Below are positions 1-62,833 of a DNA stretch of 62,833 bases, piece by piece. The stretch lies in contig JAAUQD010000003.1 of assembly GCA_012032815.1 (NCBI GenBank), positions 1 to 62,833 on the forward strand. The letters run 5' to 3'. The translations under genes were made by a program, and so were the position numbers. Source of the DNA: Flammeovirgaceae bacterium (GTDB lineage: Bacteria > Bacteroidota > Bacteroidia > Cytophagales > Cyclobacteriaceae). The notes under the pieces are model-generated. The model did no database searches and was not told where the DNA came from. It was given only the letters and a program-made list of their open reading frames with translations. Position 1 is the stretch's first letter, and every line of letters starts with the position of its first letter.

Positions 1-4
1 TTAA

Positions 5-187
5 ATTAAACCTTTGCAGGAACAAAGTTTTGAAGCCGTAGAGAAGGTAGCAAAGGCAAACCGACTTGCTATTATTTTTGATAAGGCAGGTGAACTGGTA
101 ATGATTTATACAGACCCCAGGCATGATTATACCGATTTTGTGCTTGAAGAACTTGGTCTTGGCGACCCAAACGATAAAATAAAGTAA
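5..187 (+). CDS. OmpH/Skp-family chaperone, C-terminal fragment
   Basis: Sixty codons open from the left edge to a TAA at 185. They read like the C-terminal part of an OmpH/Skp periplasmic chaperone: a charged helix (FEAVEKVAKAN), then LAIIFDKAGEL and a final YTDFVLEELG segment, which is the pattern of the family's last helix and beta strand. Skp-type proteins hold unfolded outer-membrane proteins in the periplasm. An in-frame TAA at 2-4 cuts the frame right at the edge. The upstream part is therefore either in another frame (another single-base error is likely in this window) or outside the view. It lies 4 bases before a second OmpH-family gene, forming a tandem pair as is common in Bacteroidota downstream of bamA. 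Confidence 0.6.
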   Translation: MKPLQEQSFEAVEKVAKANRLAIIFDKAGELVMIYTDPRHDYTDFVLEELGLGDPNDKIK

Positions 188-191
188 TAAA

Positions 192-746
192 ATGAATACA
201 ATGAGAACATTATTTTTAACCCTTTTTCTTGGCTGTTTAAGCGTAGCGGCCTTTTCACAAACGGCTCCAACGCAAAAAATAGGCTATGCCGATTGGGATT
301 ATGTATTTAGTCAAATGCCAGATTACAAGCGCATTGATAATGAACTTAAAACCCATGGAACACAGCTTGAGAATCAATTGAAAGCGAAGTATCAGGATTA
401 TGACACAAAACTTAAAGCCTATCAGGCCAGTGCCCCAACGATGGTTGATGCCGTAAGACGGGATAAAGAATTAGAATTGACTCAACTTCAGGAGAGCATT
501 CAAAAGTTTCAACAGGATGCACAGACTTCGTTGCAGAACAAACAAAATACATTAATGGAACCTGTATTTGCCAAAGTCGGAAAAGCTATCGAGGAAGTTG
601 CTAAAGAAAATGGATATACATTTATCCTAAACCCGCAGCTCATGGGAGGTGGTGATATACTTCTATACAGTGACGAAAAATATGATATTTCCGATATGGT
701 CTTGAAAAAGATGGGAATAACCCCACAAGCAGTAAAAACAAATTAG
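192..746 (+). CDS. OmpH/Skp-family periplasmic chaperone
   Basis: 184 residues. A signal peptide (MNTMRTLFLTLFLGCLSVAAFSQ) is followed by a short beta strand with GYADWDYVFSQMPDYK, a long charged coiled-coil segment (about residues 45-125) and a C-terminal IEEVAKENGYTFILNP strand. This is the OmpH/Skp architecture and the normal family length. The product would be exported and act as a holdase for outer-membrane proteins between the Sec and Bam machineries. The start could be residue 1 or Met4; both keep the signal peptide. It follows another OmpH fragment by 4 bases and ends just before a strong intrinsic terminator, so it is the last gene of its operon. The family assignment is secure; the client proteins are unknown. 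Confidence 0.88.
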   Translation: MNTMRTLFLTLFLGCLSVAAFSQTAPTQKIGYADWDYVFSQMPDYKRIDNELKTHGTQLENQLKAKYQDYDTKLKAYQASAPTMVDAVRRDKELELTQLQESIQKFQQDAQTSLQNKQNTLMEPVFAKVGKAIEEVAKENGYTFILNPQLMGGGDILLYSDEKYDISDMVLKKMGITPQAVKTN

Positions 747-751
747 TTGAT

Positions 752-780
752 AAACCCCATGAAAGTGGGGTTTGTTTTTT
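752..780 (+). terminator. Rho-independent terminator after the ompH pair
   Basis: A perfect 8-bp stem, AAACCCCA (752-759) pairing with TGGGGTTT (766-773), encloses the six-base loop TGAAAG and is followed by GTTTTTT. It starts 5 bases after the stop of the OmpH gene. In the leftward direction the sequence after the stem is not a clean T-run, so it mainly serves the rightward operon. Confidence 0.85.
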
Positions 781-783
781 GAT

Positions 784-1284
784 TCAGTCTTGGTTTTCCA
801 GCGTTAGAACAATAGTTCTTTTTGGGGCTTTAATCCCTATGGCATATAAGAACTCCAGTGAGCCATCCGGCTGAGTTCGCAATATCGGCTTGGTATAAAG
901 AATTGAGTCGGTATCGGTAATCTGAATGTTATCGTCCAATGTCACCTCGGTTGATCCTGAAAGATAGGCTTCCAGAATTTTTCTTTCAATTTCAAATAAG
1001 GTGGAATCGTTTTCCTGGAGTTTAAAAATACGAATGTCATATTTTCTTTCAATGGAATCCAGGATTTTGCGGTTGACATAATACTTGTCAGATTTCTCAA
1101 TGACTTGAGTAAGAGATCGCCCGAAAGAAAATCCTCCATTGATTAATTCTGCTTCCGTTACGCGTTGTATTTTGCCGGCATCCATTTCATCTTTTATTTT
1201 CTTCCTTTGCTCTTCAGACAGAGAGCCCTGGCAGGCCGAAAGACCCAGCATGACGATACAGACAATTGCGATTTTAAGATTCAT
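784..1284 (-). CDS. Hypothetical lipoprotein
   Basis: 166 residues with a lipoprotein signal peptide: MNLKIAIVCIVMLGLSAC, lipobox LSAC, Cys18. The mature part is charged and begins SEEQRKKIKDEMDAGKIQRVTEAELI, then GFSFGRSLTQ, and has no membrane segment, so a lipid-anchored periplasmic or outer-membrane protein is expected. I do not recognise the family with confidence. It converges on the ompH operon, stopping 4 bases after that operon's terminator, and is divergent from prfA with a short shared upstream region. Function unknown. Confidence 0.7.
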   Translation of the reverse strand: MNLKIAIVCIVMLGLSACQGSLSEEQRKKIKDEMDAGKIQRVTEAELINGGFSFGRSLTQVIEKSDKYYVNRKILDSIERKYDIRIFKLQENDSTLFEIERKILEAYLSGSTEVTLDDNIQITDTDSILYTKPILRTQPDGSLEFLYAIGIKAPKRTIVLTLENQD

Positions 1285-1346
1285 GCTGCAAATTTAACCG
1301 TATTGACCGGTTGATAGCAAGAATAGATTTCGGACTCCTGTATTTC

Positions 1347-1363
1347 TAACTTTGCTAACTTTG
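1347..1363 (+). promoter_or_regulatory. Tandem Bacteroidota-type -7 boxes before prfA
   Basis: Two copies of TAACTTTG (1347-1354 and 1356-1363) match the Bacteroidota -7 consensus TAnnTTTG. They lie directly upstream of the ATG of release factor 1 at 1378. A clear -33 TTTG at the usual distance is not obvious. Transcription from the second box would leave a very short leader. It also argues that the GTG at 1363, which lies in the box, is not the start codon. Confidence 0.45.
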
Positions 1364-1377
1364 TGCCCGCTAAAATT

Positions 1378-2445
1378 ATGATAGACAAGTTAGAGGAAAT
1401 TAAAGGTAGGTTTGAAGAGGTAGGACAGCTTATTATTCAACCCGATCTGGTCAGTGATCGAAAGAAATTCACGCTTCTGAGCAAGGAATACAAAGACCTA
1501 GAAAAGATTGTCAGAAAGTATGATCGGTTTATTGTCGTTTTAAATAATCTAAAGCATGCGCGTGAGGTTTTGGAGAAAGAGAAAGACGAGGAGCTGCGCG
1601 AACTGGCTAAAATGGAATTGGAGGAGCTCGCTCCAACGCGTGAAGAAATGGAGCAGGAGTTAAAGCAATTACTCATGCCTAAAGATCCGAACGATGAGAA
1701 GAACGCAATTCTGGAAATAAGAGCGGGTACCGGGGGAGATGAAGCTGCAATTTTTGCAGGGGATTTGTTTCGCATGTATCAACGATTTTGTGAGCGCAAG
1801 AAGTTAAAAGTTAATGTGGTTGATATCACAGAAGGAACTGCAGGCGGATATAAGGAGATCGTAAGTTCAATTGAGGGTGATGGAGCGTATGGTCTGCTAA
1901 AATTTGAATCAGGAGTACATCGTGTGCAGCGCGTACCGGATACAGAACAACAAGGGAGGGTCCATACTTCCGCGGCATCTGTGGTTGTGCTTCCTGAGGC
2001 GGAGGAAGTAGATATTGATATTAATCCGGCAGACCTTGAATACCAAACTGCACGATCAAGCGGAGCCGGGGGTCAGAATGTAAATAAAGTTGAAACAAAA
2101 GTTCAGCTGACACATAAACCATCGGGTATCGTCATAACCTGCCAGGCTGAGCGTTCTCAACATGCAAATCGGGAACGTGCTCTAAATATGCTGAGGACCA
2201 AACTCTATGAGATAGAAGTGGAAAAACAGCAATCAACAACAGGCGCTCAGCGTAAGTCTATGGTAGGCAGTGGCGATCGATCAGATAAAATCAGAACCTA
2301 CAACTATCCACAAAGCCGGGTAACTGATCATCGTGTGGGATTTACACAACATAATCTCCCCGCCATTATGAACGGGGAGATCGATGATTTTATTGAACAG
2401 GTGCGGATTGCAGATACCGCAGATCGAATGACGGAAAATCAGTAA
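1378..2445 (+). CDS. prfA: Peptide chain release factor 1
   Basis: Reads UAA and UAG stop codons in the ribosomal A site and triggers hydrolysis of peptidyl-tRNA. From the ATG at 1378 the protein is 355 residues, the normal RF1 length. It carries the catalytic GGQ loop ([13 protein letters not shown]) and the codon-reading PxT-type motif in [19 protein letters not shown], which is RF1-like rather than the SPF of RF2. A GTG five codons upstream (1363) is in frame but lies inside a promoter-like box, and family members begin MIDKLE or MLDKLE, so ATG 1378 is preferred. The downstream lipoprotein gene converges on it, 3 bases away. Confidence 0.96.
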
Positions 2446-2448
2446 ATT

Positions 2449-2996
2449 TTAGTTTTCGTCCTCCTCTACTTTCTTCAGCTCCTCATCAAGGATTTTGTCA
2501 ATTAATTCAAGCTGACGTTCATCAATGGTATTGTCGACACGCGCTTGTTTTTTCATAAACCTAAACATCGCGTTTTTCTTGATTTCATAAGCAATGAAGA
2601 CCGTGTAGGATTGAGCCTTCTCATTGTAAAATTTTTCTTGTCCTATTTTCCTTAAATCAGCCATGTCGGTATTCATGACCTGGCGTACAAGACTTTGAAA
2701 TTTATCTGCAACATCGGCAGCTCTTTCATTTTCAGTTTGACCAAGATATTGATCTGCTACCTGTTTCATGGTAGTATTTATCTGTCCAGCCAATTGAGCT
2801 TTAGCTTCAATGTCAGCTTTACCCTGAGCAATATTATCCTTGGAACTTTCTCCCTTTCCGGTAGCCCTGAAAAAACGATTGTTGGATTCATAAGCTGATC
2901 CACGGAAAGGCTCCTTTACCTTTTGCCAAATGGACTTGCGCAGGCAATGGCCAGGAATAATAAGCTAAGCGTGCTAATTTTTACGAGCGTTTTCAT
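2449..2996 (-). CDS. LPP20-like lipoprotein, one frame break
   Basis: Read from ATG 2996 the N-terminus is a lipoprotein signal (MKTLVKISTLSLLFLAIAC, lipobox AIAC). The frame hits a stop at once after SPFGKR. Adding one T to the run at 2928-2930 (AAA on the plus strand) joins it to FWQKVKEPFRGSAYESN and on to the stop at 2449, giving about 182 residues. The mature protein resembles LPP20-type lipoproteins: a W near the start, then a long run rich in Ala, Asp and Gln (DIEAKAQLAGQINTTMKQV) and a C-terminal acidic helix. Function unknown; probably envelope-located. The break is most likely a sequencing deletion. Confidence 0.6.
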
Positions 2997-3120
2997 ACGA
3001 TTAACATTTTGTTCGTGTTCTCAAATGTATAAAAACTATGCCAGAAAGAACGGTTATGTGAATCAAATCAAAATTCATGGTTTTGCCTTAGTTTGGTAAA
3101 CTATCTATAACTTGAGAACT

Positions 3121-4010
3121 ATGTTTTCATTCTCCACCTGGCTCCACTTGCGATTTCCTTTTAGTTATTTTTTGCTACCGGTTTTTCTGTTTGCCGTTAG
3201 CATTTCACCGAATATTAATGGCTCAAGACTTCTTTGGACTTTCCTCGTTTTACATCTTATGCTTTATCCAGCGAGCAACGGATATAATAGCTATTTTGAT
3301 AAAGACAAAAAGAGCATTGGAGGACTTAAGAATCCACCTTTAGTAAAAAAAGGGCTTTATTATATGGCTCTGCTGCTGGACGTTCTCGCTTTGCTCTTGG
3401 GATATTTTAAAATCAGTCTTCTCTTTTCGGTAATGATTTTTCTTTATGGATTAGCCTCTAAAGCATACAGTCATCCAGCAATCCGGTTAAAAAAATTACC
3501 AATCACGGGTTGGATTGTGGCTGGATTTTTTCAAGGCTTTTTTACCTTTCTCAGTGCCTATATCGGTCTCAATAACTTTTCACTGGATATCGCACTCCGC
3601 CCATCTATTATGTGGCCAGCGGCATTGTGTACACTATTGCTTTGGGCGAACTATCCAATGACCCAAATTTATCAGCATGAAGAGGATGGAGCCCGAGGAG
3701 ATAAAACGCTGAGTGTCTTTTTGGGAATAAAAAAAACATTCATTTTCTCACTTGTATTTTTTGGAATTGGAGCGGCAGGCTTTATAGTGTATTTCAGGAC
3801 GTACCATCAACAACAGTTTGCGATCGATTTTCTTCTGGCGCTATCTCCGGCAATTGTGTTTTTTTAATATGGATGATCCGAACTTGGAAGGATGAGACGA
3901 AAGCAAATTACACAAATACCATGTGGCTTAATTTTATCTCAGCAACATGCCTTTCAGGTTTTTTTATATATCTGTTTCTTGAAATCAGCCAGATTGGTCA
4001 GATATTTTAG
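3121..4010 (+). CDS. UbiA-family prenyltransferase, one frame break
   Basis: A multi-pass membrane protein that should transfer a prenyl group to an aromatic or quinone precursor. Both aspartate-rich metal-diphosphate motifs are present: NGYNSYFDKDKKSIGG and the second QHEEDGARGDKTLSVFLG. The frame stops at 3867 inside a run of seven T (3859-3865). One extra T continues it as FFLIWMIRTWKDET through two more hydrophobic stretches to TAG 4010, giving about 296 residues, a normal family length. ATG 3121 is chosen; a TTG three codons upstream is also in frame. The exact acceptor (menaquinone, heme or other) cannot be told from the sequence. Confidence 0.82.
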
Positions 4011-4011
4011 A

Positions 4012-4923
4012 TCAAAGTTGAGACCCAACATTATTTAATAGATTGAGTGTAGCTGCGATTCCTTCTTTTTCAGACAAGCGTGAGCCTTCGTATTCAATTC
4101 CAATATATCCGGTGTAGTCGGACTTTTTAATAATCTGAAGCATCTTTAGGTAATCCGTTTCAATGCAATTTCCATTGGCGTCAAAGTCGTAACTTTTTGC
4201 GCTCACGGCTTTGGCATATGGCATCAATTCTTCGACACCTAAATATCGATCGTATTCCTCCGCACATCCATTGCTTTCCCACTTCACACAAAAATTACCA
4301 AAGTCGGGAAGTGTTCCACAATTAGGTAAGTTGACTTGAGCGATTACATTCGAAAGCCAGCTTCCGATGGATGAATAACCTCCATGGTTTTCAACGATTA
4401 CATTAAGTTTCATTTGGCCGGCTCTTTCACTTAGTTTGTACAATCCATCAGCTGCTGTTTTGGAAATTTCCTCTTTTGATCCTTTACCGGCAGCGTTAAC
4501 GCGGATTGAGTGACAACCCAGGTGAGCAGCAGCTTCCAACCAACGAAAGTGATTTTCTACAGCTTTTGTTCGTAATGATTGGTCTGGATCACCCAAAGAG
4601 CCCTCCCCGTCACACATGATCAACAGATTTTTTATACCCTCTCCATTGCACCGGGATAGAAGCTCCTTTAGATACGATGCGTCCTGAGCTTTGTCCTTGA
4701 AAAAGGAGTTAACGTATTCAACAGCGGATATGCCAAATTCCTGCTTTGCCACAATTGGAAAATTCAGATTAGTCATTTTTCCGGATTGAAGCGTCCTATG
4801 CAAAGACCATTCCGCCAACGATATTTTAAAGAAAGGCGCCTTAGATCCAAAAGTTATGGATGGGGCTACCAAGCCCGTTATAGATAGTATACTTAATGAT
4901 TTAATTAATTCTCGTCTATTCAT
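4012..4923 (-). CDS. Exported sugar phosphate isomerase/epimerase-like TIM barrel
   Basis: 303 residues. The N-terminus MNRRELIKSLSILSITGLVAPS has a twin-arginine signature (RRELIK), suggesting Tat export of a folded, metal-bound enzyme. The rest is an AP-endonuclease-2/xylose-isomerase-like barrel. Likely metal ligands are the Glu of NVIVENHGG, the Asp of TLPDFGNF, the His/Glu positions in the C-terminal half and the Glu of YIGIEYEG. Related proteins in Bacteroidota act on sugars or polyols, but the substrate cannot be named. It converges on the UbiA gene, 1 base apart. The 160-base upstream region is shared with a divergent receiver-like gene. Confidence 0.8.
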   Translation of the reverse strand: MNRRELIKSLSILSITGLVAPSITFGSKAPFFKISLAEWSLHRTLQSGKMTNLNFPIVAKQEFGISAVEYVNSFFKDKAQDASYLKELLSRCNGEGIKNLLIMCDGEGSLGDPDQSLRTKAVENHFRWLEAAAHLGCHSIRVNAAGKGSKEEISKTAADGLYKLSERAGQMKLNVIVENHGGYSSIGSWLSNVIAQVNLPNCGTLPDFGNFCVKWESNGCAEEYDRYLGVEELMPYAKAVSAKSYDFDANGNCIETDYLKMLQIIKKSDYTGYIGIEYEGSRLSEKEGIAATLNLLNNVGSQL

Positions 4924-5083
4924 AAGCCTGTGTACATTTTTTGAAATTATAAATTACAATTGATAAAAAATAGTGAATCGATAACCCCCAATGGGGGTAT
5001 TCATATTTGTTTTGAAAGAACGGGTTACTAATTATTAAACTTTTCCATCAAATATCAGTTTAACTCATGAGACTTAAATTAAA

Positions 5084-5530
5084 ATGAAGGAGTTTAACAT
5101 TTTGGTGATCGGGAATAATCCCATTGATCTAAGCACCATTTTTACCCGGCTGGAAGAGGTTGTCGATTTAAAATTCTCAGCTCGTGTTGCCTTTGATTGG
5201 GAATCGATTGAAAGCCGACTTGAAAATTTTAAGCCTGCTTATGTACTTATCGATGACAATATTGGCAGGGCAGAATTGGAGAGAACAGTTGGTGCACTTT
5301 GTAAACACCGTAAAACCAGAAGTGCTCCGATTACCGTGATTAAAAATTCTAACTACGAGTCACTTGTCTCATCGGGAATTATGGATTACATCCTGAAAGA
5401 TCACTCAACCGGAGAGAATCTTTACCGGTCGTTTCTGAATTCAATCAAATTCAGGAAAGCCCAGGTTTTATTGGCAAGAGCATATTACAAGAGAAAAAGG
5501 AAAATCAGGGATATACTGACGAGCGCTTAG
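5084..5530 (+). CDS. Response-regulator receiver-like protein
   Basis: 148 residues. The fold order is that of a CheY receiver: FNILVIGNNPID, a central strand YVLIDDN whose Asp is the likely phospho-acceptor (about residue 57), and VIKNSNYESLVSSGIMDYILKD with the conserved Lys near the end. The acidic pair normally found after the first strand is replaced by GNNPID, so phosphorylation may be weak or absent. The C-terminus is a basic tail (ARAYYKRKRKIRDIL) instead of an output domain. No histidine kinase is nearby. Its stop overlaps the end of the convergent protease gene by 4 bases. Confidence 0.7.
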   Translation: MKEFNILVIGNNPIDLSTIFTRLEEVVDLKFSARVAFDWESIESRLENFKPAYVLIDDNIGRAELERTVGALCKHRKTRSAPITVIKNSNYESLVSSGIMDYILKDHSTGENLYRSFLNSIKFRKAQVLLARAYYKRKRKIRDILTSA

Positions 5531-6762
5531 ATCTGGTCCTCCAGGCGCATTACCTTTTTCATTTTTACACCAGCCCGTTCTATTTCAAGTGTTACTTTCC
5601 GTTGTGGTTTTGAATTAAAAAAGCCATTCAAAATAGTCAGGCTTAAACTTTCAGCTGCAATGCCATTTACAGAAAGAATGATATCTCCGTTTTGAAGTCC
5701 ACCCCGTTCGCCACTTGAATTTGCCCTAACATCGGTTATTTCATAACGTCTGAGTCGCGCGCCTTTAGCTTTGATGGTGATGCCGCTTAGGTTGTAGTAA
5801 AATTTCTTTTTATAAGAAGAATTCTTTTTTAAGTAGAGTTTTTCTCCGGGCAGGTTAATCGCAACATTGAAACGGGTCAATACTTCTCCGCCAATGGAAC
5901 CGTTGCGAAAAACGTCTCGATCGAGTTTCAGTGTATCGTTATAGCTGTTTGGATCAGGAAAGTTTGCGATTACATTTTTCAGCGTATACTTCCCGAGTTC
6001 CAGGGCATCAATTCGTCCGATTTTCCCCGTGATTACTCCACCAAGCCCCCGGCCAATTATGCTTTCTATATGTCGTTCTGGAGCTGCTAGATTTAAATTT
6101 GATTCGGGATCTATCATTATTCCATGGCTGGCCCCGCTGTCCACCAGTAGCTTGGCATCTACCTGTGTTGAATCATTCATAACAATAGTAGCCATCATAT
6201 AGGGCTTGGTATCTTCTACTGTAAGTGGAAAAACCTGATATCTTCGACCGGGTTTAAATTTGTCTGGCTGTGTTAAGACAATACGATTGTTTTTGTAATC
6301 GATTTGGATAACAAAACGACTAAATAGTTCATAACCGAGCACACCATGTACATCAGTTCCGAGATAGTTCCGCAATTCAAGGTAGTCTTGTTCAAGAACC
6401 AACATCGCATGTCCCTTTCCACGGATGCCTGGAAGATCTATTGACACATTATTAGTGACAAAAGCCTCAATTAGTTTTTCGCCTCCCGGGCCGGAGATAG
6501 AATACTGTCTGGAATAGGGAAGGTCAAGTATATCGCTAAAGGATTTCTCGGTAAGTATTGTGGTACGCACTCCCGTATCAAGGATAAATTTTAAAGGGAG
6601 CTGATTGTTGATTACTACAGGAAGTACAATAAGGTTGTTGTGAATTTCTATTGGTATCTGTACCCGCTTCACATTTTCGGCAAGAGAGAACCCAAGTTGT
6701 TGGCCGGGCAACTTGATGTAAAATACAACAATCAAACAAAAGACAACCAGTACACGATTCAT
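5527..6762 (-). CDS. Retropepsin-like aspartyl protease with PDZ domain
   Basis: 411 residues with an N-terminal hydrophobic export signal. It contains two aspartyl-protease active-site motifs in one chain: LDTGVRTT (Asp62) and VDSGASHG (Asp208), each in a repeat of the same beta-rich fold, so one polypeptide could form the whole active site. A PDZ domain follows at about residues 325-410 (VRANSSGERGGLQNGDIILSVNG). Such proteins are predicted periplasmic proteases, with the PDZ domain binding substrate tails. No partner is apparent nearby. The family is clear; the substrate is unknown. Confidence 0.85.
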   Translation of the reverse strand: MNRVLVVFCLIVVFYIKLPGQQLGFSLAENVKRVQIPIEIHNNLIVLPVVINNQLPLKFILDTGVRTTILTEKSFSDILDLPYSRQYSISGPGGEKLIEAFVTNNVSIDLPGIRGKGHAMLVLEQDYLELRNYLGTDVHGVLGYELFSRFVIQIDYKNNRIVLTQPDKFKPGRRYQVFPLTVEDTKPYMMATIVMNDSTQVDAKLLVDSGASHGIMIDPESNLNLAAPERHIESIIGRGLGGVITGKIGRIDALELGKYTLKNVIANFPDPNSYNDTLKLDRDVFRNGSIGGEVLTRFNVAINLPGEKLYLKKNSSYKKKFYYNLSGITIKAKGARLRRYEITDVRANSSGERGGLQNGDIILSVNGIAAESLSLTILNGFFNSKPQRKVTLEIERAGVKMKKVMRLEDQI

Positions 6763-6805
6763 ATCAAGTCTTTGATAAAACTATTGATTTTTCTCGAAAG
6801 CCTTT

Positions 6806-7351
6806 TTATTTAACGAAATCTACCCCCAACATGGTTAACAAATTAACCGGGGTTTCACTAACAGTGAGGTTTTGGCGAGTTTCTTTAGGCAGGAACCCTT
6901 CTTTTACCATCAGGTCCATCTGTTGTATGAGAAAATTAAAGTACGAATTTATGTTCAGTAAGCCTATTGGTTTTTTAACTAAGCCCAGCTGATGCCAGGT
7001 AAGAATTTCGGCTAGCTCATCAAGCGTTCCCCAGCCACCCGGAAGCGCAATAAAAGCATCAGATATATCCGCCATTCTTTGCTTCCGTTCGTGCATACTG
7101 CTTACCACCTCAAGCGTTGAAAGGCCATGATGCGCAACCTCTTTCTGCACTAAAAACTCAGGGATTACACCAACAACTTTGCCTTTGTGCTGCAACACGC
7201 CATCTGCCAAAATTCCCATTAGGCCAATGTTGCCACCCCCGTATACCAGCGTGTGATTATTTTCTCCTATTAGTTTTGAAAGATCCCTGGCAGTCTTCTC
7301 ATAGATTCCATTAAGACCACTACTGGAACCACAGAAGACGCAAAGGTTCAT
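6806..7351 (-). CDS. LOG-family nucleoside monophosphate phosphoribohydrolase
   Basis: 181 residues, the usual length for the LOG (Lonely Guy, TIGR00730) family. Members cleave the N-glycosidic bond of AMP or cytokinin riboside 5'-monophosphates to release the base. The signature PGGWGTLDE (residues 104-112) and the preceding MHERKQRM are both present, as is the opening CVFCGSSSG. In bacteria lacking cytokinins this is taken as an AMP nucleosidase-like activity. It may be transcribed with the 35-residue ORF that ends 9 bases upstream. Confidence 0.88.
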   Translation of the reverse strand: MNLCVFCGSSSGLNGIYEKTARDLSKLIGENNHTLVYGGGNIGLMGILADGVLQHKGKVVGVIPEFLVQKEVAHHGLSTLEVVSSMHERKQRMADISDAFIALPGGWGTLDELAEILTWHQLGLVKKPIGLLNINSYFNFLIQQMDLMVKEGFLPKETRQNLTVSETPVNLLTMLGVDFVK

Positions 7352-7360
7352 TCGCGAATT

Positions 7361-7468
7361 TCAATGCTTAATGTCATGTTCGTTCTTGCTCACCATCTTG
7401 TTTGGAAATAACCATGGTGAAATAATAGCAAGTACGAATAGCGCGATAACAACAGAAATGGCAGACAT
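7361..7468 (-). CDS. Possible 35-residue single-pass membrane protein
   Basis: A short ORF from ATG 7468 to TGA 7361 encodes a hydrophobic helix, SAISVVIALFVLAIISPWLF, followed by a charged tail NKMVSKNEHDIKH. This is the layout of a bona fide small membrane protein: one membrane segment and a polar end. It ends 9 bases before the start codon of the LOG gene on the same strand, which suggests co-transcription. There is no homology evidence available to me, so this is a candidate only. Confidence 0.42.
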   Translation of the reverse strand: MSAISVVIALFVLAIISPWLFPNKMVSKNEHDIKH

Positions 7469-7596
7469 GTTTAGTATAGTTTAATTAGTTTTAAAGTTAA
7501 ACCAGTATCAGGAACAATAGAAACTCAAAAGAAAGAAAATTGTGGATAGAAACCATTTATTTTATCTTCCGTATATAAGTCTCTTTATACCTTAAG

Positions 7597-8163
7597 ATGC
7601 GAAGATTACTAATTATTACAGGGATTGTTGTTTTGCTGGTCATCATTACGATAGTCCTACTCCGCATGAGAACCAAATCTTTTAGTCCGGAGGCTGATGT
7701 GAAGTTTGAGGACCAGGGGTTCAAAATCGAGGTATTTTATAACCGTCCTTTTAAAAAGGGCCGTGAAATCTTTGGCGGATTAGTTCCGTATGGTGAAGTG
7801 TGGCGTACCGGGGCAAATGAAGCCACAATTATATCCACAACAACCGATCTATTAATTAAAGACAAAGTCCTGAAAGCAGGCTCTTACTCACTCTGGACAA
7901 TTCCTTCTGAGCAAAACTGGACGATTATTTTCAATTCAGAAATTGGGCAATGGGGTGTAAAACTGATAGACGGAAAAGCAAACCGGGATGAAAAGAGAGA
8001 CGTTTTAAAATTTGAAGTGCCGGTGTTCAAACATAAAAAGGAGATCGAGCAATTCACAATTTTGATTGAAAAAATTGACGATGGCAATGAGTTGAATCTA
8101 ATGTGGGATTCAACATTGGTTTCAATCCCGTTTACGGTCGTTTGGCAATCAATTTCACAATAG
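7597..8163 (+). CDS. DUF2911-family membrane-anchored protein
   Basis: 188 residues. An N-terminal membrane helix (LLIITGIVVLLVIITIVLL) is followed by a domain with the DUF2911 hallmarks: VPYGEVWRTGANEAT, LKAGSYSLWTIP and WTIIFNSEIGQWG. The family is widespread in Bacteroidota, predicted periplasmic and of unknown function. Its last codons overlap the end of the convergent PD40 gene by 9 bases, so the two 3' ends are shared. Confidence 0.82.
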   Translation: MRRLLIITGIVVLLVIITIVLLRMRTKSFSPEADVKFEDQGFKIEVFYNRPFKKGREIFGGLVPYGEVWRTGANEATIISTTTDLLIKDKVLKAGSYSLWTIPSEQNWTIIFNSEIGQWGVKLIDGKANRDEKRDVLKFEVPVFKHKKEIEQFTILIEKIDDGNELNLMWDSTLVSIPFTVVWQSISQ

Positions 8164-9786
8164 TTTTTTGTTTTCAATGGCTTCAATAGGAATAGCACGG
8201 TGTGTCCATTGAATTCTGTCGGAACCAATACCTTCACTTAACAGCGCATTGAGTACAGTCTGTAGTTGTTCTGATGTGCGATCATTGTGGTACGTTGTTT
8301 TAACCACAATGCTGTCCCTGCTGTATGTGGTGCGAATGGTATCATATTGGATAGGCAAGGTTAAACTATCCGGAACCGTAGATAGCGTTAGACTGTCTGG
8401 TGGAATTTCGACCAATGAATCTACGGAATAGTTCAGGGTATAAATGATTGTATCGTGAATAATTTCAGTGAGATCCGGATTTCGCTGTACCGAATCTTTC
8501 TCCAATCCATAGAGCGTAACATCCAGATTAAATTTGAAATTGGTATTAGCCCTTACAAGTCGTGATGCTCTGCGTATTTCGTTTGATGATGCTGGACTAA
8601 GTTGGGAAGAGTATGGAGCAAAGTGTACACCCGTTAACTCAAGTTCATCTCCTGCCGCCAATTCACGAAGTTCCACTTCAATTTTTTCATAGGTTGGGAA
8701 TCGATCTCCCGCTAAATCATATGTTTTAGAAAAATAGGTTAGCCTGTCAGACTCCGGTTCAATGGACAGATCATATTGACTTCCTTCCTTTAAATAGATG
8801 ACAAAACTTCCATCTTCCGAAGGCCTGGAGCTGCTAAGCTTCTCCTGAGTGTTTAAATCAAAAATTACTAGGTAGGAATGCGTTCCTCCTTTCATCTGTC
8901 CATCAATTTTCATCAATCCCTTTGGCTTTACCTCTTTCGGAAAAAGCAGTTCTACAAGCTCAGTAGACCGATCTCCTTTTACGTCTTTTAATAAATAACG
9001 TCCCAGAGATGTTGCACTAACAAACTGATCGTCTTCATTGGTATTTACAAAATCCAGGGACACGGGTTTTGACCACATTCCATTTGTATTTCTGGTCATG
9101 TACAAATCCATCCCCCCCTTATTAGAAGGAAATTTATCGGACGAAAAAAGTAAGGTTTCATCATCGCCTAAAATTCTGGGAACTTGAGAATTTCCGGTAT
9201 TGATATGAGCGGGTAATTCGGTGGGCTCTTCCCACTGCCCGCTTAAATCTTTATTTGATACAAATAGTTTGCAACCATCCGCCCTATTCATATCCATTTG
9301 TTCACAGCGCATAAAGTACATGGTTTGTCCATTTGACGATAATGATGGACAGGCCTCGTTACTTTTCGTGTTCAAAGGAAATCCGGGGTTCACAGGTTCT
9401 GTCCAAAAAGCTCCCCTTTTTTCTGATATAAGAATATCATATCCACCCAATCCACCGGATTTTTGATTTGTGAGGAATAAAAACTTACCCTCTGTATCGA
9501 GGGCGTACCCCCTGAGAAAGTTGAGCCGGCTTTGAATATGACGTGGCATCAATATCGGGTCTTTCCAGTTTACACCATCTACTTTATATGTATAGTTCAT
9601 GCTTAGGGCATTGTCTTCCCCATTATCTGCAATAAAGATCATGCTGTTTCCATCCAGGCTAATGTATGGCGAACTTTGATTGACGGAGGGATGGTTAATA
9701 TTATTGGGCATTCTTCGAACTTTCGGTTGGCCGATTAGAGTCGAAGAAACTTCAAGGAGCATGAAAAGTGTAAGAAAGATTCTCAT
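8155..9786 (-). CDS. PD40 beta-propeller protein with degenerate OmpA-like end
   Basis: 543 residues with a signal peptide (RIFLTLFMLLEVSSTLIG). Residues about 30-270 hold WD40-like PD40 repeats (SPYISLDGNSMIF, ACPSLSSNGQTMYF, VPRILGDDETLLFSSD). Then comes a carboxypeptidase-regulatory-like beta domain (about 290-370) and a C-terminal region starting ELTGVHFAPYSSQLSPAS that looks like an OmpA domain with an insertion of many DS/DT-rich residues. Similar proteins are envelope or gliding-associated proteins, such as those near PorE. The peptidoglycan-binding residues of a true OmpA domain are not clear here. Function not assignable beyond envelope-associated. Confidence 0.7.
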   Translation of the reverse strand: MRIFLTLFMLLEVSSTLIGQPKVRRMPNNINHPSVNQSSPYISLDGNSMIFIADNGEDNALSMNYTYKVDGVNWKDPILMPRHIQSRLNFLRGYALDTEGKFLFLTNQKSGGLGGYDILISEKRGAFWTEPVNPGFPLNTKSNEACPSLSSNGQTMYFMRCEQMDMNRADGCKLFVSNKDLSGQWEEPTELPAHINTGNSQVPRILGDDETLLFSSDKFPSNKGGMDLYMTRNTNGMWSKPVSLDFVNTNEDDQFVSATSLGRYLLKDVKGDRSTELVELLFPKEVKPKGLMKIDGQMKGGTHSYLVIFDLNTQEKLSSSRPSEDGSFVIYLKEGSQYDLSIEPESDRLTYFSKTYDLAGDRFPTYEKIEVELRELAAGDELELTGVHFAPYSSQLSPASSNEIRRASRLVRANTNFKFNLDVTLYGLEKDSVQRNPDLTEIIHDTIIYTLNYSVDSLVEIPPDSLTLSTVPDSLTLPIQYDTIRTTYSRDSIVVKTTYHNDRTSEQLQTVLNALLSEGIGSDRIQWTHRAIPIEAIENKKLL

Positions 9787-9910
9787 AATCGCTTTGCTGT
9801 CTTACTAAAATATTGAAAAAAAACCACTTCACAGTCACATGCAAAATATTGGCCAAATGATTGGCCTTTGATGGAGGTCTGACTAAATTTAATGTCGATT
9901 ATTTAAATAA

Positions 9911-10651
9911 ATGATTCAGGTAATACCATCGATTGCGATCCGTAAAGGGAAAGTAGTTAAAATGAGAAAGGGAGATCCTTCGAGTGAAAAAGCTTATGAT
10001 GAAAACCCCTTGGATCTTGCTAGAAAGTTCGAAGACCATGGGATAGAGGTAATACATTTGGTTGATCTGGATGGTGCTGAAAAAGGCTGCCCAAAAAATT
10101 ACAATGTATGTGAAGCCATCTCAGGGTATACCAATTTGAAAATTGATTTTACAGGTGGCATAAGTACAGATGGGGATATAACAAAGGCATACGAGTTTGG
10201 AGCATCATACATCACTGCTTCAAGCATTGCAGTTACGGATCCTGAATTATTTGCTTCATGGATTGTTTCTTATGGACGTGAGAAGATTACGTTGGGTGCA
10301 GACGTTACGGATATCAAGTCAAAAAAAATTGCATACCGGGGATGGCTGAAAAAATCAGATATCGGCCTGATCGATCACTTGCAATATTTTTATGATCGTG
10401 GATTAAAATATGTGAAGTCTACAGACATATCTCGTGATGGCGTGTTGGAAGGTCCTGCATTTTCGTACTATCAGGATATTATAAGTTCGCTTTTCGGATC
10501 TGAAATTTTAGCCAGCGGAGGAGTGAGAGGCGTAGATGACATAAAGAAGCTTGACGAAATAGGAATTTTTGCCGTGATATTCGGAAAAGCCTATTATGAA
10601 GGTTTACTTAAGCTAAAAGATTTGGAACAGTTTCTGGTAAAGAAAGTCTGA
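9911..10651 (+). CDS. HisA/HisF-type TIM barrel, HisA paralogue
   Basis: 246 residues aligning along the whole length of HisA (ProFAR isomerase, histidine biosynthesis). Phosphate-binding FTGGIST (about 80-86) and ASGGV (201-205) are present, as is TDISRDGVLEGP (171-182). Asp131, in the place of the second catalytic acid, is also there (LGADVTD). However the first strand reads IPSIAI where true HisA has IPAIDL, so the N-terminal catalytic Asp is Ala9. No other histidine gene lies in the window. I therefore name it HisA-like, and regard it either as a divergent isomerase or as a paralogue with another role. Confidence 0.75.
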   Translation: MIQVIPSIAIRKGKVVKMRKGDPSSEKAYDENPLDLARKFEDHGIEVIHLVDLDGAEKGCPKNYNVCEAISGYTNLKIDFTGGISTDGDITKAYEFGASYITASSIAVTDPELFASWIVSYGREKITLGADVTDIKSKKIAYRGWLKKSDIGLIDHLQYFYDRGLKYVKSTDISRDGVLEGPAFSYYQDIISSLFGSEILASGGVRGVDDIKKLDEIGIFAVIFGKAYYEGLLKLKDLEQFLVKKV

Positions 10652-10657
10652 TCAATA

Positions 10658-11005
10658 TTATTGATCAATAATATCTGAAAACTTATACTTCTGAATGATG
10701 TAGTACAGAAAATTAAAGGAGAGTGCATCTTCTTCTTTACCAGAATCAGGCTTGCCGGGAACTTTAGGTTTTGCAGCTGACCGATTGGTTACAGAATCTC
10801 TTAAATTACTTTGAAGTACAACACGTGGCGCCTTATTTTCCTGCTCGAATACTGTGATTTTGTCATCAGGACGTTGGTCAAGTGAGCTGTTTTCTGAATA
10901 GCCGTAGCTTGCGCCTGACTCTTCCTGACCAATTGCAGGAACAGCAAACAGAATGAAGAAACATCCTGCTAAGACCGTCAGTACGTTGGAAAGATTTATT
11001 TTCAT
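10658..11005 (-). CDS. Small exported hypothetical protein
   Basis: 115 residues from the Met codon at 11005. The frame stays open upstream to 11194 but that part runs into the divergent CsaA gene and lacks a plausible start. A signal peptide (NVLTVLAGCFFILFAVPAIG) precedes a low-complexity charged region (SAAKPKVPGKPDSGKEEDAL) and a C-terminal aromatic patch (FNFLYYIIQKYKFSDII). I do not recognise the family. It is convergent with the HisA-like gene (6 bases apart) and divergent from csaA. Confidence 0.6.
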   Translation of the reverse strand: MKINLSNVLTVLAGCFFILFAVPAIGQEESGASYGYSENSSLDQRPDDKITVFEQENKAPRVVLQSNLRDSVTNRSAAKPKVPGKPDSGKEEDALSFNFLYYIIQKYKFSDIIDQ

Positions 11006-11066
11006 CAAGACTATTAACGAAACGCTACTTGCTTGCCGTAAGTTGCAATAAAATACACAAATCCAG

Positions 11067-11399
11067 ATGATTTCATTGGGTGATTTTTTAAAAATTGATT
11101 TCCGTTCGGGAACGGTCGTTAGGGCAGAATCCTTTCCTGAGGCCAAAAAACCAGCTTTTAAGCTTTGGGTTGATTTTGGACCAGAAATTGGCATAAAAAA
11201 ATCCAGTGCCCAGATTACAGAGTATTATAGTTTGGAGCAACTGGCCGGAAAGCAGGTTGTGGGAATTGTTAATTTTCCGCCAAAGCAAATCGCCAATTTT
11301 GTATCTGAAGTTTTAATAACCGGTTTCCCGGATAAGGATGGAAAAGTCATCCTGTGTTCTATAGACCAGCCTGTAGCCAATGGCTCAAAATTATTTTAG
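11067..11399 (+). CDS. csaA: CsaA-type tRNA-binding domain protein
   Basis: 110 residues. It consists of a single EMAP-II/tRNA-binding OB fold like CsaA: DFLKIDFRSGTVVRAE, LWVDFGPEIGIKKSSAQIT, VVGIVNFPPKQIANFVSEVL. CsaA forms dimers and has been described as a chaperone-like protein linked to Sec export, and also binds tRNA. The order of conserved elements and the length match. It sits 2 bases upstream of the murF-alr gene, so the two are likely co-transcribed. Confidence 0.85.
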   Translation: MISLGDFLKIDFRSGTVVRAESFPEAKKPAFKLWVDFGPEIGIKKSSAQITEYYSLEQLAGKQVVGIVNFPPKQIANFVSEVLITGFPDKDGKVILCSIDQPVANGSKLF

Positions 11400-11401
11400 T
11401 C

Positions 11402-13851
11402 ATGTTTCAGTTCTCTGATCTGCCGGAAATTTCTACAGGGTCAATTCTTCAGCTAAAAGATGATCTTCAGTTTACCAATCTGTTGATTGATAGCCGCAAA
11501 AACATACTGCCCAAGAACACTCTTTTCTTTGCCATCAAAGGCGACCGACATGACGGTCATCAATATATTGAAGAGCTTTACAAGAAGGGGTTTCGTCAAT
11601 TTGTCATTGAGCAACCAATCTCAGCAACTAATTTTCCTCAGGCTAATTTTTTTCTCTCGCGTTCGAGTGTAGCAACCTTGCAGGATGTTAGCGGCAGCCT
11701 TCGCAAAAGAATTTCTATTCCTGTCATTGGAATTACGGGAAGCAATGGGAAGACCATTATCAAGGAATGGCTTCACCAGTTACTTTCTGTGGATTTTCGA
11801 ATAATCAAGAATCCCGGAAGTTATAACTCGCAAGTTGGTGTCCCGCTTTCGGTTTGGTCAATCAAGGGACACCATGAGCTTGGAATTTTTGAGGCCGGAA
11901 TATCAAAGCCGGGAGAAATGACGAAGCTTCAAAAGGTTATCCAACCAACGTTGGGAATCCTTACAAATCTTGGATCGGCTCATGATGCCGGCTTTAAGAA
12001 CAGACTTGAAAAACTTCAGGAAAATTAAAATTATTCACTGATGCAAAGAAAATTTTCTTCTGCAGCAACGATAAGTTACTGGCTGATGAAGTCGAAAGAA
12101 TTTTTCCTAAAGAAAAGTTATTTAGTTGGGGGTCTTCTCCTGATTCAAGTTTGAAAATAGACTTGATTTCAAAATCCAGTATTCACATTTTTTATCAGGA
12201 TAAATCGGATGATTATCTATTACCCTATAGCGACAGCACATCCATTGAAAATTTAGCTCATTGCATAGCTGTATTGTACTATTTCAATGTGCCTCCAAAT
12301 GAAATTCAGAAAAGACTAGCATTGATAAAACCGGTATCCATGCGGCTCGAAGTAAAGAAAGGAATAAATGGATGTCTGCTGGTTGATGACACGTATAACA
12401 ACGATGTAGCGGGACTGGAAATGAGTCTGGACTTTATGTCCAGTCTTCCCGGTAAGGACAAGTCAATCATTTTATCGGATATTCATCAATCAGCATTGCT
12501 AGAAGGTGAACTAACTAAACAGATAAGTGAGATATTGCTGTCCAAAGGAGTGCGAAAGTTTGTTGGAATAGGTCCGATGCTGTCGGCCAATAAAAGAGTT
12601 TTTAGTGAGTTAAAGGCAGAAAAGAAATTCTTTCCTGACACGGAAAATTTTTTACACCATTTTTCTGATGAGATGTTCAACCGCGAGAAAGTGCTCATCA
12701 AAGGAAGTCGATCATTTACGTTTGAAAAAATTGTTTCCCGACTTCAAGAGAAAGTTCATGGCACTGTACTTGAAATAGATTTAAATGCAGTAGTAAGCAA
12801 CCTAAACTACTTTAAAAGTAAACTTAAGCCAGGAGTGAAACTGATGGCGATGGTGAAAGCGCTGGCATATGGAGGAGGCAGCGATGAGATTGCATCCGTA
12901 TTGCAATACCACAACCTTGATTATCTGGCTGTCGCTTACGTTGATGAAGGCGTTCAACTCAGAAAGGCCGGTGTCTCATTACCCATAATGGTAATGAACC
13001 CATCACCCGAAAGTTTTGACCTCTTGATTCAGAATAATCTTGAGCCTGAGATTTACAGTCCAATGTTATTGAAAAAATGGCTTGGTTTTTTACAGGGAAA
13101 TCCGTCAAGCATTCATATCAAAGTAGAAACGGGAATGAACCGGCTGGGATTTGATGAAGAGCAATTGGATGAATTGGTGGATGTGTTAAAAACCAACACA
13201 AATCTTACAGTTGTATCCATTTTTTCTCATCTCGCCTCTGCGGATAAAGAAGATCACGATGCCTTTAGCAAATTACAGGCAGAAAAGCTTCTTAAATTCT
13301 CAGAAAAAATAAAGAGGGCGCTTACCCAGAAGCCTCTTATACACATTCTTAATTCAGCGGGTATATTAAAATTTCCTGAAATGCAGCTTGATATGGTACG
13401 GTTGGGGATTGGCCTTTACGGCATTGATCCGGAGCTAAAAGAAAATCCTGAGCTTGAATCTGTTTTCTCGCTAAAGACAACTATCTCACAACTGAAGATG
13501 GTAATGCCGGAGGAAACAGTGGGCTATGGCCGGTTGGGTAAGTCTGATAAGCCTATGAAAATTGCAACGTTATCAATTGGGTATGCAGACGGGTACTCCA
13601 GGGCTTTTTCGAATGGGGTTGGCCAATTTTACATTGGTGGAGCGAGGGCAAGAGTAGTTGGTAATGTGTGCATGGATATGACCATGATTGATGTGACGGG
13701 ACTCGATGTTTCAGAAAATGATAAGGTCCTTGTTTATGGTAAGGAGTTGAGTCTCATTGAAGTGGCAACATGGATAAATACAATTCCGTATGAAATCCTA
13801 ACCAATACCGGACCCCGGGTTAGAAAAGTATATCACATTGAAAGCGTGTAA
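11402..13851 (+). CDS. Bifunctional MurF-alanine racemase, one frame break
   Basis: A fusion typical of Bacteroidota. The N-terminal half is MurF, which adds D-Ala-D-Ala to UDP-MurNAc-tripeptide (ATP loop GITGSNGKT, residues 110-118). The C-terminal half is a PLP alanine racemase (Lys in MAMVKALAYGGG at about 12856; ELTNTGPRV-like C-terminal region). The two halves together supply and use D-Ala for peptidoglycan. The MurF frame ends with a TAA at 12026, inside GGAAAATTA. One extra A at 12021-12024 joins it to KLKLFTDAKKIFF and on to the stop at 13851, giving 816 residues, the expected fusion length. The break is very likely a sequencing deletion, since the gene is essential. Confidence 0.92.
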
Positions 13852-13856
13852 TCGGT

Positions 13857-13988
13857 TTATCCACAACCAAGGTTCTTTTTCAACTCACGTGGTGGGATGC
13901 CGCCAAAATCGAAATTGTCTTCTTTTTGGATAGGATTCCTGACTCCTACCTTCTTTTTGGACTTTTTCTTTTTAATTTTTTTACCCAT
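13857..13988 (-). CDS. 43-residue conserved-type basic microprotein
   Basis: ATG 13988 to TAA 13857. The sequence starts with a Lys-rich head (MGKKIKKKKSKKKVG) and ends with GGIPPRELKKNLGCG. From memory, short Bacteroidota proteins with the same basic head and a terminal LKKNLGCG motif are common, so I think this is real. The C-terminal Cys and Gly-Gly suggest metal or RNA contact, but that is inference. It lies convergent to murF-alr, 5 bases after its stop, and divergent from feoA. Too short for routine gene calling. Confidence 0.6.
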   Translation of the reverse strand: MGKKIKKKKSKKKVGVRNPIQKEDNFDFGGIPPRELKKNLGCG

Positions 13989-14051
13989 CTATAATACTAA
14001 ACTAGTGATAGAAATCATTGAAATTGAATACGTGTAGGCATATATTCGCAC

Positions 14052-14309
14052 TTGTTTATAATTAATCTAAATAAAGTGGATGTAGCTCGGAAGGTTTCCG
14101 ATATGCAAATTGGGGAAAAGGCCATTATTACCGGATTTCTGGATGAACAGTTATCAACCAAGCTTCTTGAAATGGGGTTTATACCAGGGACAACTATACA
14201 GTTTAATTTTTCTGCTCCTCTTGGCGATCCAATTTGTGTTACTGTTTCGGGTTATGACCTTTCCATTCGTATGGACGAAGCGTCTATGATTTTAATAGGC
14301 AATGGATGA
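14052..14309 (+). CDS. feoA: FeoA, ferrous iron transport accessory protein
   Basis: An SH3-like small cytoplasmic protein that assists FeoB in ferrous iron uptake. The core matches FeoA: MQIGEKAIITGFLDEQLSTKLLEMGFIPGTTI, then DPICVTVSGYDLSIRMDEA. The frame opens at TTG 14052 (85 residues); GTG 14076 and ATG 14103 are in-frame alternatives and would give more typical lengths of 77 or 68, so the start is not fixed. Its stop overlaps the feoB ATG by 8 bases, showing a feoAB operon with translational coupling. Confidence 0.88.
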   Translation: MFIINLNKVDVARKVSDMQIGEKAIITGFLDEQLSTKLLEMGFIPGTTIQFNFSAPLGDPICVTVSGYDLSIRMDEASMILIGNG

Positions 14310-16415
14310 TCATCAACGTATAAAAGTTGCGCTAGCGGGCAAACCGAATTCAGGTAAATCATCTCTCTTCAACCAACTCACCGGACTAAATCAAAAGACC
14401 GGAAATTTTCCAGGCATTACGGTGGAAATGAAGACCGGTGTTTGTCAACTTTCCCGAAATCAAAAGGCAGAAATCATTGACCTACCGGGTGTTTATACCC
14501 TGTACCCGCGGTCAGTGGACGAAAAAATTGTTGCCGAAATTTTTTCCAATAACAACAGTATTTTTTTTCCAGACCGTGTCATTGTTTTGGCTGATGCTAC
14601 AAACCTTCGGAACTGTCTGCTGCTGCTCACACAACTGATAGATTTGGGATTTCCAACCGTACTCGCTCTAAACATGATGGACTTAGCAGTAAAGTCCGGA
14701 CAAAGTGTAGATGTTGGCAAACTTTCAAAAATGCTGGACGTGCCGGTGGTGATTGTAAATGCCAGAGAAGGACATGGAATTGATGAGTTAAAAAAGATTC
14801 TGGTGAATCCGATTAAACCTTCGGGAAAAAGAGTTTTTAATTTAAATGGAGAGCTTGCGTCAATAGTTGATGAAATAAAAAATCACTTCAAGCTACAATC
14901 TGAATACGAGGCTTATCAATATATTCAGCAATATCCACACTTGTCATTTCTTTCCGTTGAGGATAAAAATTTTATAAATGATGTTTGTGAGCGAAATAAG
15001 TTTTTTCATGGGAAATTTCAAGGAGCAGAAACTATTCATCGGTTTGGTTTCATTCAGGATTTACTCAATGAAGTAATTTTAGAATTGCCGAAACCCGAAT
15101 GGAATTTACGCACCCGTCAGCTGGACAGAATTTTAACTCACAAGATTTGGGGTTATATAATTTTTCTGGGTCTTCTGTTTGTAATTTTTCAAGCCATCTT
15201 TTCCTGGGCCCAGCAACCCATGGATTTAATTGACTATGGATTTGCAGAATTAGGTTCATTTCTAAATCAAAAACTCCCCAACGGCCCGTTCTTTGATTTG
15301 ATAACTCAGGGCATTCTGCCAGGATTAGCTGGCATTATCATCTTTATTCCCCAAATCGCAATTTTGTTTGCCTTTGTATCGGTGCTTGAAGAATCAGGCT
15401 ATATGGCAAGAGTTGTGTTCATCATGGATAAGATCATGAGGAAGTTTGGTCTTAATGGCAGAAGCGTTGTTCCACTCATGTCAGGGTGGGCATGCGCTAT
15501 CCCGGCAATAATGGCTACACGAACAATTGATAATTGGAAAGATCGTTTGATAACCATATTTGTAACTCCATTCATGAGTTGCTCGGCTCGACTACCGGTA
15601 TATGCCATTCTTGTGGCATTGATTATTCCATCTGATCAGTTTCTGGGCATTCTTAGCCTTCAGGGGATTACCATGATGGGGCTATACCTTCTTGGATTTC
15701 TTGCCGCAATTATTTCGGCCTACATCATGAAGCTTATTATTCAGTCAAAGGAAAGAAGCTATCTGGTTATGGAACTTCCTACTTACAGAATGCCGAAGTG
15801 GAGCAACGTGGGATATACTATTGTTGACAAAACAAAAGCGTTTGTTTTTGAAGCCGGCAAAATAATATTGGCCATATCGGTAATACTTTGGGTTTTAGCT
15901 TCGTACGGGCCCTCGGAAAAAATGAATAATGCCGAGAGTATTGTCCGAAATGAAGTGGTATCAGAGGGGTTGAGTGAATTGGAATTACAAAATCGTATTG
16001 CTTCTTATCGTCTTGAGCAATCGTATGCGGGGATAATTGGTAAATCTATAGAGCCGGTCATACAACCTCTCGGTTACGACTGGAAAATTGGAATTGCACT
16101 GGTTACATCCTTTGCTGCTCGCGAAGTTTTGTGAGTACGATGGCTACTATTTATAGTTTGGGCGATGCAAGTGATCACGAAACCATTAAAAACCGGCTGA
16201 AGAAAGAAGTCGATCCTAAAACAGGCAATCCGAGATTTTCACTGGCCACAGGTTTTTCACTTTTGTTATTCTACACCTTCGCCATGCAATGCATGAGTAC
16301 GTTGGCCGTTGTTAAACGTGAAACTAAAAGCTGGAAGTGGCCAATCCTGCAATTAATCTACATGACCATGTTAGCTTATTTATCAGCACTGCTGGTCTAC
16401 CAGCTAATGAACTAA
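14302..16415 (+). CDS. feoB: FeoB ferrous iron transporter, one frame break
   Basis: The membrane transporter for Fe(II). The N-terminal G-protein domain has G1 GKPNSGKSSLFNQLTG and G3 DLPGVYTL. The membrane part has the gate motifs, for instance GWACAIPAIMATRTI and MSCSARLPVYA. The frame ends at TGA 16132-16134 after SFAAREVL; one added G at about 16131 continues it as VSTMATIYSLGD through the last two membrane helices to 16415. Full length would be 704 residues, normal for FeoB. The downstream part contains the conserved C-terminal TM segments (LLLFYTFAMQCMSTLAV), so the gene is complete apart from the break. Confidence 0.93.
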
Positions 16416-16473
16416 CTGAATTTGGAAGAAATAATAATTCTTCATGTATATTTAAGGCCTTAACTGTTGTAGA

Positions 16474-16845
16474 ATGAACTCATCAAAAAATTTTCAATTC
16501 GGACTCTTATACCTGATCCATCTACTAACACACGCTGATGGCAGTATGGATGATCATGAGATAAGTGCTATCAATGATATTAGGGCGAGGGAAAGCATAA
16601 GTGACGAAGTGTTTGAAGAGTTTAAATCTGAAATCGAGGGAAAAAAGGAAAAGGTTGTTTATGACAGAGGAATAGAATTGATTAAGGATTGTTCAGACGA
16701 AGAGCGACTTAGAGCGTTCGTTCATCTATATAAATTATCTGAAGTGGATGGAAGAGTGCATGTTAAGGAAGTTCGCTTGCTTTTGTACTCCGTTAAAATG
16801 GCAGGTCTTGAATTCAATGATGTTGTTAAAGCGTCACAGGCTTAA
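16474..16845 (+). CDS. TerB-like helical protein
   Basis: 123 residues, all helical, with the TerB/DjlA-N-like pattern of two repeated helix-acidic-helix units: LLTHADGSMDDHEISAIND and YKLSEVDGRVHVKEVRLL. Both acidic D-G/D-x-H-x-x-E signatures resemble metal-binding sites of the tellurite-resistance TerB fold. No tellurite genes of the TerZABCDE type are adjacent, though a TerC-family membrane protein lies at 21690. It touches the next gene with no gap (TAA followed by ATG). The role is unknown. Confidence 0.7.
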   Translation: MNSSKNFQFGLLYLIHLLTHADGSMDDHEISAINDIRARESISDEVFEEFKSEIEGKKEKVVYDRGIELIKDCSDEERLRAFVHLYKLSEVDGRVHVKEVRLLLYSVKMAGLEFNDVVKASQA

Positions 16846-18768
16846 ATGAATGTTACGAAGGGCTTTTTCTTTTTATTGGGAGTAACCTTCTTATCATGTT
16901 CATCAGATCCGCCAAATTCCTTTTCGGATCCGCGTCTTATCCAAATTGCAGATTTTCAGGACAGACGGCTGTCCGATAGTTTGTATAGTTTTCTGATTGA
17001 CGAAAATCCCATTTATCGCAGAGCATCCGCACTTGCCTTTGGATCAATTCAGGATACGTTAGCATCTTCGGCATTGGGTGACGTTTTACTGGGTGACTCA
17101 GACGAACAGGCAAGAATAAACGCAGCCTTTTCGCTTGGACAAACAGGAGGTTTTGAGGCGGTAAATGCGCTAATTCCGGCAAAGGAAGACAGCAGTCCGG
17201 CAGTAGTACAGGAAGTTCTGGAAGCACTGGGTAAAACTATTGGGGAAAAGGAAACAGGAGAATTAACAAATTATCAACCAGAGGATTCTACAACTGCTAT
17301 CGGTTTGGCCCGAGGGATTTATCGAATAGGCTTGCGAAATATAATCGACTCTGCGGTTAGCGCAAAAGCAATTGCTTATCTGGAGCCATCCAATCCTGAA
17401 TCTGTACGTTTAGCTATAGCTCATTACTTTTCTCGAACAAACGCACCAATTACTCATTCGAAAGAAAAAATTATTTTCGCTGCATTATCCGACCCATCAG
17501 TTGATGTTCGGATGGCTTCGGCATCTGCGTTAAGGAGACTTGACTCAGCCAGTGTTTTAACTACAATTAAAAAAATATTAGAATCAGAAAATGATTATCG
17601 GGTTCGGAGCAACGCAGTACGTTCGTTAACGGCACTTTCATTTCAATTGGCGTTGCCGATCCTTATTGAAGCACTCAAGGATAGAGATGTTAATGTTAGG
17701 ATCACGGCCTCAGAAGTACTTAGGAGTAAATCGAGCAAAGGAGTTTCATTAACGATTTCACCAGCAAAATTCTCGGACGGGCGGATCAGGGGAAATCTCT
17801 ATGCATCGCTTTTGAAAGTAAATTCATCAGAAGATTTGGTAGCGGAAATAATTGACGCTTATCAAGAAGATGAAAACACATACAATCGGGTACATCTAAT
17901 TTCCGCTTTAAGCGAATGTGGCATTAAGTCGACATTAGAAGTTGCGAATTGGTTAATTACAGAATTAACGAAAAGTGAATCACCCGTAATTAAAACGTCA
18001 ACGGCCTCGGCTCTGGTACGAATCAATAATCAGGACTTTTTTCCCAAAGAATTTTCAAGCGATTTTGCAACGATGTACAAGCAAGCCATTCAGGATGGTG
18101 ACGCGGCAACAATTGGAATTGTATGCAGCGCGCTAAGTAATCCTAAGAACGGGTATAAAGACATTCTTGTCGATTTTCAATTTTTGAAAGATGCGAGATC
18201 CAATCTAAATCTACCGAAAGACTTTGAAGCAATTGAGCCACTGGATATTGCCATTGCTTATTTTGAAGGCAAACCGAAACCTGAATCACTTCGGAATGAA
18301 TTCAACCATCCAATCAATTGGGATCTGGCAAAAACTATTTCCTCAAACCAGCTAGTTAAAATCATGACGTCCAAAGGAGAAGTAGTAATCAGGTTATTAA
18401 TTGATGAATCTCCGGGCTCCGTTACAAATTTTGTTGACTTAATGAGCAACGGATATTTTGATGGGAAATTTGTTCATCGTGTTGTTCCGAATTTTGTGAT
18501 TCAGGCAGGATGTTATCGGGGTGATGGTTACGGAAGCGAAGATTATTCAATCAGGTCAGAATTTGGACTGAGAAGGTATTCGCGTGGTTCGGTTGGGATG
18601 GCATCTGCCGGAAAGGATACAGAAGGAACCCAATGGTTTATCACACACTCACCCACTCCACACCTTGATGGCAGGTATACTATTTTTGCAGTGGTTGAAA
18701 ACGGAATGGAAGTAGTAGATCAAATCGAAGTTGGCGATACGATTCTGCGCATGGAAATGATCAATTAG
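16846..18768 (+). CDS. Lipoprotein with HEAT repeats and cyclophilin domain
   Basis: 640 residues. Lipoprotein signal FFFLLGVTFLSCSS (lipobox FLSC). From about residue 40 to 490 there are HEAT-type helical repeats, seen for instance in YRRASALAFGSI, ARINAAFSLGQTGG, VRMASASALRRL and VRSNAVRSLTALS. The last 140 residues are a cyclophilin-type peptidyl-prolyl isomerase: KGEVVIRLLIDESPGSVTNF, FDGKFVHRVVPNFVIQAG, GMASAGKDTEGTQWFITHS, PHLDGRYTIFAVV. The active-site Arg (FVHRVVP) and Gln (VIQAG) are present. A lipid-anchored foldase with a helical scaffold for client binding is a reasonable inference. The gene directly precedes purK. Confidence 0.85.
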   Translation: MNVTKGFFFLLGVTFLSCSSDPPNSFSDPRLIQIADFQDRRLSDSLYSFLIDENPIYRRASALAFGSIQDTLASSALGDVLLGDSDEQARINAAFSLGQTGGFEAVNALIPAKEDSSPAVVQEVLEALGKTIGEKETGELTNYQPEDSTTAIGLARGIYRIGLRNIIDSAVSAKAIAYLEPSNPESVRLAIAHYFSRTNAPITHSKEKIIFAALSDPSVDVRMASASALRRLDSASVLTTIKKILESENDYRVRSNAVRSLTALSFQLALPILIEALKDRDVNVRITASEVLRSKSSKGVSLTISPAKFSDGRIRGNLYASLLKVNSSEDLVAEIIDAYQEDENTYNRVHLISALSECGIKSTLEVANWLITELTKSESPVIKTSTASALVRINNQDFFPKEFSSDFATMYKQAIQDGDAATIGIVCSALSNPKNGYKDILVDFQFLKDARSNLNLPKDFEAIEPLDIAIAYFEGKPKPESLRNEFNHPINWDLAKTISSNQLVKIMTSKGEVVIRLLIDESPGSVTNFVDLMSNGYFDGKFVHRVVPNFVIQAGCYRGDGYGSEDYSIRSEFGLRRYSRGSVGMASAGKDTEGTQWFITHSPTPHLDGRYTIFAVVENGMEVVDQIEVGDTILRMEMIN

Positions 18769-18772
18769 TAGA

Positions 18773-19908
18773 ATGGAAAAACTTTACGGCCGTACTCGCA
18801 TAGGTATTTTGGGCGGAGGGCAATTAGGAAGGATGTTGATACAAGCAGGCCTGAATTTTAACATTGAGTTTTCTGTGCTTGATCCGGATCTGATGCGCCT
18901 TGCACCAAGCTTTGTGATTTTGCAGTGGGCAAACTCACCGATAAAGAAACTGTACTTTCGTTTGCAAAGGATTGTGATGTTGTAACCATTGAGATCGAAA
19001 ACGTAAGCACTGAGGCACTTAAAGTTCTTGAACAGCAGGGCAAGCGTGTTTTTCCGCCATCGTCCGTAATTGAATTAATTCAGGATAAACGTCTCCAGAA
19101 GAAGTTTTATCAGACCAATTCTTATCCTACTGCTGATTTCGTGTTGGTAAATAATAGGGAAGAGGTAATGCGCCATGAGGAATTCTTGCCTGCGGTAAAC
19201 AAACTGGGAAAGGAAGGCTATGACGGAAGAGGAGTCCAGATAATTGAATCGAAGCAAGCGCTTTCTAAGGCTTTTGATCAACCCGGTATTCTTGAAAAGC
19301 TGGTTGATTTTGAAAAGGAAATTTCAATCATTGTTTCTCGTAATTTATCGGGTGAAATAGAAGTTTATGATCCTGTTGAAATGGAATTTCATCCGGAGAA
19401 AAATTTAGTGGAATATCTGTTTGCACCAGCGTCTATTTCGGAGGATGTTAAAATTGAAGCACAACAATTGGCCAGGGATATAGTTTACAAGTTAGATATG
19501 GTTGGTATTCTGGCTATTGAAATGTTTGTTACCAAGGACCAAAAAATTTTAATCAACGAAATGGCTCCCAGACCTCATAATAGCGGCCATCACAGCATTG
19601 AAGCGTGCACCACATCACAGTATGAACAGCACTTGAGAGCCATTTTGAATCTTCCACCTGGTGATCCGACCTTGATAATTCCAGCTGCGATGGTAAATTT
19701 ACTGGGTGAACCGGGATATGAGGGAGAAGCGAAGTATCAAGGTGTGGAAGAGGTGATGAATATTGCGGGTGCGCACCTGCATTTATATGGAAAAGCATTA
19801 ACAAAACCATATCGAAAAATGGGACACGTTACGATAACGGATTACGACCATAACCAATTAAGAAGAAAAGCTGAGAAAGTTAAGAAGACATTAAAGGTAG
19901 TAGCATGA
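18773..19908 (+). CDS. purK: PurK, N5-CAIR synthetase, one frame break
   Basis: ATP-grasp enzyme that makes N5-carboxyaminoimidazole ribonucleotide from AIR, bicarbonate and ATP in purine synthesis. The opening [17 protein letters not shown] and LDPD are the PurK signature. The frame then derails at about 18889; one added base (GAT-CTG to GAT-TCT-GAT) gives [19 protein letters not shown] and continues to 19908. Full length would be 378 residues. The ATP-grasp core is intact downstream ([40 protein letters not shown]). The stop overlaps the purE ATG (ATGA), a coupled pair. Confidence 0.93.
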
Positions 19909-20416
19909 ACAAACCAGTTGTGGGTATTATAATGGGGAGTCAATCGGACCTTCGAATTATGAAAGAGGCAGCGGAATTCCTTGAAGAGTTTACTATTGGT
20001 TTTGAGGTTTCGGTGGTATCGGCTCACCGCACACCAAAGCGAATGGTTGAGTATGCAACTTCAGCCCGTCAGCGGGGTATCAAAGTAATAATTGCCGGGG
20101 CAGGAGGAGCGGCCCATTTGCCCGGAATGGTAGCTTCAATGACTACCTTACCTGTAATAGGAGTTCCCATTAAGTCATCAAACTCAATCGATGGATGGGA
20201 TTCAGTGCTTTCCATTTGCAGATGCCGTCAGGGGTTCCTGTGGCAACTGTAGCGCTCAACGGAGCACGAAATGCCGGAATTCTTGCGGCACAGATTTTAG
20301 GAACATCAGATGAAAAGGTTGCAAAGAAAATAGAAGGACTCAAGAAAAAACTTGAAACTAAAGTTGCTGAATCTGTTAAGGTGCTCAATAAAAAAGGATG
20401 GAAATCTTCTTCCTGA
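19905..20416 (+). CDS. purE: PurE, N5-CAIR mutase, one frame break
   Basis: Converts N5-CAIR to CAIR, the step after PurK. Active-site motifs [21 protein letters not shown] and [12 protein letters not shown] are intact. The frame derails at TCCATTTGCAG; adding one T to the run at 20215-20217 restores [19 protein letters not shown] and reads on to 20416. Full length is 170 residues, the normal size. The purK-purE overlap and order match those of many bacteria. Confidence 0.93.
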
Positions 20417-20422
20417 TAAGAA

Positions 20423-21693
20423 ATGAAACCCGATAAGAAAGGATGGCTTGTAGAGTACCTGGAGTTTCGCAAAGATCTTCTCCGGGATTTAACGGAAGAA
20501 AGCAAAGACGCCCTTCATCCAGATCAATCGCTGTATAAGATAATTCAACCAACCGGGGTTATGTATGGTCAGTCGGTTGATTTATTTGATCATCCCGATT
20601 CTAAATTCTGGAGCCAAAAAGACAGGCTTAAGATTCTGCTTGCTGAAAGTCTGGTTGGTAGTTCATTTTTCTTTCAGGGCAAGTCTATTCAGGATCCAAA
20701 TGATTTGTCTGAAGCTGTTCTTAAGGCTCTGGAGAATATTGGAAATTTTTATAACACTGTGTTCCCCGAAGTGTCGGTTCCGTCTCGTACTTTTTTTGGA
20801 AGGAAGAAAGCACCAGCTGAACTGGCAGAAAAGATACTGGCCAGGCGTGTTGATATGACCTCCGATTCAGCAGATAACTTCTGGTCAAAGTTTTTTAATA
20901 ACAGTCTTCTCTTTCTTGACATTTATATTTTCGGGCAATGGATTCATACTAATGCGAATAAAATTGTTTCTGATTTTTTTAAATATGAAAGAGAAGAGCT
21001 GCGGTTTTCTGTGGTAAGGGTAATCACTGCGGCATCACATGCCAACAAGAGGATTGAGGAGGAGGAAACAAAAATGTTTGACTATTTTATTGACGGATCA
21101 GGTCTTTCAGATGAAAAAAGAAAGAAGCTTATTCTCTTTTTAAGGAAGGTATGGAGATAGAGGAGGTCAGTTTGCCCACTAATAATTCCTGGATTCTTAA
21201 GAAGTACTTTCTTGAAATAGCCATTCTCGTGGTTTGGGCTGACAAAAAAATAGAGGATGTTGAATTGAATTTTTTAAACCGGGTAGCGAGCCATCTTGGT
21301 ATATCTTCCGATGAATTAGAGAACAGTTTGATTGCCGTAGAAGGCTTTGTTCTGGAACATTGGCAACAGTTGGATTATTTGCAAAGCAAGCATAGTTACG
21401 AAGAAGTAAGCGAGCAATACATGAACCGGGTCATGCGGGTGATTAATCAAAATAAAGATCAATTGATTTCAGGTGTCAGAAGCAGCGGAGAGCTGGTTTC
21501 GTTATTAAAAAAGGCACGGTCAATGGAGTTATCCGATGATGAGAAAAGTAAAACTCAGGAACTTTTGTTAACGGTTTTTAAAACAATTCCAACTTTTGTA
21601 ATCACATCCCTTCCACAGAAGTACCTCACCCTTCCTGTGATGATGAAGATTTTGCCAAGTTCGTTTTTTACGGAAAGTCTAGAAAATCACTAA
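20423..21693 (+). CDS. LETM1-related protein, one frame break
   Basis: Two open frames (20423-21160 and 21151-21693) that appear to be one gene of about 423 residues. Adding one T to the run at 21137-21141 joins LILFFKEGMEIEEVSLP in a single frame. The N-terminal part (GWLVEYLEFRKDLLRDL, IIQPTGVMYGQSVDLF) and the C-terminal part (ILVVWADKKIEDVELNFLNR, and VFKTIPTFVITSLPQKYLTLPVMMKILPS) match in layout, as I recall it, the Bacteroidota proteins named LETM1-related biofilm-associated protein. The C-terminus holds a TerB-like acidic helix pair and a hydrophobic LETM1-like stretch. The role is unclear; the name rests on resemblance, not experiment here. Confidence 0.68.
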
Positions 21694-22703
21694 GATAGTT
21701 CTTCAGACTTGGGAGTCTTTTTGGGCACAATGACCGAAAAAATAATGGCGGCCGTGAGTGTGACAATAATGACTGTAAAAGACATGTTAACCGGTACCTC
21801 AATATCAAAGATTTCCAAGAGCATTTTTGCGCCAATGAAAAACAGGATAATTGATAGCCCCTTTTGAAGCAGATAAAACTTGTCGATAATTCCTGCTAAC
21901 AGGAAGAACATCGCCCGTAATCCCATAACCGCAAAAATATTTGATGTGTAAATCAAGAATTCATTTTGGGTAATTGCAAAGGCTGCCGGAATTGAATCAA
22001 CAGCAAAAATTAAGTCCGTTGTTTCTATTAAAATGATAACCAGGAAAAGTGAAGTAAATACTAACTTCCCTTCTTCACGTGCAATGAAATTGCCCCCGTG
22101 CTCATGATCTGTAAAGGGGAGATATTTCTTACAAAAACGCAGAATCGGATTTTTTCCCGGGTCGATCTGCTCATCACCTTCATCAAAATAGATTTTAATA
22201 CCAGAATAAATGAGGAATACACCGAAGATGTAAAGTATCCAGTGAAACTTGGCAACCAGAATGGCGCCAACGAAAATGAAAATTCCTCTAAATACAATGG
22301 CTCCAAGAATCCCCCAGAACAATACGTTGTGGTAGTATTCCTCCTTGACTCTGAAGTATTTTAAGATGAGCAGGATTACAAATATGTTGTCGACAGAAAG
22401 TGCATATTCTGTGAGGTAAGCCGAAAAATATTCAAGCGCTGCATCCGACCCGCTTAGAGAGCGCTCAACCCCACCCACGACTTCGTTATAGGGCCCCTCC
22501 AGGTATATGAAATAACCGAAAATTGTACTTACAATAACCCAAAAGATAGATTGTATAAGAGCTGACTTAGTACTTATCTTTTTAGCAGTCTTATGGAAAA
22601 CGCCAAGATCAAGAAGCAAAAAGGTGATAATAATAACAGCAAATGCTACATAGAGAAGTGTTTCCGTATTAATCTCCAATCCTAATAAACTAATAAGTAG
22701 CAT
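21690..22703 (-). CDS. TerC-family integral membrane protein
   Basis: 337 residues with about nine hydrophobic helices. It has the TerC/Alx signatures TEYALSVDNIFVILLILKYF and IETTDLIFAVDSIPAAFAIT, each with the acidic residues in the membrane that are thought to bind metal. Members of the family export manganese or help load metals onto exported proteins. The start ATG at 22703 lies 29 bases from a perfect 14-bp hairpin, which may be regulatory. Its 3' end overlaps the LETM1-related gene by 4 bases (convergent). Confidence 0.9.
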   Translation of the reverse strand: MLLISLLGLEINTETLLYVAFAVIIITFLLLDLGVFHKTAKKISTKSALIQSIFWVIVSTIFGYFIYLEGPYNEVVGGVERSLSGSDAALEYFSAYLTEYALSVDNIFVILLILKYFRVKEEYYHNVLFWGILGAIVFRGIFIFVGAILVAKFHWILYIFGVFLIYSGIKIYFDEGDEQIDPGKNPILRFCKKYLPFTDHEHGGNFIAREEGKLVFTSLFLVIILIETTDLIFAVDSIPAAFAITQNEFLIYTSNIFAVMGLRAMFFLLAGIIDKFYLLQKGLSIILFFIGAKMLLEIFDIEVPVNMSFTVIIVTLTAAIIFSVIVPKKTPKSEELS

Positions 22704-22731
22704 GCTGTAATCCGAAAATTTATTCTTTAAA

Positions 22732-22779
22732 TAAAGAGGTGATTATCGCCTATCACAAGGTCAGGTAATCACCTCTTTA
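22732..22779 (-). repeat. Perfect 14-bp inverted repeat upstream of the TerC gene
   Basis: The arms TAAAGAGGTGATTA (22732-22745) and TAATCACCTCTTTA (22766-22779) are exact reverse complements, separated by a 20-base loop (TCGCCTATCACAAGGTCAGG). On the minus strand the stem is followed by TTTAAAGAATAAATTTT, so it could be a terminator for the gpmI-lipoprotein operon, whose last stop is at 22928, or an operator or attenuator for terC. The region 22704-22927 contains no other gene. Confidence 0.75.
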
Positions 22780-22927
22780 ATGAGTAAAGCTACAAATATA
22801 TCCTTATCGTAAAATCTGAACTGACGGTTAATACTGAGCCCAAAATAAAGGAAACCCACACTCAATCAATTAGTTCCAGTCCCTGAATGAGGGGTGCGTT
22901 ATAATCAATTCATTATCAATAAAATAC

Positions 22928-23509
22928 CTACCTAAAAATGGATAATTGAAGTGAATAAACCACACTATCGGACAATATCATTTTCTGAAATCCGGTAACC
23001 TTGAATTTTTCAAGCCGAATTGATTGCCCCTCCTCCAAAAATTCAAGATCAAAGTGACGTTCACTTTTGTAAAGCGAATTTTTCTCGATATAAGTTGACG
23101 TTATTCGCCTTAGATTTTCGAAAGAATTGCGATAATAAAATTTAATAACCGGCACCGGAACATCCTGTGTCGTTGAATACGATCGAATCTTCAGATTGCT
23201 TTCAGAGTCCAACTGATTATCTTCCTGAGTATACAGATCCTGATAAATCGGTTTGTTGATTATGGTTAGTTGTCTAAGGATATCAAGTTCTGTCCTCCAC
23301 GCCAAAGAGTCAGGTCGATACTTTTTTTCTTCTTTGGCTCCATTCATTACCAATTGCTTTTGCAGTTCGGCATTCAATGATTTCAAAAGTAAGGATTGCG
23401 AACTAACCAAACTGTCGATGTTCAAAATGACTTGAGTTTCTTTAGTGGGTTGCTGGGTGCAAGCCGTGATAAGAACACAGCAAGAAACGAAGATTATCTT
23501 CTTATACAT
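22928..23509 (-). CDS. Hypothetical lipoprotein
   Basis: 193 residues with a lipoprotein signal (IIFVSCCVLITACTQQ, lipobox LITAC). The mature part is an alpha-beta protein with many charged residues: IVDSL-type coil, then YTQEDNQLDSESNLKIRSYS, and a C-terminal beta segment (FKVTGFQKMILSDSVVYSLQLSIFR). No known motif found. It overlaps the start of gpmI by 8 bases on the same strand, so it is translated after gpmI in the same operon. Envelope location is predicted, function unknown. Confidence 0.65.
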   Translation of the reverse strand: MYKKIIFVSCCVLITACTQQPTKETQVILNIDSLVSSQSLLLKSLNAELQKQLVMNGAKEEKKYRPDSLAWRTELDILRQLTIINKPIYQDLYTQEDNQLDSESNLKIRSYSTTQDVPVPVIKFYYRNSFENLRRITSTYIEKNSLYKSERHFDLEFLEEGQSIRLEKFKVTGFQKMILSDSVVYSLQLSIFR

Positions 23510-25022
23510 TCAGTAGTGATTTTCCGGTCATGATGGAGGGAGCGGTCAATCCCATTAAGTGAAGTATGGTAGGCGCTAAATCAGCGAGTTTTCCATCCGA
23601 CAGTTTTCCTTTGAAGTCACTCATTAAAATACAAGGTACGGGGTTCGTGGTGTGTGAAGTATGCGGAGAGCCATCCTCATTAAACATAGTCTCTGCATTT
23701 CCATGATCAGCAATAATTAGCACGGCATAATCATTTTCAATGGCAACTTTAGCCACATCACCGGCACATTGGTCAACCGTCTCACACGCTGTGATAGCAG
23801 CTTTAAATACGCCTGTATGGCCTACCATATCAGGATTTGCAAAATTGAGACAAATAAAATCAGCGGTTCGATTTTTTAGTTCAGGAATTATTTGGTCCCG
23901 GATATCAGAGGCACTCATTTCAGGCTGTAGATCATAAGTAGGGACTTTTGGTGAAGGACAAAGAATTCTCTTTTCTCCCGGAAATGGCTCTTCCCGTCCG
24001 CCAGAAAAGAAGAAGGTTACATGCGGATACTTTTCTGTCTCTGCAATTCGGATCTGTTTTTTACCTTCTTTTGAAAGTACTTCCCCAAGGGTAAGCTCAA
24101 GATTATCTTTTTCAAAAACTACATTAACATTTTTGAATGTGTTGTCATAACGTGCCATCGTAATGTAATGAAGGCTTAGCCGATGCATGTTGTATTCATG
24201 GAAATCCTGCTGCGTAAGGGCCATGGTGATTTGCCGGGCGCGATCTGTTCTGAAATTAAAGCAAATGACAACATCACCATCCTGTATGACCGCTATGGGT
24301 TGATCATTCTCAACAACTACTATGGGCTTTATGAATTCATCGGTAATATTTTCTTCATAAGAAGCGTTAACAGCTGTAAAAATATCAGTCGTTTTTATAC
24401 CAGTTCCATGAACGAGTAAATTGTAAGCAACCTTTGTTCGTTCCCAGCGTTTGTCCCGATCCATTGCATAATACCTCCCCATTATTGATGCAATTTTTCC
24501 AGTCGTGGCCGACAAATGTTGTTGCAGATCATCGAGGAAATCTAGCCCACTGTTCGGATCAGTGTCCCGGCCATCCGTAAAGGCATGAATATATAAGTTA
24601 GAAATCGCTCTGGTCTTAGCCACTGTACACAGGCCTTTAAGATGATTAATATGAGAATGTACTCCACCGTCCGAGACAAGACCCATTATGTGAATATTTT
24701 TATTCTGCTTTTTAGAATAACTAAAAGCCTCCTCAAGAATTGGATGTTGATCAATTTCTGATTTTTCGAATGCTTTGTTGATGCGTACAAGATCCTGGTA
24801 GACGATTCGGCCAGCACCAATGTTCATGTGCCCCACTTCAGAATTTCCCATCTGGCCTTCGGGCAATCCAACCGCCCCGCTTGAAGCTTCCAGCTTACTG
24901 TTTGGGTATTTGGCGTATAAAGAATCAATAAAAGGGGTTTGACCTTGGTCGATGGCGGAATATTTTTTGTTGTTGGCAATTCCCCAACCATCCAAAATCA
25001 TCAACAAAACCTTTTTATTCAT
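23502..25022 (-). CDS. gpmI: 2,3-bisphosphoglycerate-independent phosphoglycerate mutase
   Basis: Interconverts 2- and 3-phosphoglycerate in glycolysis and gluconeogenesis using two metal ions and a phosphoserine. 506 residues, normal for the family. Motifs: LMILDGWGI with the metal Asp, GNSEVGHMNIGAGR with the catalytic Ser61, TDGRDTDPNSG, and the C-terminal metal cluster in LIIADHGNAETM. Alkaline phosphatase superfamily. First gene of a two-gene leftward operon. Confidence 0.96.
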   Translation of the reverse strand: MNKKVLLMILDGWGIANNKKYSAIDQGQTPFIDSLYAKYPNSKLEASSGAVGLPEGQMGNSEVGHMNIGAGRIVYQDLVRINKAFEKSEIDQHPILEEAFSYSKKQNKNIHIMGLVSDGGVHSHINHLKGLCTVAKTRAISNLYIHAFTDGRDTDPNSGLDFLDDLQQHLSATTGKIASIMGRYYAMDRDKRWERTKVAYNLLVHGTGIKTTDIFTAVNASYEENITDEFIKPIVVVENDQPIAVIQDGDVVICFNFRTDRARQITMALTQQDFHEYNMHRLSLHYITMARYDNTFKNVNVVFEKDNLELTLGEVLSKEGKKQIRIAETEKYPHVTFFFSGGREEPFPGEKRILCPSPKVPTYDLQPEMSASDIRDQIIPELKNRTADFICLNFANPDMVGHTGVFKAAITACETVDQCAGDVAKVAIENDYAVLIIADHGNAETMFNEDGSPHTSHTTNPVPCILMSDFKGKLSDGKLADLAPTILHLMGLTAPSIMTGKSLLNV

Positions 25023-25168
25023 TGACCAAACATCTGTTAAGCAGCAAATATACCCTGAATAGCCAAGGATTTGAATGAATTAGTATGAGTCTTAAAATTC
25101 AAATGAGTTTATTAATTAACTTTCGAAATAGTACAATCATGGCACAATTTTGGCCGGAATTTACAGCA

Positions 25169-25575
25169 ATGAAAGACCTGCGTTTTTTAATGAGATTAGT
25201 TTTTATCCTGATGATAAGTTTATTGATCGGCCCGCTATCGTATGCTCAGCACAGCGCTTTTGATCCGATCAGGGATGTTTTTAAAACGGGAAGTTCAAAA
25301 GAGGTATCCCGGTATTTGAATGCTTCTGTTGAAATTAATGTATTGGGAGACATCAATACCTATAGTAAAGCGCAGGCAGAATTTGTTTTGCGCGACTTTT
25401 TAAAAAATATCCAGTATCCGATTTTTCCATTGTGCATTCGGGCTCATCAAAGAGTGGGTTGCAATTTGCCATTGGCCGCTATGTAAGCAATGGTACTAAT
25501 TACAGCGTTATGATAAGGGTTAAAGAAGTTGACAAAGTGCTTCTTATACATGAACTCGCTTTTCTGAAGGAATGA
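25169..25575 (+). CDS. DUF4783 exported protein, one frame break
   Basis: About 135 residues. A signal peptide (LVFILMISLLIGPLSYAQ) precedes a small cystatin/NTF2-like domain: HSAFDPIRDVFKTGSSKEVS, VEINVLGDINTYSKAQAEFVLRDF. The frame derails at TATCCG-ATTTTT; one added base at about 25430 gives DFSIVHSGSSKSG and QFAIGRYVSNGTNYSVMIRV, ending at 25575. This is the DUF4783 pattern, and I recall the family next to nadC in other Bacteroidota. The stop overlaps the nadC ATG (ATGA), so translation is coupled. Start at 25169 or 25190; Met 25169 keeps a full signal peptide. Confidence 0.72.
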
Positions 25576-26438
25576 CCCGTCCTTATTTCGTAACTCAATC
25601 AGCACTCGAACAATTTATTAGATCTGCCCTGGCTGAAGACATAGGCTCAGGAGATTATTCAACCCTGGCTACGGTTTCTGAAAATCAAAAGGGGAAAGGA
25701 ATCCTAAAATCGAAACAGGACGGAGTTATTGCGGGCGTTGAATTAGCGAAAGAAATTTTCCTGCACATTGATTCATCTTTGCAAGTCAAAGCAATCGTTA
25801 AGGATGGTGCGATTGTGAATTCTTCAGGCATCGTTTTAGAGGTAAGCGGGCCCATTCGCTCTATTCTTATGGGCGAAAGACTGGTGCTAAATTGTCTTCA
25901 GCGAATGAGCGGAATTGCAACCCATACAAATAAATTAAATAAACTTATTGCGCATACCAAGGCTAAGGTGATGGATACGCGTAAGACAACACCAAATTTC
26001 AGATTAGCGGAGAAGTGGGCGGTATGGATAGGGGGAGGGACGAATCACCGAATGGGATTGTTCGATATGATTATGCTAAAAGATAATCACATTGATGTTT
26101 GTGGTGGTGTAGCGGAGGCAATAAAAAAAGCCCACAACTATCTAAAGGAAACCCAACAGCCTCTTGACATAGAAGTTGAAGCCAGGACTTTGCACGATGT
26201 AGAAACTATTCTTGGCATAGGTGGTATCAGTGTCATAATGCTTGATAACATGTCAGTTGGTATGATGAAAGACGCAGTGTCATTAATAAACGGAAAATAT
26301 AGAACCGAAGCCAGTGGAGGAATTACCGAGGATACCATTGTTGATGTCGCTGAAACCGGAGTTGATTTTATATCGATAGGCGCGTTAACGCATACCGTAA
26401 AAAGCCTTGATCTAAATTTGAAGCTTGTTCCGAGTTAA
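25572..26438 (+). CDS. nadC: Nicotinate-nucleotide pyrophosphorylase (carboxylating)
   Basis: 288 residues. Quinolinate phosphoribosyltransferase, converting quinolinate and PRPP to nicotinic acid mononucleotide in NAD synthesis. Matches include LAEDIGSGDYST, the MSGIATHTNK helix, MDTRKTTPNFRLAEKWAV with substrate-binding Arg and Lys, and MLKDNHIDVCGG. The C-terminal barrel ends EASGGITEDTIVDVAETGVD. It follows DUF4783 with a 4-base overlap. Confidence 0.96.
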   Translation: MTRPYFVTQSALEQFIRSALAEDIGSGDYSTLATVSENQKGKGILKSKQDGVIAGVELAKEIFLHIDSSLQVKAIVKDGAIVNSSGIVLEVSGPIRSILMGERLVLNCLQRMSGIATHTNKLNKLIAHTKAKVMDTRKTTPNFRLAEKWAVWIGGGTNHRMGLFDMIMLKDNHIDVCGGVAEAIKKAHNYLKETQQPLDIEVEARTLHDVETILGIGGISVIMLDNMSVGMMKDAVSLINGKYRTEASGGITEDTIVDVAETGVDFISIGALTHTVKSLDLNLKLVPS

Positions 26439-26514
26439 TTCAGAAATGTTTTCAATCCATTTTTATCAAGACGTAAACCACGTACTTTTGGGCTCCAGAA
26501 ATTGAATTTCGACT

Positions 26515-27000
26515 ATGATTGTTAAAACCAAAAATTACCGGCTTGAGAAGAAACAGTACATACGCTTTGCAATGCGCAACGTATTAAAACAACAGTGGTG
26601 GGTAACCTTGATAATCATAGCCATATGTTCAGGATTTATTTGGATACCCAGCATGTGGTGGTTTATTAGTGCTCTCATTGGCACCGTATTGTACTTACTT
26701 TTCTGGTGGATTCAGTTTTATGGGGTGTCTCAAATGGATCAGGGAAAGATGCTTTTCGAAAGATTTTCGTACGAAATAACAAGCCAGCAAATCGTTATGA
26801 AGATCAGTGCGCGGGAAGGGATGCCTTTAAAATGGGATCAGATTAAAAGAGCTCAGGTGGGCAAAGATCATTTTTTGTTGGTTGTCAATAAAGCTCAGAT
26901 GATTCACCTTCCATTTAAAATTTTTAATACCGATAATGAACGAAAGTTTGTCGCCAGTATTCTAAAGAATAAAGGGTTCATCAAGAGCATGCCCGGTTAA
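26515..27000 (+). CDS. YcxB-like two-helix membrane protein
   Basis: 161 residues. Two adjacent hydrophobic helices near the N-terminus (WWVTLIIIAICSGFIWIPS, and MWWFISALIGTVLYLLFWW) are followed by a soluble beta-rich domain of about 80 residues (FSYEITSQQIVMKIS, WDQIKRAQVGKDHFLLVV, MIHLPFKIF). This is the layout of YcxB-like/PH-like membrane proteins, of unknown role. It lies between nadC and recX. Confidence 0.65.
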   Translation: MIVKTKNYRLEKKQYIRFAMRNVLKQQWWVTLIIIAICSGFIWIPSMWWFISALIGTVLYLLFWWIQFYGVSQMDQGKMLFERFSYEITSQQIVMKISAREGMPLKWDQIKRAQVGKDHFLLVVNKAQMIHLPFKIFNTDNERKFVASILKNKGFIKSMPG

Positions 27001-27016
27001 ATCACTTGGCAAGAAA

Positions 27017-27487
27017 TTGGCAAAGGAAATCACACCCGAATCGGCACGCCAAAAAATAGTACGGTACTGCGCCTATCAGGAAAGATCGCATCGACAGGTT
27101 AAGGAAAAGCTCTATGGCTACGGGCTTTGGAAATCGCAGGTAGATGAAATTATAGCCTACCTTATTGAAGAGAAGTTCTTAAATGAAGAACGGTTTGCCA
27201 GGACTTTTGCCGGAGGCAAGTTCCGGATTAAAAAATGGGGGAAGATAAAAATTACAAGAGGACTGGAGTCTCATGGGCTTTCCTCTAACTGTATAAAATT
27301 GGGACTTTCTGAAATTGACAAGGAAGATTACCAAAAGACACTTAAAACTCTTTTACGAAAAAAAATGAGTGAAATCGGGACATCGAATCCGTACGTGCTG
27401 AAGCACCAACTGTCTCAATTTCTTATTCGCAAAGGATTTGAACCTGACCTGGTCTGGCGGGAGATTAATGCAATAATGCCAGATTAA
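27017..27487 (+). CDS. recX: RecX, regulator of RecA
   Basis: 156 residues made of three-helix repeats like RecX, which caps and shortens RecA filaments. Conserved patterns: ARQKIVRYCAYQERSHRQVKEKLYGYG, IIAYLIEEKFLNEERFARTFAG, GKIKITRGLESHGLSS, and DLVWREINA at the end. The most upstream start is TTG 27017, with no ATG nearby; this is consistent with the length of the family. recA is not in the window. Confidence 0.85.
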   Translation: MAKEITPESARQKIVRYCAYQERSHRQVKEKLYGYGLWKSQVDEIIAYLIEEKFLNEERFARTFAGGKFRIKKWGKIKITRGLESHGLSSNCIKLGLSEIDKEDYQKTLKTLLRKKMSEIGTSNPYVLKHQLSQFLIRKGFEPDLVWREINAIMPD

Positions 27488-27557
27488 TCGGTCCGGAAAA
27501 TTTATTTTTGAACGGTAAACTCAAATTTTAAAATCTGCGTTTACACCTTATCAAAGT

Positions 27558-28010
27558 ATGAAAACACTAATCTTCAGCTTCCTTTTAAGTCAATTGCTGC
27601 AAGGATCACCTGCCGAAATGCGGCTGACCCATTTTAATGTAAAAGATAAAATTGCCATTTCGGGGTATGATCCGGTGAGCTATTTTGAATCAAAGCCAAC
27701 AGAAGGTAAAAAAGAATTCTTTCATATTCATGAAGGAGTTCATTACTATTTCGCGTCAATAGCGAATAGAAATACCTTTAAAGCAAATCCGGAAAAATAT
27801 GAACCTGCCTATGGAGGCTGGTGTGCCTTTGCGATGGGAGATTCCGGTGAAAAAGTCAAAGTAGATCCCGAAACCTATAAAATCAGCAACGGGAAATTGT
27901 TTTTGTTTTACAATTTCTGGACAACCAATACGCTGACCAGCTGGAATAAGAATGAGCCAGGCCTGAAAGCCAGTGCAGATAAAAACTGGAACGCGATTTA
28001 TAAAAAATGA
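27558..28010 (+). CDS. YHS domain protein, exported
   Basis: 150 residues, with a signal-like N-terminus (LIFSFLLSQLLQGSPA). The core is a YHS domain: IAISGYDPVSYFE, GKKEFFHIHEGVHYYFASIANRNTFKANPEKYEPAYGG (read in parts), then WCAFAMGD. YHS domains are small metal- or heme-associated modules often near copper or mercury genes. No such genes lie here. The C-terminal half (WNAIYKK) is normal. Confidence 0.82.
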   Translation: MKTLIFSFLLSQLLQGSPAEMRLTHFNVKDKIAISGYDPVSYFESKPTEGKKEFFHIHEGVHYYFASIANRNTFKANPEKYEPAYGGWCAFAMGDSGEKVKVDPETYKISNGKLFLFYNFWTTNTLTSWNKNEPGLKASADKNWNAIYKK

Positions 28011-28068
28011 CATCCCCCATTTCACGAACTCATAATTCAATTATCTTTACCGATTAAGTTAGAAAACC

Positions 28069-28583
28069 ATGCTCAAGAACGCTGCCGGTACAATTCTTTT
28101 CAATTATCTGAAGTGCTTGAGAACATCCACGAGTCCGATTTTACAAAACCCTTGGCCACGCTGAGCCAGGCAACAATAGGACAGCATGTACGGCACACAC
28201 TGGAGTTCTTTATTTGTCTTGAAGAGGGTTTGAAAACCGGCACAGTAAATTATGACTTGAGAAATCATGATAAATTGATCGAATCAGATAGGGTGATTGC
28301 GCTTGGTGCCATTGAGAAAATAAAGAAGTTCATTTTGAATATAACCGAAAATGAAACGTTGCGCTTTGAGGTTGGGTATGATGCGCTATCCGATAACATA
28401 GCTTCAATGGATACTAACTTCAATCGTGAACTGACCTATAATATTGAGCATGCTGTTCATCACATGGCTATACTTAAAATTGCAATTCGTGAGGCAGCAC
28501 CTTACATTTCGTTACCTGCTGATTTTGGTGTGGCAGTCTCTACAATTAAATATAAAAAAGAGGAAACCGCTATACCGCAGTAG
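28069..28583 (+). CDS. DinB-like putative metalloenzyme, one frame break
   Basis: ATG 28069 opens MLKNAAGTILFN, then stops; adding one T to the run at 28097-28100 continues as QLSEVLENIHESDF and reads to 28583, about 171 residues. The helical bundle shows the DinB pattern: ATIGQHVRHTLEFFICLEEG with the first metal His pair, and NIEHAVHHMAILKIA with the last His group. Such proteins bind a metal through three His; activity is unknown. GTG 28113 could serve as a start without invoking an error, but it would remove helix 1. Confidence 0.68.
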
Positions 28584-28598
28584 TTACCCGCCTGATTC

Positions 28599-29628
28599 AT
28601 GGCGAATATTTTAAGAAGTAATTTTTTTATTCGGTTGACACACTGGGAGTACTGGCCATTTTGGGTTTTTCAATGGCCTCTTTTTTTGTATTGGATTTGG
28701 CTTTCGGTGAAAAGCCGGTCATTGCTTTTTTCAGCGCATCCAATCCGGGTATTGTCATGGGGGGAATGTTGGGGGAGTCCAAATTCACGGTGCTTGAAAA
28801 AATCCCAAAAAGCTAAAGCCGGCAGCGATTTTGGTTAATAAAGATGAACCTTTTGCTTCAATTCTTGAAAGAATCCAATCTGCAGACATAAGTTTTCCAT
28901 TTATCGCAAAACCGGATTTTGGAGAACGGGGCTGGATGGTCAGAAAGATTCATTCTGCGGATGGATTGAACGATTACATAATCAGAATTAACCAGAAATT
29001 TATCATTCAGGAATTTGTTGACCTTCCGCTTGAGTTTGGTGTGTTTTACACACGCCTCCCAAATGCTGCAACCGGAAGGGTAACTTCCATCACCGGAAAA
29101 GAAATGCTATTTGTTGAAGGCGATGGAGATCGTTCGCTTAAGGAATTAATTCTCGCCAAAGATCGATCTAAACTTCAATGGGAAACATTGAAAATTAAAT
29201 TTAAAGATAGGCTTGATCAGATTCCTGACAAAGGTGAACGAATGGAGTTGGGTTCAATCGGTAATCATTGCCTGGGCACAAAATTCCTGAACCGGAACGA
29301 TCTTATTACGGACAAGGTTTCACAAACGTTTGATGAGATCAGTAAGGGAATTGAAGGATTTTATTTTGGCCGGTATGATTTGCGAACAGCAACTGAGGAG
29401 AATCTTGAAAGTGGAGATTTTAAAGTAATGGAATTGAATGGTTGTGGAGCGGAACCTTCCCACATCTATGATCCGAAAAGTTCGGTGTGGAATGCATATC
29501 TTGATTTAATCAAGCACTGGAACACCATGTATACGATCAGCACAATTAATCATAAACAGGGAATACCCTATACAAGCTTTGCTGAAGCCAGGAAAATTTA
29601 TGCTGAGTTTAAAAAGTACACCAAATAA
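28599..29628 (+). CDS. ATP-grasp superfamily protein, two frame breaks
   Basis: Two breaks split this gene. Adding a T at 28726-28731 gives SLLFFSASNPGIVMGGMLGE; adding an A at 28807-28811 gives IPKKLKPAAILVNKDEP. The complete protein is about 343 residues. The N-terminus has a Trp/Phe-rich hydrophobic head (EYWPFWVFQWPLFLYWIWL), and the C-terminal half is an ATP-grasp ligase fold (FPFIAKPDFGERGWMV, IIQEFVDLPLEFGVFY, KVMELNGCGAEPSHI). It therefore should form an amide or similar bond with ATP. It is 5 bases upstream of a LysE-type exporter. The substrate is unknown. Confidence 0.7.
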
Positions 29629-29633
29629 TAATT

Positions 29634-30245
29634 ATGGAATACCTGTTGGTTTTTGCCTTGGGCTTATTATTCAGTTTTATTGGCTCCATTCCACCCGGTA
29701 CGATCAATCTGTCTGTTCTCCAGCTCGGGCTTGAGCAGAAGATCAGAATTGCTATGAAGTTTACGGTGGCAGCGGCTATTATCGAATATCCTTACGCCTG
29801 GATTGCCGTTCAGTTCGAGGCTTGGATTACATCAGCCCCTGTAGTGCTTGATAATTTTCAGTTAATAACGGCCATTGTGATGACGGTGCTGGGTATCCTT
29901 AATTTATGGACGGTAAGTAAACCAACAGAGTTCTACCAAAAATTTCAGGAAAGCGGATTCCGAAGAGGTATAGTCATTGCACTGCTCAATCCCCTGGCGA
30001 TTCCCTTCTGGATTGGTGTTACGGCCTACCTTAAAGCACAGGGATGGTTGCAACTTTCATCAACCGGATTATTACACAGTTATATTTTCGGGATATCCAT
30101 TGGCACACTGCTGCTACTTTCCTTGTATACGTTCCTGGCCAATAAGCTGGCTTCGATGCTGAGGCATAGCCTGTGGCTGAAGCGGGTGCCGGGTATTACG
30201 CTGCTCGTGCTGGGGGTATATGCCTTTTATATTTACTTCACGTAG
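29634..30245 (+). CDS. LysE-type amino acid exporter
   Basis: 203 residues with about six hydrophobic helices. It begins YLLVFALGLLFSFIGSIPPGTINLSVLQ, the conserved first helix of LysE/RhtB exporters (with the PG pair), and ends GVYAFYIYFT. It follows the ATP-grasp gene by 5 bases, so both are likely one operon. Such exporters move amino acids or small derivatives out of the cell. Substrate unknown. Confidence 0.78.
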   Translation: MEYLLVFALGLLFSFIGSIPPGTINLSVLQLGLEQKIRIAMKFTVAAAIIEYPYAWIAVQFEAWITSAPVVLDNFQLITAIVMTVLGILNLWTVSKPTEFYQKFQESGFRRGIVIALLNPLAIPFWIGVTAYLKAQGWLQLSSTGLLHSYIFGISIGTLLLLSLYTFLANKLASMLRHSLWLKRVPGITLLVLGVYAFYIYFT

Positions 30246-30277
30246 TCTTTAGCTTCAATTGCGTTAGCGAATTATTT

Positions 30278-30870
30278 TCAGCTGGTATCCCTGCAGATTT
30301 CCTTATACCGAAAACAATCCACCAGGTGGTCATTGACCAGCCCGCACGCTTGCAAATGAGCGTAGATAATCGTACTTCCTACAAACTTAAATCCTCTTTT
30401 TTCAGATCGGCACTTAGCGCATCCGATACTTTTGACCGCGGAGGAATCTGCTTCATGGTCTTCCATTTATTTACAATGGGTTTATTGTTCACAAAAGACC
30501 AGATATACGCATCAAACGATCCCCATTCTTTTTGCACCGCCAAAAAACATTTCGCGTTGTTTACCGCGGATCTTACTTTTAACTGATTTCTCACGATATC
30601 CGGATTCAAAAGCAGCTGACCGATTTTTTTCTCAGTGAACCGGGAAACTTTTTGCGGATCAAAATTCGCAAAAGCCTTTCGATAGCCTTCCCGTTTTTTT
30701 AAAATAGTCGACCAACTGAGCCCGGCCTGTGCTCCTTCAAGAATTAAGAATTCGAAATGTTTTTGATCATTATGAACCGGCATACCCCACTCCGTGTCAT
30801 GGTATTCAATGTATTGATCAAAGCCCAGGCTCCATGCGCATCTGTGTTTTTCAGAAATCGTTTTCTTCAT
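30278..30870 (-). CDS. tag: DNA-3-methyladenine glycosylase I, one frame break
   Basis: Removes 3-methyladenine from alkylated DNA. The N-terminal sequence CAWSLGFDQYIEYHDTEWG and the catalytic region LEGAQAGLSWSTILKKREGYR are the TAG signature. The frame derails at CTGAAAAAAGAGG; adding one A to the run (plus strand T 30397-30402) continues with RGFKFVGSTIIYAHLQA and GLVNDH to 30278. The final part contains the zinc-binding His/Cys set of the family (C and H near the start, HLQACGLVNDH at the end). Full length is about 197 residues. Confidence 0.9.
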
Positions 30871-30937
30871 ACTACAAGGTACTCAATTGACTTTTTGATT
30901 GAACATTATTTCATAACTTGGTCGAAATTCAAATTTC

Positions 30938-31459
30938 ATGAAAGCCTACGTTAGTATTCTTTGCCTATGTCTCATGTCCACCATTGCTTTATCACAAAAC
31001 GTGGATTATGATAAAAAACTAAAAGAACTGGGCATCGAATTGAAACCCCCGACACAACCGATGGCCAATTATGTCAAAGCGGTTCGTACGGGTAATCTCA
31101 TTTTTCTTGCAGGTCATGGTCCTGCAGAAGGTTCAGATTTTGGAAGAGGAAAAGTAGGCAAAGATATGACCTGGGAACAAGGGTATGAGGCGGCAAAATA
31201 TACAGGCATTTCCATTCTATCTACTTTAAAAGCAGAATTAGGCGATCTGAATAAAGTAAAGCGAATTGTTAAAGTGCTGGGCATGGTCAATTGTTCCAGC
31301 GATTTTACGGATCAGCCAAAAGTAATCAATGGTTTTTCCGATTTGATGGTTTCTGTTTTTGGTGAGAAAGGTAAGCATGCCCGATCAGCCGTGGGGATGA
31401 ATTCGCTACCCAATAATATTTCTGTTGAAATTGAAATTATTGTTGAAGTAGAAAATTAG
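30938..31459 (+). CDS. Exported RidA/YjgF-family protein
   Basis: 173 residues. A signal peptide (AYVSILCLCLMSTIALSQ) precedes a RidA fold: YVKAVRTGNLIFLAGHGPAEG, EAAKYTGISILSTLKAELG, VKRIVKVLGMVNCSSDF and HARSAVGMNSLPNNISVEIE. The Arg of HARSAVG corresponds to the catalytic Arg that binds the carboxylate of 2-aminoacrylate imines. Cytosolic RidA has no signal, so this is the periplasmic branch common in Bacteroidota; its substrate is unknown. It is convergent with the acetyltransferase, overlapping by 4 bases. Confidence 0.82.
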   Translation: MKAYVSILCLCLMSTIALSQNVDYDKKLKELGIELKPPTQPMANYVKAVRTGNLIFLAGHGPAEGSDFGRGKVGKDMTWEQGYEAAKYTGISILSTLKAELGDLNKVKRIVKVLGMVNCSSDFTDQPKVINGFSDLMVSVFGEKGKHARSAVGMNSLPNNISVEIEIIVEVEN

Positions 31460-31908
31460 TCCTTCATCCACTCATACACCTTGTAATGATTGCCATCCAT
31501 GTGCAAGTGTTCGTACACTTTTTGCGCGGCTGTATTTGATTTATCCACATACAGACGAATGCCTTTCATGTGGGAGTCATTCTTTACCTGCTCTTTAATG
31601 TAAGCATATAATTGAGAATAAATTCCTTTTCCTCTTTGATCAGGATTTACATAAACGGATTGAATCCACAATACAATTCCGTTTCTCCAATCGCTCCACT
31701 CAAACGTAGTGAGCAGGCAACCAATGATTTTTCCGTTTTTTTCGGCTACAAAATATTTTCCTTTTGATGGATCCAGGAAAACTTTAGCTACTCCTTCCAC
31801 CAAAATTAATGATTCAAGATCGAGGCCTTCCGTTTCTTTAGCCATGGCAATTTGAAAATCTACAATGGATGGCGCATCAGCGAGGAGGGCTTCTCTGATT
31901 TTGATCAT
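31456..31908 (-). CDS. GNAT-family N-acetyltransferase
   Basis: 150 residues. It shows the GNAT acetyl-CoA fold: WIQSVYVNPDQRGKGIYSQL, the pyrophosphate-binding motif A being QRGKGIYSQLY, and LYVDKSNTAAQKVYEHLHM. The acceptor substrate is unknown. Its ATG overlaps the stop of the upstream trans-sulfuration gene (ATGA), so it is translated after it. Confidence 0.82.
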   Translation of the reverse strand: MIKIREALLADAPSIVDFQIAMAKETEGLDLESLILVEGVAKVFLDPSKGKYFVAEKNGKIIGCLLTTFEWSDWRNGIVLWIQSVYVNPDQRGKGIYSQLYAYIKEQVKNDSHMKGIRLYVDKSNTAAQKVYEHLHMDGNHYKVYEWMKD

Positions 31909-33031
31909 AAGGCGCGTTGTAAGTCTTCGATCAGGTCGGTCGTTTCTTCAATACCTACGGATAATCGCAATAACTTATCACTGATGCCAACCTTTTTGCG
32001 TTCTTCAGGCGTAAGTTTAGCGTGAGAGGTTCTGGCCGGTGTACAAATAGTTGATTCCACTCCTCCCAAACTGACTGCTCGCTTAATGTATTTAAGTTTA
32101 TTGATAAACCGGGTTGGGTCACTTGTAATCTCAAATGACAACATTCCCCCAAATCCTCCCGGCATCTGTTTTTTTGCAATGGCATGTCCGGCATGATTCT
32201 TTAATCCGGGATAGAAAACTCTAGGCACCTTAGCATGTCCTTCAAGAAATTTAGCAATAGCCAGCGCATTTTTATTTTGTTGCTGCACACGCAGCACAAT
32301 GGTCTTCAGGCTGCGTTCCACCATATAACAGGTTTGCGCATCGAGGTTGCCACCAAAATGAATGGCACTTTCCCAGATTCGCTCTACCAATTTTTTAGAG
32401 GTAACAACGACACCGCAACTTAAATCACTGTGTCCGCCAATGTATTTTGTGCCGCTGTGAGTTACGATGTCAATTCCCAGATCAATCGGGTTTTGATTGA
32501 CAGGTGAGGCAAACGTATTATCAATGATGGTTATGATCCCATGCTTTCGGGCAATTTTTGCTACCGCATTGATATCCGTAATTTTCAAAAGTGGATTGGA
32601 TGGCGTTTCGATATAAATGACTTTAGTGTTCTTTTGAATAGCCTTTTCAAAAGCTGACGGATTCACTGCCGGGACCATTATATGTTCAATGCCGTATCGA
32701 TCAAGTTCGTTCAATGCAGCATGATGGGTTCCTCCATAAAGATCATCCTGAAAAATGATATGATCGCCTTTCCTGACCATAGCAAAATAGACGTCATGAT
32801 GGCGGCCATTCCGGAACTAAAGATCATCCCATCTTCACCGTTTTCCAGAGCTGCTAGTTTTTCAACAACAGCTTTTTGATTGGGTGTGTTAAAATACCGG
32901 GGATAAAAAGCACCTTCTTCATAATCGTATGCTGAAGATGGATAAACCGGAGTTACGATACCGTTGAATTGTGGATCTCCATGCGAGCCGGCATGAACAC
33001 TCTGAGTAAGTTTTGAAAGTTTGGATTTCAT
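31905..33031 (-). CDS. PLP trans-sulfuration enzyme (cystathionine beta/gamma type), one frame break
   Basis: A cystathionine gamma-synthase/lyase-family enzyme that uses PLP to handle sulfur amino acids. The frame opens with TQSVHAGSHGDPQFNGIV and derails; one T added to the run (plus strand A 32784-32787) gives SIFAMVRKGDHIIFQDDLYGG and reads to 31905. Motifs: YIETPSNPLLKITDI, DNTFASPVNQNP, and the PLP lysine in THSGTKYIGGHSDLSCG. Length 375. It may make or degrade cystathionine; the family members cannot be separated by sequence alone. Followed by a GNAT gene. Confidence 0.86.
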
Positions 33032-33200
33032 TACCTGATCGGGTTAATAATTCTTCCCTTAATATTATTACAATAGACGACAAGATGGGAAACAAAGCCG
33101 TTTTTTCTCAGCAAATTATACCGTTTTTGATGGGATATTACCTCCATGTTATTTAACTGTTAATCCCTTATTTACAGAACTTTAGGTAAATCTTTTTCGT

Positions 33201-33208
33201 TAAATTTG
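33201..33208 (+). promoter_or_regulatory. Candidate Bacteroidota -7 box before a 65-residue gene
   Basis: TAAATTTG at 33201-33208 matches the consensus TAnnTTTG and lies 26 bases before the ATG at 33234. A matching -33 TTTG is not clear. The rest of 33032-33200 contains no gene that I can see. Confidence 0.4.
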
Positions 33209-33233
33209 TTATACAACAACCACTTGTAATTAT

Positions 33234-33431
33234 ATGAGAAACTCACCTAAAATCGCTATTCAAGCTTCCCTTGAGGAATTGAATAGCACTCAGGCTGAAA
33301 AAGTTCTCCGCTATATGAAAGCGCTTTTGCGAAAGTCTGGGAAACACCGAGATTATCGCTCGTTTAAAAAAGAAGCCATGCAGGAGATCCGAAATGCATT
33401 GGGAGATAAAGGGCTGAAACTCTCAGCGTAG
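33234..33431 (+). CDS. 65-residue hypothetical cytoplasmic protein
   Basis: A small, strongly basic helical protein: SPKIAIQASLEELNSTQAEK, LRYMKALLRKSGKHRDYRSF, KKEAMQEIRNALGD. No signal peptide or membrane segment. Not recognised. The gene stands alone between the divergent sulfur enzyme and the convergent pseudouridine synthase, with a -7 box just upstream, which supports its being real. Confidence 0.55.
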   Translation: MRNSPKIAIQASLEELNSTQAEKVLRYMKALLRKSGKHRDYRSFKKEAMQEIRNALGDKGLKLSA

Positions 33432-33504
33432 AGTTTTTCCTTTCAAATGACACGGTGGATATTCAATACATATCCGGATCAATTCGTATCCTCTTTCCAT
33501 TCTG

Positions 33505-34527
33505 TTAATTGTACCTGACATAGTTTTCCCATTTGTCAAGAACACTTTTAAAATCATCAGGTAGTTCCGATTCAAACAACATGTGTTCCTTGGTGGCAGG
33601 ATGTACAAAGCCAAGGGTCTTAGCGTGAAGTGCTTGCCTGGGTATCATTTTAAAGCAGTTGTCAACAAACTGCTTGTATTTAGAAAATGTTGTTCCCTTT
33701 AAAATTTCGCTCCCTCCATATTGTGTGTCATTAAAAAGGGGATGCCCCAGAAATTTCATGTGCGCTCTTATCTGATGAGTGCGACCTGTTTCAAGTTTGC
33801 ACTCCACTAATGAAACATAACGTAATGCCTTCAGGACTTTAAAATGTGTGATGGCATTTCGCCCCATATCACCTGCCGGAAAGGCTACTGTAATTCTGCG
33901 ATCCTTTAAGCTTCGGCCTACATTAACATCGATAGTTCCTTCTGTGTTTTCAGGTTCGCCCCAAACCAGCGCCCAGTATGTTCGCTCAATGGTATGATCA
34001 TAAAATTGTTTGGCGAGGGCTGTAAGTGCTTCTTCCGTTTTACCAATCACGAGCAAGCCGGAGGTGTCTTTGTCGATCCGGTGAACCAGTCCGGGCCTTC
34101 CTTCATTGCCCGGCATTTGCGGTAAATTTTGAAAATGATAGGTCAACGCATTCACCAGCGTGCCTGTCCAGTTTTGATGGGCAGGATGAACAACCATACC
34201 TGCGGGTTTATTAACAATCAAAAGGTGGGCATCTTCATACACAATATTAAGCGGAATATTTTCAGCTATAACATCTGTATTGCGTGGTGGCTCGGGAAGT
34301 GAAACCACAACCACATCATGGGGGTGTATTTTATGATTGGGTTTAATGTCCTTGTCATTGACTTTTACAAACCCTTCGTTAATGGCGGTTTGTATTTTTG
34401 ATCGCGTCACATTTCGCAAACGATCAGCGAGGAATTTGTCGACCCTGATCAGGCTCTGGCCTGGATCAGCCACAATTCTGAAGTGTTCGAATAAATCATC
34501 ATCCAGTAATTCCTCCTCCACGCTCAT
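33505..34527 (-). CDS. RluA/RluD-family rRNA pseudouridine synthase
   Basis: 340 residues. An N-terminal S4 RNA-binding domain (RVDKFLADRLRNVTRSKIQTAINEG, read in parts) precedes the catalytic domain with VNKPAGMVVHPAHQNWTGTL and HRIDKDTSGLLV (catalytic Asp152). The enzyme isomerises specific uridines in rRNA (RluD-type: helix 69 of 23S) after transcription. It is the last gene of a leftward operon with the polyprenyl synthase, rnr and an exonuclease; its ATG shares a base with the previous stop (TGATG). Confidence 0.92.
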   Translation of the reverse strand: MSVEEELLDDDLFEHFRIVADPGQSLIRVDKFLADRLRNVTRSKIQTAINEGFVKVNDKDIKPNHKIHPHDVVVVSLPEPPRNTDVIAENIPLNIVYEDAHLLIVNKPAGMVVHPAHQNWTGTLVNALTYHFQNLPQMPGNEGRPGLVHRIDKDTSGLLVIGKTEEALTALAKQFYDHTIERTYWALVWGEPENTEGTIDVNVGRSLKDRRITVAFPAGDMGRNAITHFKVLKALRYVSLVECKLETGRTHQIRAHMKFLGHPLFNDTQYGGSEILKGTTFSKYKQFVDNCFKMIPRQALHAKTLGFVHPATKEHMLFESELPDDFKSVLDKWENYVRYN

Positions 34528-35507
34528 CAGGATTGCCTTTCAATCAATCCGACAATAAATTTTTTGAGGGCTTCCTTTTTATGACTATCGAGCTGAAGGG
34601 ATTCAAGTGACCTGAATCCGACATCAAACTGTTCGCTGATTCTCTTTTCGGTGAGTTCACGAATCTTCAGCTTGTCGTAAATGCTCTTAATAACAGCAAC
34701 TTTTTCCTTGCTATCAAATTTCTTTTTATTAATCCACGTTTTAAGAATGTCTTTGTCTTTTCCTTTGGCCTTTGACAGGGCATTAATCAACAAGAATGTT
34801 TTTTTGTTGGAAAGAATATCACCCCCAAGTTTTTTCCCAACCTTATTCGAGTTACCATAAACATCGAGCAGATCATCTTTAAGTTGAAATCCAATTCCGA
34901 TATTAATACCGAGTTCACGCAATGCTACTTGATCTTGCTTTTTTGCCCCCGCCAGAAGAGCTCCGAATTCCATGCAAAACCCGAGAAGAACAGCAGTCTT
35001 TTGGCGGATCATGTTAATGTATTCTTTTTCCGAAACCCGATTGATTTTTTCAAACTCCATGTCGGTTTGTTGGCCTTCGCAAACTTCCAGGGCCATGGCA
35101 TTGAAAATAGTCAGGGCTTCAGTCAAGATGGAGGGTTCCAGATTCAGAAACTGATCATACACTTTAACCAACATGGTATCCCCTGCAAGAATGGCTGTAC
35201 TGTTATCCCATTTTTCATGTACTGTTTTCTTTCCCCTTCGCAGTGGGGCTTCATCCATGATATCATCGTGAATGAGTGTAAAGTTGTGAAAACGCTCAAC
35301 CGTTACGGCAAATGGAATGATGCGGAGGATATCGTTTTTGTATAATCGATAACTCAACGCCACCAGCAGGGGCCTCACTCGCTTTCCGCCCAGCGCAAGG
35401 ATATAACGTTGTGCTTCATAAAGCGATTTTGGCGTACCTCCGCGATTTTGCTTTATGATTTCAGCTTCAATCCATTGAAGGTATGTAGAAATCTCTTCGC
35501 GCATCAT
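34527..35507 (-). CDS. Polyprenyl (trans-isoprenyl) diphosphate synthase
   Basis: 326 residues. Adds isopentenyl units to an allylic diphosphate to make the chain for quinones. Both aspartate-rich motifs are present: LIHDDIMDEAPLRRG (Asp81-85) and FQLKDDLLDVYG (Asp211-215), with GGKRVRPLL for IPP binding upstream. The exact chain length cannot be told. Overlaps rnr at the start (ATGA). Confidence 0.93.
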   Translation of the reverse strand: MMREEISTYLQWIEAEIIKQNRGGTPKSLYEAQRYILALGGKRVRPLLVALSYRLYKNDILRIIPFAVTVERFHNFTLIHDDIMDEAPLRRGKKTVHEKWDNSTAILAGDTMLVKVYDQFLNLEPSILTEALTIFNAMALEVCEGQQTDMEFEKINRVSEKEYINMIRQKTAVLLGFCMEFGALLAGAKKQDQVALRELGINIGIGFQLKDDLLDVYGNSNKVGKKLGGDILSNKKTFLLINALSKAKGKDKDILKTWINKKKFDSKEKVAVIKSIYDKLKIRELTEKRISEQFDVGFRSLESLQLDSHKKEALKKFIVGLIERQS

Positions 35508-37647
35508 TCGAGGACCAGATCAATTAATCGTCTGTCAACATCCGCTTTCTTTACCCGAACTTCTACTTTATCGCCCAACCTGTAGATTTTCTTTCTTCGT
35601 CTGCCGATAATCCTGAAATTTCTCTCATCGAATTCATAGAAGTCGTCTTTCATATCCATCATTCTCACCATGCCTTCACATTTTGTGTCAATGATTTCTA
35701 CAAACATTCCAAAGTCGGTCACCCCCGTTATGATTCCTTCATATACTTTGTCTTCAGCCATACTCATAAACTCCACCTGCTTGTATTTGATGGATGCACG
35801 CTCAGCATCAGCAGCGCGTTTTTCACGTTCAGATGAATGAGCACACTTATCCTCGGTATCTTTTTTATTAGGAGGTTTCCCTTCGTCAAGATAATGTTGC
35901 AGGAGCCGGTGCACCATCAAATCCGGATATCGCCTGATGGGAGAAGTAAAATGTGTGTAGTGGGCGAAAGCCAATCCAAAATGTCCGTTGGTTTCTGTGG
36001 TGTATTTTGCTTTAGCCATGGATCGAACGGCAAGCTGCTGGAGAACATTTTGTTCGGGCTTACCTTCAATCTCCTCCATCAACAAATTAAGTGAGCGGCT
36101 GAGGGACGCACCTTCAAGATTTATTTTATGCCCGAATTGTTTGGCAAACTGTGCAAAGTCCTGCACTTTTTCAGGATCAGGATTGTCATGGGTTCGGTAC
36201 ACAAATGTTTTTTGGTCTTTATCCTTACCCATTTTAAATATGTACGTGGCTACGGATTTATTAGCCAATAACATAAACTCTTCAATCAATTTATGGGCAT
36301 CTTTTCTGACTTTAGGGACCACAGCGAGGGGCTTGCCTTGTTTGTCGAGTTTGAATTTTACTTCGGTCGATTCAAAATTAACGGCACCTTTTGCGAAACG
36401 TTCCTTCCTTAATTTCTTTGCCAGACTATTCAATCGAGTAAGTTCTTCCGCGTAAGTTCCAGCACCGGATTCAATGACAGCCTGTGCATCCTCATACGAA
36501 AACCTGTGATTTGAATGAATAATGGTTCTGCCAAACCAGCGGTTATGAATTTTGCATCATCATCCATTTGAAAGACCGCAGAAAATGTCAGCTTATCTTC
36601 ACGCGGACGCAGTGAGCAAAGTTCGTTTGATAAGCGTTCGGGCAACATCGGAATTGTACGATCCACCAGATATACAGAAGTAGCCCTGTCATAGGCATCT
36701 TCATCCAACAGGTTGCCGGGTTGAACATAATGGCTTACATCAGCAATGTGTACACCAATTTCATAAAGGCCATTTTCTAATTTTTTTATGGATACAGCGT
36801 CATCAAAATCCTTGGCATCTTCAGGATCAATCGTGAATGTTAACACATCACGAAAATCCAAACGCTTCTTTATTTCCTTGTCACTGATCTCCCCTTCAAT
36901 TTTTTCAGCATACTGGATTACCTGTTCTGGAAATCGAAATGGAAGATCGAATTCTGCCATAATGGAATGAATCTCCGCTTCGTTTTCTCCCGTTTTCCCA
37001 AGGATCTCGATCACCTTCGCTTCCGGGCTTTTATCCCGACTACCCCACTTCACGACTTCAAACAATACCTTATCGTTATGCTTTGCGTTTTGCTGGTTCT
37101 CGGGGTAGATAATAAAATCCTGGTAAATTCGCTTGAAGTCGGGAATAACGAATGCAAACCGGGCAGACATTTCCAGCCGGCCAACGAATCGAGTCCGGTT
37201 TCTGGCCAGCACTTCTACAACCCGACCTTCCGGTTTTGAGCCGGTCTTACGTTTTAGCAATTCTACTTTTACCCGATCATTATGAATGGCAGTGCCCAGG
37301 TCAGATGACCTGACATAAACATCAGGAAGATCATTTCCAATCAATATGTACGCGAACTTGGGATTTACATGTTCGACAATTCCTTCCAGTGCTCCTGAGC
37401 TTCGTCCGCTTTTATAACTTCCATTACTTAGAATCTCAATGCGTCCTTCTTCCTCCAGTTTATCGAGGCTCCTGAAAAGCTCCTTGATCAACTCCTTTTT
37501 TTTAACGCCAATTTTTTTTGCAATCTGTTGTGGCGAATAGGCTTTTCCCGTGCTTTCTTCAAGCAGTCGAAGTATGTCCGGTTGCAGACCAGACTTTTCC
37601 TTTTTGTCCTTTTTCTTTTTTCTTTCCTTAAATTTTTTCTTGCTCAT
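35504..37647 (-). CDS. rnr: Ribonuclease R, one frame break
   Basis: A 3'-to-5' exoribonuclease of the RNB family that degrades structured RNA. The N-terminus is a Lys-rich head and a winged-helix region, followed by cold-shock domains, the RNB domain (TFTIDPEDAKDFDDAVSI with the metal-binding Asp residues) and a C-terminal S1 domain. The frame derails at 36543-36544; one added base (ATAACC to ATAAACC) gives INRWFGRTIIHSNHRFSYED and reads to 35504. The start at Met 37647 (MSKKKFKERKKKK) is preferred to 37686, which lies in the preceding gene; it overlaps that gene by 20 bases. About 714 residues. Confidence 0.93.
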
Positions 37648-38365
37648 TTGATGAGATAATTTTTTGGGGATCAACAATCGGCTCACCTTTGAGACGAAGG
37701 TACAACTGCGCTACAGCCACCACATCAGCAACACAGTATTCACTGATTTTGTTAAGGTTCTTTTCTTTGTAGTAAACCTCATTGACTTTACTTCCATCCA
37801 TTGATCCTTTGCTGGATGGGATTTTAAACAAAGCGGTAAGAAGATCCAGCGAAGTATAATGCTTATAGTCGCCAAACTTCCAAAGTTCCATCGTATCCAA
37901 ATGGGGGATCTCCCAGGATTTTTTTCCGGACAAGCTGAGGACCGCAGGAAGCGGGATACCATTGATCAGCATTCTTCTCGACAAGTACGGGAAATCGAAT
38001 TCTTTACCATTATGGGCACACAATTTTAAATTGCTCAGATCTTTTTTCTCCACCAACTGACGAAAGTGAGACAGTACCTGATACTCATTATCATCAGCAA
38101 AATATTTTGTTTTTATACATAGTTCATGACTTTCATTTTCATAAAATTTGGCCACCGCAATACACACCACCTTCCCAAATTCAGCATAAATACCTGCGCG
38201 TTGGTGAAACAGCTGCTCATCCGTTGTAAGCTCATCACGCTGTTTAAAAAAGCCTGCTTTCCGGGACCACTGAACTTTTAATCGCTCGTCAAGAGTGTTG
38301 TAGTTGTCTGAAATGGCTACGGTTTCGATATCCAGGAAAAGAATGTCTTTCAAGTCAGAATTCAT
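37628..38365 (-). CDS. PolB-like 3'-5' exonuclease
   Basis: 245 residues of the DEDD-type exonuclease superfamily, close to the PF10108 group (predicted exonuclease related to DNA polymerase B). The four metal-binding acids are in ILFLDIETVA, LCAHNGKEFDFPYLSRR and EYCVADVVAVAQLYL. No polymerase domain. First gene of the leftward operon; its end overlaps rnr. May trim DNA or RNA; the role is untested. Confidence 0.85.
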   Translation of the reverse strand: MNSDLKDILFLDIETVAISDNYNTLDERLKVQWSRKAGFFKQRDELTTDEQLFHQRAGIYAEFGKVVCIAVAKFYENESHELCIKTKYFADDNEYQVLSHFRQLVEKKDLSNLKLCAHNGKEFDFPYLSRRMLINGIPLPAVLSLSGKKSWEIPHLDTMELWKFGDYKHYTSLDLLTALFKIPSSKGSMDGSKVNEVYYKEKNLNKISEYCVADVVAVAQLYLRLKGEPIVDPQKIISSNEQEKI

Positions 38366-38449
38366 GGCACCAAATTAAGGTAATATCATTACAAAATTCT
38401 TTTATATGGATTGGATTGTTAATGACTTGCTTAATTTCGAACAACGAAC

Positions 38450-39358
38450 ATGCTCTCTTTCAAACATGAAGTTTTTCTCGAGGTTGTCCGTCAACTAAGC
38501 TACACCAAGGCTAGTCAGATATTGTACATCAGCCAGCCTGCCGTGACTAAGCATATTCAACAACTGGAAGCAAACTATAAAACCAGTCTCTTCGACCGAA
38601 AAGGGAATTCTATTTCATTAACTGAAGTAGGAAAGATTTTGTATGACTATTTGCTTCAGGCAAAAAATCTTGAGAAGCAACTCGATTTTGAAATCAGCAC
38701 TCACTTCAACAATACCGATGCCAGGGGTGAGCTTCGGCTGGGTGCCAGCACTACCGTAGCCTTGTACATTATTCCACCCGTATTATCAGGCTTTCGAAAA
38801 AGTTTTCCTTCGGTTCAGTTAAGTCTGCTCAATCGAAATTCAGAAAACATATTAACAGCTTTGCTAAACCATGAGATTGATTTAGGAATTATTGAAGGGA
38901 AAAAGAAAATGCCGCGTGTAAAAAGTGAGCATTTTCTGACAGACGAAGTGGTTCCGGTTTGCTCATCTAAAAGTGACCTTACCAAAAAAAGCAGTATTAC
39001 ATTAAAGGAATTAAAAGAAACGGCTGTTGCTCTGCGAGAACGAGGTTCAGGAACGTTGACTGCGTTAAAAAGTGCACTCGCAAGCAAATCAATTAAGCTT
39101 ACGGACCTTAACGTTGTGATGCAACTGGGCGGTACTGAAGCCCTTAAAAATTTTATTCTAGCCGATGAATGTATTGGTTTTTTACCGATGCGTTCAATAA
39201 CGAAAGAATTGGCAGCCGGTGAGTTGGTCCGGTTATTTATTGATGACCTTAGCATTATACGTCATTTTTATTTTGTGCATCGCCAGGGTGAAGAACAACG
39301 TGGCTTGCATAAAATGTTTGTCCGGTATGCCAAAACACATTATAACGTAAAGTTATAG
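38450..39358 (+). CDS. LysR-family transcriptional regulator
   Basis: 302 residues. An N-terminal winged HTH (FLEVVRQLSYTKASQILYIS, QPAVTKHIQQLE) is followed by a type-2 periplasmic-binding-like effector domain (TTVALYIIPPVLSGFRKSFP, VPVCSSKSDLTKKSS, ECIGFLPMRSITKELAAGEL). It resembles CysB/CysL-type regulators but the inducer is unknown. Divergent from the exonuclease operon and upstream of threonine synthase, which may be a target. Confidence 0.9.
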   Translation: MLSFKHEVFLEVVRQLSYTKASQILYISQPAVTKHIQQLEANYKTSLFDRKGNSISLTEVGKILYDYLLQAKNLEKQLDFEISTHFNNTDARGELRLGASTTVALYIIPPVLSGFRKSFPSVQLSLLNRNSENILTALLNHEIDLGIIEGKKKMPRVKSEHFLTDEVVPVCSSKSDLTKKSSITLKELKETAVALRERGSGTLTALKSALASKSIKLTDLNVVMQLGGTEALKNFILADECIGFLPMRSITKELAAGELVRLFIDDLSIIRHFYFVHRQGEEQRGLHKMFVRYAKTHYNVKL

Positions 39359-39412
39359 TAGATAAGAATTTAATATTGGATTGGAATAAGTTCCAGAACT
39401 ACTTTCGCCCCC

Positions 39413-40601
39413 ATGTTTTTAGATTCTTTCATTTCAGACAAAACATCACGGCTTCAGTTTTTGCAATGCTCAGCATGTGATCGGCAATATGATAAACTCG
39501 AAAAAATTCATTTGCCAAATGTGATTTGTGTACCGGGAATCCAATCATTGCTAAGTATGACTTGCGCTCATCAAAGCCCAAGCGCGTAATTGACAAGAAA
39601 GAAAACTCCATGTGGCGATACGGGAGTTTGTTACCATTGGCCAATCAGAAAAACCGGGTAACATTAGGCGAAGGATGGACTCCGATTCTGCCGCTTAATA
39701 AAATAAAGCAAAAGACAGGTTTGGAATGGCTCATGATGAAGGATGAGTCGCTTAACCCAACCGGGTCATTTAAGGCCAGGGGTTTAAGTATGGCTGTATC
39801 AATGGCTAAAGAACTTGGAATCAATTCATGTATCATTCCGACTGCCGGAAACGCAGGGGGCGCGATGAGTGCATATTGTGCACGGGCAGGAATGAAAGCA
39901 GTTGTGGTAATGCCAAGGCATACTCCAAACGCGTTCAAAAAGGAATGTCAATACTATGGCGCTGAACTGATAGAGGTTGATGGTCTGATAAGCGATTGTG
40001 CGAAAAAAGTCAGGGAGATAGCCGCATCAAAAGGGTGCTTTGACATGTCTACTATGAAGGAACCCTATCGTCTGGAGGGCAAAAGACTATGGGTTATGAA
40101 ATTGCTGAACAGTTGAACTGGGAACTGCCGGATGTAATACTCTACCCAGCCGGTGGAGGCACAGGGCTGATTGGTATTTGGAAAGCGTTCTATGAAATGA
40201 AAAAAATGAAATGGCTGGACGGCAGTTTTCCTAAAATGATTGCTGTTCAAACAGTGACCATACAACCGGTTGTGAGTGAATTTCACCAGAAGCCTATAAC
40301 TGGTAAAGACAATGGTGAATTTACTGTTGCCAATGGACTAGCCGTTCCGAATCCATTTGCATTAAAATTAATGGTGCAGGTTCTCCGGGAATCAAAAGGA
40401 ACCGCTGTGGCTGTTTCAGACCAGGAAATTAAGGACTCCATCAAAGAACTTTCAAGAGAAGAGGGTTTACTGGTAGCACCTGAAGGAGCCTCACTGCTTC
40501 CTGCCTTGAAAAAATTGTTAAGCAAAGGCGACATTAAGCAGGATGAGAAAGTATTGATGTTAAATACCGGAGCGGTTTATAAGTATCTTGAAAACTTATG
40601 A
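39413..40601 (+). CDS. thrC: Threonine synthase, two frame breaks
   Basis: PLP enzyme that makes L-threonine from O-phosphohomoserine. ATG 39413 opens a zinc-ribbon-like head (LQCSACDRQYDKLEKIHLPN); one base is missing between about 39519 and 39530, after which CTGNPIIAKYDL and the fold-type-II PLP core follow: LGEGWTPILPL, the PLP lysine in NPTGSFKARG, and PTAGNAGGAMSAYCAR. A second break at 40081-40084 (one A missing) gives GKKTMGYEIAEQLNW. The full length is about 396 residues. The Ser/Gly loop YPAGGGTGLIGIWKA binds the cofactor phosphate. It differs from E. coli ThrC by its length and N-terminal ribbon. Confidence 0.87.
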
Positions 40602-41000
40602 ATGGAGAATTCCGTCTTTCTCCAGCGTTTTAATAAACGTAAGATTCTCTTTACTTATACTTTCGGGCACAAAAACGAATCGCTTATCAAATATCTGTTG
40701 TCCGATATAATAGCTCACCCAGTACTCGTTGTTGAGATGGAAAACGGCAGGATCAATCGGTTCAATCAAAGCACTGCTGTTTGCCGGAACGGTTTCTAGA
40801 AAATGTCTCAGTGTTGATGTCTTCTGAATTTCTTTGTTTTTTTCTCCATATCCTTTACTGGCCACCAACGTATTTTCAATATCAAAATCATTATTGTTGA
40901 TTAAATAGGCTTTCCATTCCTCCTCATCGAGCAATGATTTCTCCGGCACAATGGCTACCGTTACCTTTTCAACTTTGGGAATTCTAATGTCCTTCTTCAT
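40596..41000 (-). CDS. Conserved hypothetical protein next to lipB
   Basis: 134 residues from Met 41000; the frame stays open to 41051 inside lipB, but the Met preceding KKDIRIPKVEKVTVAIVPE is the natural start. Motifs: EEEWKAYLINNNDFDIENTL, VASKGYGEKN, TSTLRHFLETVPA, ALIEPIDPAVFHLNNEYWV, FVFVPESI. I recall Bacteroidota proteins with the same pattern beside lipB, of unknown function. It overlaps lipB by 17 bases, on the same strand. Confidence 0.75.
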   Translation of the reverse strand: MKKDIRIPKVEKVTVAIVPEKSLLDEEEWKAYLINNNDFDIENTLVASKGYGEKNKEIQKTSTLRHFLETVPANSSALIEPIDPAVFHLNNEYWVSYYIGQQIFDKRFVFVPESISKENLTFIKTLEKDGILHS

Positions 41001-41697
41001 CTTTAGTGTTTTCCATTTCAAATACCGAGTACAACTTCTCGAGCAGGACATCGCCCACCTTTTTTATGTCTTGGGCTTTGGCCAATTCCTTTTGCATTGA
41101 AGTTACTGCCTTGTCGTCAATAGCGCAGGGAATAATATTATTGAAATAATCCAGGTTGGTGTTTACATTTAACGCCAGCCCGTGCAATGTTACCCACCGG
41201 CTTGTTTTTACACCAAGGGCACAAATTTTTCTTGCTTTTTGAGCATTAAGGGGATCGATCCAAACCCCCGTAATTCCCTGAAGCCGTCCGGCCTGAATAT
41301 TAAACGTTTCGAGTGTTTGAATAACCGCTTCTTCGAGCGACCTCATGTAACGATGGATGTCGGTAAAAAAGTTTTCAAGGTCCAACACCGGATATACAAC
41401 AAGCTGGCCGGGCCCGTGATACGTAATATCGCCTCCGCGATTTGTTTGATAATATGAGGCATCTATTTTTTTTAACTGATCTTCATTAACCAGGAGGTTT
41501 TTTTTGTCACCAGTTTTTCCGAGCGTATATACATGCCGATGCTCACAGAAAAGAAGGTAATTCGGAGTCGGAAGATCTCCACTTTTTTTAATAGCCAGTA
41601 TTTCATTGAATAAACCGGTCTGGTAGTCCCAGGCTTCCTGATAATTGATCAGGCCCAGATCAATGACCTTGGTTTGCTTGTTAGCAATTTCATTCAC
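40984..41697 (-). CDS. lipB: Octanoyltransferase (lipoate biosynthesis)
   Basis: 237 residues. Moves octanoyl from acyl-carrier protein to lipoyl domains. Motifs: NRGGDITYHGPGQLVVYPV (with the catalytic region), CALGVKTSRWVTLHGLALN with the conserved Lys, and IIPCAID with the catalytic Cys. The stop of the preceding isomerase overlaps its ATG (ATGA). It is upstream of the conserved hypothetical protein above. Confidence 0.95.
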   Translation of the reverse strand: MNEIANKQTKVIDLGLINYQEAWDYQTGLFNEILAIKKSGDLPTPNYLLFCEHRHVYTLGKTGDKKNLLVNEDQLKKIDASYYQTNRGGDITYHGPGQLVVYPVLDLENFFTDIHRYMRSLEEAVIQTLETFNIQAGRLQGITGVWIDPLNAQKARKICALGVKTSRWVTLHGLALNVNTNLDYFNNIIPCAIDDKAVTSMQKELAKAQDIKKVGDVLLEKLYSVFEMENTKDEEGH

Positions 41698-42692
41698 TTT
41701 ATTTTCGAAAGTTCGTCCTTCAAATAGGTAATAACATCAACTGGATCGGGATCGATTTGGTTTTCTTTGGCCAGATAATATGAAATCCAGTCGGTAAGGT
41801 GAATCAAATAATAGTATTGCTCGAGCAGGGAGGCACCTTCTGCAACGATGTCGATGATGTGAGTAGATTTTTTTTCAATAATGCCCCGGCAGATTTCCAT
41901 TCTTTTTTCAACACGATCGTGATCATGATCAGAGTAGAGATATATAACCTGGGACTGCTTCAGTAAATTTTCAGGAAACATCCATCCTACAATTTCATTG
42001 TGGTTCATTTCGGGGAATGTATTGACATGGGCCAGCTGTTTTGAGTTTTCATTGATTTGATTTTGAAAACGCACGGCCATGGCTTCCAATCGGCCATCAC
42101 AATAAATAATGGGGAGTTTCCCTTTTAGCTTTTTAGCGATAAGTTCCGCTTCTGCACGAATCGCTTTAGCACCACGGTCAATGTATTCAACTGCGTTCTC
42201 GGTTTCTTTTATAAAGGCTGCGCCAATAAGATTGGAATGATACAGTGCAAACAATAACGAAGTAATAGAATACCCGATCATAGCCCTGGGACTTGGCGAT
42301 CCGGGCGGTACCTGGATATACAAGAGATTGTATTCTTTAGCAATCTCCAGCATCTTTCCACCCGATGTAATACAAATAACATGCGCCCGTTTCAGCATTG
42401 CCTTTTGGATGGATGCCAATGTCTCTTCGGTATTTCCACTATAAGAGCAAGCAATAAATAATGTGTGTGGCCCAACAAATTGAGGGATATTATATCCTTT
42501 GCAAACGGAAACGGGTATTGGAATTCTTCCGAAGGTGAGAGACTGCACCAGATTGGCGCCAATGCCGGAACCACCCATTCCTGAAATCAACACATTGCGA
42601 ATGTCACTACCCGGTCTTTGTAAGTCCACTGCCTGCCCGATTTTCAGTGCATCGGTAAGTTGTACTGTAAAACTTTCTATAAGTTTTTTCAT
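41694..42692 (-). CDS. Bifunctional phosphoglucose/phosphomannose isomerase-like
   Basis: 332 residues. SIS-domain sugar isomerase with GMGGSGIGANLVQS (first binding loop), ACSYSGNTEETLASIQKA (second), and the C-terminal PGI/PMI part (NFPEMNHNEIVGW-like segment, INENSKQLAHVNTFPEMNHN read in parts, with the catalytic EMNHNE). Interconverts glucose 6-P/fructose 6-P/mannose 6-P in archaeal and bacterial relatives. First gene of the leftward run with lipB. Confidence 0.85.
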   Translation of the reverse strand: MKKLIESFTVQLTDALKIGQAVDLQRPGSDIRNVLISGMGGSGIGANLVQSLTFGRIPIPVSVCKGYNIPQFVGPHTLFIACSYSGNTEETLASIQKAMLKRAHVICITSGGKMLEIAKEYNLLYIQVPPGSPSPRAMIGYSITSLLFALYHSNLIGAAFIKETENAVEYIDRGAKAIRAEAELIAKKLKGKLPIIYCDGRLEAMAVRFQNQINENSKQLAHVNTFPEMNHNEIVGWMFPENLLKQSQVIYLYSDHDHDRVEKRMEICRGIIEKKSTHIIDIVAEGASLLEQYYYLIHLTDWISYYLAKENQIDPDPVDVITYLKDELSKIK

Positions 42693-42722
42693 TTACATTA
42701 ATTTCAACGCCAAATGTAGCGC

Positions 42723-43076
42723 ATGAGCGATAATATCAAAAGGGGCAATGAGGGTGAAGAACGGGCAGCGAATTTCCTGACAGAAAAAGGGTACGAAATT
42801 CTTGACAGGAATTACCGTTTCAAAAGGTCCGAAATTGATCTGGTGGTAAGAAAGGATAATGTGTTGGTTTTTGTAGAGGTAAAAATGCGGAGCTCGGCAT
42901 CACATGGATTTCCCGAAGAGTTTGTTGACCGTGCAAAACAGCTAAAAGTTTTGGAAGGGGCGGAGCAATACATGATGGAAAACCAATGGCATGGACGCGT
43001 GCGTTACGATGTGGTGTCTGTTCAGGGCCGGGGTGCTGATTCTGATGTGCGCCACTTTGAAGACGCCTTTTACTGA
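42723..43076 (+). CDS. YraN-family endonuclease-like protein (UPF0102)
   Basis: 117 residues. A nuclease-like fold with the family motifs GNEGEERAANFLTEKGYEI, KRSEIDLVVRKDNVLVFVEVKMR and VRYDVVSVQG. The acidic pair in EIDLV and the FVEVKMR lysine are those of restriction-like enzymes, but activity in this family has not been established. Divergent from the isomerase gene and ends convergent with the YwqK-like gene. Confidence 0.88.
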   Translation: MSDNIKRGNEGEERAANFLTEKGYEILDRNYRFKRSEIDLVVRKDNVLVFVEVKMRSSASHGFPEEFVDRAKQLKVLEGAEQYMMENQWHGRVRYDVVSVQGRGADSDVRHFEDAFY

Positions 43077-43890
43077 CCCTTGCTGCTCGAATAAACTTCG
43101 CGGCCCTGCGGGTTGTATTCTTTTTTAATGAAAGGCTCGATACCCTGGAAAGGTTCGTCCGGATACTCCAGAATTTTTTTTCTTTTCCCGTCCTCATAGT
43201 TTTCAATCCAATCACCGACAGGCTCGCCCCACGAATACTCCCCGATAACAGCAACCTTTCCGTTTTCGTGAAACCGGTAGTAGTATCCTTCCTTTTCGTG
43301 GAATTCGATGGGAATAATTTCCTTAATTTTTTTCTCTCCATCGGATCATAGTAGGTAATGAGCGATTCCTTTGGCCACCCTTTGTAGTATTTCTCCTTGT
43401 CTTCCAAGATATGATCGCGGGTATATTTCATCCAGCGACCATGCTTGGTGCCTTTGTAATAAATACCTTCTTCGAGTACGATATCGCCTTGCATTTTTTT
43501 GTACGGACCGTGAAGCAGGACTCCTTTTTCGGGATCGAATGTGCTTGACCTCCTGATTTCCCGTCTTGTATAATCGTACCAGTAGATATCGCGAACAAAT
43601 GTGCTTGGCTTTTCGGTATGCTTGAGGTAGTAGAATAACTCGATGGTGATCCGATCGCCAAAGCCTTTCCGTGTAAAACCTTTTTTCGTTTTAATCCCGT
43701 AGTATACCTTTTTGCGGGGTTTCTTTTTCTTGGTCACGATTGGTTCGGAAATGTCTTCGTCCAGTTCAAGTAATTTGAATGGCTTGTCGGTGTCAAATGT
43801 AAATTCACCCTCCTGAACACGGGGCTCGTGCTGGGCGTAGACTGATCCAACAGCCATGAAGATCAGAATGAATGGAATTCGTTTTAACAT
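43070..43890 (-). CDS. YwqK/MORN-like exported protein, one frame break
   Basis: About 273 residues. Signal peptide (RIPFILIFMAVGSVYAQ). Repeated short beta segments with GxYYxxGxxxGxW-type pattern follow, such as GVLLHGPYKKMQGDIV, GIYYKGTKHGRWMKY, YYKGWPKESLITYYD and, after the break, YYYRFHENGKVAVIGEYSW. The break is a missing A in the run at plus-strand T 43327-43333. Reading past it with the frame restored ends at 43070, overlapping the YraN stop. The uncorrected frame runs on to 42820 but that tail is unlike the family. MORN-like repeats suggest a surface-exposed scaffold; function unknown. Confidence 0.72.
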
Positions 43891-43934
43891 GGGATAATTA
43901 AAACGAAGGTATTGAAAAAATATTTTTCATTCTG

Positions 43935-45839
43935 TTAAGAAACAAGGTCCACGCTACGCTTAATAAAATTAGTCAGATCAGCGCCCGTTAGCATGTTTTG
44001 AGAGAGTAGTGCAAGATCGAGTGATTGTTTGGCCAATTTTGTTTTTTGTTCATCACCTTCAGCTTTCAAAATCTTTTGGATGATGGAGTGATTTCCATTA
44101 ACTGAAACACTGTATTGATCAGGCATACCGCCTCCCATAAACGCATACGGGCTGCCACCCGTCTTCGACATATCTTTCATTCTTCGCATCCACTCACTCA
44201 TCGTAATGGTTACCGGCAAATCGTCCGGTGATTGCGGATCAACGGTAATGGTGAAATTTTTATTGTTAGCCGCTTTTTCAAAGACAGTTTTTATGCTCTC
44301 CTCCTCTTCCTTGCTTAGTATACTTTCTTTCTTCTCATCGGTCTGTATGAGTTTGTCGATGGTATCGCTGTCCACACGCTTGATCTGCGTTTTCTCAAGT
44401 TTCTGCTCGAGGTTGCTGATGAAATGGCTGTCGAGTACACCATCCATTAAAAGCACATCGTAGGATTTGGCTTTAGCTGCCTGCACAAACGTATCCTGCT
44501 TTCCAGGGTCAGATGTGTAGAGATAAACGGTTTGTTTTTCTTTATCCGTTTGCAGCGTACTTACTTTTGCTTTGTATTCGTCAAATGTGAAATATTCACT
44601 ATCGGTATTTTTTAGAAGTGCGAAATCTTTTGCCTTGTCATAGAATTTTTCATCGCTGATAATTCCGTACTTGACGAAGATGCTGACATCATCCCATTTG
44701 GTTTCGAATGCTTTACGGTCTTTTTTGAAAAGTTCCTGAAGCTTGTCGGCTACTTTTTTTGTTATGTGCTGACTGATCTTTTTTACACTGCTGTCCGATT
44801 GTAAATAGCTGCGCGAAACATTTAATGGAATATCCGGAGAATCCAACACACCGTGAAGCAGCATTAAAAAGTCAGGCACAACATCCTTGACCTCATCGGT
44901 AATAAATACCTGGCGAGAGTACAACTGGATTTTGTTTTTCTGCAATTCAAAATCACTTTTCACTTTTGGAAAATAGAGAACCCCTGTCAGAGTAAACGGG
45001 TAATCGACATTCAGATGAATCCAAAACAATGGATCTTCTGAAAAGGGATAGAGCTCTTTGTAAAATTTCAGGTAATCTTCATCCGTTAAATCTTTGGGAG
45101 ATTTTGTCCAGATGGGATTTGGATTATTGATGATCCGGTCAACTTTTACCGTTTTGTGTTTTGGCTTTCCTTCCTTGTCTTCACCATCCGGAACACTTTC
45201 ATCCTTAGTGCCAAATTTTATTTCAACCGGAAGAAACTTGCAATATTTTTCCAGAATTCCTTTTAGTTTCCACTCATCCAGAAATTCTTCTGAGTCTTTA
45301 TTGATGTGAAGTATAACATCGGTGCCCCGTTGTTTTTTGGTAGTGGGACTGATTTCAAATTCGGTTGATCCGTCACATTCCCATTTTACTGCTTCTTCGT
45401 CTTCAATCGTATGTGATTTGGAAATGATCTCCACTTTATCGGCCACCATGAAAGAACTGTAAAAGCCAAGACCAAACTTGCCGATGATGTCTTTCGCATC
45501 ACCCTTGTCTTTAAATTTCTCAACGAACTCTGTAGCTCCGGAGAAAGCGATCTGGTTTATATATTTCTTGACTTCCTCTGCCGTCATCCCGATTCCCATA
45601 TCACTTACGGTAATTGTTTTTTTCTTTTTATTGAAGCTTACTTCGATCTGAACATTGCCAAGTTCGTTCTTGTACTCACCAATGGATGCCAGTTTCTTCA
45701 ACTTTTGGGTGGCATCTACGGCATTACTCACCAATTCACGAAGGAAAATCTCGTGATCGGAGTACAGGAATTTTTTGATGATGGGAAAGATGTTCTCGGT
45801 GTGAATGGATATTGAGCCTTTTTCTTTTACGGAAGCCAT
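43935..45839 (-). CDS. htpG: Chaperone HtpG (Hsp90)
   Basis: 634 residues. ATP-dependent chaperone. N-terminal GHKL ATPase: IFLRELVSNAVDATQKL, ITVSDMGIGMTAEEV, GKFGLGFYSSFMVADK and RGTDVILHI. Middle domain SRQVFITDEVKDVVPDFLML and C-terminal dimer domain are present. Length is normal. Standalone; no heat-shock operator seen. The upstream 170 bases also carry the start of the MBOAT gene. Confidence 0.96.
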   Translation of the reverse strand: MASVKEKGSISIHTENIFPIIKKFLYSDHEIFLRELVSNAVDATQKLKKLASIGEYKNELGNVQIEVSFNKKKKTITVSDMGIGMTAEEVKKYINQIAFSGATEFVEKFKDKGDAKDIIGKFGLGFYSSFMVADKVEIISKSHTIEDEEAVKWECDGSTEFEISPTTKKQRGTDVILHINKDSEEFLDEWKLKGILEKYCKFLPVEIKFGTKDESVPDGEDKEGKPKHKTVKVDRIINNPNPIWTKSPKDLTDEDYLKFYKELYPFSEDPLFWIHLNVDYPFTLTGVLYFPKVKSDFELQKNKIQLYSRQVFITDEVKDVVPDFLMLLHGVLDSPDIPLNVSRSYLQSDSSVKKISQHITKKVADKLQELFKKDRKAFETKWDDVSIFVKYGIISDEKFYDKAKDFALLKNTDSEYFTFDEYKAKVSTLQTDKEKQTVYLYTSDPGKQDTFVQAAKAKSYDVLLMDGVLDSHFISNLEQKLEKTQIKRVDSDTIDKLIQTDEKKESILSKEEEESIKTVFEKAANNKNFTITVDPQSPDDLPVTITMSEWMRRMKDMSKTGGSPYAFMGGGMPDQYSVSVNGNHSIIQKILKAEGDEQKTKLAKQSLDLALLSQNMLTGADLTNFIKRSVDLVS

Positions 45840-46009
45840 AGTGTGTCAGTTATTTCTAAAAATTTAGTGATTTCCGAGGGGTTCAAAAGTTGTTCCATGA
45901 TGGAATGGGGTGACAGGATGACAGGATTGAAGCTCTTTTGTGGCCTCAATTGCAATTTATTTGGTAAACTCACACCTTAATTTTAACTCCGCATTGATCA
46001 GGTTGTAGG

Positions 46010-47416
46010 ATGGTATTTGCCAGTTTAGTCTTCCTTTTCATTTTCCTGCCGCTCAATTTTATTTTCTACTACAGCTCGGGCAATAAGAACTATCGCAACA
46101 TCGTCCTGATCGTTTTTTCCTTCATCTTCTATGCCTGGGGCGAACCCGTTTGGATAATCCTCATGATCATCTCCGCATCGGTCGACTACATCAACGGTCT
46201 TGTGATCGAGAAATACAGAGGAAAGATAGGTGCGAAGATTGGATTGGTTTCATCTCTGGTTGTGAACCTGGGGCTGCTGGGTATCTTCAAATACAGTGGG
46301 TTTTTTTATCAATCCTTGAACGATTGGTTTAATTTATCTCTAACGGTTCCGGCATTCACACTTCCCATCGGAATTTCATTTTATACATTTCAAACTATCT
46401 CCTACACTGTAGACGTGTACCGAAATGAAGTGAAAGCCCAACATTCATTCATGAAATTTTTCATGTTTGTTTCCTTGTATCATCAACTGGTGGCCGGTCC
46501 TATTGTGCGCTACAGTCATATAGCTCATGAAATCGATAACCGTCAGGTAACACTGGAAGATATAAGCAGTGGCGTGAGTCGTTTTTGTGTTGGGTTATTC
46601 AAGAAAGTTTTTTTTGCCAATGTAGCCGGAGAGTTAGTAACCGGATATCTGGATGGTGATTTGAGTTCCTTGAGTGCGGGTGAAGCCTGGTGGGCCCTGA
46701 TACTGTTCAGCTTTCAGATCTATTTCGATTTTTCAGGCTACAGCGATATGGCCATTGGGTTGGGCCGCATGTTTGGGTTTCACTACCACGAAAATTTTAA
46801 TTACCCCTACATTGCGAAATCAGCTACTGATTTTTGGAGGCGATGGCACATTTCACTGGGAACCTTTTTCAGGGATTATCTTTACATCCCCCTCGGTGGG
46901 AACAAAACAAACTTTTATCGAAATCTTTTAATTGTCTGGTTTCTAACAGGCCTTTGGCATGGGGCCAGCTGGAACTTTGTGTTATGGGGTCTTTACTTTG
47001 GCGTATTAATAGCCCTTGAAAAAGCTTTACTAAATAAATTATTTTCTCGAATTCCCACTTTCTTTTCACACGTGTATCTCTTATTTGCTGCGGTTTTGGG
47101 GTGGGCCATTTTTTACTTTACGGATTTATCCAGGTTGTCTTCTTTCTTTTCCATCCTGTTCGGACAGAGTGGTTCTGCAGGTTGGAATTTTGAGTTAACG
47201 ATTCAACTTCAAAATTATTCGCTCTGGTTATCTGCAGCAATCCTTTTCTCTATGCCCGTTGTGCCTTTCATTACGAAATGGTTGTTGGAAAAGAATCGGA
47301 TACGGCAGCATGTTTTCTCATATTCCTTATCAGCCATCAACATTATTCTCCTTATTGTTTCCACCGCTTTTTTAATTGGTAAAAGCTATAACCCATTTCT
47401 TTATTTCAGATTCTGA
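46010..47416 (+). CDS. MBOAT-family O-acyltransferase
   Basis: 468 residues, about 11 membrane helices. It belongs to the AlgI/PatA/DltB-type branch. Motifs: DFSGYSDMAIG (240-250), FWRRWHISLGTFFRDYLYIP with H280, and the catalytic-type His317 in GLWHGASWNFVLWG. These proteins pass acyl groups across the membrane onto a polysaccharide, peptidoglycan or teichoic acid on the outside. The acyl donor would be cytoplasmic acyl-CoA or acyl-ACP. The ATG 46010 start gives the usual N-terminus. The next gene starts with a 1-base overlap, so it is an operon. Confidence 0.9.
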   Translation: MVFASLVFLFIFLPLNFIFYYSSGNKNYRNIVLIVFSFIFYAWGEPVWIILMIISASVDYINGLVIEKYRGKIGAKIGLVSSLVVNLGLLGIFKYSGFFYQSLNDWFNLSLTVPAFTLPIGISFYTFQTISYTVDVYRNEVKAQHSFMKFFMFVSLYHQLVAGPIVRYSHIAHEIDNRQVTLEDISSGVSRFCVGLFKKVFFANVAGELVTGYLDGDLSSLSAGEAWWALILFSFQIYFDFSGYSDMAIGLGRMFGFHYHENFNYPYIAKSATDFWRRWHISLGTFFRDYLYIPLGGNKTNFYRNLLIVWFLTGLWHGASWNFVLWGLYFGVLIALEKALLNKLFSRIPTFFSHVYLLFAAVLGWAIFYFTDLSRLSSFFSILFGQSGSAGWNFELTIQLQNYSLWLSAAILFSMPVVPFITKWLLEKNRIRQHVFSYSLSAINIILLIVSTAFLIGKSYNPFLYFRF

Positions 47417-48780
47417 TGCAAAAAGGAAGTGACCAAATCGAAAATAATTTTTCAAAAAAAGGCAGTGTCCTGAATATTGCATCCTTTTTGTTTGTTCTTT
47501 TATTGGGTGGAGTGTTGTCAATTGTTATTCCCAAAGAAAATGTTTCACAGGTAGAACAAAGAGCACTCACGCCCTTTCCGCAATATTCTTTTTATGCACT
47601 GGTAGAAGAAAAATATACTGACAGTCTGGATTTGTACTATGCCGATAACTTTCCGTTTCGTGAGAATTGGGTTGTCCTGGCAAGTTCATTAAGAAACAAG
47701 ATGGGCTTCCGCGAAAACGATATGATGATTTATAATGCAGCATTGAGTGAAGTTCCTGTTGACACCACAAAAATTGACTCTGTATTCGTGAACGAAATTG
47801 CAAAGCCTGAGTTGGTTCCGGTGCCCGCTGAAAAGCCCGGAGGAATAATCATTTACAACGGGCGCGCTTTTCAACGGTTTCAGGGCTCCGAAACGATTGG
47901 ACTTAAATATGCTGAAGTGATTAATGAATACCGTGCGATCCTTCCCGACTGTGTTACGGTATATTCACTCATTATACCAGGACCCAATGACTTTTACCTC
48001 CCGGAAAAATTTACAACAACATTCTATAGCAAAGAAGAAAACAGTATAGATTTCATTACTTCCAACCTGGACAGCTCGGTGGTTGCTGTAGACGCGTATT
48101 CGGAAATCAAGGCGCATCAAAATGAATACCTATACTTCCACACGGATCATCATTGGACTGTGCGAGGAGCCTATTATGCATACCGTGCATTTTGTAAGTC
48201 AGCGCATTTGGGTTCAGTTGATATGGGTGTTTATCAGCTAAAAGTAAGAAGGAACTATTTTGGTTCTTTGTACAACCAAACATTGGATGCCAGGCTAAAG
48301 GCAAATCCAGACAGCGTTGAGTATTTCAGAATTCCGGTGGAGACACAGGCTTTCCGGTACATCGACCCTGCACTGGATACCATGGTAAAATCGTCCATGA
48401 TCTATGAGCGGATAAAGGGGCCAAGCTATTTGACTTTTTTGGGCGGAGACCATCCTCTCATTCATATTAAAACTACCAACACCAACAACCGGAGGATTTT
48501 CATTTTTAAGGATTCATTTGGGAATGCTTTTGTACCATTTCTGGCCATGCACTATCAGGATATTTTTGTTGCTGATTACCGTTATTTCAATAAAAATGTC
48601 CCGGATTTCATTAAACGCAATAAAATCACTGATCTTTTGTTTATTCATAATACCTTTGTTGTGAACTCGAAGTTTGTAATTACCCGCGAACGGTATCTTA
48701 AGCGGTCATCGAATCGGGCACCAAGATTAATTCCGCTCGACTCCGTTGATCTAGAATACGATTCCATTCCGGAAAATTAA
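47416..48780 (+). CDS. DHHW-family AlgX/AlgJ-like protein
   Basis: 454 residues with one N-terminal membrane segment (IASFLFVLLLGGVLSIVIP). The DHHW motif is at YFHTDHHWTVRGA (244-247), and a distal Ser in FIFKDSFGNAF (Ser367) sits where AlgJ/AlgX-type SGNH enzymes have their nucleophile. In alginate acetylation these proteins take acetyl from the AlgI MBOAT partner and place it on the polymer. By analogy this is the periplasmic partner of the MBOAT gene it overlaps by one base. Substrate not known. Confidence 0.82.
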   Translation: MQKGSDQIENNFSKKGSVLNIASFLFVLLLGGVLSIVIPKENVSQVEQRALTPFPQYSFYALVEEKYTDSLDLYYADNFPFRENWVVLASSLRNKMGFRENDMMIYNAALSEVPVDTTKIDSVFVNEIAKPELVPVPAEKPGGIIIYNGRAFQRFQGSETIGLKYAEVINEYRAILPDCVTVYSLIIPGPNDFYLPEKFTTTFYSKEENSIDFITSNLDSSVVAVDAYSEIKAHQNEYLYFHTDHHWTVRGAYYAYRAFCKSAHLGSVDMGVYQLKVRRNYFGSLYNQTLDARLKANPDSVEYFRIPVETQAFRYIDPALDTMVKSSMIYERIKGPSYLTFLGGDHPLIHIKTTNTNNRRIFIFKDSFGNAFVPFLAMHYQDIFVADYRYFNKNVPDFIKRNKITDLLFIHNTFVVNSKFVITRERYLKRSSNRAPRLIPLDSVDLEYDSIPEN

Positions 48781-48830
48781 TTTTTAGCAGACTTGGCAAT
48801 ATTTTTTAACCTGAAATAACAGATCTGAAT

Positions 48831-50504
48831 ATGGGCCACAAACCGATTCATTATTTTTTGATTTTTGTTCTGATAGCCGGAGCAACTCAATTCTCAAATG
48901 GCAATCCGGGAGACTCTTTAAAAGCCAGCCAGTACATTGATTTTAAATTCAACTTTATTCAGTTCTTTAACAAAAGTGATTTTCAAACTTTTTATGAAGC
49001 CTGGAAGAATAAACCTAAGATAACTATTGCTCACTTTGGTGATTCACATGTGCAGCCGGATATCTATTCCGGTAAGGTTCGTCAGCAGCTACAGCAGTCA
49101 AAAGGACAGGGAGGATTAGGAATGTTCTTTCCCTATTCCATTGCGGATACGTATTCCAGCATACACTATACATCAAATCATACGGGTATATGGCAGTCTG
49201 CAAAAAGCATAGCGCGTAAACCTGAGTTGCCTCTGGGTGTAACCGGAATCAGTGCCCGTACTACTGACGAGAATGCGTCTTTTACTATCGCGTTTAAAAA
49301 TCAATTACCGGCTTCGTATAAGAAGCTTCTCATTTTCTGTAAACAGGATAAAAGCAGCTTCGATATTCAGGTGAAAACCGGGAGCGAAGAAATTCTGGTT
49401 CCTGTGGGGGAGACAGGTTCTGACCAACCGTTTTTAGAAATTGGTCTGTCAGCAGTGCCCCAAATCCTCGAAGTTAAAGTCAGGAAAACCGGAGATCATG
49501 AGACCGCCTTTGAACTTTATGGATTGAGTTTAATGAGTGAAGAGGAATCAGGACTAACACTTCATGCCATGGGTATTGGCGGTTCGCAGTATGGAAGCCT
49601 GCTTCGGGAGAATCTTTTCGATTTTCAATTTCCTGCACTCAATGCAGATGTTGTCATTCTCGATTTTGGCACTAATGATTTCTTGTATACCAATGAGATA
49701 CCGGGATCATTGAAAAATGAAATCGTTGAAGTAATCAAAAAGGTGAGAAGGGCAACACCTAAGAGTAACATATTGCTTACGAGTGCTCAGGATATGTACC
49801 GCAAAGGTTTGAATACTACGGCTTCGGTGGAGTTTTCTGAATTGATCAGAACTATTGCGCGTGAGCAGCATTGCCTGGTCTACGACTGGTATTGGGTTTC
49901 GGGTGGTCCTGAAAAAATGTTGTTATGGGAAAGAGCCGGACTTGCTCAAAAAGATCTGATCCATCTTACTTTGAAAGGGTATGAACAAAAGGGAGATCTG
50001 TTAGTTCAAGCCCTTGAAAATACACTTAGCTGGTATGAAGCCGAAGAGATTGATTCATTAGTAATTCCTGTTAATCCTACTCAATCGGTCAGCGATCCTA
50101 AAATTATTCTTGTCAATGAGGAAAAGCCGAAACCTGTTAATTCAGCAACCATCAATCACCAAATTGAAAAAGGAGAGAGCCTTTATAGTATTGCAAAAAA
50201 ATACAATGTTTCTGTAGCCGAACTGATGGAACTCAACGAGCTTTCGAGTACTACCATTATTGCTGGTAAGACACTTAAAGTGGTGCCGAATGAAACTTCT
50301 AAAAAAATTACATCTGTCTTGCCAGAATCTCCCAAAATAATCCGCCACAAAATCCAGTCTGGAGAAACACTAAGCGAAATCGCAGAGAAGTACCACGTTT
50401 CCGTAAGAAGTATAAAAAAGGCTAATGGATTGAAATCATCAAGAATTATTGCAGGAAAAACACTGATCATTCCCTCTGCTCCGGTAGCCAGGGATGAATC
50501 ATAA
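48831..50504 (+). CDS. SGNH hydrolase with two LysM domains
   Basis: 557 residues. Signal peptide-like start (HYFLIFVLIAGATQ). The SGNH blocks are complete: Ser72 in HFGDSHVQP, Gly in GIGGSQYGS, Asn in DFGTND, and Asp/His in DLIHLTLKGY. At the C-terminus two LysM modules, INHQIEKGESLYSIAKKYNV and IIRHKIQSGETLSEIAEKY, point to binding of peptidoglycan or chitin-like glycans. The protein probably adds or removes acyl groups on the wall. It lies 50 bases after the DHHW gene, likely the same operon. Confidence 0.85.
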   Translation: MGHKPIHYFLIFVLIAGATQFSNGNPGDSLKASQYIDFKFNFIQFFNKSDFQTFYEAWKNKPKITIAHFGDSHVQPDIYSGKVRQQLQQSKGQGGLGMFFPYSIADTYSSIHYTSNHTGIWQSAKSIARKPELPLGVTGISARTTDENASFTIAFKNQLPASYKKLLIFCKQDKSSFDIQVKTGSEEILVPVGETGSDQPFLEIGLSAVPQILEVKVRKTGDHETAFELYGLSLMSEEESGLTLHAMGIGGSQYGSLLRENLFDFQFPALNADVVILDFGTNDFLYTNEIPGSLKNEIVEVIKKVRRATPKSNILLTSAQDMYRKGLNTTASVEFSELIRTIAREQHCLVYDWYWVSGGPEKMLLWERAGLAQKDLIHLTLKGYEQKGDLLVQALENTLSWYEAEEIDSLVIPVNPTQSVSDPKIILVNEEKPKPVNSATINHQIEKGESLYSIAKKYNVSVAELMELNELSSTTIIAGKTLKVVPNETSKKITSVLPESPKIIRHKIQSGETLSEIAEKYHVSVRSIKKANGLKSSRIIAGKTLIIPSAPVARDES

Positions 50505-50513
50505 GCTGAGTAA

Positions 50514-52124
50514 TTAATTCACTTCTTTTTCTACACTGACAACCTCAGTTCCGTTCTTCTCTTTTGAGCCATTTAGCTCAATTTCTTCGCCTTCTCTGTT
50601 CACAAACTTGAATTCAGTAATTCCCAATGAAGAATCCCGCACAAGGTTTACCCACTTCTTGTATTTGAAAAACCATCGCATCCGTTTTGAAATCATGCCG
50701 TGGCTGTAGTATGAATGAAGAAAAGGATGAACAGCCAGCACGAGGTGTTTCTCATTTTGTTTTACAAAAAGATGTTGAACATGCTGCTCGATAAGATCGG
50801 TAACGAGAATAGAAGCTGATATTGAGCCAGTGCCATTGCAACTTGGACAAGTCTCTTTAGTTACAATATTCATCTGAGGGCGTACGCGCTCCCGTGTGAT
50901 TTGCATCAAACCGAATTTTGAAAGCGGCAGAACGGTGTGTTTGGCCCTGTCGTTGGCTGCCATCTCATCCTTCATGATTTTGTGAATGAGGCTTTTGTTT
51001 TTGGCATGACGCATGTCAATAAAGTCCACCACAATAATTCCACCCATGTCGCGAAGCTGAAGCTGGCGTGCAATCTCTTTTGCGGCCTCCGTATTTACGG
51101 AAGTAGCGGTAGTTTCCTGATTTTCTTCCCGGTTGGATTTGTTGCCACTATTGACATCAATGACATGAAGTGCTTCGGTATGCTCTATGATCAGGTACCC
51201 TCCACCTTTAAGGCTTACGGTTTGGCCAAAGGCAGACTTAATTTGTTTTTCAATTCCGAATTGCTCAAAGATTTTTGCTTTACCGGAGTATAATTTTACT
51301 ATTTTCTCCTTGTCAGGAGCAATTTGCTGGATATATCCTTTCACCTCCTCATAAATCTTGCGATCATCCACCTGAATGTTATCGAAAGATTCATTGAGTA
51401 CATCGCGCAGCAAGGATGAAGTCTTGCTGAGTTCACCGATGAGTTTCTCTCTCGGAGCTGCTTTTGGAAGCCGGTCGATGCCATCCTCCCACGTTTTCAC
51501 CAGGTTTTTTAGGTCCCGATCCAGTTCAGCCACTTCCTTACCTTCGGCCACTGTCCTGATTATAACTCCAAAATTTTCAGGTTTGATTGATTGTACCAGA
51601 CGAACAAGACGCTTTCGCTCATCGCTGCTACCGATGCGTTTTGAAATGCTCACGGCACTAGAAAACGGAACCAGAACGAGAAATCGTCCGGCTATTGACA
51701 GCTCACAGGATAATCGCGGCCCTTTTGTAGATATAGGTTCTTTTACAACCTGTACCGGAATAAGCTGATTCTTGGAAAGTTGCTGGGATATTTTCCCATG
51801 CTTGTCAATGTCTTTCTCAGCTCTGAACTTAGTCAGCTTTCCTCCGGTAATCTTTTTTGCTCGGATAAGTTTGGTGAACTTTTGCAACGAATTGAATTGG
51901 GCTCCTAAATCAAGATAATGCAGAAATGCATCCTTTTCGTACCCAATATCTATAAACGCTGCGTTTAATCCGGGAACCACTTTCTTTACTGTTCCCAGGT
52001 AAATGTCACCCACTACAAACTTGCTGCCTTCCACATCATGGTGAAATTCAACAAGTGACTTATCCTTAAGTAGGGCTATGCGGCATCCTGTTTGAGCTGA
52101 ACTTATGATTAGTTCTTTACTCAA
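50514..52124 (-). CDS. rng: RNase E/G-family ribonuclease
   Basis: 536 residues. The S1 domain opens it (VGDIYLGTVKKVVPGLNAAFID), with the RNase H-like and DNase I-like catalytic parts after: HVIDVNSGNK and VVDFIDMRHAKNKS hold the metal-binding Asp pairs. The zinc-link CPSCNGTG is present. Length and lack of a long C-terminal arm fit RNase G, which matures the 5' end of 16S rRNA and cuts mRNAs. It is followed, leftward operon order, after a tiny basic protein. Confidence 0.92.
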   Translation of the reverse strand: MSKELIISSAQTGCRIALLKDKSLVEFHHDVEGSKFVVGDIYLGTVKKVVPGLNAAFIDIGYEKDAFLHYLDLGAQFNSLQKFTKLIRAKKITGGKLTKFRAEKDIDKHGKISQQLSKNQLIPVQVVKEPISTKGPRLSCELSIAGRFLVLVPFSSAVSISKRIGSSDERKRLVRLVQSIKPENFGVIIRTVAEGKEVAELDRDLKNLVKTWEDGIDRLPKAAPREKLIGELSKTSSLLRDVLNESFDNIQVDDRKIYEEVKGYIQQIAPDKEKIVKLYSGKAKIFEQFGIEKQIKSAFGQTVSLKGGGYLIIEHTEALHVIDVNSGNKSNREENQETTATSVNTEAAKEIARQLQLRDMGGIIVVDFIDMRHAKNKSLIHKIMKDEMAANDRAKHTVLPLSKFGLMQITRERVRPQMNIVTKETCPSCNGTGSISASILVTDLIEQHVQHLFVKQNEKHLVLAVHPFLHSYYSHGMISKRMRWFFKYKKWVNLVRDSSLGITEFKFVNREGEEIELNGSKEKNGTEVVSVEKEVN

Positions 52125-52172
52125 AACATTTTTATTTAGATGTCCAACAAAACTTTTTTTGCAGTTTGAAGA

Positions 52173-52262
52173 TTACTTCTTCTTATGACGATTCTTTCTC
52201 AAGCGCTTTTTGCGTTTGTGAGTCGCCATTTTGTGTCTTTTTCTCTTTTTACCACTTGGCAT
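52173..52262 (-). CDS. 29-residue basic protein, AURKAIP1/COX24-type
   Basis: ATG 52262 to TAA 52173. Highly basic: MPSGKKRKRHKMATHKRKKR and then a Lys/Arg/His tail. The order KRHKM-THKRKKRLRK is that of the AURKAIP1/COX24 (DUF1713) motif, which in mitochondria is a small-subunit ribosomal protein (mS38) and in some bacteria a tiny ribosome-bound protein. It lies 49 bases upstream of the rng start on the same strand. The family call is from sequence pattern; ribosome binding here is inference. Confidence 0.72.
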   Translation of the reverse strand: MPSGKKRKRHKMATHKRKKRLRKNRHKKK

Positions 52263-52308
52263 AATTTTCTTTATTTTTTTTGAGATGACCTTTCAGCCAT
52301 CGGGTTTA

Positions 52309-53106
52309 TTAATTTAAGTTTTTCAGATACGAATCTGCAGCCGCCTGCACGGAAGGATCCGGATCCAATGTTTTTACTTTTTCAAATTGCTTCTTCGCGT
52401 TTTCTTTATCTCCCTTGTTTTGATAGGCAACACCCAGCAACAACTGGCCTTGAAGGTGTTGTTCATTAACGGTAATCAATTGATTCAACCAATCAATAGC
52501 ACGGTCATTTTGACCCGATTGAATAGCCAACATGCCCATATTGAAGAGCGCTGTTTCATTTTCTGGCGCTTCTTCAAGAATTTTTCGCAGTAATTGTATG
52601 CCCTGCATGGGTGAAGAAGAACTCATGTAGGTCATGGCAATTTTATTACGCGCGTCAAAATCGGAAGCATTATTCTCCACCACTCTGGAGAGGTATTCTC
52701 TTGCTTTTTCGCCCATTTTGGCTTGTTTTTCAGCTTCCATGGCGAAAGTATACGCATCATAATAGCTGTTTCCGGCTTTTCGGTAGCTATCCATAGTGTT
52801 AAAGAACGATGCCGACCTTTCGGCAAACCAGGCCGCGCTGTCATATTGACCCGCTTCCCGGTACAGGGTATTTAAAGAATCGGCAAAGATAGCACTTTTA
52901 TCAGATGAAGGGTCTTTAAAATAATCAAGGCGCAATGAAACGATGGAATTACGGGTATTTTCAGGAATTGTATTGTGGGGGTTTTCATCCTCCGTCTGAA
53001 CCTCACTTTTAAGTGAACCCTCATTCTCAACCACCACACGAGGTAAGAGAAAAAGAAGCCAGATTAAAATTAATCCGGCTGCCAATAATGCGATCCTGGT
53101 TTTCAC
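52309..53106 (-). CDS. Membrane-anchored TPR protein
   Basis: 265 residues. One N-terminal membrane helix (IALLAAGLILIWLLFLLP), then TPR repeats: AGQYDSAAWFAERSASFFNT, ALFNMGMLAIQSGQNDRAID, and GQLLLGVAYQNKGDKENAKK. TPR arrays bind other proteins. It lies between the HU gene and the tiny basic protein, same strand. No direct function. Confidence 0.8.
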   Translation of the reverse strand: MKTRIALLAAGLILIWLLFLLPRVVVENEGSLKSEVQTEDENPHNTIPENTRNSIVSLRLDYFKDPSSDKSAIFADSLNTLYREAGQYDSAAWFAERSASFFNTMDSYRKAGNSYYDAYTFAMEAEKQAKMGEKAREYLSRVVENNASDFDARNKIAMTYMSSSSPMQGIQLLRKILEEAPENETALFNMGMLAIQSGQNDRAIDWLNQLITVNEQHLQGQLLLGVAYQNKGDKENAKKQFEKVKTLDPDPSVQAAADSYLKNLN

Positions 53107-53120
53107 TATCCCGGCTTGAC

Positions 53121-53426
53121 TTACTTTTCGGCCAACTCCCTTACTTTATCGCTGTTCTTGATTTTGCTGATAAAAATCTTTGCGGGTTTAAAGCTGGGTA
53201 CAAAATGCTCATCGATAACGATGGCCGTGTTTCGGGAAATATTGCGCGCAATCTTTTTCTTACGTTTTTTGTTTACAAAGCTTCCAAAGCCCCTCACATA
53301 AATGTTCTGGCCGCTGGCCATTGAACTTTTGACTATTGAAAAGAACGCTTCAACCGTTGCAGTAACATCTGCTTTATCGATTCCGGTTTTGTCGGCAATT
53401 TGATTGATTACATCAGCTTTGGTCAC
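53121..53426 (-). CDS. HU/IHF-family DNA-binding protein
   Basis: 101 residues. The HU fold: MTKADVINQIADKTGIDKAD, VEAFFSIVKSSMASGQNIY, RGFGSFVNKKRKKKIARNIS, with the beta-arm at AIVIDEHFVPSFKPAKIF. A GTG start at 53426 is used. Bends and compacts DNA. A Bacteroidota-type promoter lies just upstream. 14 bases separate it from the TPR gene, so one operon is likely. Confidence 0.93.
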   Translation of the reverse strand: MTKADVINQIADKTGIDKADVTATVEAFFSIVKSSMASGQNIYVRGFGSFVNKKRKKKIARNISRNTAIVIDEHFVPSFKPAKIFISKIKNSDKVRELAEK

Positions 53427-53460
53427 GTAGATTAGATTTAGAGATTAGATTTCAGGTCGG

Positions 53461-53490
53461 CAAATTTAAACGAGATTGTATAAACTCAAA
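53461..53490 (-). promoter_or_regulatory. Bacteroidota-type promoter of the HU gene
   Basis: On the minus strand TTTG (53490-53487) is followed after 18 bases by TAAATTTG (53468-53461), a full match to the Bacteroidota -33/-7 pattern (TTTG, about 19, TAnnTTTG). It lies 34 bases before the GTG start codon of HU at 53426. Confidence 0.65.
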
Positions 53491-53608
53491 ATGAAATCGT
53501 ATTGATTATCACCAACATGTAAAAAAAACCATTCCCCCATTCACATTATAAAATCTCTCGTAAGCCGAATTTCAGCATTTTTGATCTTAATAGCAGGACA
53601 AGGTTAAC

Positions 53609-54679
53609 TTGAACAAGAAATCATTCTTTACACAACAGGTACTAATCTGGTATTCGGATCATCAGCGCAACTTACCCTGGCGTTCCACACGCGATCCGTA
53701 TACAATCTGGTTATCTGAAATAATTCTCCAACAAACTAGGGTTGCTCAGGGACTTCCTTATTTTATGAGGTTTATAAAAAAATTTCCTTCAGTCTATGAT
53801 TTGGCAAAAGCTTCGGAGAAAAAAGTGCTGAAAGAATGGGAAGGACTTGGATACTACACACGCGCAAGGAACTTACACCGATGTGCTAAAAGAGTTGTGT
53901 CAAAATACAATGGCAGATTCCCGGATACCTACAATGAGTTGATCACTTTGCCCGGAATCGGGTCATATACTGCAGCTGCCATAGCATCCATATCGTTTAA
54001 TGAATGTGTGCCTGTAGTGGATGGAAATGTAAACCGGGTGTTATGCCGCGTATTTGGAATACATGATGAAATTCAAAGCAGTACCGGTAAAAAAAGGATT
54101 TATGCCCTGGCTGAGAAACTTATTGACTGCCGGCAACCGGCCGCCTTTAATCAGGCCATCATGGAATTTGGCGCGCTGCATTGTACGCCCAAAGCGCCCC
54201 GCTGTTCCGATTGCACTTTAGCAAAGATATGTGTCGCCAATAAAGAACAGCTTCAGGAATGGTTGCCGGTAAAGAAAAAGAAAGCTCCTGTGAGAAAACG
54301 ATTCTTTACCTACTTTATGATAAAGGATGGCAGACGCTGGGCGATGCAACAACGAAAAGGAAATGACATCTGGAAGGGATTATACGAACCATATCTTATC
54401 GAAACCAAACAACAGAAAACAGTTAGCGAATTAATTAAGAAGGATACCTTTTTGAAGGTACTCAACCCAGATCCCAATGTAAAGCCATCACCGGTTTATC
54501 ATCATTTGCTTTCGCATCAAAAACTTACTATTCGGTTTGTTGAACTGGCAATCAAAAGGAAACCGGGTAAGGATTTTAAAATGCCCGGAATTATCAAATT
54601 TTATTCTAAATCTGCATTGGAAAGTCTTCCAAAAGCCATAATCGTGCACCGCTTTATTAAAGAACACGTAGCGACATGA
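53609..54679 (+). CDS. mutY: A/G-specific adenine DNA glycosylase
   Basis: 356 residues. Removes adenine mispaired with 8-oxoguanine. Motifs: SDHQRNLPWRSTRDPYTIW, the helix-hairpin-helix LPGIGSYTAAAIAS, and VPVVDGNVNRVL with the catalytic Asp. The iron-sulfur cluster Cys set is in CTPKAPRCSDCTLAKIC. The NUDIX-like C-terminus that reads 8-oxoG is present (MQQRKGNDIWKGLYE). Start is TTG 53609; no nearby ATG. First of the mutY-ssb-gldE-gldD block. Confidence 0.95.
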   Translation: MNKKSFFTQQVLIWYSDHQRNLPWRSTRDPYTIWLSEIILQQTRVAQGLPYFMRFIKKFPSVYDLAKASEKKVLKEWEGLGYYTRARNLHRCAKRVVSKYNGRFPDTYNELITLPGIGSYTAAAIASISFNECVPVVDGNVNRVLCRVFGIHDEIQSSTGKKRIYALAEKLIDCRQPAAFNQAIMEFGALHCTPKAPRCSDCTLAKICVANKEQLQEWLPVKKKKAPVRKRFFTYFMIKDGRRWAMQQRKGNDIWKGLYEPYLIETKQQKTVSELIKKDTFLKVLNPDPNVKPSPVYHHLLSHQKLTIRFVELAIKRKPGKDFKMPGIIKFYSKSALESLPKAIIVHRFIKEHVAT

Positions 54680-54692
54680 CGCAATTTTTTGG

Positions 54693-54700
54693 TAATTTTG
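54693..54700 (+). promoter_or_regulatory. Candidate -7 box before ssb
   Basis: TAATTTTG at 54693-54700 matches TAnnTTTG and lies 64 bases before the ssb ATG at 54764, in the space after the mutY stop. No clear -33 is seen. Confidence 0.4.
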
Positions 54701-54763
54701 CGCTCTGCTCTTCTAATAGAGACAATCTCGATTGGATGATTTTAAAGAAATAAAATATAACTT

Positions 54764-55207
54764 ATGTCTGGCGTAAATAAAGTAATCCTGGTAGGTCGAC
54801 TGGGAAAAGATCCTGAAGTTAGAAATCTTGATAGCGGTGCTACCGTTTGTAATTTTACTATGGCTACCTCCGAGTCTTATCGTGACAAAACCACCGGAGA
54901 GAAAAAGGAAATAACCGAGTGGCACAACATTGTATTGTGGAGAGGTTTGGCCGATGTAGCCGCAAAATATTTACACAAAGGGGATCAGGTATATATTGAA
55001 GGGAAGCTTCGCACACGAAGCTGGGAAAAGGAAGGTGTCACAAAATACACAACCGAGATCATCGGGGATAACATGACCATGTTGGGCTCTCGTTCTTCTG
55101 GAAGTTCGTCAGGGTCTGATTATGCGTCTTCTTCTGCACCTGCCCGCTCTGCTTCGGATGAGTTTAAGCCGTCTGCGAATAATGACACTGACGACTTGCC
55201 CTTTTAA
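54764..55207 (+). CDS. ssb: Single-stranded DNA-binding protein
   Basis: 147 residues. OB fold ([54 protein letters not shown]). The acidic C-terminal tail ends DTDDLPF, the usual docking peptide for repair proteins. Gene order mutY-ssb-gldE-gldD is conserved among gliding Bacteroidota. Confidence 0.96.
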
Positions 55208-55226
55208 TGTTGTACCAATTAATTAA

Positions 55227-56536
55227 TTGTTGGAAAATCCTAGTTCATTAGACGAACCTCCTAGTCAGTACCTTCTTGCGGATATTCTCACCGGTGACCC
55301 CACCCAGTTTTATTGGATAGGATTCACATCCATTGCTGTTCTTTTAGTGATGTCCGGAATTATTTCTGCTTCTGAAGTGGCATTCTTTTCATTGAAAGGA
55401 GACGATCTTGAGCGATGTCGCGAATCGGACGATCCCAGAAAACGAGGAATTGTAGAGCTGCTAAAGAATCCACGACTGCTTCTGGCTACTATTTTGGTCA
55501 TGAACAATTTCGTAAACGTGGCGATCGTCACGTTGGCAACGTTCATTATGTGGGAAATGGTTGGCACACGCGAACCAACAGAAATGGTGGTGGGTATCGT
55601 TACGTTTGTCGTTACGTTTGCCATTACATTTTTTGGTGAGATTGTTCCTAAAGTATATGCAACCCAGCGGAACGTATCATTTGCCAGAATGCTCAGCAGC
55701 GCGTGGTCGGTTTTGAAGTCATTTGCCGGCCCATTACCTGGCCATTAATGCACCTTAGCAACGTCATTGAAAGACATGTAGAAAAAAAGGGTTACATCAC
55801 CACTGTTGACGAATTGAATCAGGCTCTCGAGCTGACCACCCGTAATGATGAAACCACCGATGAGGAAAAAGATATACTCAAGGGCATCGTAAACTTTGGT
55901 ACACTTAACGCCAAGCAAATCATGCGGGCGAGGGTTGATATTAATGCGGTGGATATCGATATGGATTTTTCACAACTTTTGGCTTTCGTCCATAAATCGG
56001 GGTATTCGAGAATTCCGGTTTATCGCGAGTCATTGGATCGAATTGAAGGAATTCTTTATATCAAAGATTTGCTTCCGTTCCTTTCCGAATCGGCAAGTTT
56101 TAAATGGCAACGTTTGTTGCGCCCTGGGTTTTTCGTTCCTGAATCAAAAAAACTGGATTCTCTGCTCAAAGATTTTCAAAGCAAGCGTATTCATGCTGCC
56201 GTAGTAGTGGACGAATATGGAGGAACAGCCGGTTGGGTTACTCTTGAAGATCTCATTGAAGAAATCATTGGAGAAATCAATGATGAGTTTGATGAAATCC
56301 ACATTCCTTATCAAAAAATTGATGATCGGAATTTTGTCTTTGAAGGAAAAACTTCACTTCACGACTTCAGCAAAGCAGTAGGAGTAGACACCGAAGTTTT
56401 TGACGATAAGAAAGGAGAAAGTGAGTCGCTGGGCGGGTTGATTCTGGAACTGAATGCCGTGTTACCCCAGGTCGGTGAGACCATTAAGTACAAGGAGTTT
56501 ACGTTTATCATCGTAGGTGTAGATGCAACGAATTAA
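55227..56536 (+). CDS. gldE: GldE gliding motility-associated protein, one frame break
   Basis: A CorC/TlyC-type protein: a CNNM-like DUF21 membrane domain (SGIISASEVAFFSLKGDD, LATILVMNNFVNVAIV), then two CBS domains (QIMRARVDINAVDIDMDFSQ, VVVDEYGGTAGWVTLEDLIE) and a CorC_HlyC C-terminal domain (SESLGGLILELNAVLP). The frame derails around 55718; one added G (AAG-GTC) gives LKVICRPITWPLMHLSNVIE and reads on to 56536, 436 residues. Named GldE from position: followed by gldD, preceded by ssb. In Flavobacterium gldE supports gliding. Confidence 0.87.
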
Positions 56537-56582
56537 ACGCATCAGGGTACAAATAGATCCACCCATACCATCCGAATAGACA

Positions 56583-57176
56583 GTGAAAGTTCAAAAAGTC
56601 TTCATCGTTGTTTATTTAGGTTTGATCAGTCTGGGGTTCTTATCGTGCAGCCGGGATTATCAGCCGAAACCAAAAGGATACAACCGTCTTGACCTACCGG
56701 ATCATAACTATAGCATTACCCCTGACTCACTGCCATACCAATTTGAGTATTCCAGCCATGCGCAACTTTTGAAAGATACCTCCTGGATCAGGGAAGAACA
56801 TTGGGTTGAAATATACTATCCGCTATTCAAAGCAACCATACATGTTACTTATAAAGAAATAAACTCCAGCGAAAAGTTGTTGAGGGAGTTTTTGAATGAC
56901 GCGTATGTGCTTACGTCCAAGCACCAGATAAAAGCTAATGCGATAAATGAAACCCTGGTAAAAACACCCGGGGGCAAGTCAGCCATGATTGCGGAAATTG
57001 AAGGAGAGGTGCCGAGCCAGTTTCAGTTTACCGTCACCGATTCCGTAAAGCATTTTCTCAGGGGTGCGGTGTATTTCAATGTCCAGGTTCAAAACGATTC
57101 ATTGGCTCCCGCCATTGACTATATGAAAATAGATGCGATGCATCTGATCAATACACTGGATTGGAAAAAGCGCTAA
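56583..57176 (+). CDS. gldD: GldD gliding motility lipoprotein
   Basis: 197 residues with a lipoprotein signal (VVYLGLISLGFLSCSRDY, lipobox FLSC). The mature protein starts SRDYQPKPKGYNRLDLPDHN, matching the GldD pattern, and continues YQFEYSSHAQL, VEIYYPLFKATIHVTYKEI. GldD is needed for gliding in Flavobacterium johnsoniae and is linked to type IX secretion. GTG start at 56583. It follows gldE in the classical order. Confidence 0.9.
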   Translation: MKVQKVFIVVYLGLISLGFLSCSRDYQPKPKGYNRLDLPDHNYSITPDSLPYQFEYSSHAQLLKDTSWIREEHWVEIYYPLFKATIHVTYKEINSSEKLLREFLNDAYVLTSKHQIKANAINETLVKTPGGKSAMIAEIEGEVPSQFQFTVTDSVKHFLRGAVYFNVQVQNDSLAPAIDYMKIDAMHLINTLDWKKR

Positions 57177-57228
57177 TCTGAATTTCAGATTGGTTAGCCG
57201 TAAAATACTGGGTTACTTTACATGAGTA

Positions 57229-59322
57229 ATGCCTGATTTTTTTGAATCGTCCATAGAGTTCCTCAAAGGCGTAGGGCCGCAGCGTGCTGCTCTGCTCCAA
57301 AAAGAACTGCACATTTCTACTTTTGGTGATTTATTAACCTACTACCCATTCCGGTATGACGATCGCACCACTTTTTACAAAGTAAATGAAGTCAACGAAG
57401 AGTTGCCGTCAGTTCAGCTTCAGGGAAAGATTCTGCGATTGGGTATTGCCGGTGGTGGGAGAAAAAAAAGACTGGTGGGTACATTCAGGGATGATACCGG
57501 TGATCTGGATTTAGTCTGGTTTCAGGGAATAAAATGGACCCTGGAAAAAATTAAGCCGGGCGTTGAGTACATCGTATTTGGAAAACCCAATCGATATGGA
57601 AGCCGGATTTCCATAGCCCATCCTGAAATTGAACCGGTATCCGAAAAATCAGAACGCGGAGGATATTTACAACCGGTATATCCGCTGACTGAAATCCTGC
57701 GGTCAAAGTATTTTGATAATAAAGTCCTTGGGAAACTCCAGGCACAACTTCAACTGATCGGGGCCCGGCACATCACGGAAACTCTTCCGCAGTGGTTAAT
57801 TGAAAAGCTGAAAATGGTGAGCAGGATGGAGGCGTTGTCGCAGATTCACTTCCCGGCCGATTGGGAAAAACTGAAGGCTGCCCAGTATCGGTTGAAGTTT
57901 GAAGAACTTTTCTATTTGCAGATACAGCTCATCCGGATGAAACTGGTACGGCAACAAAAATCAATCGGTTTCATGCTTTCAGATACCTCCTTGCTCACTA
58001 AGTTCTATAAAGAGCATCTTCCATTTGAATTGACGGATGCTCAAAAAAAAGTGATACGCGAAATCTATACCGATATGAAGGCAGGCCAGCAGATGAATCG
58101 GTTATTGCAAGGTGATGTGGGCAGTGGAAAAACAATTGTTGCATTTATCAGCATACTGATTGCGGTGGGTTCCGGCTTTCAGGCAGCACTCATGGCACCA
58201 ACTGAGATTTTGGCGCAGCAGCATTATACCAATCTCAAAAAACATGCTGACAAAATGGGAATCACCATCGCCTTGCTTTCAGGCTCGACCAAAAAAGCAG
58301 TCCGCAAAACACTTCATGAAGAATTAACATCAGGCCGGCTAAACATTCTCATCGGCACGCATGCCTTGATTGAAGAGGAAGTGAAATTTCATCAACTCGG
58401 TCTGGCGATTATCGATGAGCAGCATCGATTTGGTGTATCACAGCGATCAAAACTGTGGCAGAAAAATGAAAAGGGGTATCCGCATGTGCTTGTGATGACG
58501 GCCACACCCATCCCGCGCACGCTGGCTATGACGCTTTATGGCGACCTGGACATTTCGGTGATTGATGAATTACCAAAAGGAAGGAAACCGATTAAAACAA
58601 CACACCGGTATGATTCACACCGGTTACAGTTAAATCAATTTCTGCGCGAGCAAATTAAAGAGGGACGGCAAATCTATATCGTGTATCCGCTCATTGAAGA
58701 ATCAGAAAAGCTGGACCTCAAACATCTGATGGATGGATATGAAAGCATTTCGAGGGCGTTTCCCGATGTGCCGCTGAGTATCCTTCACGGAAAAATGAAA
58801 GCCGAAGCCAAAGATTTTGAGATGGATCGCTTCATTCGCAATGAAACAAAAATCATGGTGGCCACTACGGTGATTGAAGTGGGTGTGGATGTGCCCAACG
58901 CATCGGTCATGGTGATAGAAAGTGCCGAGCGTTTTGGGTTGTCGCAACTGCATCAACTCAGAGGTCGCGTTGGGCGAGGCGCTTCACAGTCCTATTGCAT
59001 TTTAGTTTCCAGTTATAAGCTGAGTAAAGAATCAAAAGTGCGCATGGAAACGATGGTGAAGACCAACAATGGCTTCGACATTGCTGAAACGGATTTGCGG
59101 CTTCGCGGGCCTGGCGACCTATTGGGAACTCAACAGAGCGGGTTATTGGATTTATCCATAGCCGATCTTTCTAAAGATGGAAAAATCATTAAGCTGGCCA
59201 GGGAGATTGCCCTGCGCATTCTTGATCAGGACCCGGAGCTAAAGAAAGGTTCAAACCTGGAAATCAAAAAACACCTTGAATCCAAAAGAAAAAAGGGTAT
59301 TTCATGGAGTAAGGTGAGCTAA
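57229..59322 (+). CDS. recG: ATP-dependent DNA helicase RecG
   Basis: 697 residues. Remodels stalled replication forks. Wedge domain at the N-terminus (FLKGVGPQRAALLQKELHIS), then helicase motifs: LLQGDVGSGKTIVAF (Walker A), APTEILAQQHY, IIDEQHRFG (motif II), VMTATPIPRTLAMT, and QLRGRVGRGASQSYC (motif VI). Full family length. It stands alone between gldD and the surface proteins. Confidence 0.96.
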   Translation: MPDFFESSIEFLKGVGPQRAALLQKELHISTFGDLLTYYPFRYDDRTTFYKVNEVNEELPSVQLQGKILRLGIAGGGRKKRLVGTFRDDTGDLDLVWFQGIKWTLEKIKPGVEYIVFGKPNRYGSRISIAHPEIEPVSEKSERGGYLQPVYPLTEILRSKYFDNKVLGKLQAQLQLIGARHITETLPQWLIEKLKMVSRMEALSQIHFPADWEKLKAAQYRLKFEELFYLQIQLIRMKLVRQQKSIGFMLSDTSLLTKFYKEHLPFELTDAQKKVIREIYTDMKAGQQMNRLLQGDVGSGKTIVAFISILIAVGSGFQAALMAPTEILAQQHYTNLKKHADKMGITIALLSGSTKKAVRKTLHEELTSGRLNILIGTHALIEEEVKFHQLGLAIIDEQHRFGVSQRSKLWQKNEKGYPHVLVMTATPIPRTLAMTLYGDLDISVIDELPKGRKPIKTTHRYDSHRLQLNQFLREQIKEGRQIYIVYPLIEESEKLDLKHLMDGYESISRAFPDVPLSILHGKMKAEAKDFEMDRFIRNETKIMVATTVIEVGVDVPNASVMVIESAERFGLSQLHQLRGRVGRGASQSYCILVSSYKLSKESKVRMETMVKTNNGFDIAETDLRLRGPGDLLGTQQSGLLDLSIADLSKDGKIIKLAREIALRILDQDPELKKGSNLEIKKHLESKRKKGISWSKVS

Positions 59323-59424
59323 TCCAAAAGGTTACTATTCAATAGCTTGCAAGATTAACCAAAGCTCCATTCCGCTTAATACAAATGATTAGATTTTGTA
59401 CCTTTATGGGCTAAACTTCTGTTT

Positions 59425-60138
59425 ATGAAAAGAATTTTACTTATTCCTCTCTTTATTTTGATCGTAGTAACCGCGGTTGGTCAAAAAGTTTTCATTACAA
59501 AGGTTGAATTGGCGGGTGAAAAGATCATCGTGCATTACAACCTGGAAGATTCCAATCCGGGAAGTGAATATTTGCTTAGTCTGTACACTTCGCGAGATAA
59601 TTTTGCTGCACCGGTAGTTAAAGTAACAGGCGATGTTGGTTCAGGCATAAAGCCCGGATCAAATAAAAAAATCGAATGGAGTATAATTCAGGATTATGGC
59701 GCTTATAAAGGTAAGATTGCTTTGGAAATAAGGGGGAGGATTTTTATTCCATTTGCTAAGTTTTCCAATACGTCTTTTTCAGAGTCATATAAACGCGGCA
59801 AATCGTACACGATTCATTGGAATCCCGGAGCAAATGATCCTATAAACATTGAATTATATAAAGGAGAAAGCCGGGTTAGCGGGGAAGTCAATAAGCCGAA
59901 CACAGGAAGCTATGTCTTTCAGGTACCATCAAAAACAAAGCCCGGAAAAGACTATCGATTGAAATTTACCAGTACAAGGAATTCTGATGAAGTGCTGTAC
60001 TCAAGCGTTTTTGCTGTAAAACCAAAAACCTCAATGGTTATAAAAGTGGTACCCATTGTGGTGGCAGGGGTTGTGGCATATCTTCTCATTCCAAAACCTG
60101 ATGAGGATATCGATGATCCACCATTGCCTGATCGTTAA
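59425..60138 (+). CDS. Exported Kre9/KNH-like protein with C-terminal membrane anchor
   Basis: 237 residues. Signal peptide (LLIPLFILIVVTAVGQ), then two beta-sandwich parts: KVELAGEKIIVHYNLEDS, and one that resembles a Kre9/KNH Ig-like domain, RGKSYTIHWNPGANDPINIE, with YVFQVPSKTKPGKDYRLKF. A hydrophobic segment near the end (VIKVVPIVVAGVVAYLLIP) followed by an acidic tail (DEDIDDPPLPDR) would anchor it. It directly precedes a large surface protein and may share its operon. Function unknown. Confidence 0.7.
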   Translation: MKRILLIPLFILIVVTAVGQKVFITKVELAGEKIIVHYNLEDSNPGSEYLLSLYTSRDNFAAPVVKVTGDVGSGIKPGSNKKIEWSIIQDYGAYKGKIALEIRGRIFIPFAKFSNTSFSESYKRGKSYTIHWNPGANDPINIELYKGESRVSGEVNKPNTGSYVFQVPSKTKPGKDYRLKFTSTRNSDEVLYSSVFAVKPKTSMVIKVVPIVVAGVVAYLLIPKPDEDIDDPPLPDR

Positions 60139-60177
60139 TCTGTAAATATGAACACCAAGCCCATTTATAATAATCAA

Positions 60178-62833
60178 ATGAAAAGACTTGTAATTGTACT
60201 ATTAGTTTCATCATTGGTTTTCTTTACAGGATATTCACAGAATTACACTGCGCTGAACGGACCGTATGGAGGCTCTCCCAGTAAGATTGTAAGTACAGGG
60301 TCAGCTCTGATAAGCATAGTATATAGTGCAGGAGTTTTTAAAAGCACAGATGGAGGCGGAACCTGGACACCATCAAATACAGGCTTAGGGACCGACTTAT
60401 ATCCCAATGATTTAATTAGACACGCTGCCACAGGTAAGTTGTATTATCTCACAAGCAACAAATTATATACCTCCACCAACGATGGAGCTAACTGGACGCT
60501 GACAGCCAACTCCGGATTTAGCAGCGCCCGCTTTATCCGAAAAACCACTTCATTTGTATTTATAATTAGTGGAAATTCTCAAGTCTATCGGTCGTCCAAT
60601 GATGGCACGTCCTGGTCATTGGTGAATTCATTTAGTGGATTCCCACGTGATTTTGCGGTGAATACATCGGGGCATTTTTATATAGCTACAGATGGAAATG
60701 GAGTTTACCGGTCTACAAACAACGGTTTAAATCTCGATCAACTGGATTCGGGTGAGGGTCTCTCAAACCCGAATATCTATTCCGTTTACACAAATGGGGC
60801 TACGATATATGCGTTATCATCTTCCGGATTATTTAAATCAACTAATAACGGAGACTCATGGACGGTTTCCATGGGGACTGCTCCAACTGAAATTACTGAT
60901 TGTTGTTTTGGATGGCAGTCCAAGATAGTGGCAGACCCTTCCGCAAATATTTATGTCATAAATGGATTGCTCATTTGGAAATCAACCAATGCGGGAGCTT
61001 CGTGGACTAGTTTTAATTCACCTGTCCCCTCAGGACTTTACGGAGATATAGAATCAATTTATTTTGAATCATCCTCGGTGATTTATGCTGGTATACGAGA
61101 GGTGGGTTTATATAAATCCATCGATGGTGGAAGCAGTTGGTTTTCAGTGAATGAAGGAATCACTGGATTATACCCTAGGGATCTCGAAATAACAAACAAC
61201 GGTCGTTTGTTATATGCCAAAGGGTGGCCCTGGGGTTTTTACATGTCTATTGATGATGGCGCTACCTGGGATTTTCTGGCAACCGGCACCACCGCCCGGA
61301 GTGTCGATGGTTTTCTGAAAATTGGGTCCACGGTGTTTGGACATGGATCAGGTATCATCAAAACTATCGATAATGGTTCAAATTGGACTGAAGTAGAACA
61401 AGGTAATTACTACTTTGAGAGCTTATTATCTAATGATGGTATTTCCATGTTTTCCCCAACTTATGATTATAGTGCCTCACCTCCTGTTTATGCGATCAAC
61501 AGATCCAATGATAGCGGTGTTACATGGTCATTGCAGCAGATAACAGGGATGCCCTCCCTGGATTGCAGTTATTATAGTTCCATTGAAAGGACCATACTGG
61601 GAAGTGGGGGTAATGTGTTTGCTTCGGTCTATGAGTATTGCAGTCAAAATAAGATCCTATTGTTTAAAATCGATCCGGCAACGGGAGCGGCCACCGAGAT
61701 CACCTCCTTCCCTGCGGGCAATATTGCTGATGTCGGTTATTTCAATAACAAGCTTTATGTGTTTACCTCCAACAGCAAACTTCATATTTCTTCAGATGCA
61801 GGCCAGACCTGGACAACTAAAAATACTACCACTGGAAATGGTACACTGAAAATTATTTCAGATAATACATTTTACATTCTTAACACCAGCGTTTTTCTGA
61901 GTAATGATGGAGGAACTACCTGGACAAACACTGGTTCTCCGGATGGTAACAATAAATACAACGTTGATATTTTGTTATCCTCAGCCAATTATTCGTATGT
62001 GGCTCAGGATCGCGGGAAAACGTACCGAAGCAATCTTCAGGTTGTACCGCCAACAGCCCCGTCCAACCTCAGCGCTTTTTATTTCGATCGCAACAGCATT
62101 GGAGTGATTTTCGATGACAACTCCACAACCGAAACGGGTTTTGTCATTGAGTTAGCAGAGGGAGCCAGCTCCGTGTTTGACAGCGTGGCATGGACAACGC
62201 GGCCAGCCAGCTATGCGCGAAATCAGGCGACCGCCCTAGTTTACCTTACTAAAAATGGTGTTGCCCTATCATCAAACACTTTGTACAAGATTAGGGTTAG
62301 GGCTTCTGGTTCAGGGGGAAAATCAACTCCCAGCAATGAAATTACAGTGACTACTGCTCAGGATTGCTCGGCCACTTCAGATGTTCCCGATAACCGCAGT
62401 TGGACCGCTACCACACAAAACATAAGCGGGGTAGGTGTCATGACTAAACTGAATCAAGTAGTCAGCGGCTCCAATGGATTTTATTCCATCGAGGATTTAC
62501 CAATTGGAGCATCCACAGGATTATCACCGGTACCTCCAGATCCATACGGAGTTGGGTTTGAAGAGAATTGTGGTGTCGTTTCAATGAGTTCCACATTCGA
62601 TTATATTGCTAACGGCAACGGAACCTGGGATTCCGGAACAGGAACAATAACCATTCCGTGGATTACGCACCCGCAATATCCCTATCGGGAAGAAACCACT
62701 GTGTATACGCTCAACCTCGTTGATCCGGCACCAGGCACACCAGCCTCCCTTACAGTTATTCCTTTTTTACCCAACACAACTTTGCTCAATTGGTCTACAA
62801 GTTTCTTTGCCACTGAATATGAACTGGAAAGAT
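60178..62833 (+). CDS. Large exported Asp-box/BNR-repeat protein, cut by right edge
   Basis: 885 codons open to the window end. Signal peptide (LVIVLLVSSLVFFTGYSQ); ATG 60148 is also in frame, ten codons upstream. At least 11 Asp-box motifs of the type SxDxGxxW are seen, for example STDGGGTW, STNDGANW, SSNDGTSW, SIDGGSSW, SNDGGTTW and SSDAGQTW. They build the beta-propeller blades of sialidase/BNR and YCF48-like proteins. A fibronectin-like part begins near VPPTAPSNLSAFY. Proteins like this in Bacteroidota are secreted, often by type IX secretion with a C-terminal sorting domain; that end is outside the window. Substrate unknown. Confidence 0.8.
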   Translation, partial: MKRLVIVLLVSSLVFFTGYSQNYTALNGPYGGSPSKIVSTGSALISIVYSAGVFKSTDGGGTWTPSNTGLGTDLYPNDLIRHAATGKLYYLTSNKLYTSTNDGANWTLTANSGFSSARFIRKTTSFVFIISGNSQVYRSSNDGTSWSLVNSFSGFPRDFAVNTSGHFYIATDGNGVYRSTNNGLNLDQLDSGEGLSNPNIYSVYTNGATIYALSSSGLFKSTNNGDSWTVSMGTAPTEITDCCFGWQSKIVADPSANIYVINGLLIWKSTNAGASWTSFNSPVPSGLYGDIESIYFESSSVIYAGIREVGLYKSIDGGSSWFSVNEGITGLYPRDLEITNNGRLLYAKGWPWGFYMSIDDGATWDFLATGTTARSVDGFLKIGSTVFGHGSGIIKTIDNGSNWTEVEQGNYYFESLLSNDGISMFSPTYDYSASPPVYAINRSNDSGVTWSLQQITGMPSLDCSYYSSIERTILGSGGNVFASVYEYCSQNKILLFKIDPATGAATEITSFPAGNIADVGYFNNKLYVFTSNSKLHISSDAGQTWTTKNTTTGNGTLKIISDNTFYILNTSVFLSNDGGTTWTNTGSPDGNNKYNVDILLSSANYSYVAQDRGKTYRSNLQVVPPTAPSNLSAFYFDRNSIGVIFDDNSTTETGFVIELAEGASSVFDSVAWTTRPASYARNQATALVYLTKNGVALSSNTLYKIRVRASGSGGKSTPSNEITVTTAQDCSATSDVPDNRSWTATTQNISGVGVMTKLNQVVSGSNGFYSIEDLPIGASTGLSPVPPDPYGVGFEENCGVVSMSSTFDYIANGNGTWDSGTGTITIPWITHPQYPYREETTVYTLNLVDPAPGTPASLTVIPFLPNTTLLNWSTSFFATEYELER

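What the first reader, a model, noticed from the sequence alone, without database searches (positions are those of the whole stretch)
1..62833. Eighteen single-base frame breaks, all repaired by adding one base
In 16 genes the reading frame breaks but resumes in a family-consistent way. The breaks are near 2928, 3859, 12021, 16131, 18889, 20215, 21137, 25430, 28097, 28726, 28807, 30397, 32784, 36543, 39519-39530, 40081, 43327 and 55718. In each case one extra base restores the protein and its length becomes a multiple of three. About two thirds fall in short A or T runs of 3-7. Essential genes (murF-alr, purK, purE, rnr) are among them. A one-sided deletion bias in homopolymers is a signature of long-read or pyrosequencing assembly error, not of gene decay. 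Anyone using the raw annotation would see many false pseudogenes.
Basis: partly seen in the sequence, partly recalled or inferred. Interest (0 to 1): 0.75.

Follow-up and report, generated by a model that had tools for sequence, protein, structure and literature searches.

The report
Sequencing indel errors splitting genes
Sixteen genes in this stretch look broken by single missing bases, but the pattern fits letter-dropping errors in a draft genome assembly far better than real gene damage or unusual biology.

Summary
The window is one whole 62.8 kb contig of a fragmented draft genome (202 contigs, 84.8% complete) of a Cyclobacteriaceae-like bacterium. Intact homologues in same-genus genomes show 18 frame breaks in 16 genes, each of net -1 (modulo 3). 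Three reader positions are off by about 20-30 bases. The same break finder passed 18 raw clusters in 54.2 kb of window, against 13, mostly weak, in 864 kb of relatives. Seven other contigs of this genome also carry breaks: 13 in 70.8 kb, 11 of net -1 and 2 opposite. The defect is therefore genome-wide and strongly, not absolutely, one-sided. Breaks concentrate in A/T runs of 4-7. No in-frame stop mutation passed my filter, broken genes are as conserved as unbroken ones, and essential functions are hit. Only 3 of 18 breaks lie by a -1 slippery heptamer in the right frame, so programmed frameshifting cannot explain the set. Transcriptional slippage is less firmly excluded, and gene decay fits badly. 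Best reading: uncorrected homopolymer-deletion errors of sequencing or consensus. No reads could be inspected and the platform is unknown. It is an ordinary artefact, useful as a warning about false pseudogenes.

The parts
2458..2996 (-). small putative lipoprotein gene (signal peptide by eye), one frame break at about 2920-2930
   Evidence: leader frame and main frame differ; relatives have one open frame
3112..4004 (+). UbiA-family prenyltransferase, break at about 3865-3867
   Evidence: Pfam UbiA; net -1 by 2 relatives
11354..13851 (+). bifunctional murF-alr, break at about 12014-12025
   Evidence: Mur ligase domains in the first piece, PRK11930 positions 264-820 in the second; net -1 modulo 3 by 2 relatives
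14302..16415 (+). feoB, break at about 16126-16131
   Evidence: FeoB domains; net -1 by 6 relatives
18773..19908 (+). purK, break at about 18890-18892
   Evidence: ATP-grasp and PurK_C; net -1 by 4 relatives
19905..20416 (+). purE, break at about 20214-20219
   Evidence: TIGR01162 positions 1-101 of 156 in the first piece; net -1 by 5 relatives
20423..21693 (+). LETM1-related protein, break at about 21113-21118
   Evidence: NF040639 positions 16-203 and 222-389 in the two pieces; net -1 by 6 relatives
25085..25575 (+). DUF4783 protein, break at about 25397-25402
   Evidence: Pfam; net -1 by 5 relatives
28069..28583 (+). unnamed protein of about 173 aa in relatives, break at about 28093-28101
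   Evidence: N-terminal frame comparison with relatives; no Pfam match to the main piece
28596..29628 (+). unnamed ATP-grasp-like protein with two successive breaks, about 28724-28732 and 28804-28812
   Evidence: three successive frames match one relative protein; weak carbamoyl-phosphate-synthase-like match
30290..30870 (-). tag, DNA-3-methyladenine glycosylase I, break at about 30400-30402
   Evidence: TIGR00624; net -1 by 4 relatives
31905..33031 (-). Cys/Met-metabolism PLP enzyme, break at about 32786-32791
   Evidence: Pfam Cys_Met_Meta_PP positions 2-95 in the first piece, cystathionine gamma-synthase/lyase-like models in the second; 3 relatives
35504..37686 (-). rnr, RNase R, break at about 36547-36558
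   Evidence: RNB domain split, positions 1-107 and 150-325; net -1 by 5 relatives
39401..40601 (+). PALP-fold enzyme (threonine-synthase-like by recall), two breaks, about 39494-39510 and 40081-40086
   Evidence: PALP positions 1-142 and 146-295 in two pieces; intact open frames in 9 other genomes; frames
43070..43890 (-). unnamed gene, break at about 43324-43329; the out-of-frame reading stays open by chance down to 42820
   Evidence: net -1 by 3 relatives; frame segments
55227..56536 (+). CNNM/CBS/CorC-domain membrane transporter, break at about 55719-55721
   Evidence: domains split over two frames; net -1 by 11 reference sets

Best explanation
The breaks are errors of the assembled sequence, not features of the organism. 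Single bases were dropped, mostly inside short A/T runs, by a read type or consensus step that under-calls run lengths (pyrosequencing, Ion Torrent or insufficiently polished long reads), and were never corrected. Shown: the breaks, their sign, run preference, presence on other sampled contigs, and absence of decay signs. Inferred: that the DNA in the cell has the bases; which platform.
For: 18 raw clusters in 54,154 covered bases of the window against 13 in 863,732 bases of relatives (binomial p about 7e-15). Breaks on 7 other contigs of the same genome, 13 in 70,777 covered bases, rate not clearly different from the window (p 0.11). Break rate per run climbs with length: 1 of 8,025 two-base runs, 2 of 2,255 three-base runs, 6 of 681 A/T runs of four, 1 of 232 of five, 6 of 105 of six, 2 of 36 of seven, 0 of 13 of eight or more. 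On other contigs 10 of 13 breaks touch a run of 4 or more against 4.1 expected. No in-frame stop passed the filter in the window or the 7 other own loci with breaks. Mean identity to relatives 64.7% for 16 broken genes, 62.6% for 42 other segments (p 0.64). murF-alr, purK, purE and rnr are among the broken. In passages I read, a long-read draft assembly showed mostly false deletions, tied to runs of 2-8, most after 4-5 equal bases, A/T commonest (PMC12007338); homopolymer indels causing frameshifts in nanopore assemblies are described in PMC9262707.
Against: No reads, no second assembly, no closely related species: listed genus matches are 64-77% identical DNA (list truncated). Long A/T runs are not visibly depleted: runs of 8 at 0.16 per kb in 431,829 own bases, 0.14-0.50 per kb in six same-genus genomes, so there is no wholesale run collapse. 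Two of 13 breaks elsewhere have the opposite sign. The tRNA check was uninformative (29 of 30 matches full length; fewer than one error expected). Run-length dependence alone would also fit real replication slippage.
Confidence: 0.93

Rival explanations
1. The breaks are real mutations: a lineage with genome-wide gene decay by slippage in runs.
For: Run dependence fits replication slippage too. The assembly is small, 2.78 Mb against 2.3-6.4 Mb listed for its genus, though only 84.8% complete.
Against: No nonsense mutations passed the filter beside 18 indels; nearly every offset is a single base; broken genes are as conserved as others; both halves keep similar identity; essential genes are hit, one gene twice within 100 bases.
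Confidence: 0.04
2. The DNA is correct and the cell restores the frame: programmed -1 ribosomal frameshifting or RNA-polymerase slippage at A/T runs across many genes.
For: Net -1 is the sign that -1 frameshifting or a one-base transcript insertion would compensate. 8 of 18 breaks lie near an X-XXY-YYZ heptamer in any frame against 2.5 expected. Transcript insertions occur in A/T runs and increase with run length (PMC5574713, passages).
Against: Only 3 of 18 have the heptamer in the right frame (no random control made for this count). Three of 18 have no run of 4 or more. The 23 homologous loci I tested show no matching break at the four sites they cover, whereas programmed sites tend to be conserved (recalled). 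Two opposite-sign breaks elsewhere would need another mechanism.
Confidence: 0.02
3. A break-finding artefact: normal overlapping genes in operons mistaken for broken ones.
For: Natural stop-start overlaps usually also give an offset of -1, so frame-switch prediction without references is confounded (and reasoning).
Against: The finder uses single open proteins of relatives that cross the join, and gives 13 clusters in 864 kb of controls. Domain models continue across the joins.
Confidence: 0.01

Closest known systems
Homopolymer deletion errors of long-read or flow-based sequencing (for example as profiled in PMC12007338, passages read)
   Same: Single-base losses, A/T runs of 4-7, strong deletion bias, many genes split across the sampled genome, a minority outside runs.
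   Different: Reads not seen, platform unknown; contigs are short for a long-read assembly; no depletion of long runs was visible.
Programmed -1 ribosomal frameshifting
   Same: Sign of the shift; some breaks near A/T-rich heptamers.
   Different: Heptamer in frame at only 3 of 18; no conservation in tested relatives; affects unrelated housekeeping genes.
Transcriptional slippage rescue of broken genes, described in reduced endosymbionts (PMC3017870 Blochmannia, seen only as search listing and abstract start)
   Same: A/T runs and single-base offset.
   Different: Some breaks have no run of 4 or more; 2.78 Mb draft at about 41% G+C, not a reduced A/T-rich genome; opposite-sign breaks also occur.

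Membership tests
Homopolymer-type sequencing or consensus error | Breaks spread over the assembly irrespective of gene function | tested here: met
   window plus 7 of the 17 other own loci that had any reference coverage, of 29 examined
Homopolymer-type sequencing or consensus error | Excess in runs, rising with run length | tested here: met
   no break seen in the 13 runs of eight or more
Homopolymer-type sequencing or consensus error | Reads or a second assembly contradict the consensus | not testable with these tools
   no reads held; no close relative in 62 genus genomes
Homopolymer-type sequencing or consensus error | Errors also in non-coding RNA genes | tested here: inconclusive
   29 of 30 tRNA matches full length, one malformed at its 5' half
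Pseudogene decay | Mixed lesions including nonsense mutations and relaxed conservation | tested here: not met
   no in-frame stop passed the filter in 8 own loci; identity equal to other genes
Programmed -1 frameshifting | Slippery heptamer in the reading frame at the site | tested here: not met
   3 of 18
Programmed -1 frameshifting | Site conserved among relatives | tested here: not met
   no matching break in 23 homologous loci over four sites
Transcriptional slippage rescue | Run at each break long enough for slippage | tested here: not met
   runs of 2-7, three breaks with no run of 4 or more
Transcriptional slippage rescue | Mixed-length transcripts or full-length protein | not testable with these tools
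   no RNA or peptide data

The most novel reading that the evidence does not exclude
The short runs are real DNA, and this free-living bacterium makes full-length proteins from dozens to hundreds of frame-broken genes through unusually slippery transcription or translation.
Probability: 0.02. Interest if true: 0.85.

Novelty: not a real feature. Interest (0 to 1): 0.08.

Why it matters
For annotation only: at roughly 0.2-0.3 breaks per kb of conserved coding sequence, gene calls from this genome would list many false pseudogenes and false gene losses and may lower its completeness score. If, against the evidence, the DNA were correct, it would be a striking case of genome-wide frame rescue.

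Tried and rejected
A reference-free frame-switch model recovered most of the breaks but also flagged natural gene overlaps, which give the same offset, so I did not count from it. A first count of in-frame stops was swamped by antisense shadow matches, in window and controls alike, and was replaced by a filtered count (identity at least 40%, 80 bits, 15 residues from ends, local identity on both sides). The filtered control count was 11, each supported by one reference set. That filter barely tests the low-identity gene on L202. Run-length spectra were checked for wholesale shortening of long runs; none was seen. The tRNA test lacked power. The grouping of broken and intact genes joined pieces wrongly and was redone. 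Literature: one search gave no paper; some searches were seen as listings and abstract starts; passages were read of PMC9262707, PMC12007338 and PMC5574713; no paper was read whole.

Rows dropped before counts: in the window, two antisense shadows and one weak odd cluster of 18; on other contigs, two of 15 raw rows (a contig-edge cluster on L031 and an antisense shadow on L032), leaving 13. Among those 13, the three on L202 rest on relatives of only 30-38% identity and the one on L207 on 33 bits. The p-value for the other contigs uses 13, that for the window uses the raw 18, and the control uses the raw 13.

Full report
What the window is. The window is the whole of contig 70 of a genome of 2,782,616 bases in 202 contigs, 84.8% complete. 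A RecG search found best matches among Cyclobacteriaceae genomes, the closest 73% identical in protein (records of the window's own genome may be left out there). In 62 held genomes of its genus the listed DNA matches to 18500-22500 are 64-77% identical apart from the window's own (list truncated), so no near relative was on hand.

Checking the breaks. I fetched homologous stretches from same-genus genomes, took their intact open frames of at least 90 residues, added frames from 19 named genome-contig loci, and searched for proteins whose matches change frame within one gene. In the window 18 raw clusters passed (54,154 bases covered); after dropping three, 15 clusters with 16 breaks remain, all of net -1 modulo 3, most of exactly -1. 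Two more, near 2925 and 28097, have upstream pieces too short for the search but are plain when the frames are set beside relatives' N-termini. The gene at 28596-29628 has two successive -1 breaks: three frames in turn match one relative protein.

Control. The same finder, with the same loci as subjects and the others as queries (12 same-genus genomes and 19 named loci), passed 13 clusters in 863,732 covered bases. Most of those are weak or have odd offsets; two look like real -1 breaks (L043, L045). At that rate 0.8 would be expected in the window.

Other contigs. I examined 29 further loci of the same genome; 17 had any reference coverage, 70,777 bases in all, and three of them (L022, L031, L032) had references fetched for them. 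Fifteen raw clusters passed; after dropping two, 13 breaks on seven contigs remain, 11 of net -1 modulo 3 and 2 of the opposite sign. Some are weak (three on L202 at 30-38% identity, one on L207 at 33 bits). The rate is lower than in the window but not clearly so (p 0.11). So the defect belongs to the assembly, not to this contig, and the one-sidedness is strong but not complete.

Context. Of 18 padded break intervals 15 touch a run of at least four equal bases against 6.0 for random places in covered sequence. Five of these intervals were placed by hand; for the 13 machine-placed ones it is 10 against 4.1, p 0.0007, and for the 13 on other contigs 10 against 4.1, p 0.001. In the window all runs of four or more at breaks are A or T. 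The break rate per run rises from 1 in 8,025 two-base runs to 8 in 141 A/T runs of six or seven; none was seen in 13 runs of eight or more. Overall spectra of A/T runs do not differ plainly from those of relatives, so most runs are intact.

Decay or recoding? Filtered for shadows, no in-frame stop was found in the window or the seven other own loci with breaks; the control gave 11 in all loci, each supported by one reference set. Broken genes average 64.7% identity to relatives, other segments 62.6%. Broken genes include murF-alr, purK, purE and rnr. Decay would not leave conservation intact and produce only one kind of lesion. For programmed -1 frameshifting, 8 of 18 breaks have an X-XXY-YYZ heptamer nearby in any frame (2.5 expected), as A/T runs of six or seven guarantee, but only 3 of 18 have it in the reading frame. 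The 23 homologous loci tested have no matching break; five weak single-reference clusters with other offsets appeared. Transcriptional slippage adds bases in A/T runs, increasingly with run length (PMC5574713, passages), and is the rival that fits best, but it leaves breaks without a run, opposite-sign breaks and the absence of shared sites unexplained.

Known pattern. In a long-read draft assembly most indel errors were false deletions, associated with runs of two to eight, most often after four to five equal bases, A/T being commonest, with a small share outside runs (PMC12007338, passages). That is very nearly what is seen here. Flow-based sequencing would do similarly (recalled; listings). 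Contig lengths from about 3 to 68 kb in my sample do not decide the platform.

Verdict. There is no new biology to report unless reads show the short forms to be real.

Noticed in passing
L031:16857-16867 and L032:13619-13626: Two breaks on other contigs of this genome with the opposite sign, so the bias is not absolute.
   Followed up: partly
L202:7062-8031: Three breaks within about 1 kb, seen only against relatives of 30-38% identity.
   Followed up: no
L043:4854 (Chryseosolibacter indicus strain PWU20) and L045:3977 (MAG ACE_BAC7): Well-supported -1 breaks in other draft genomes (7 and up to 4 reference sets), possibly the same kind of error.
   Followed up: no
L248:1501-1557: A tRNA match with anticodon arm and T arm but a malformed 5' half; ARAGORN finds no tRNA there. 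Error or remnant, undecided.
   Followed up: partly
window:42820-43890 minus: After the break near 43326 the wrong frame stays open for about 500 bases, so a gene caller would report one long intact but largely wrong protein.
   Followed up: partly
window:39401-40601: The PALP-fold gene is patchy: strong matches in 6 other same-genus genomes among the 39 genomes searched, plus 3 from other families.
   Followed up: no
window:60178-62832: A long reading frame with only 31% identity to relatives' proteins runs to the contig end.
   Followed up: no
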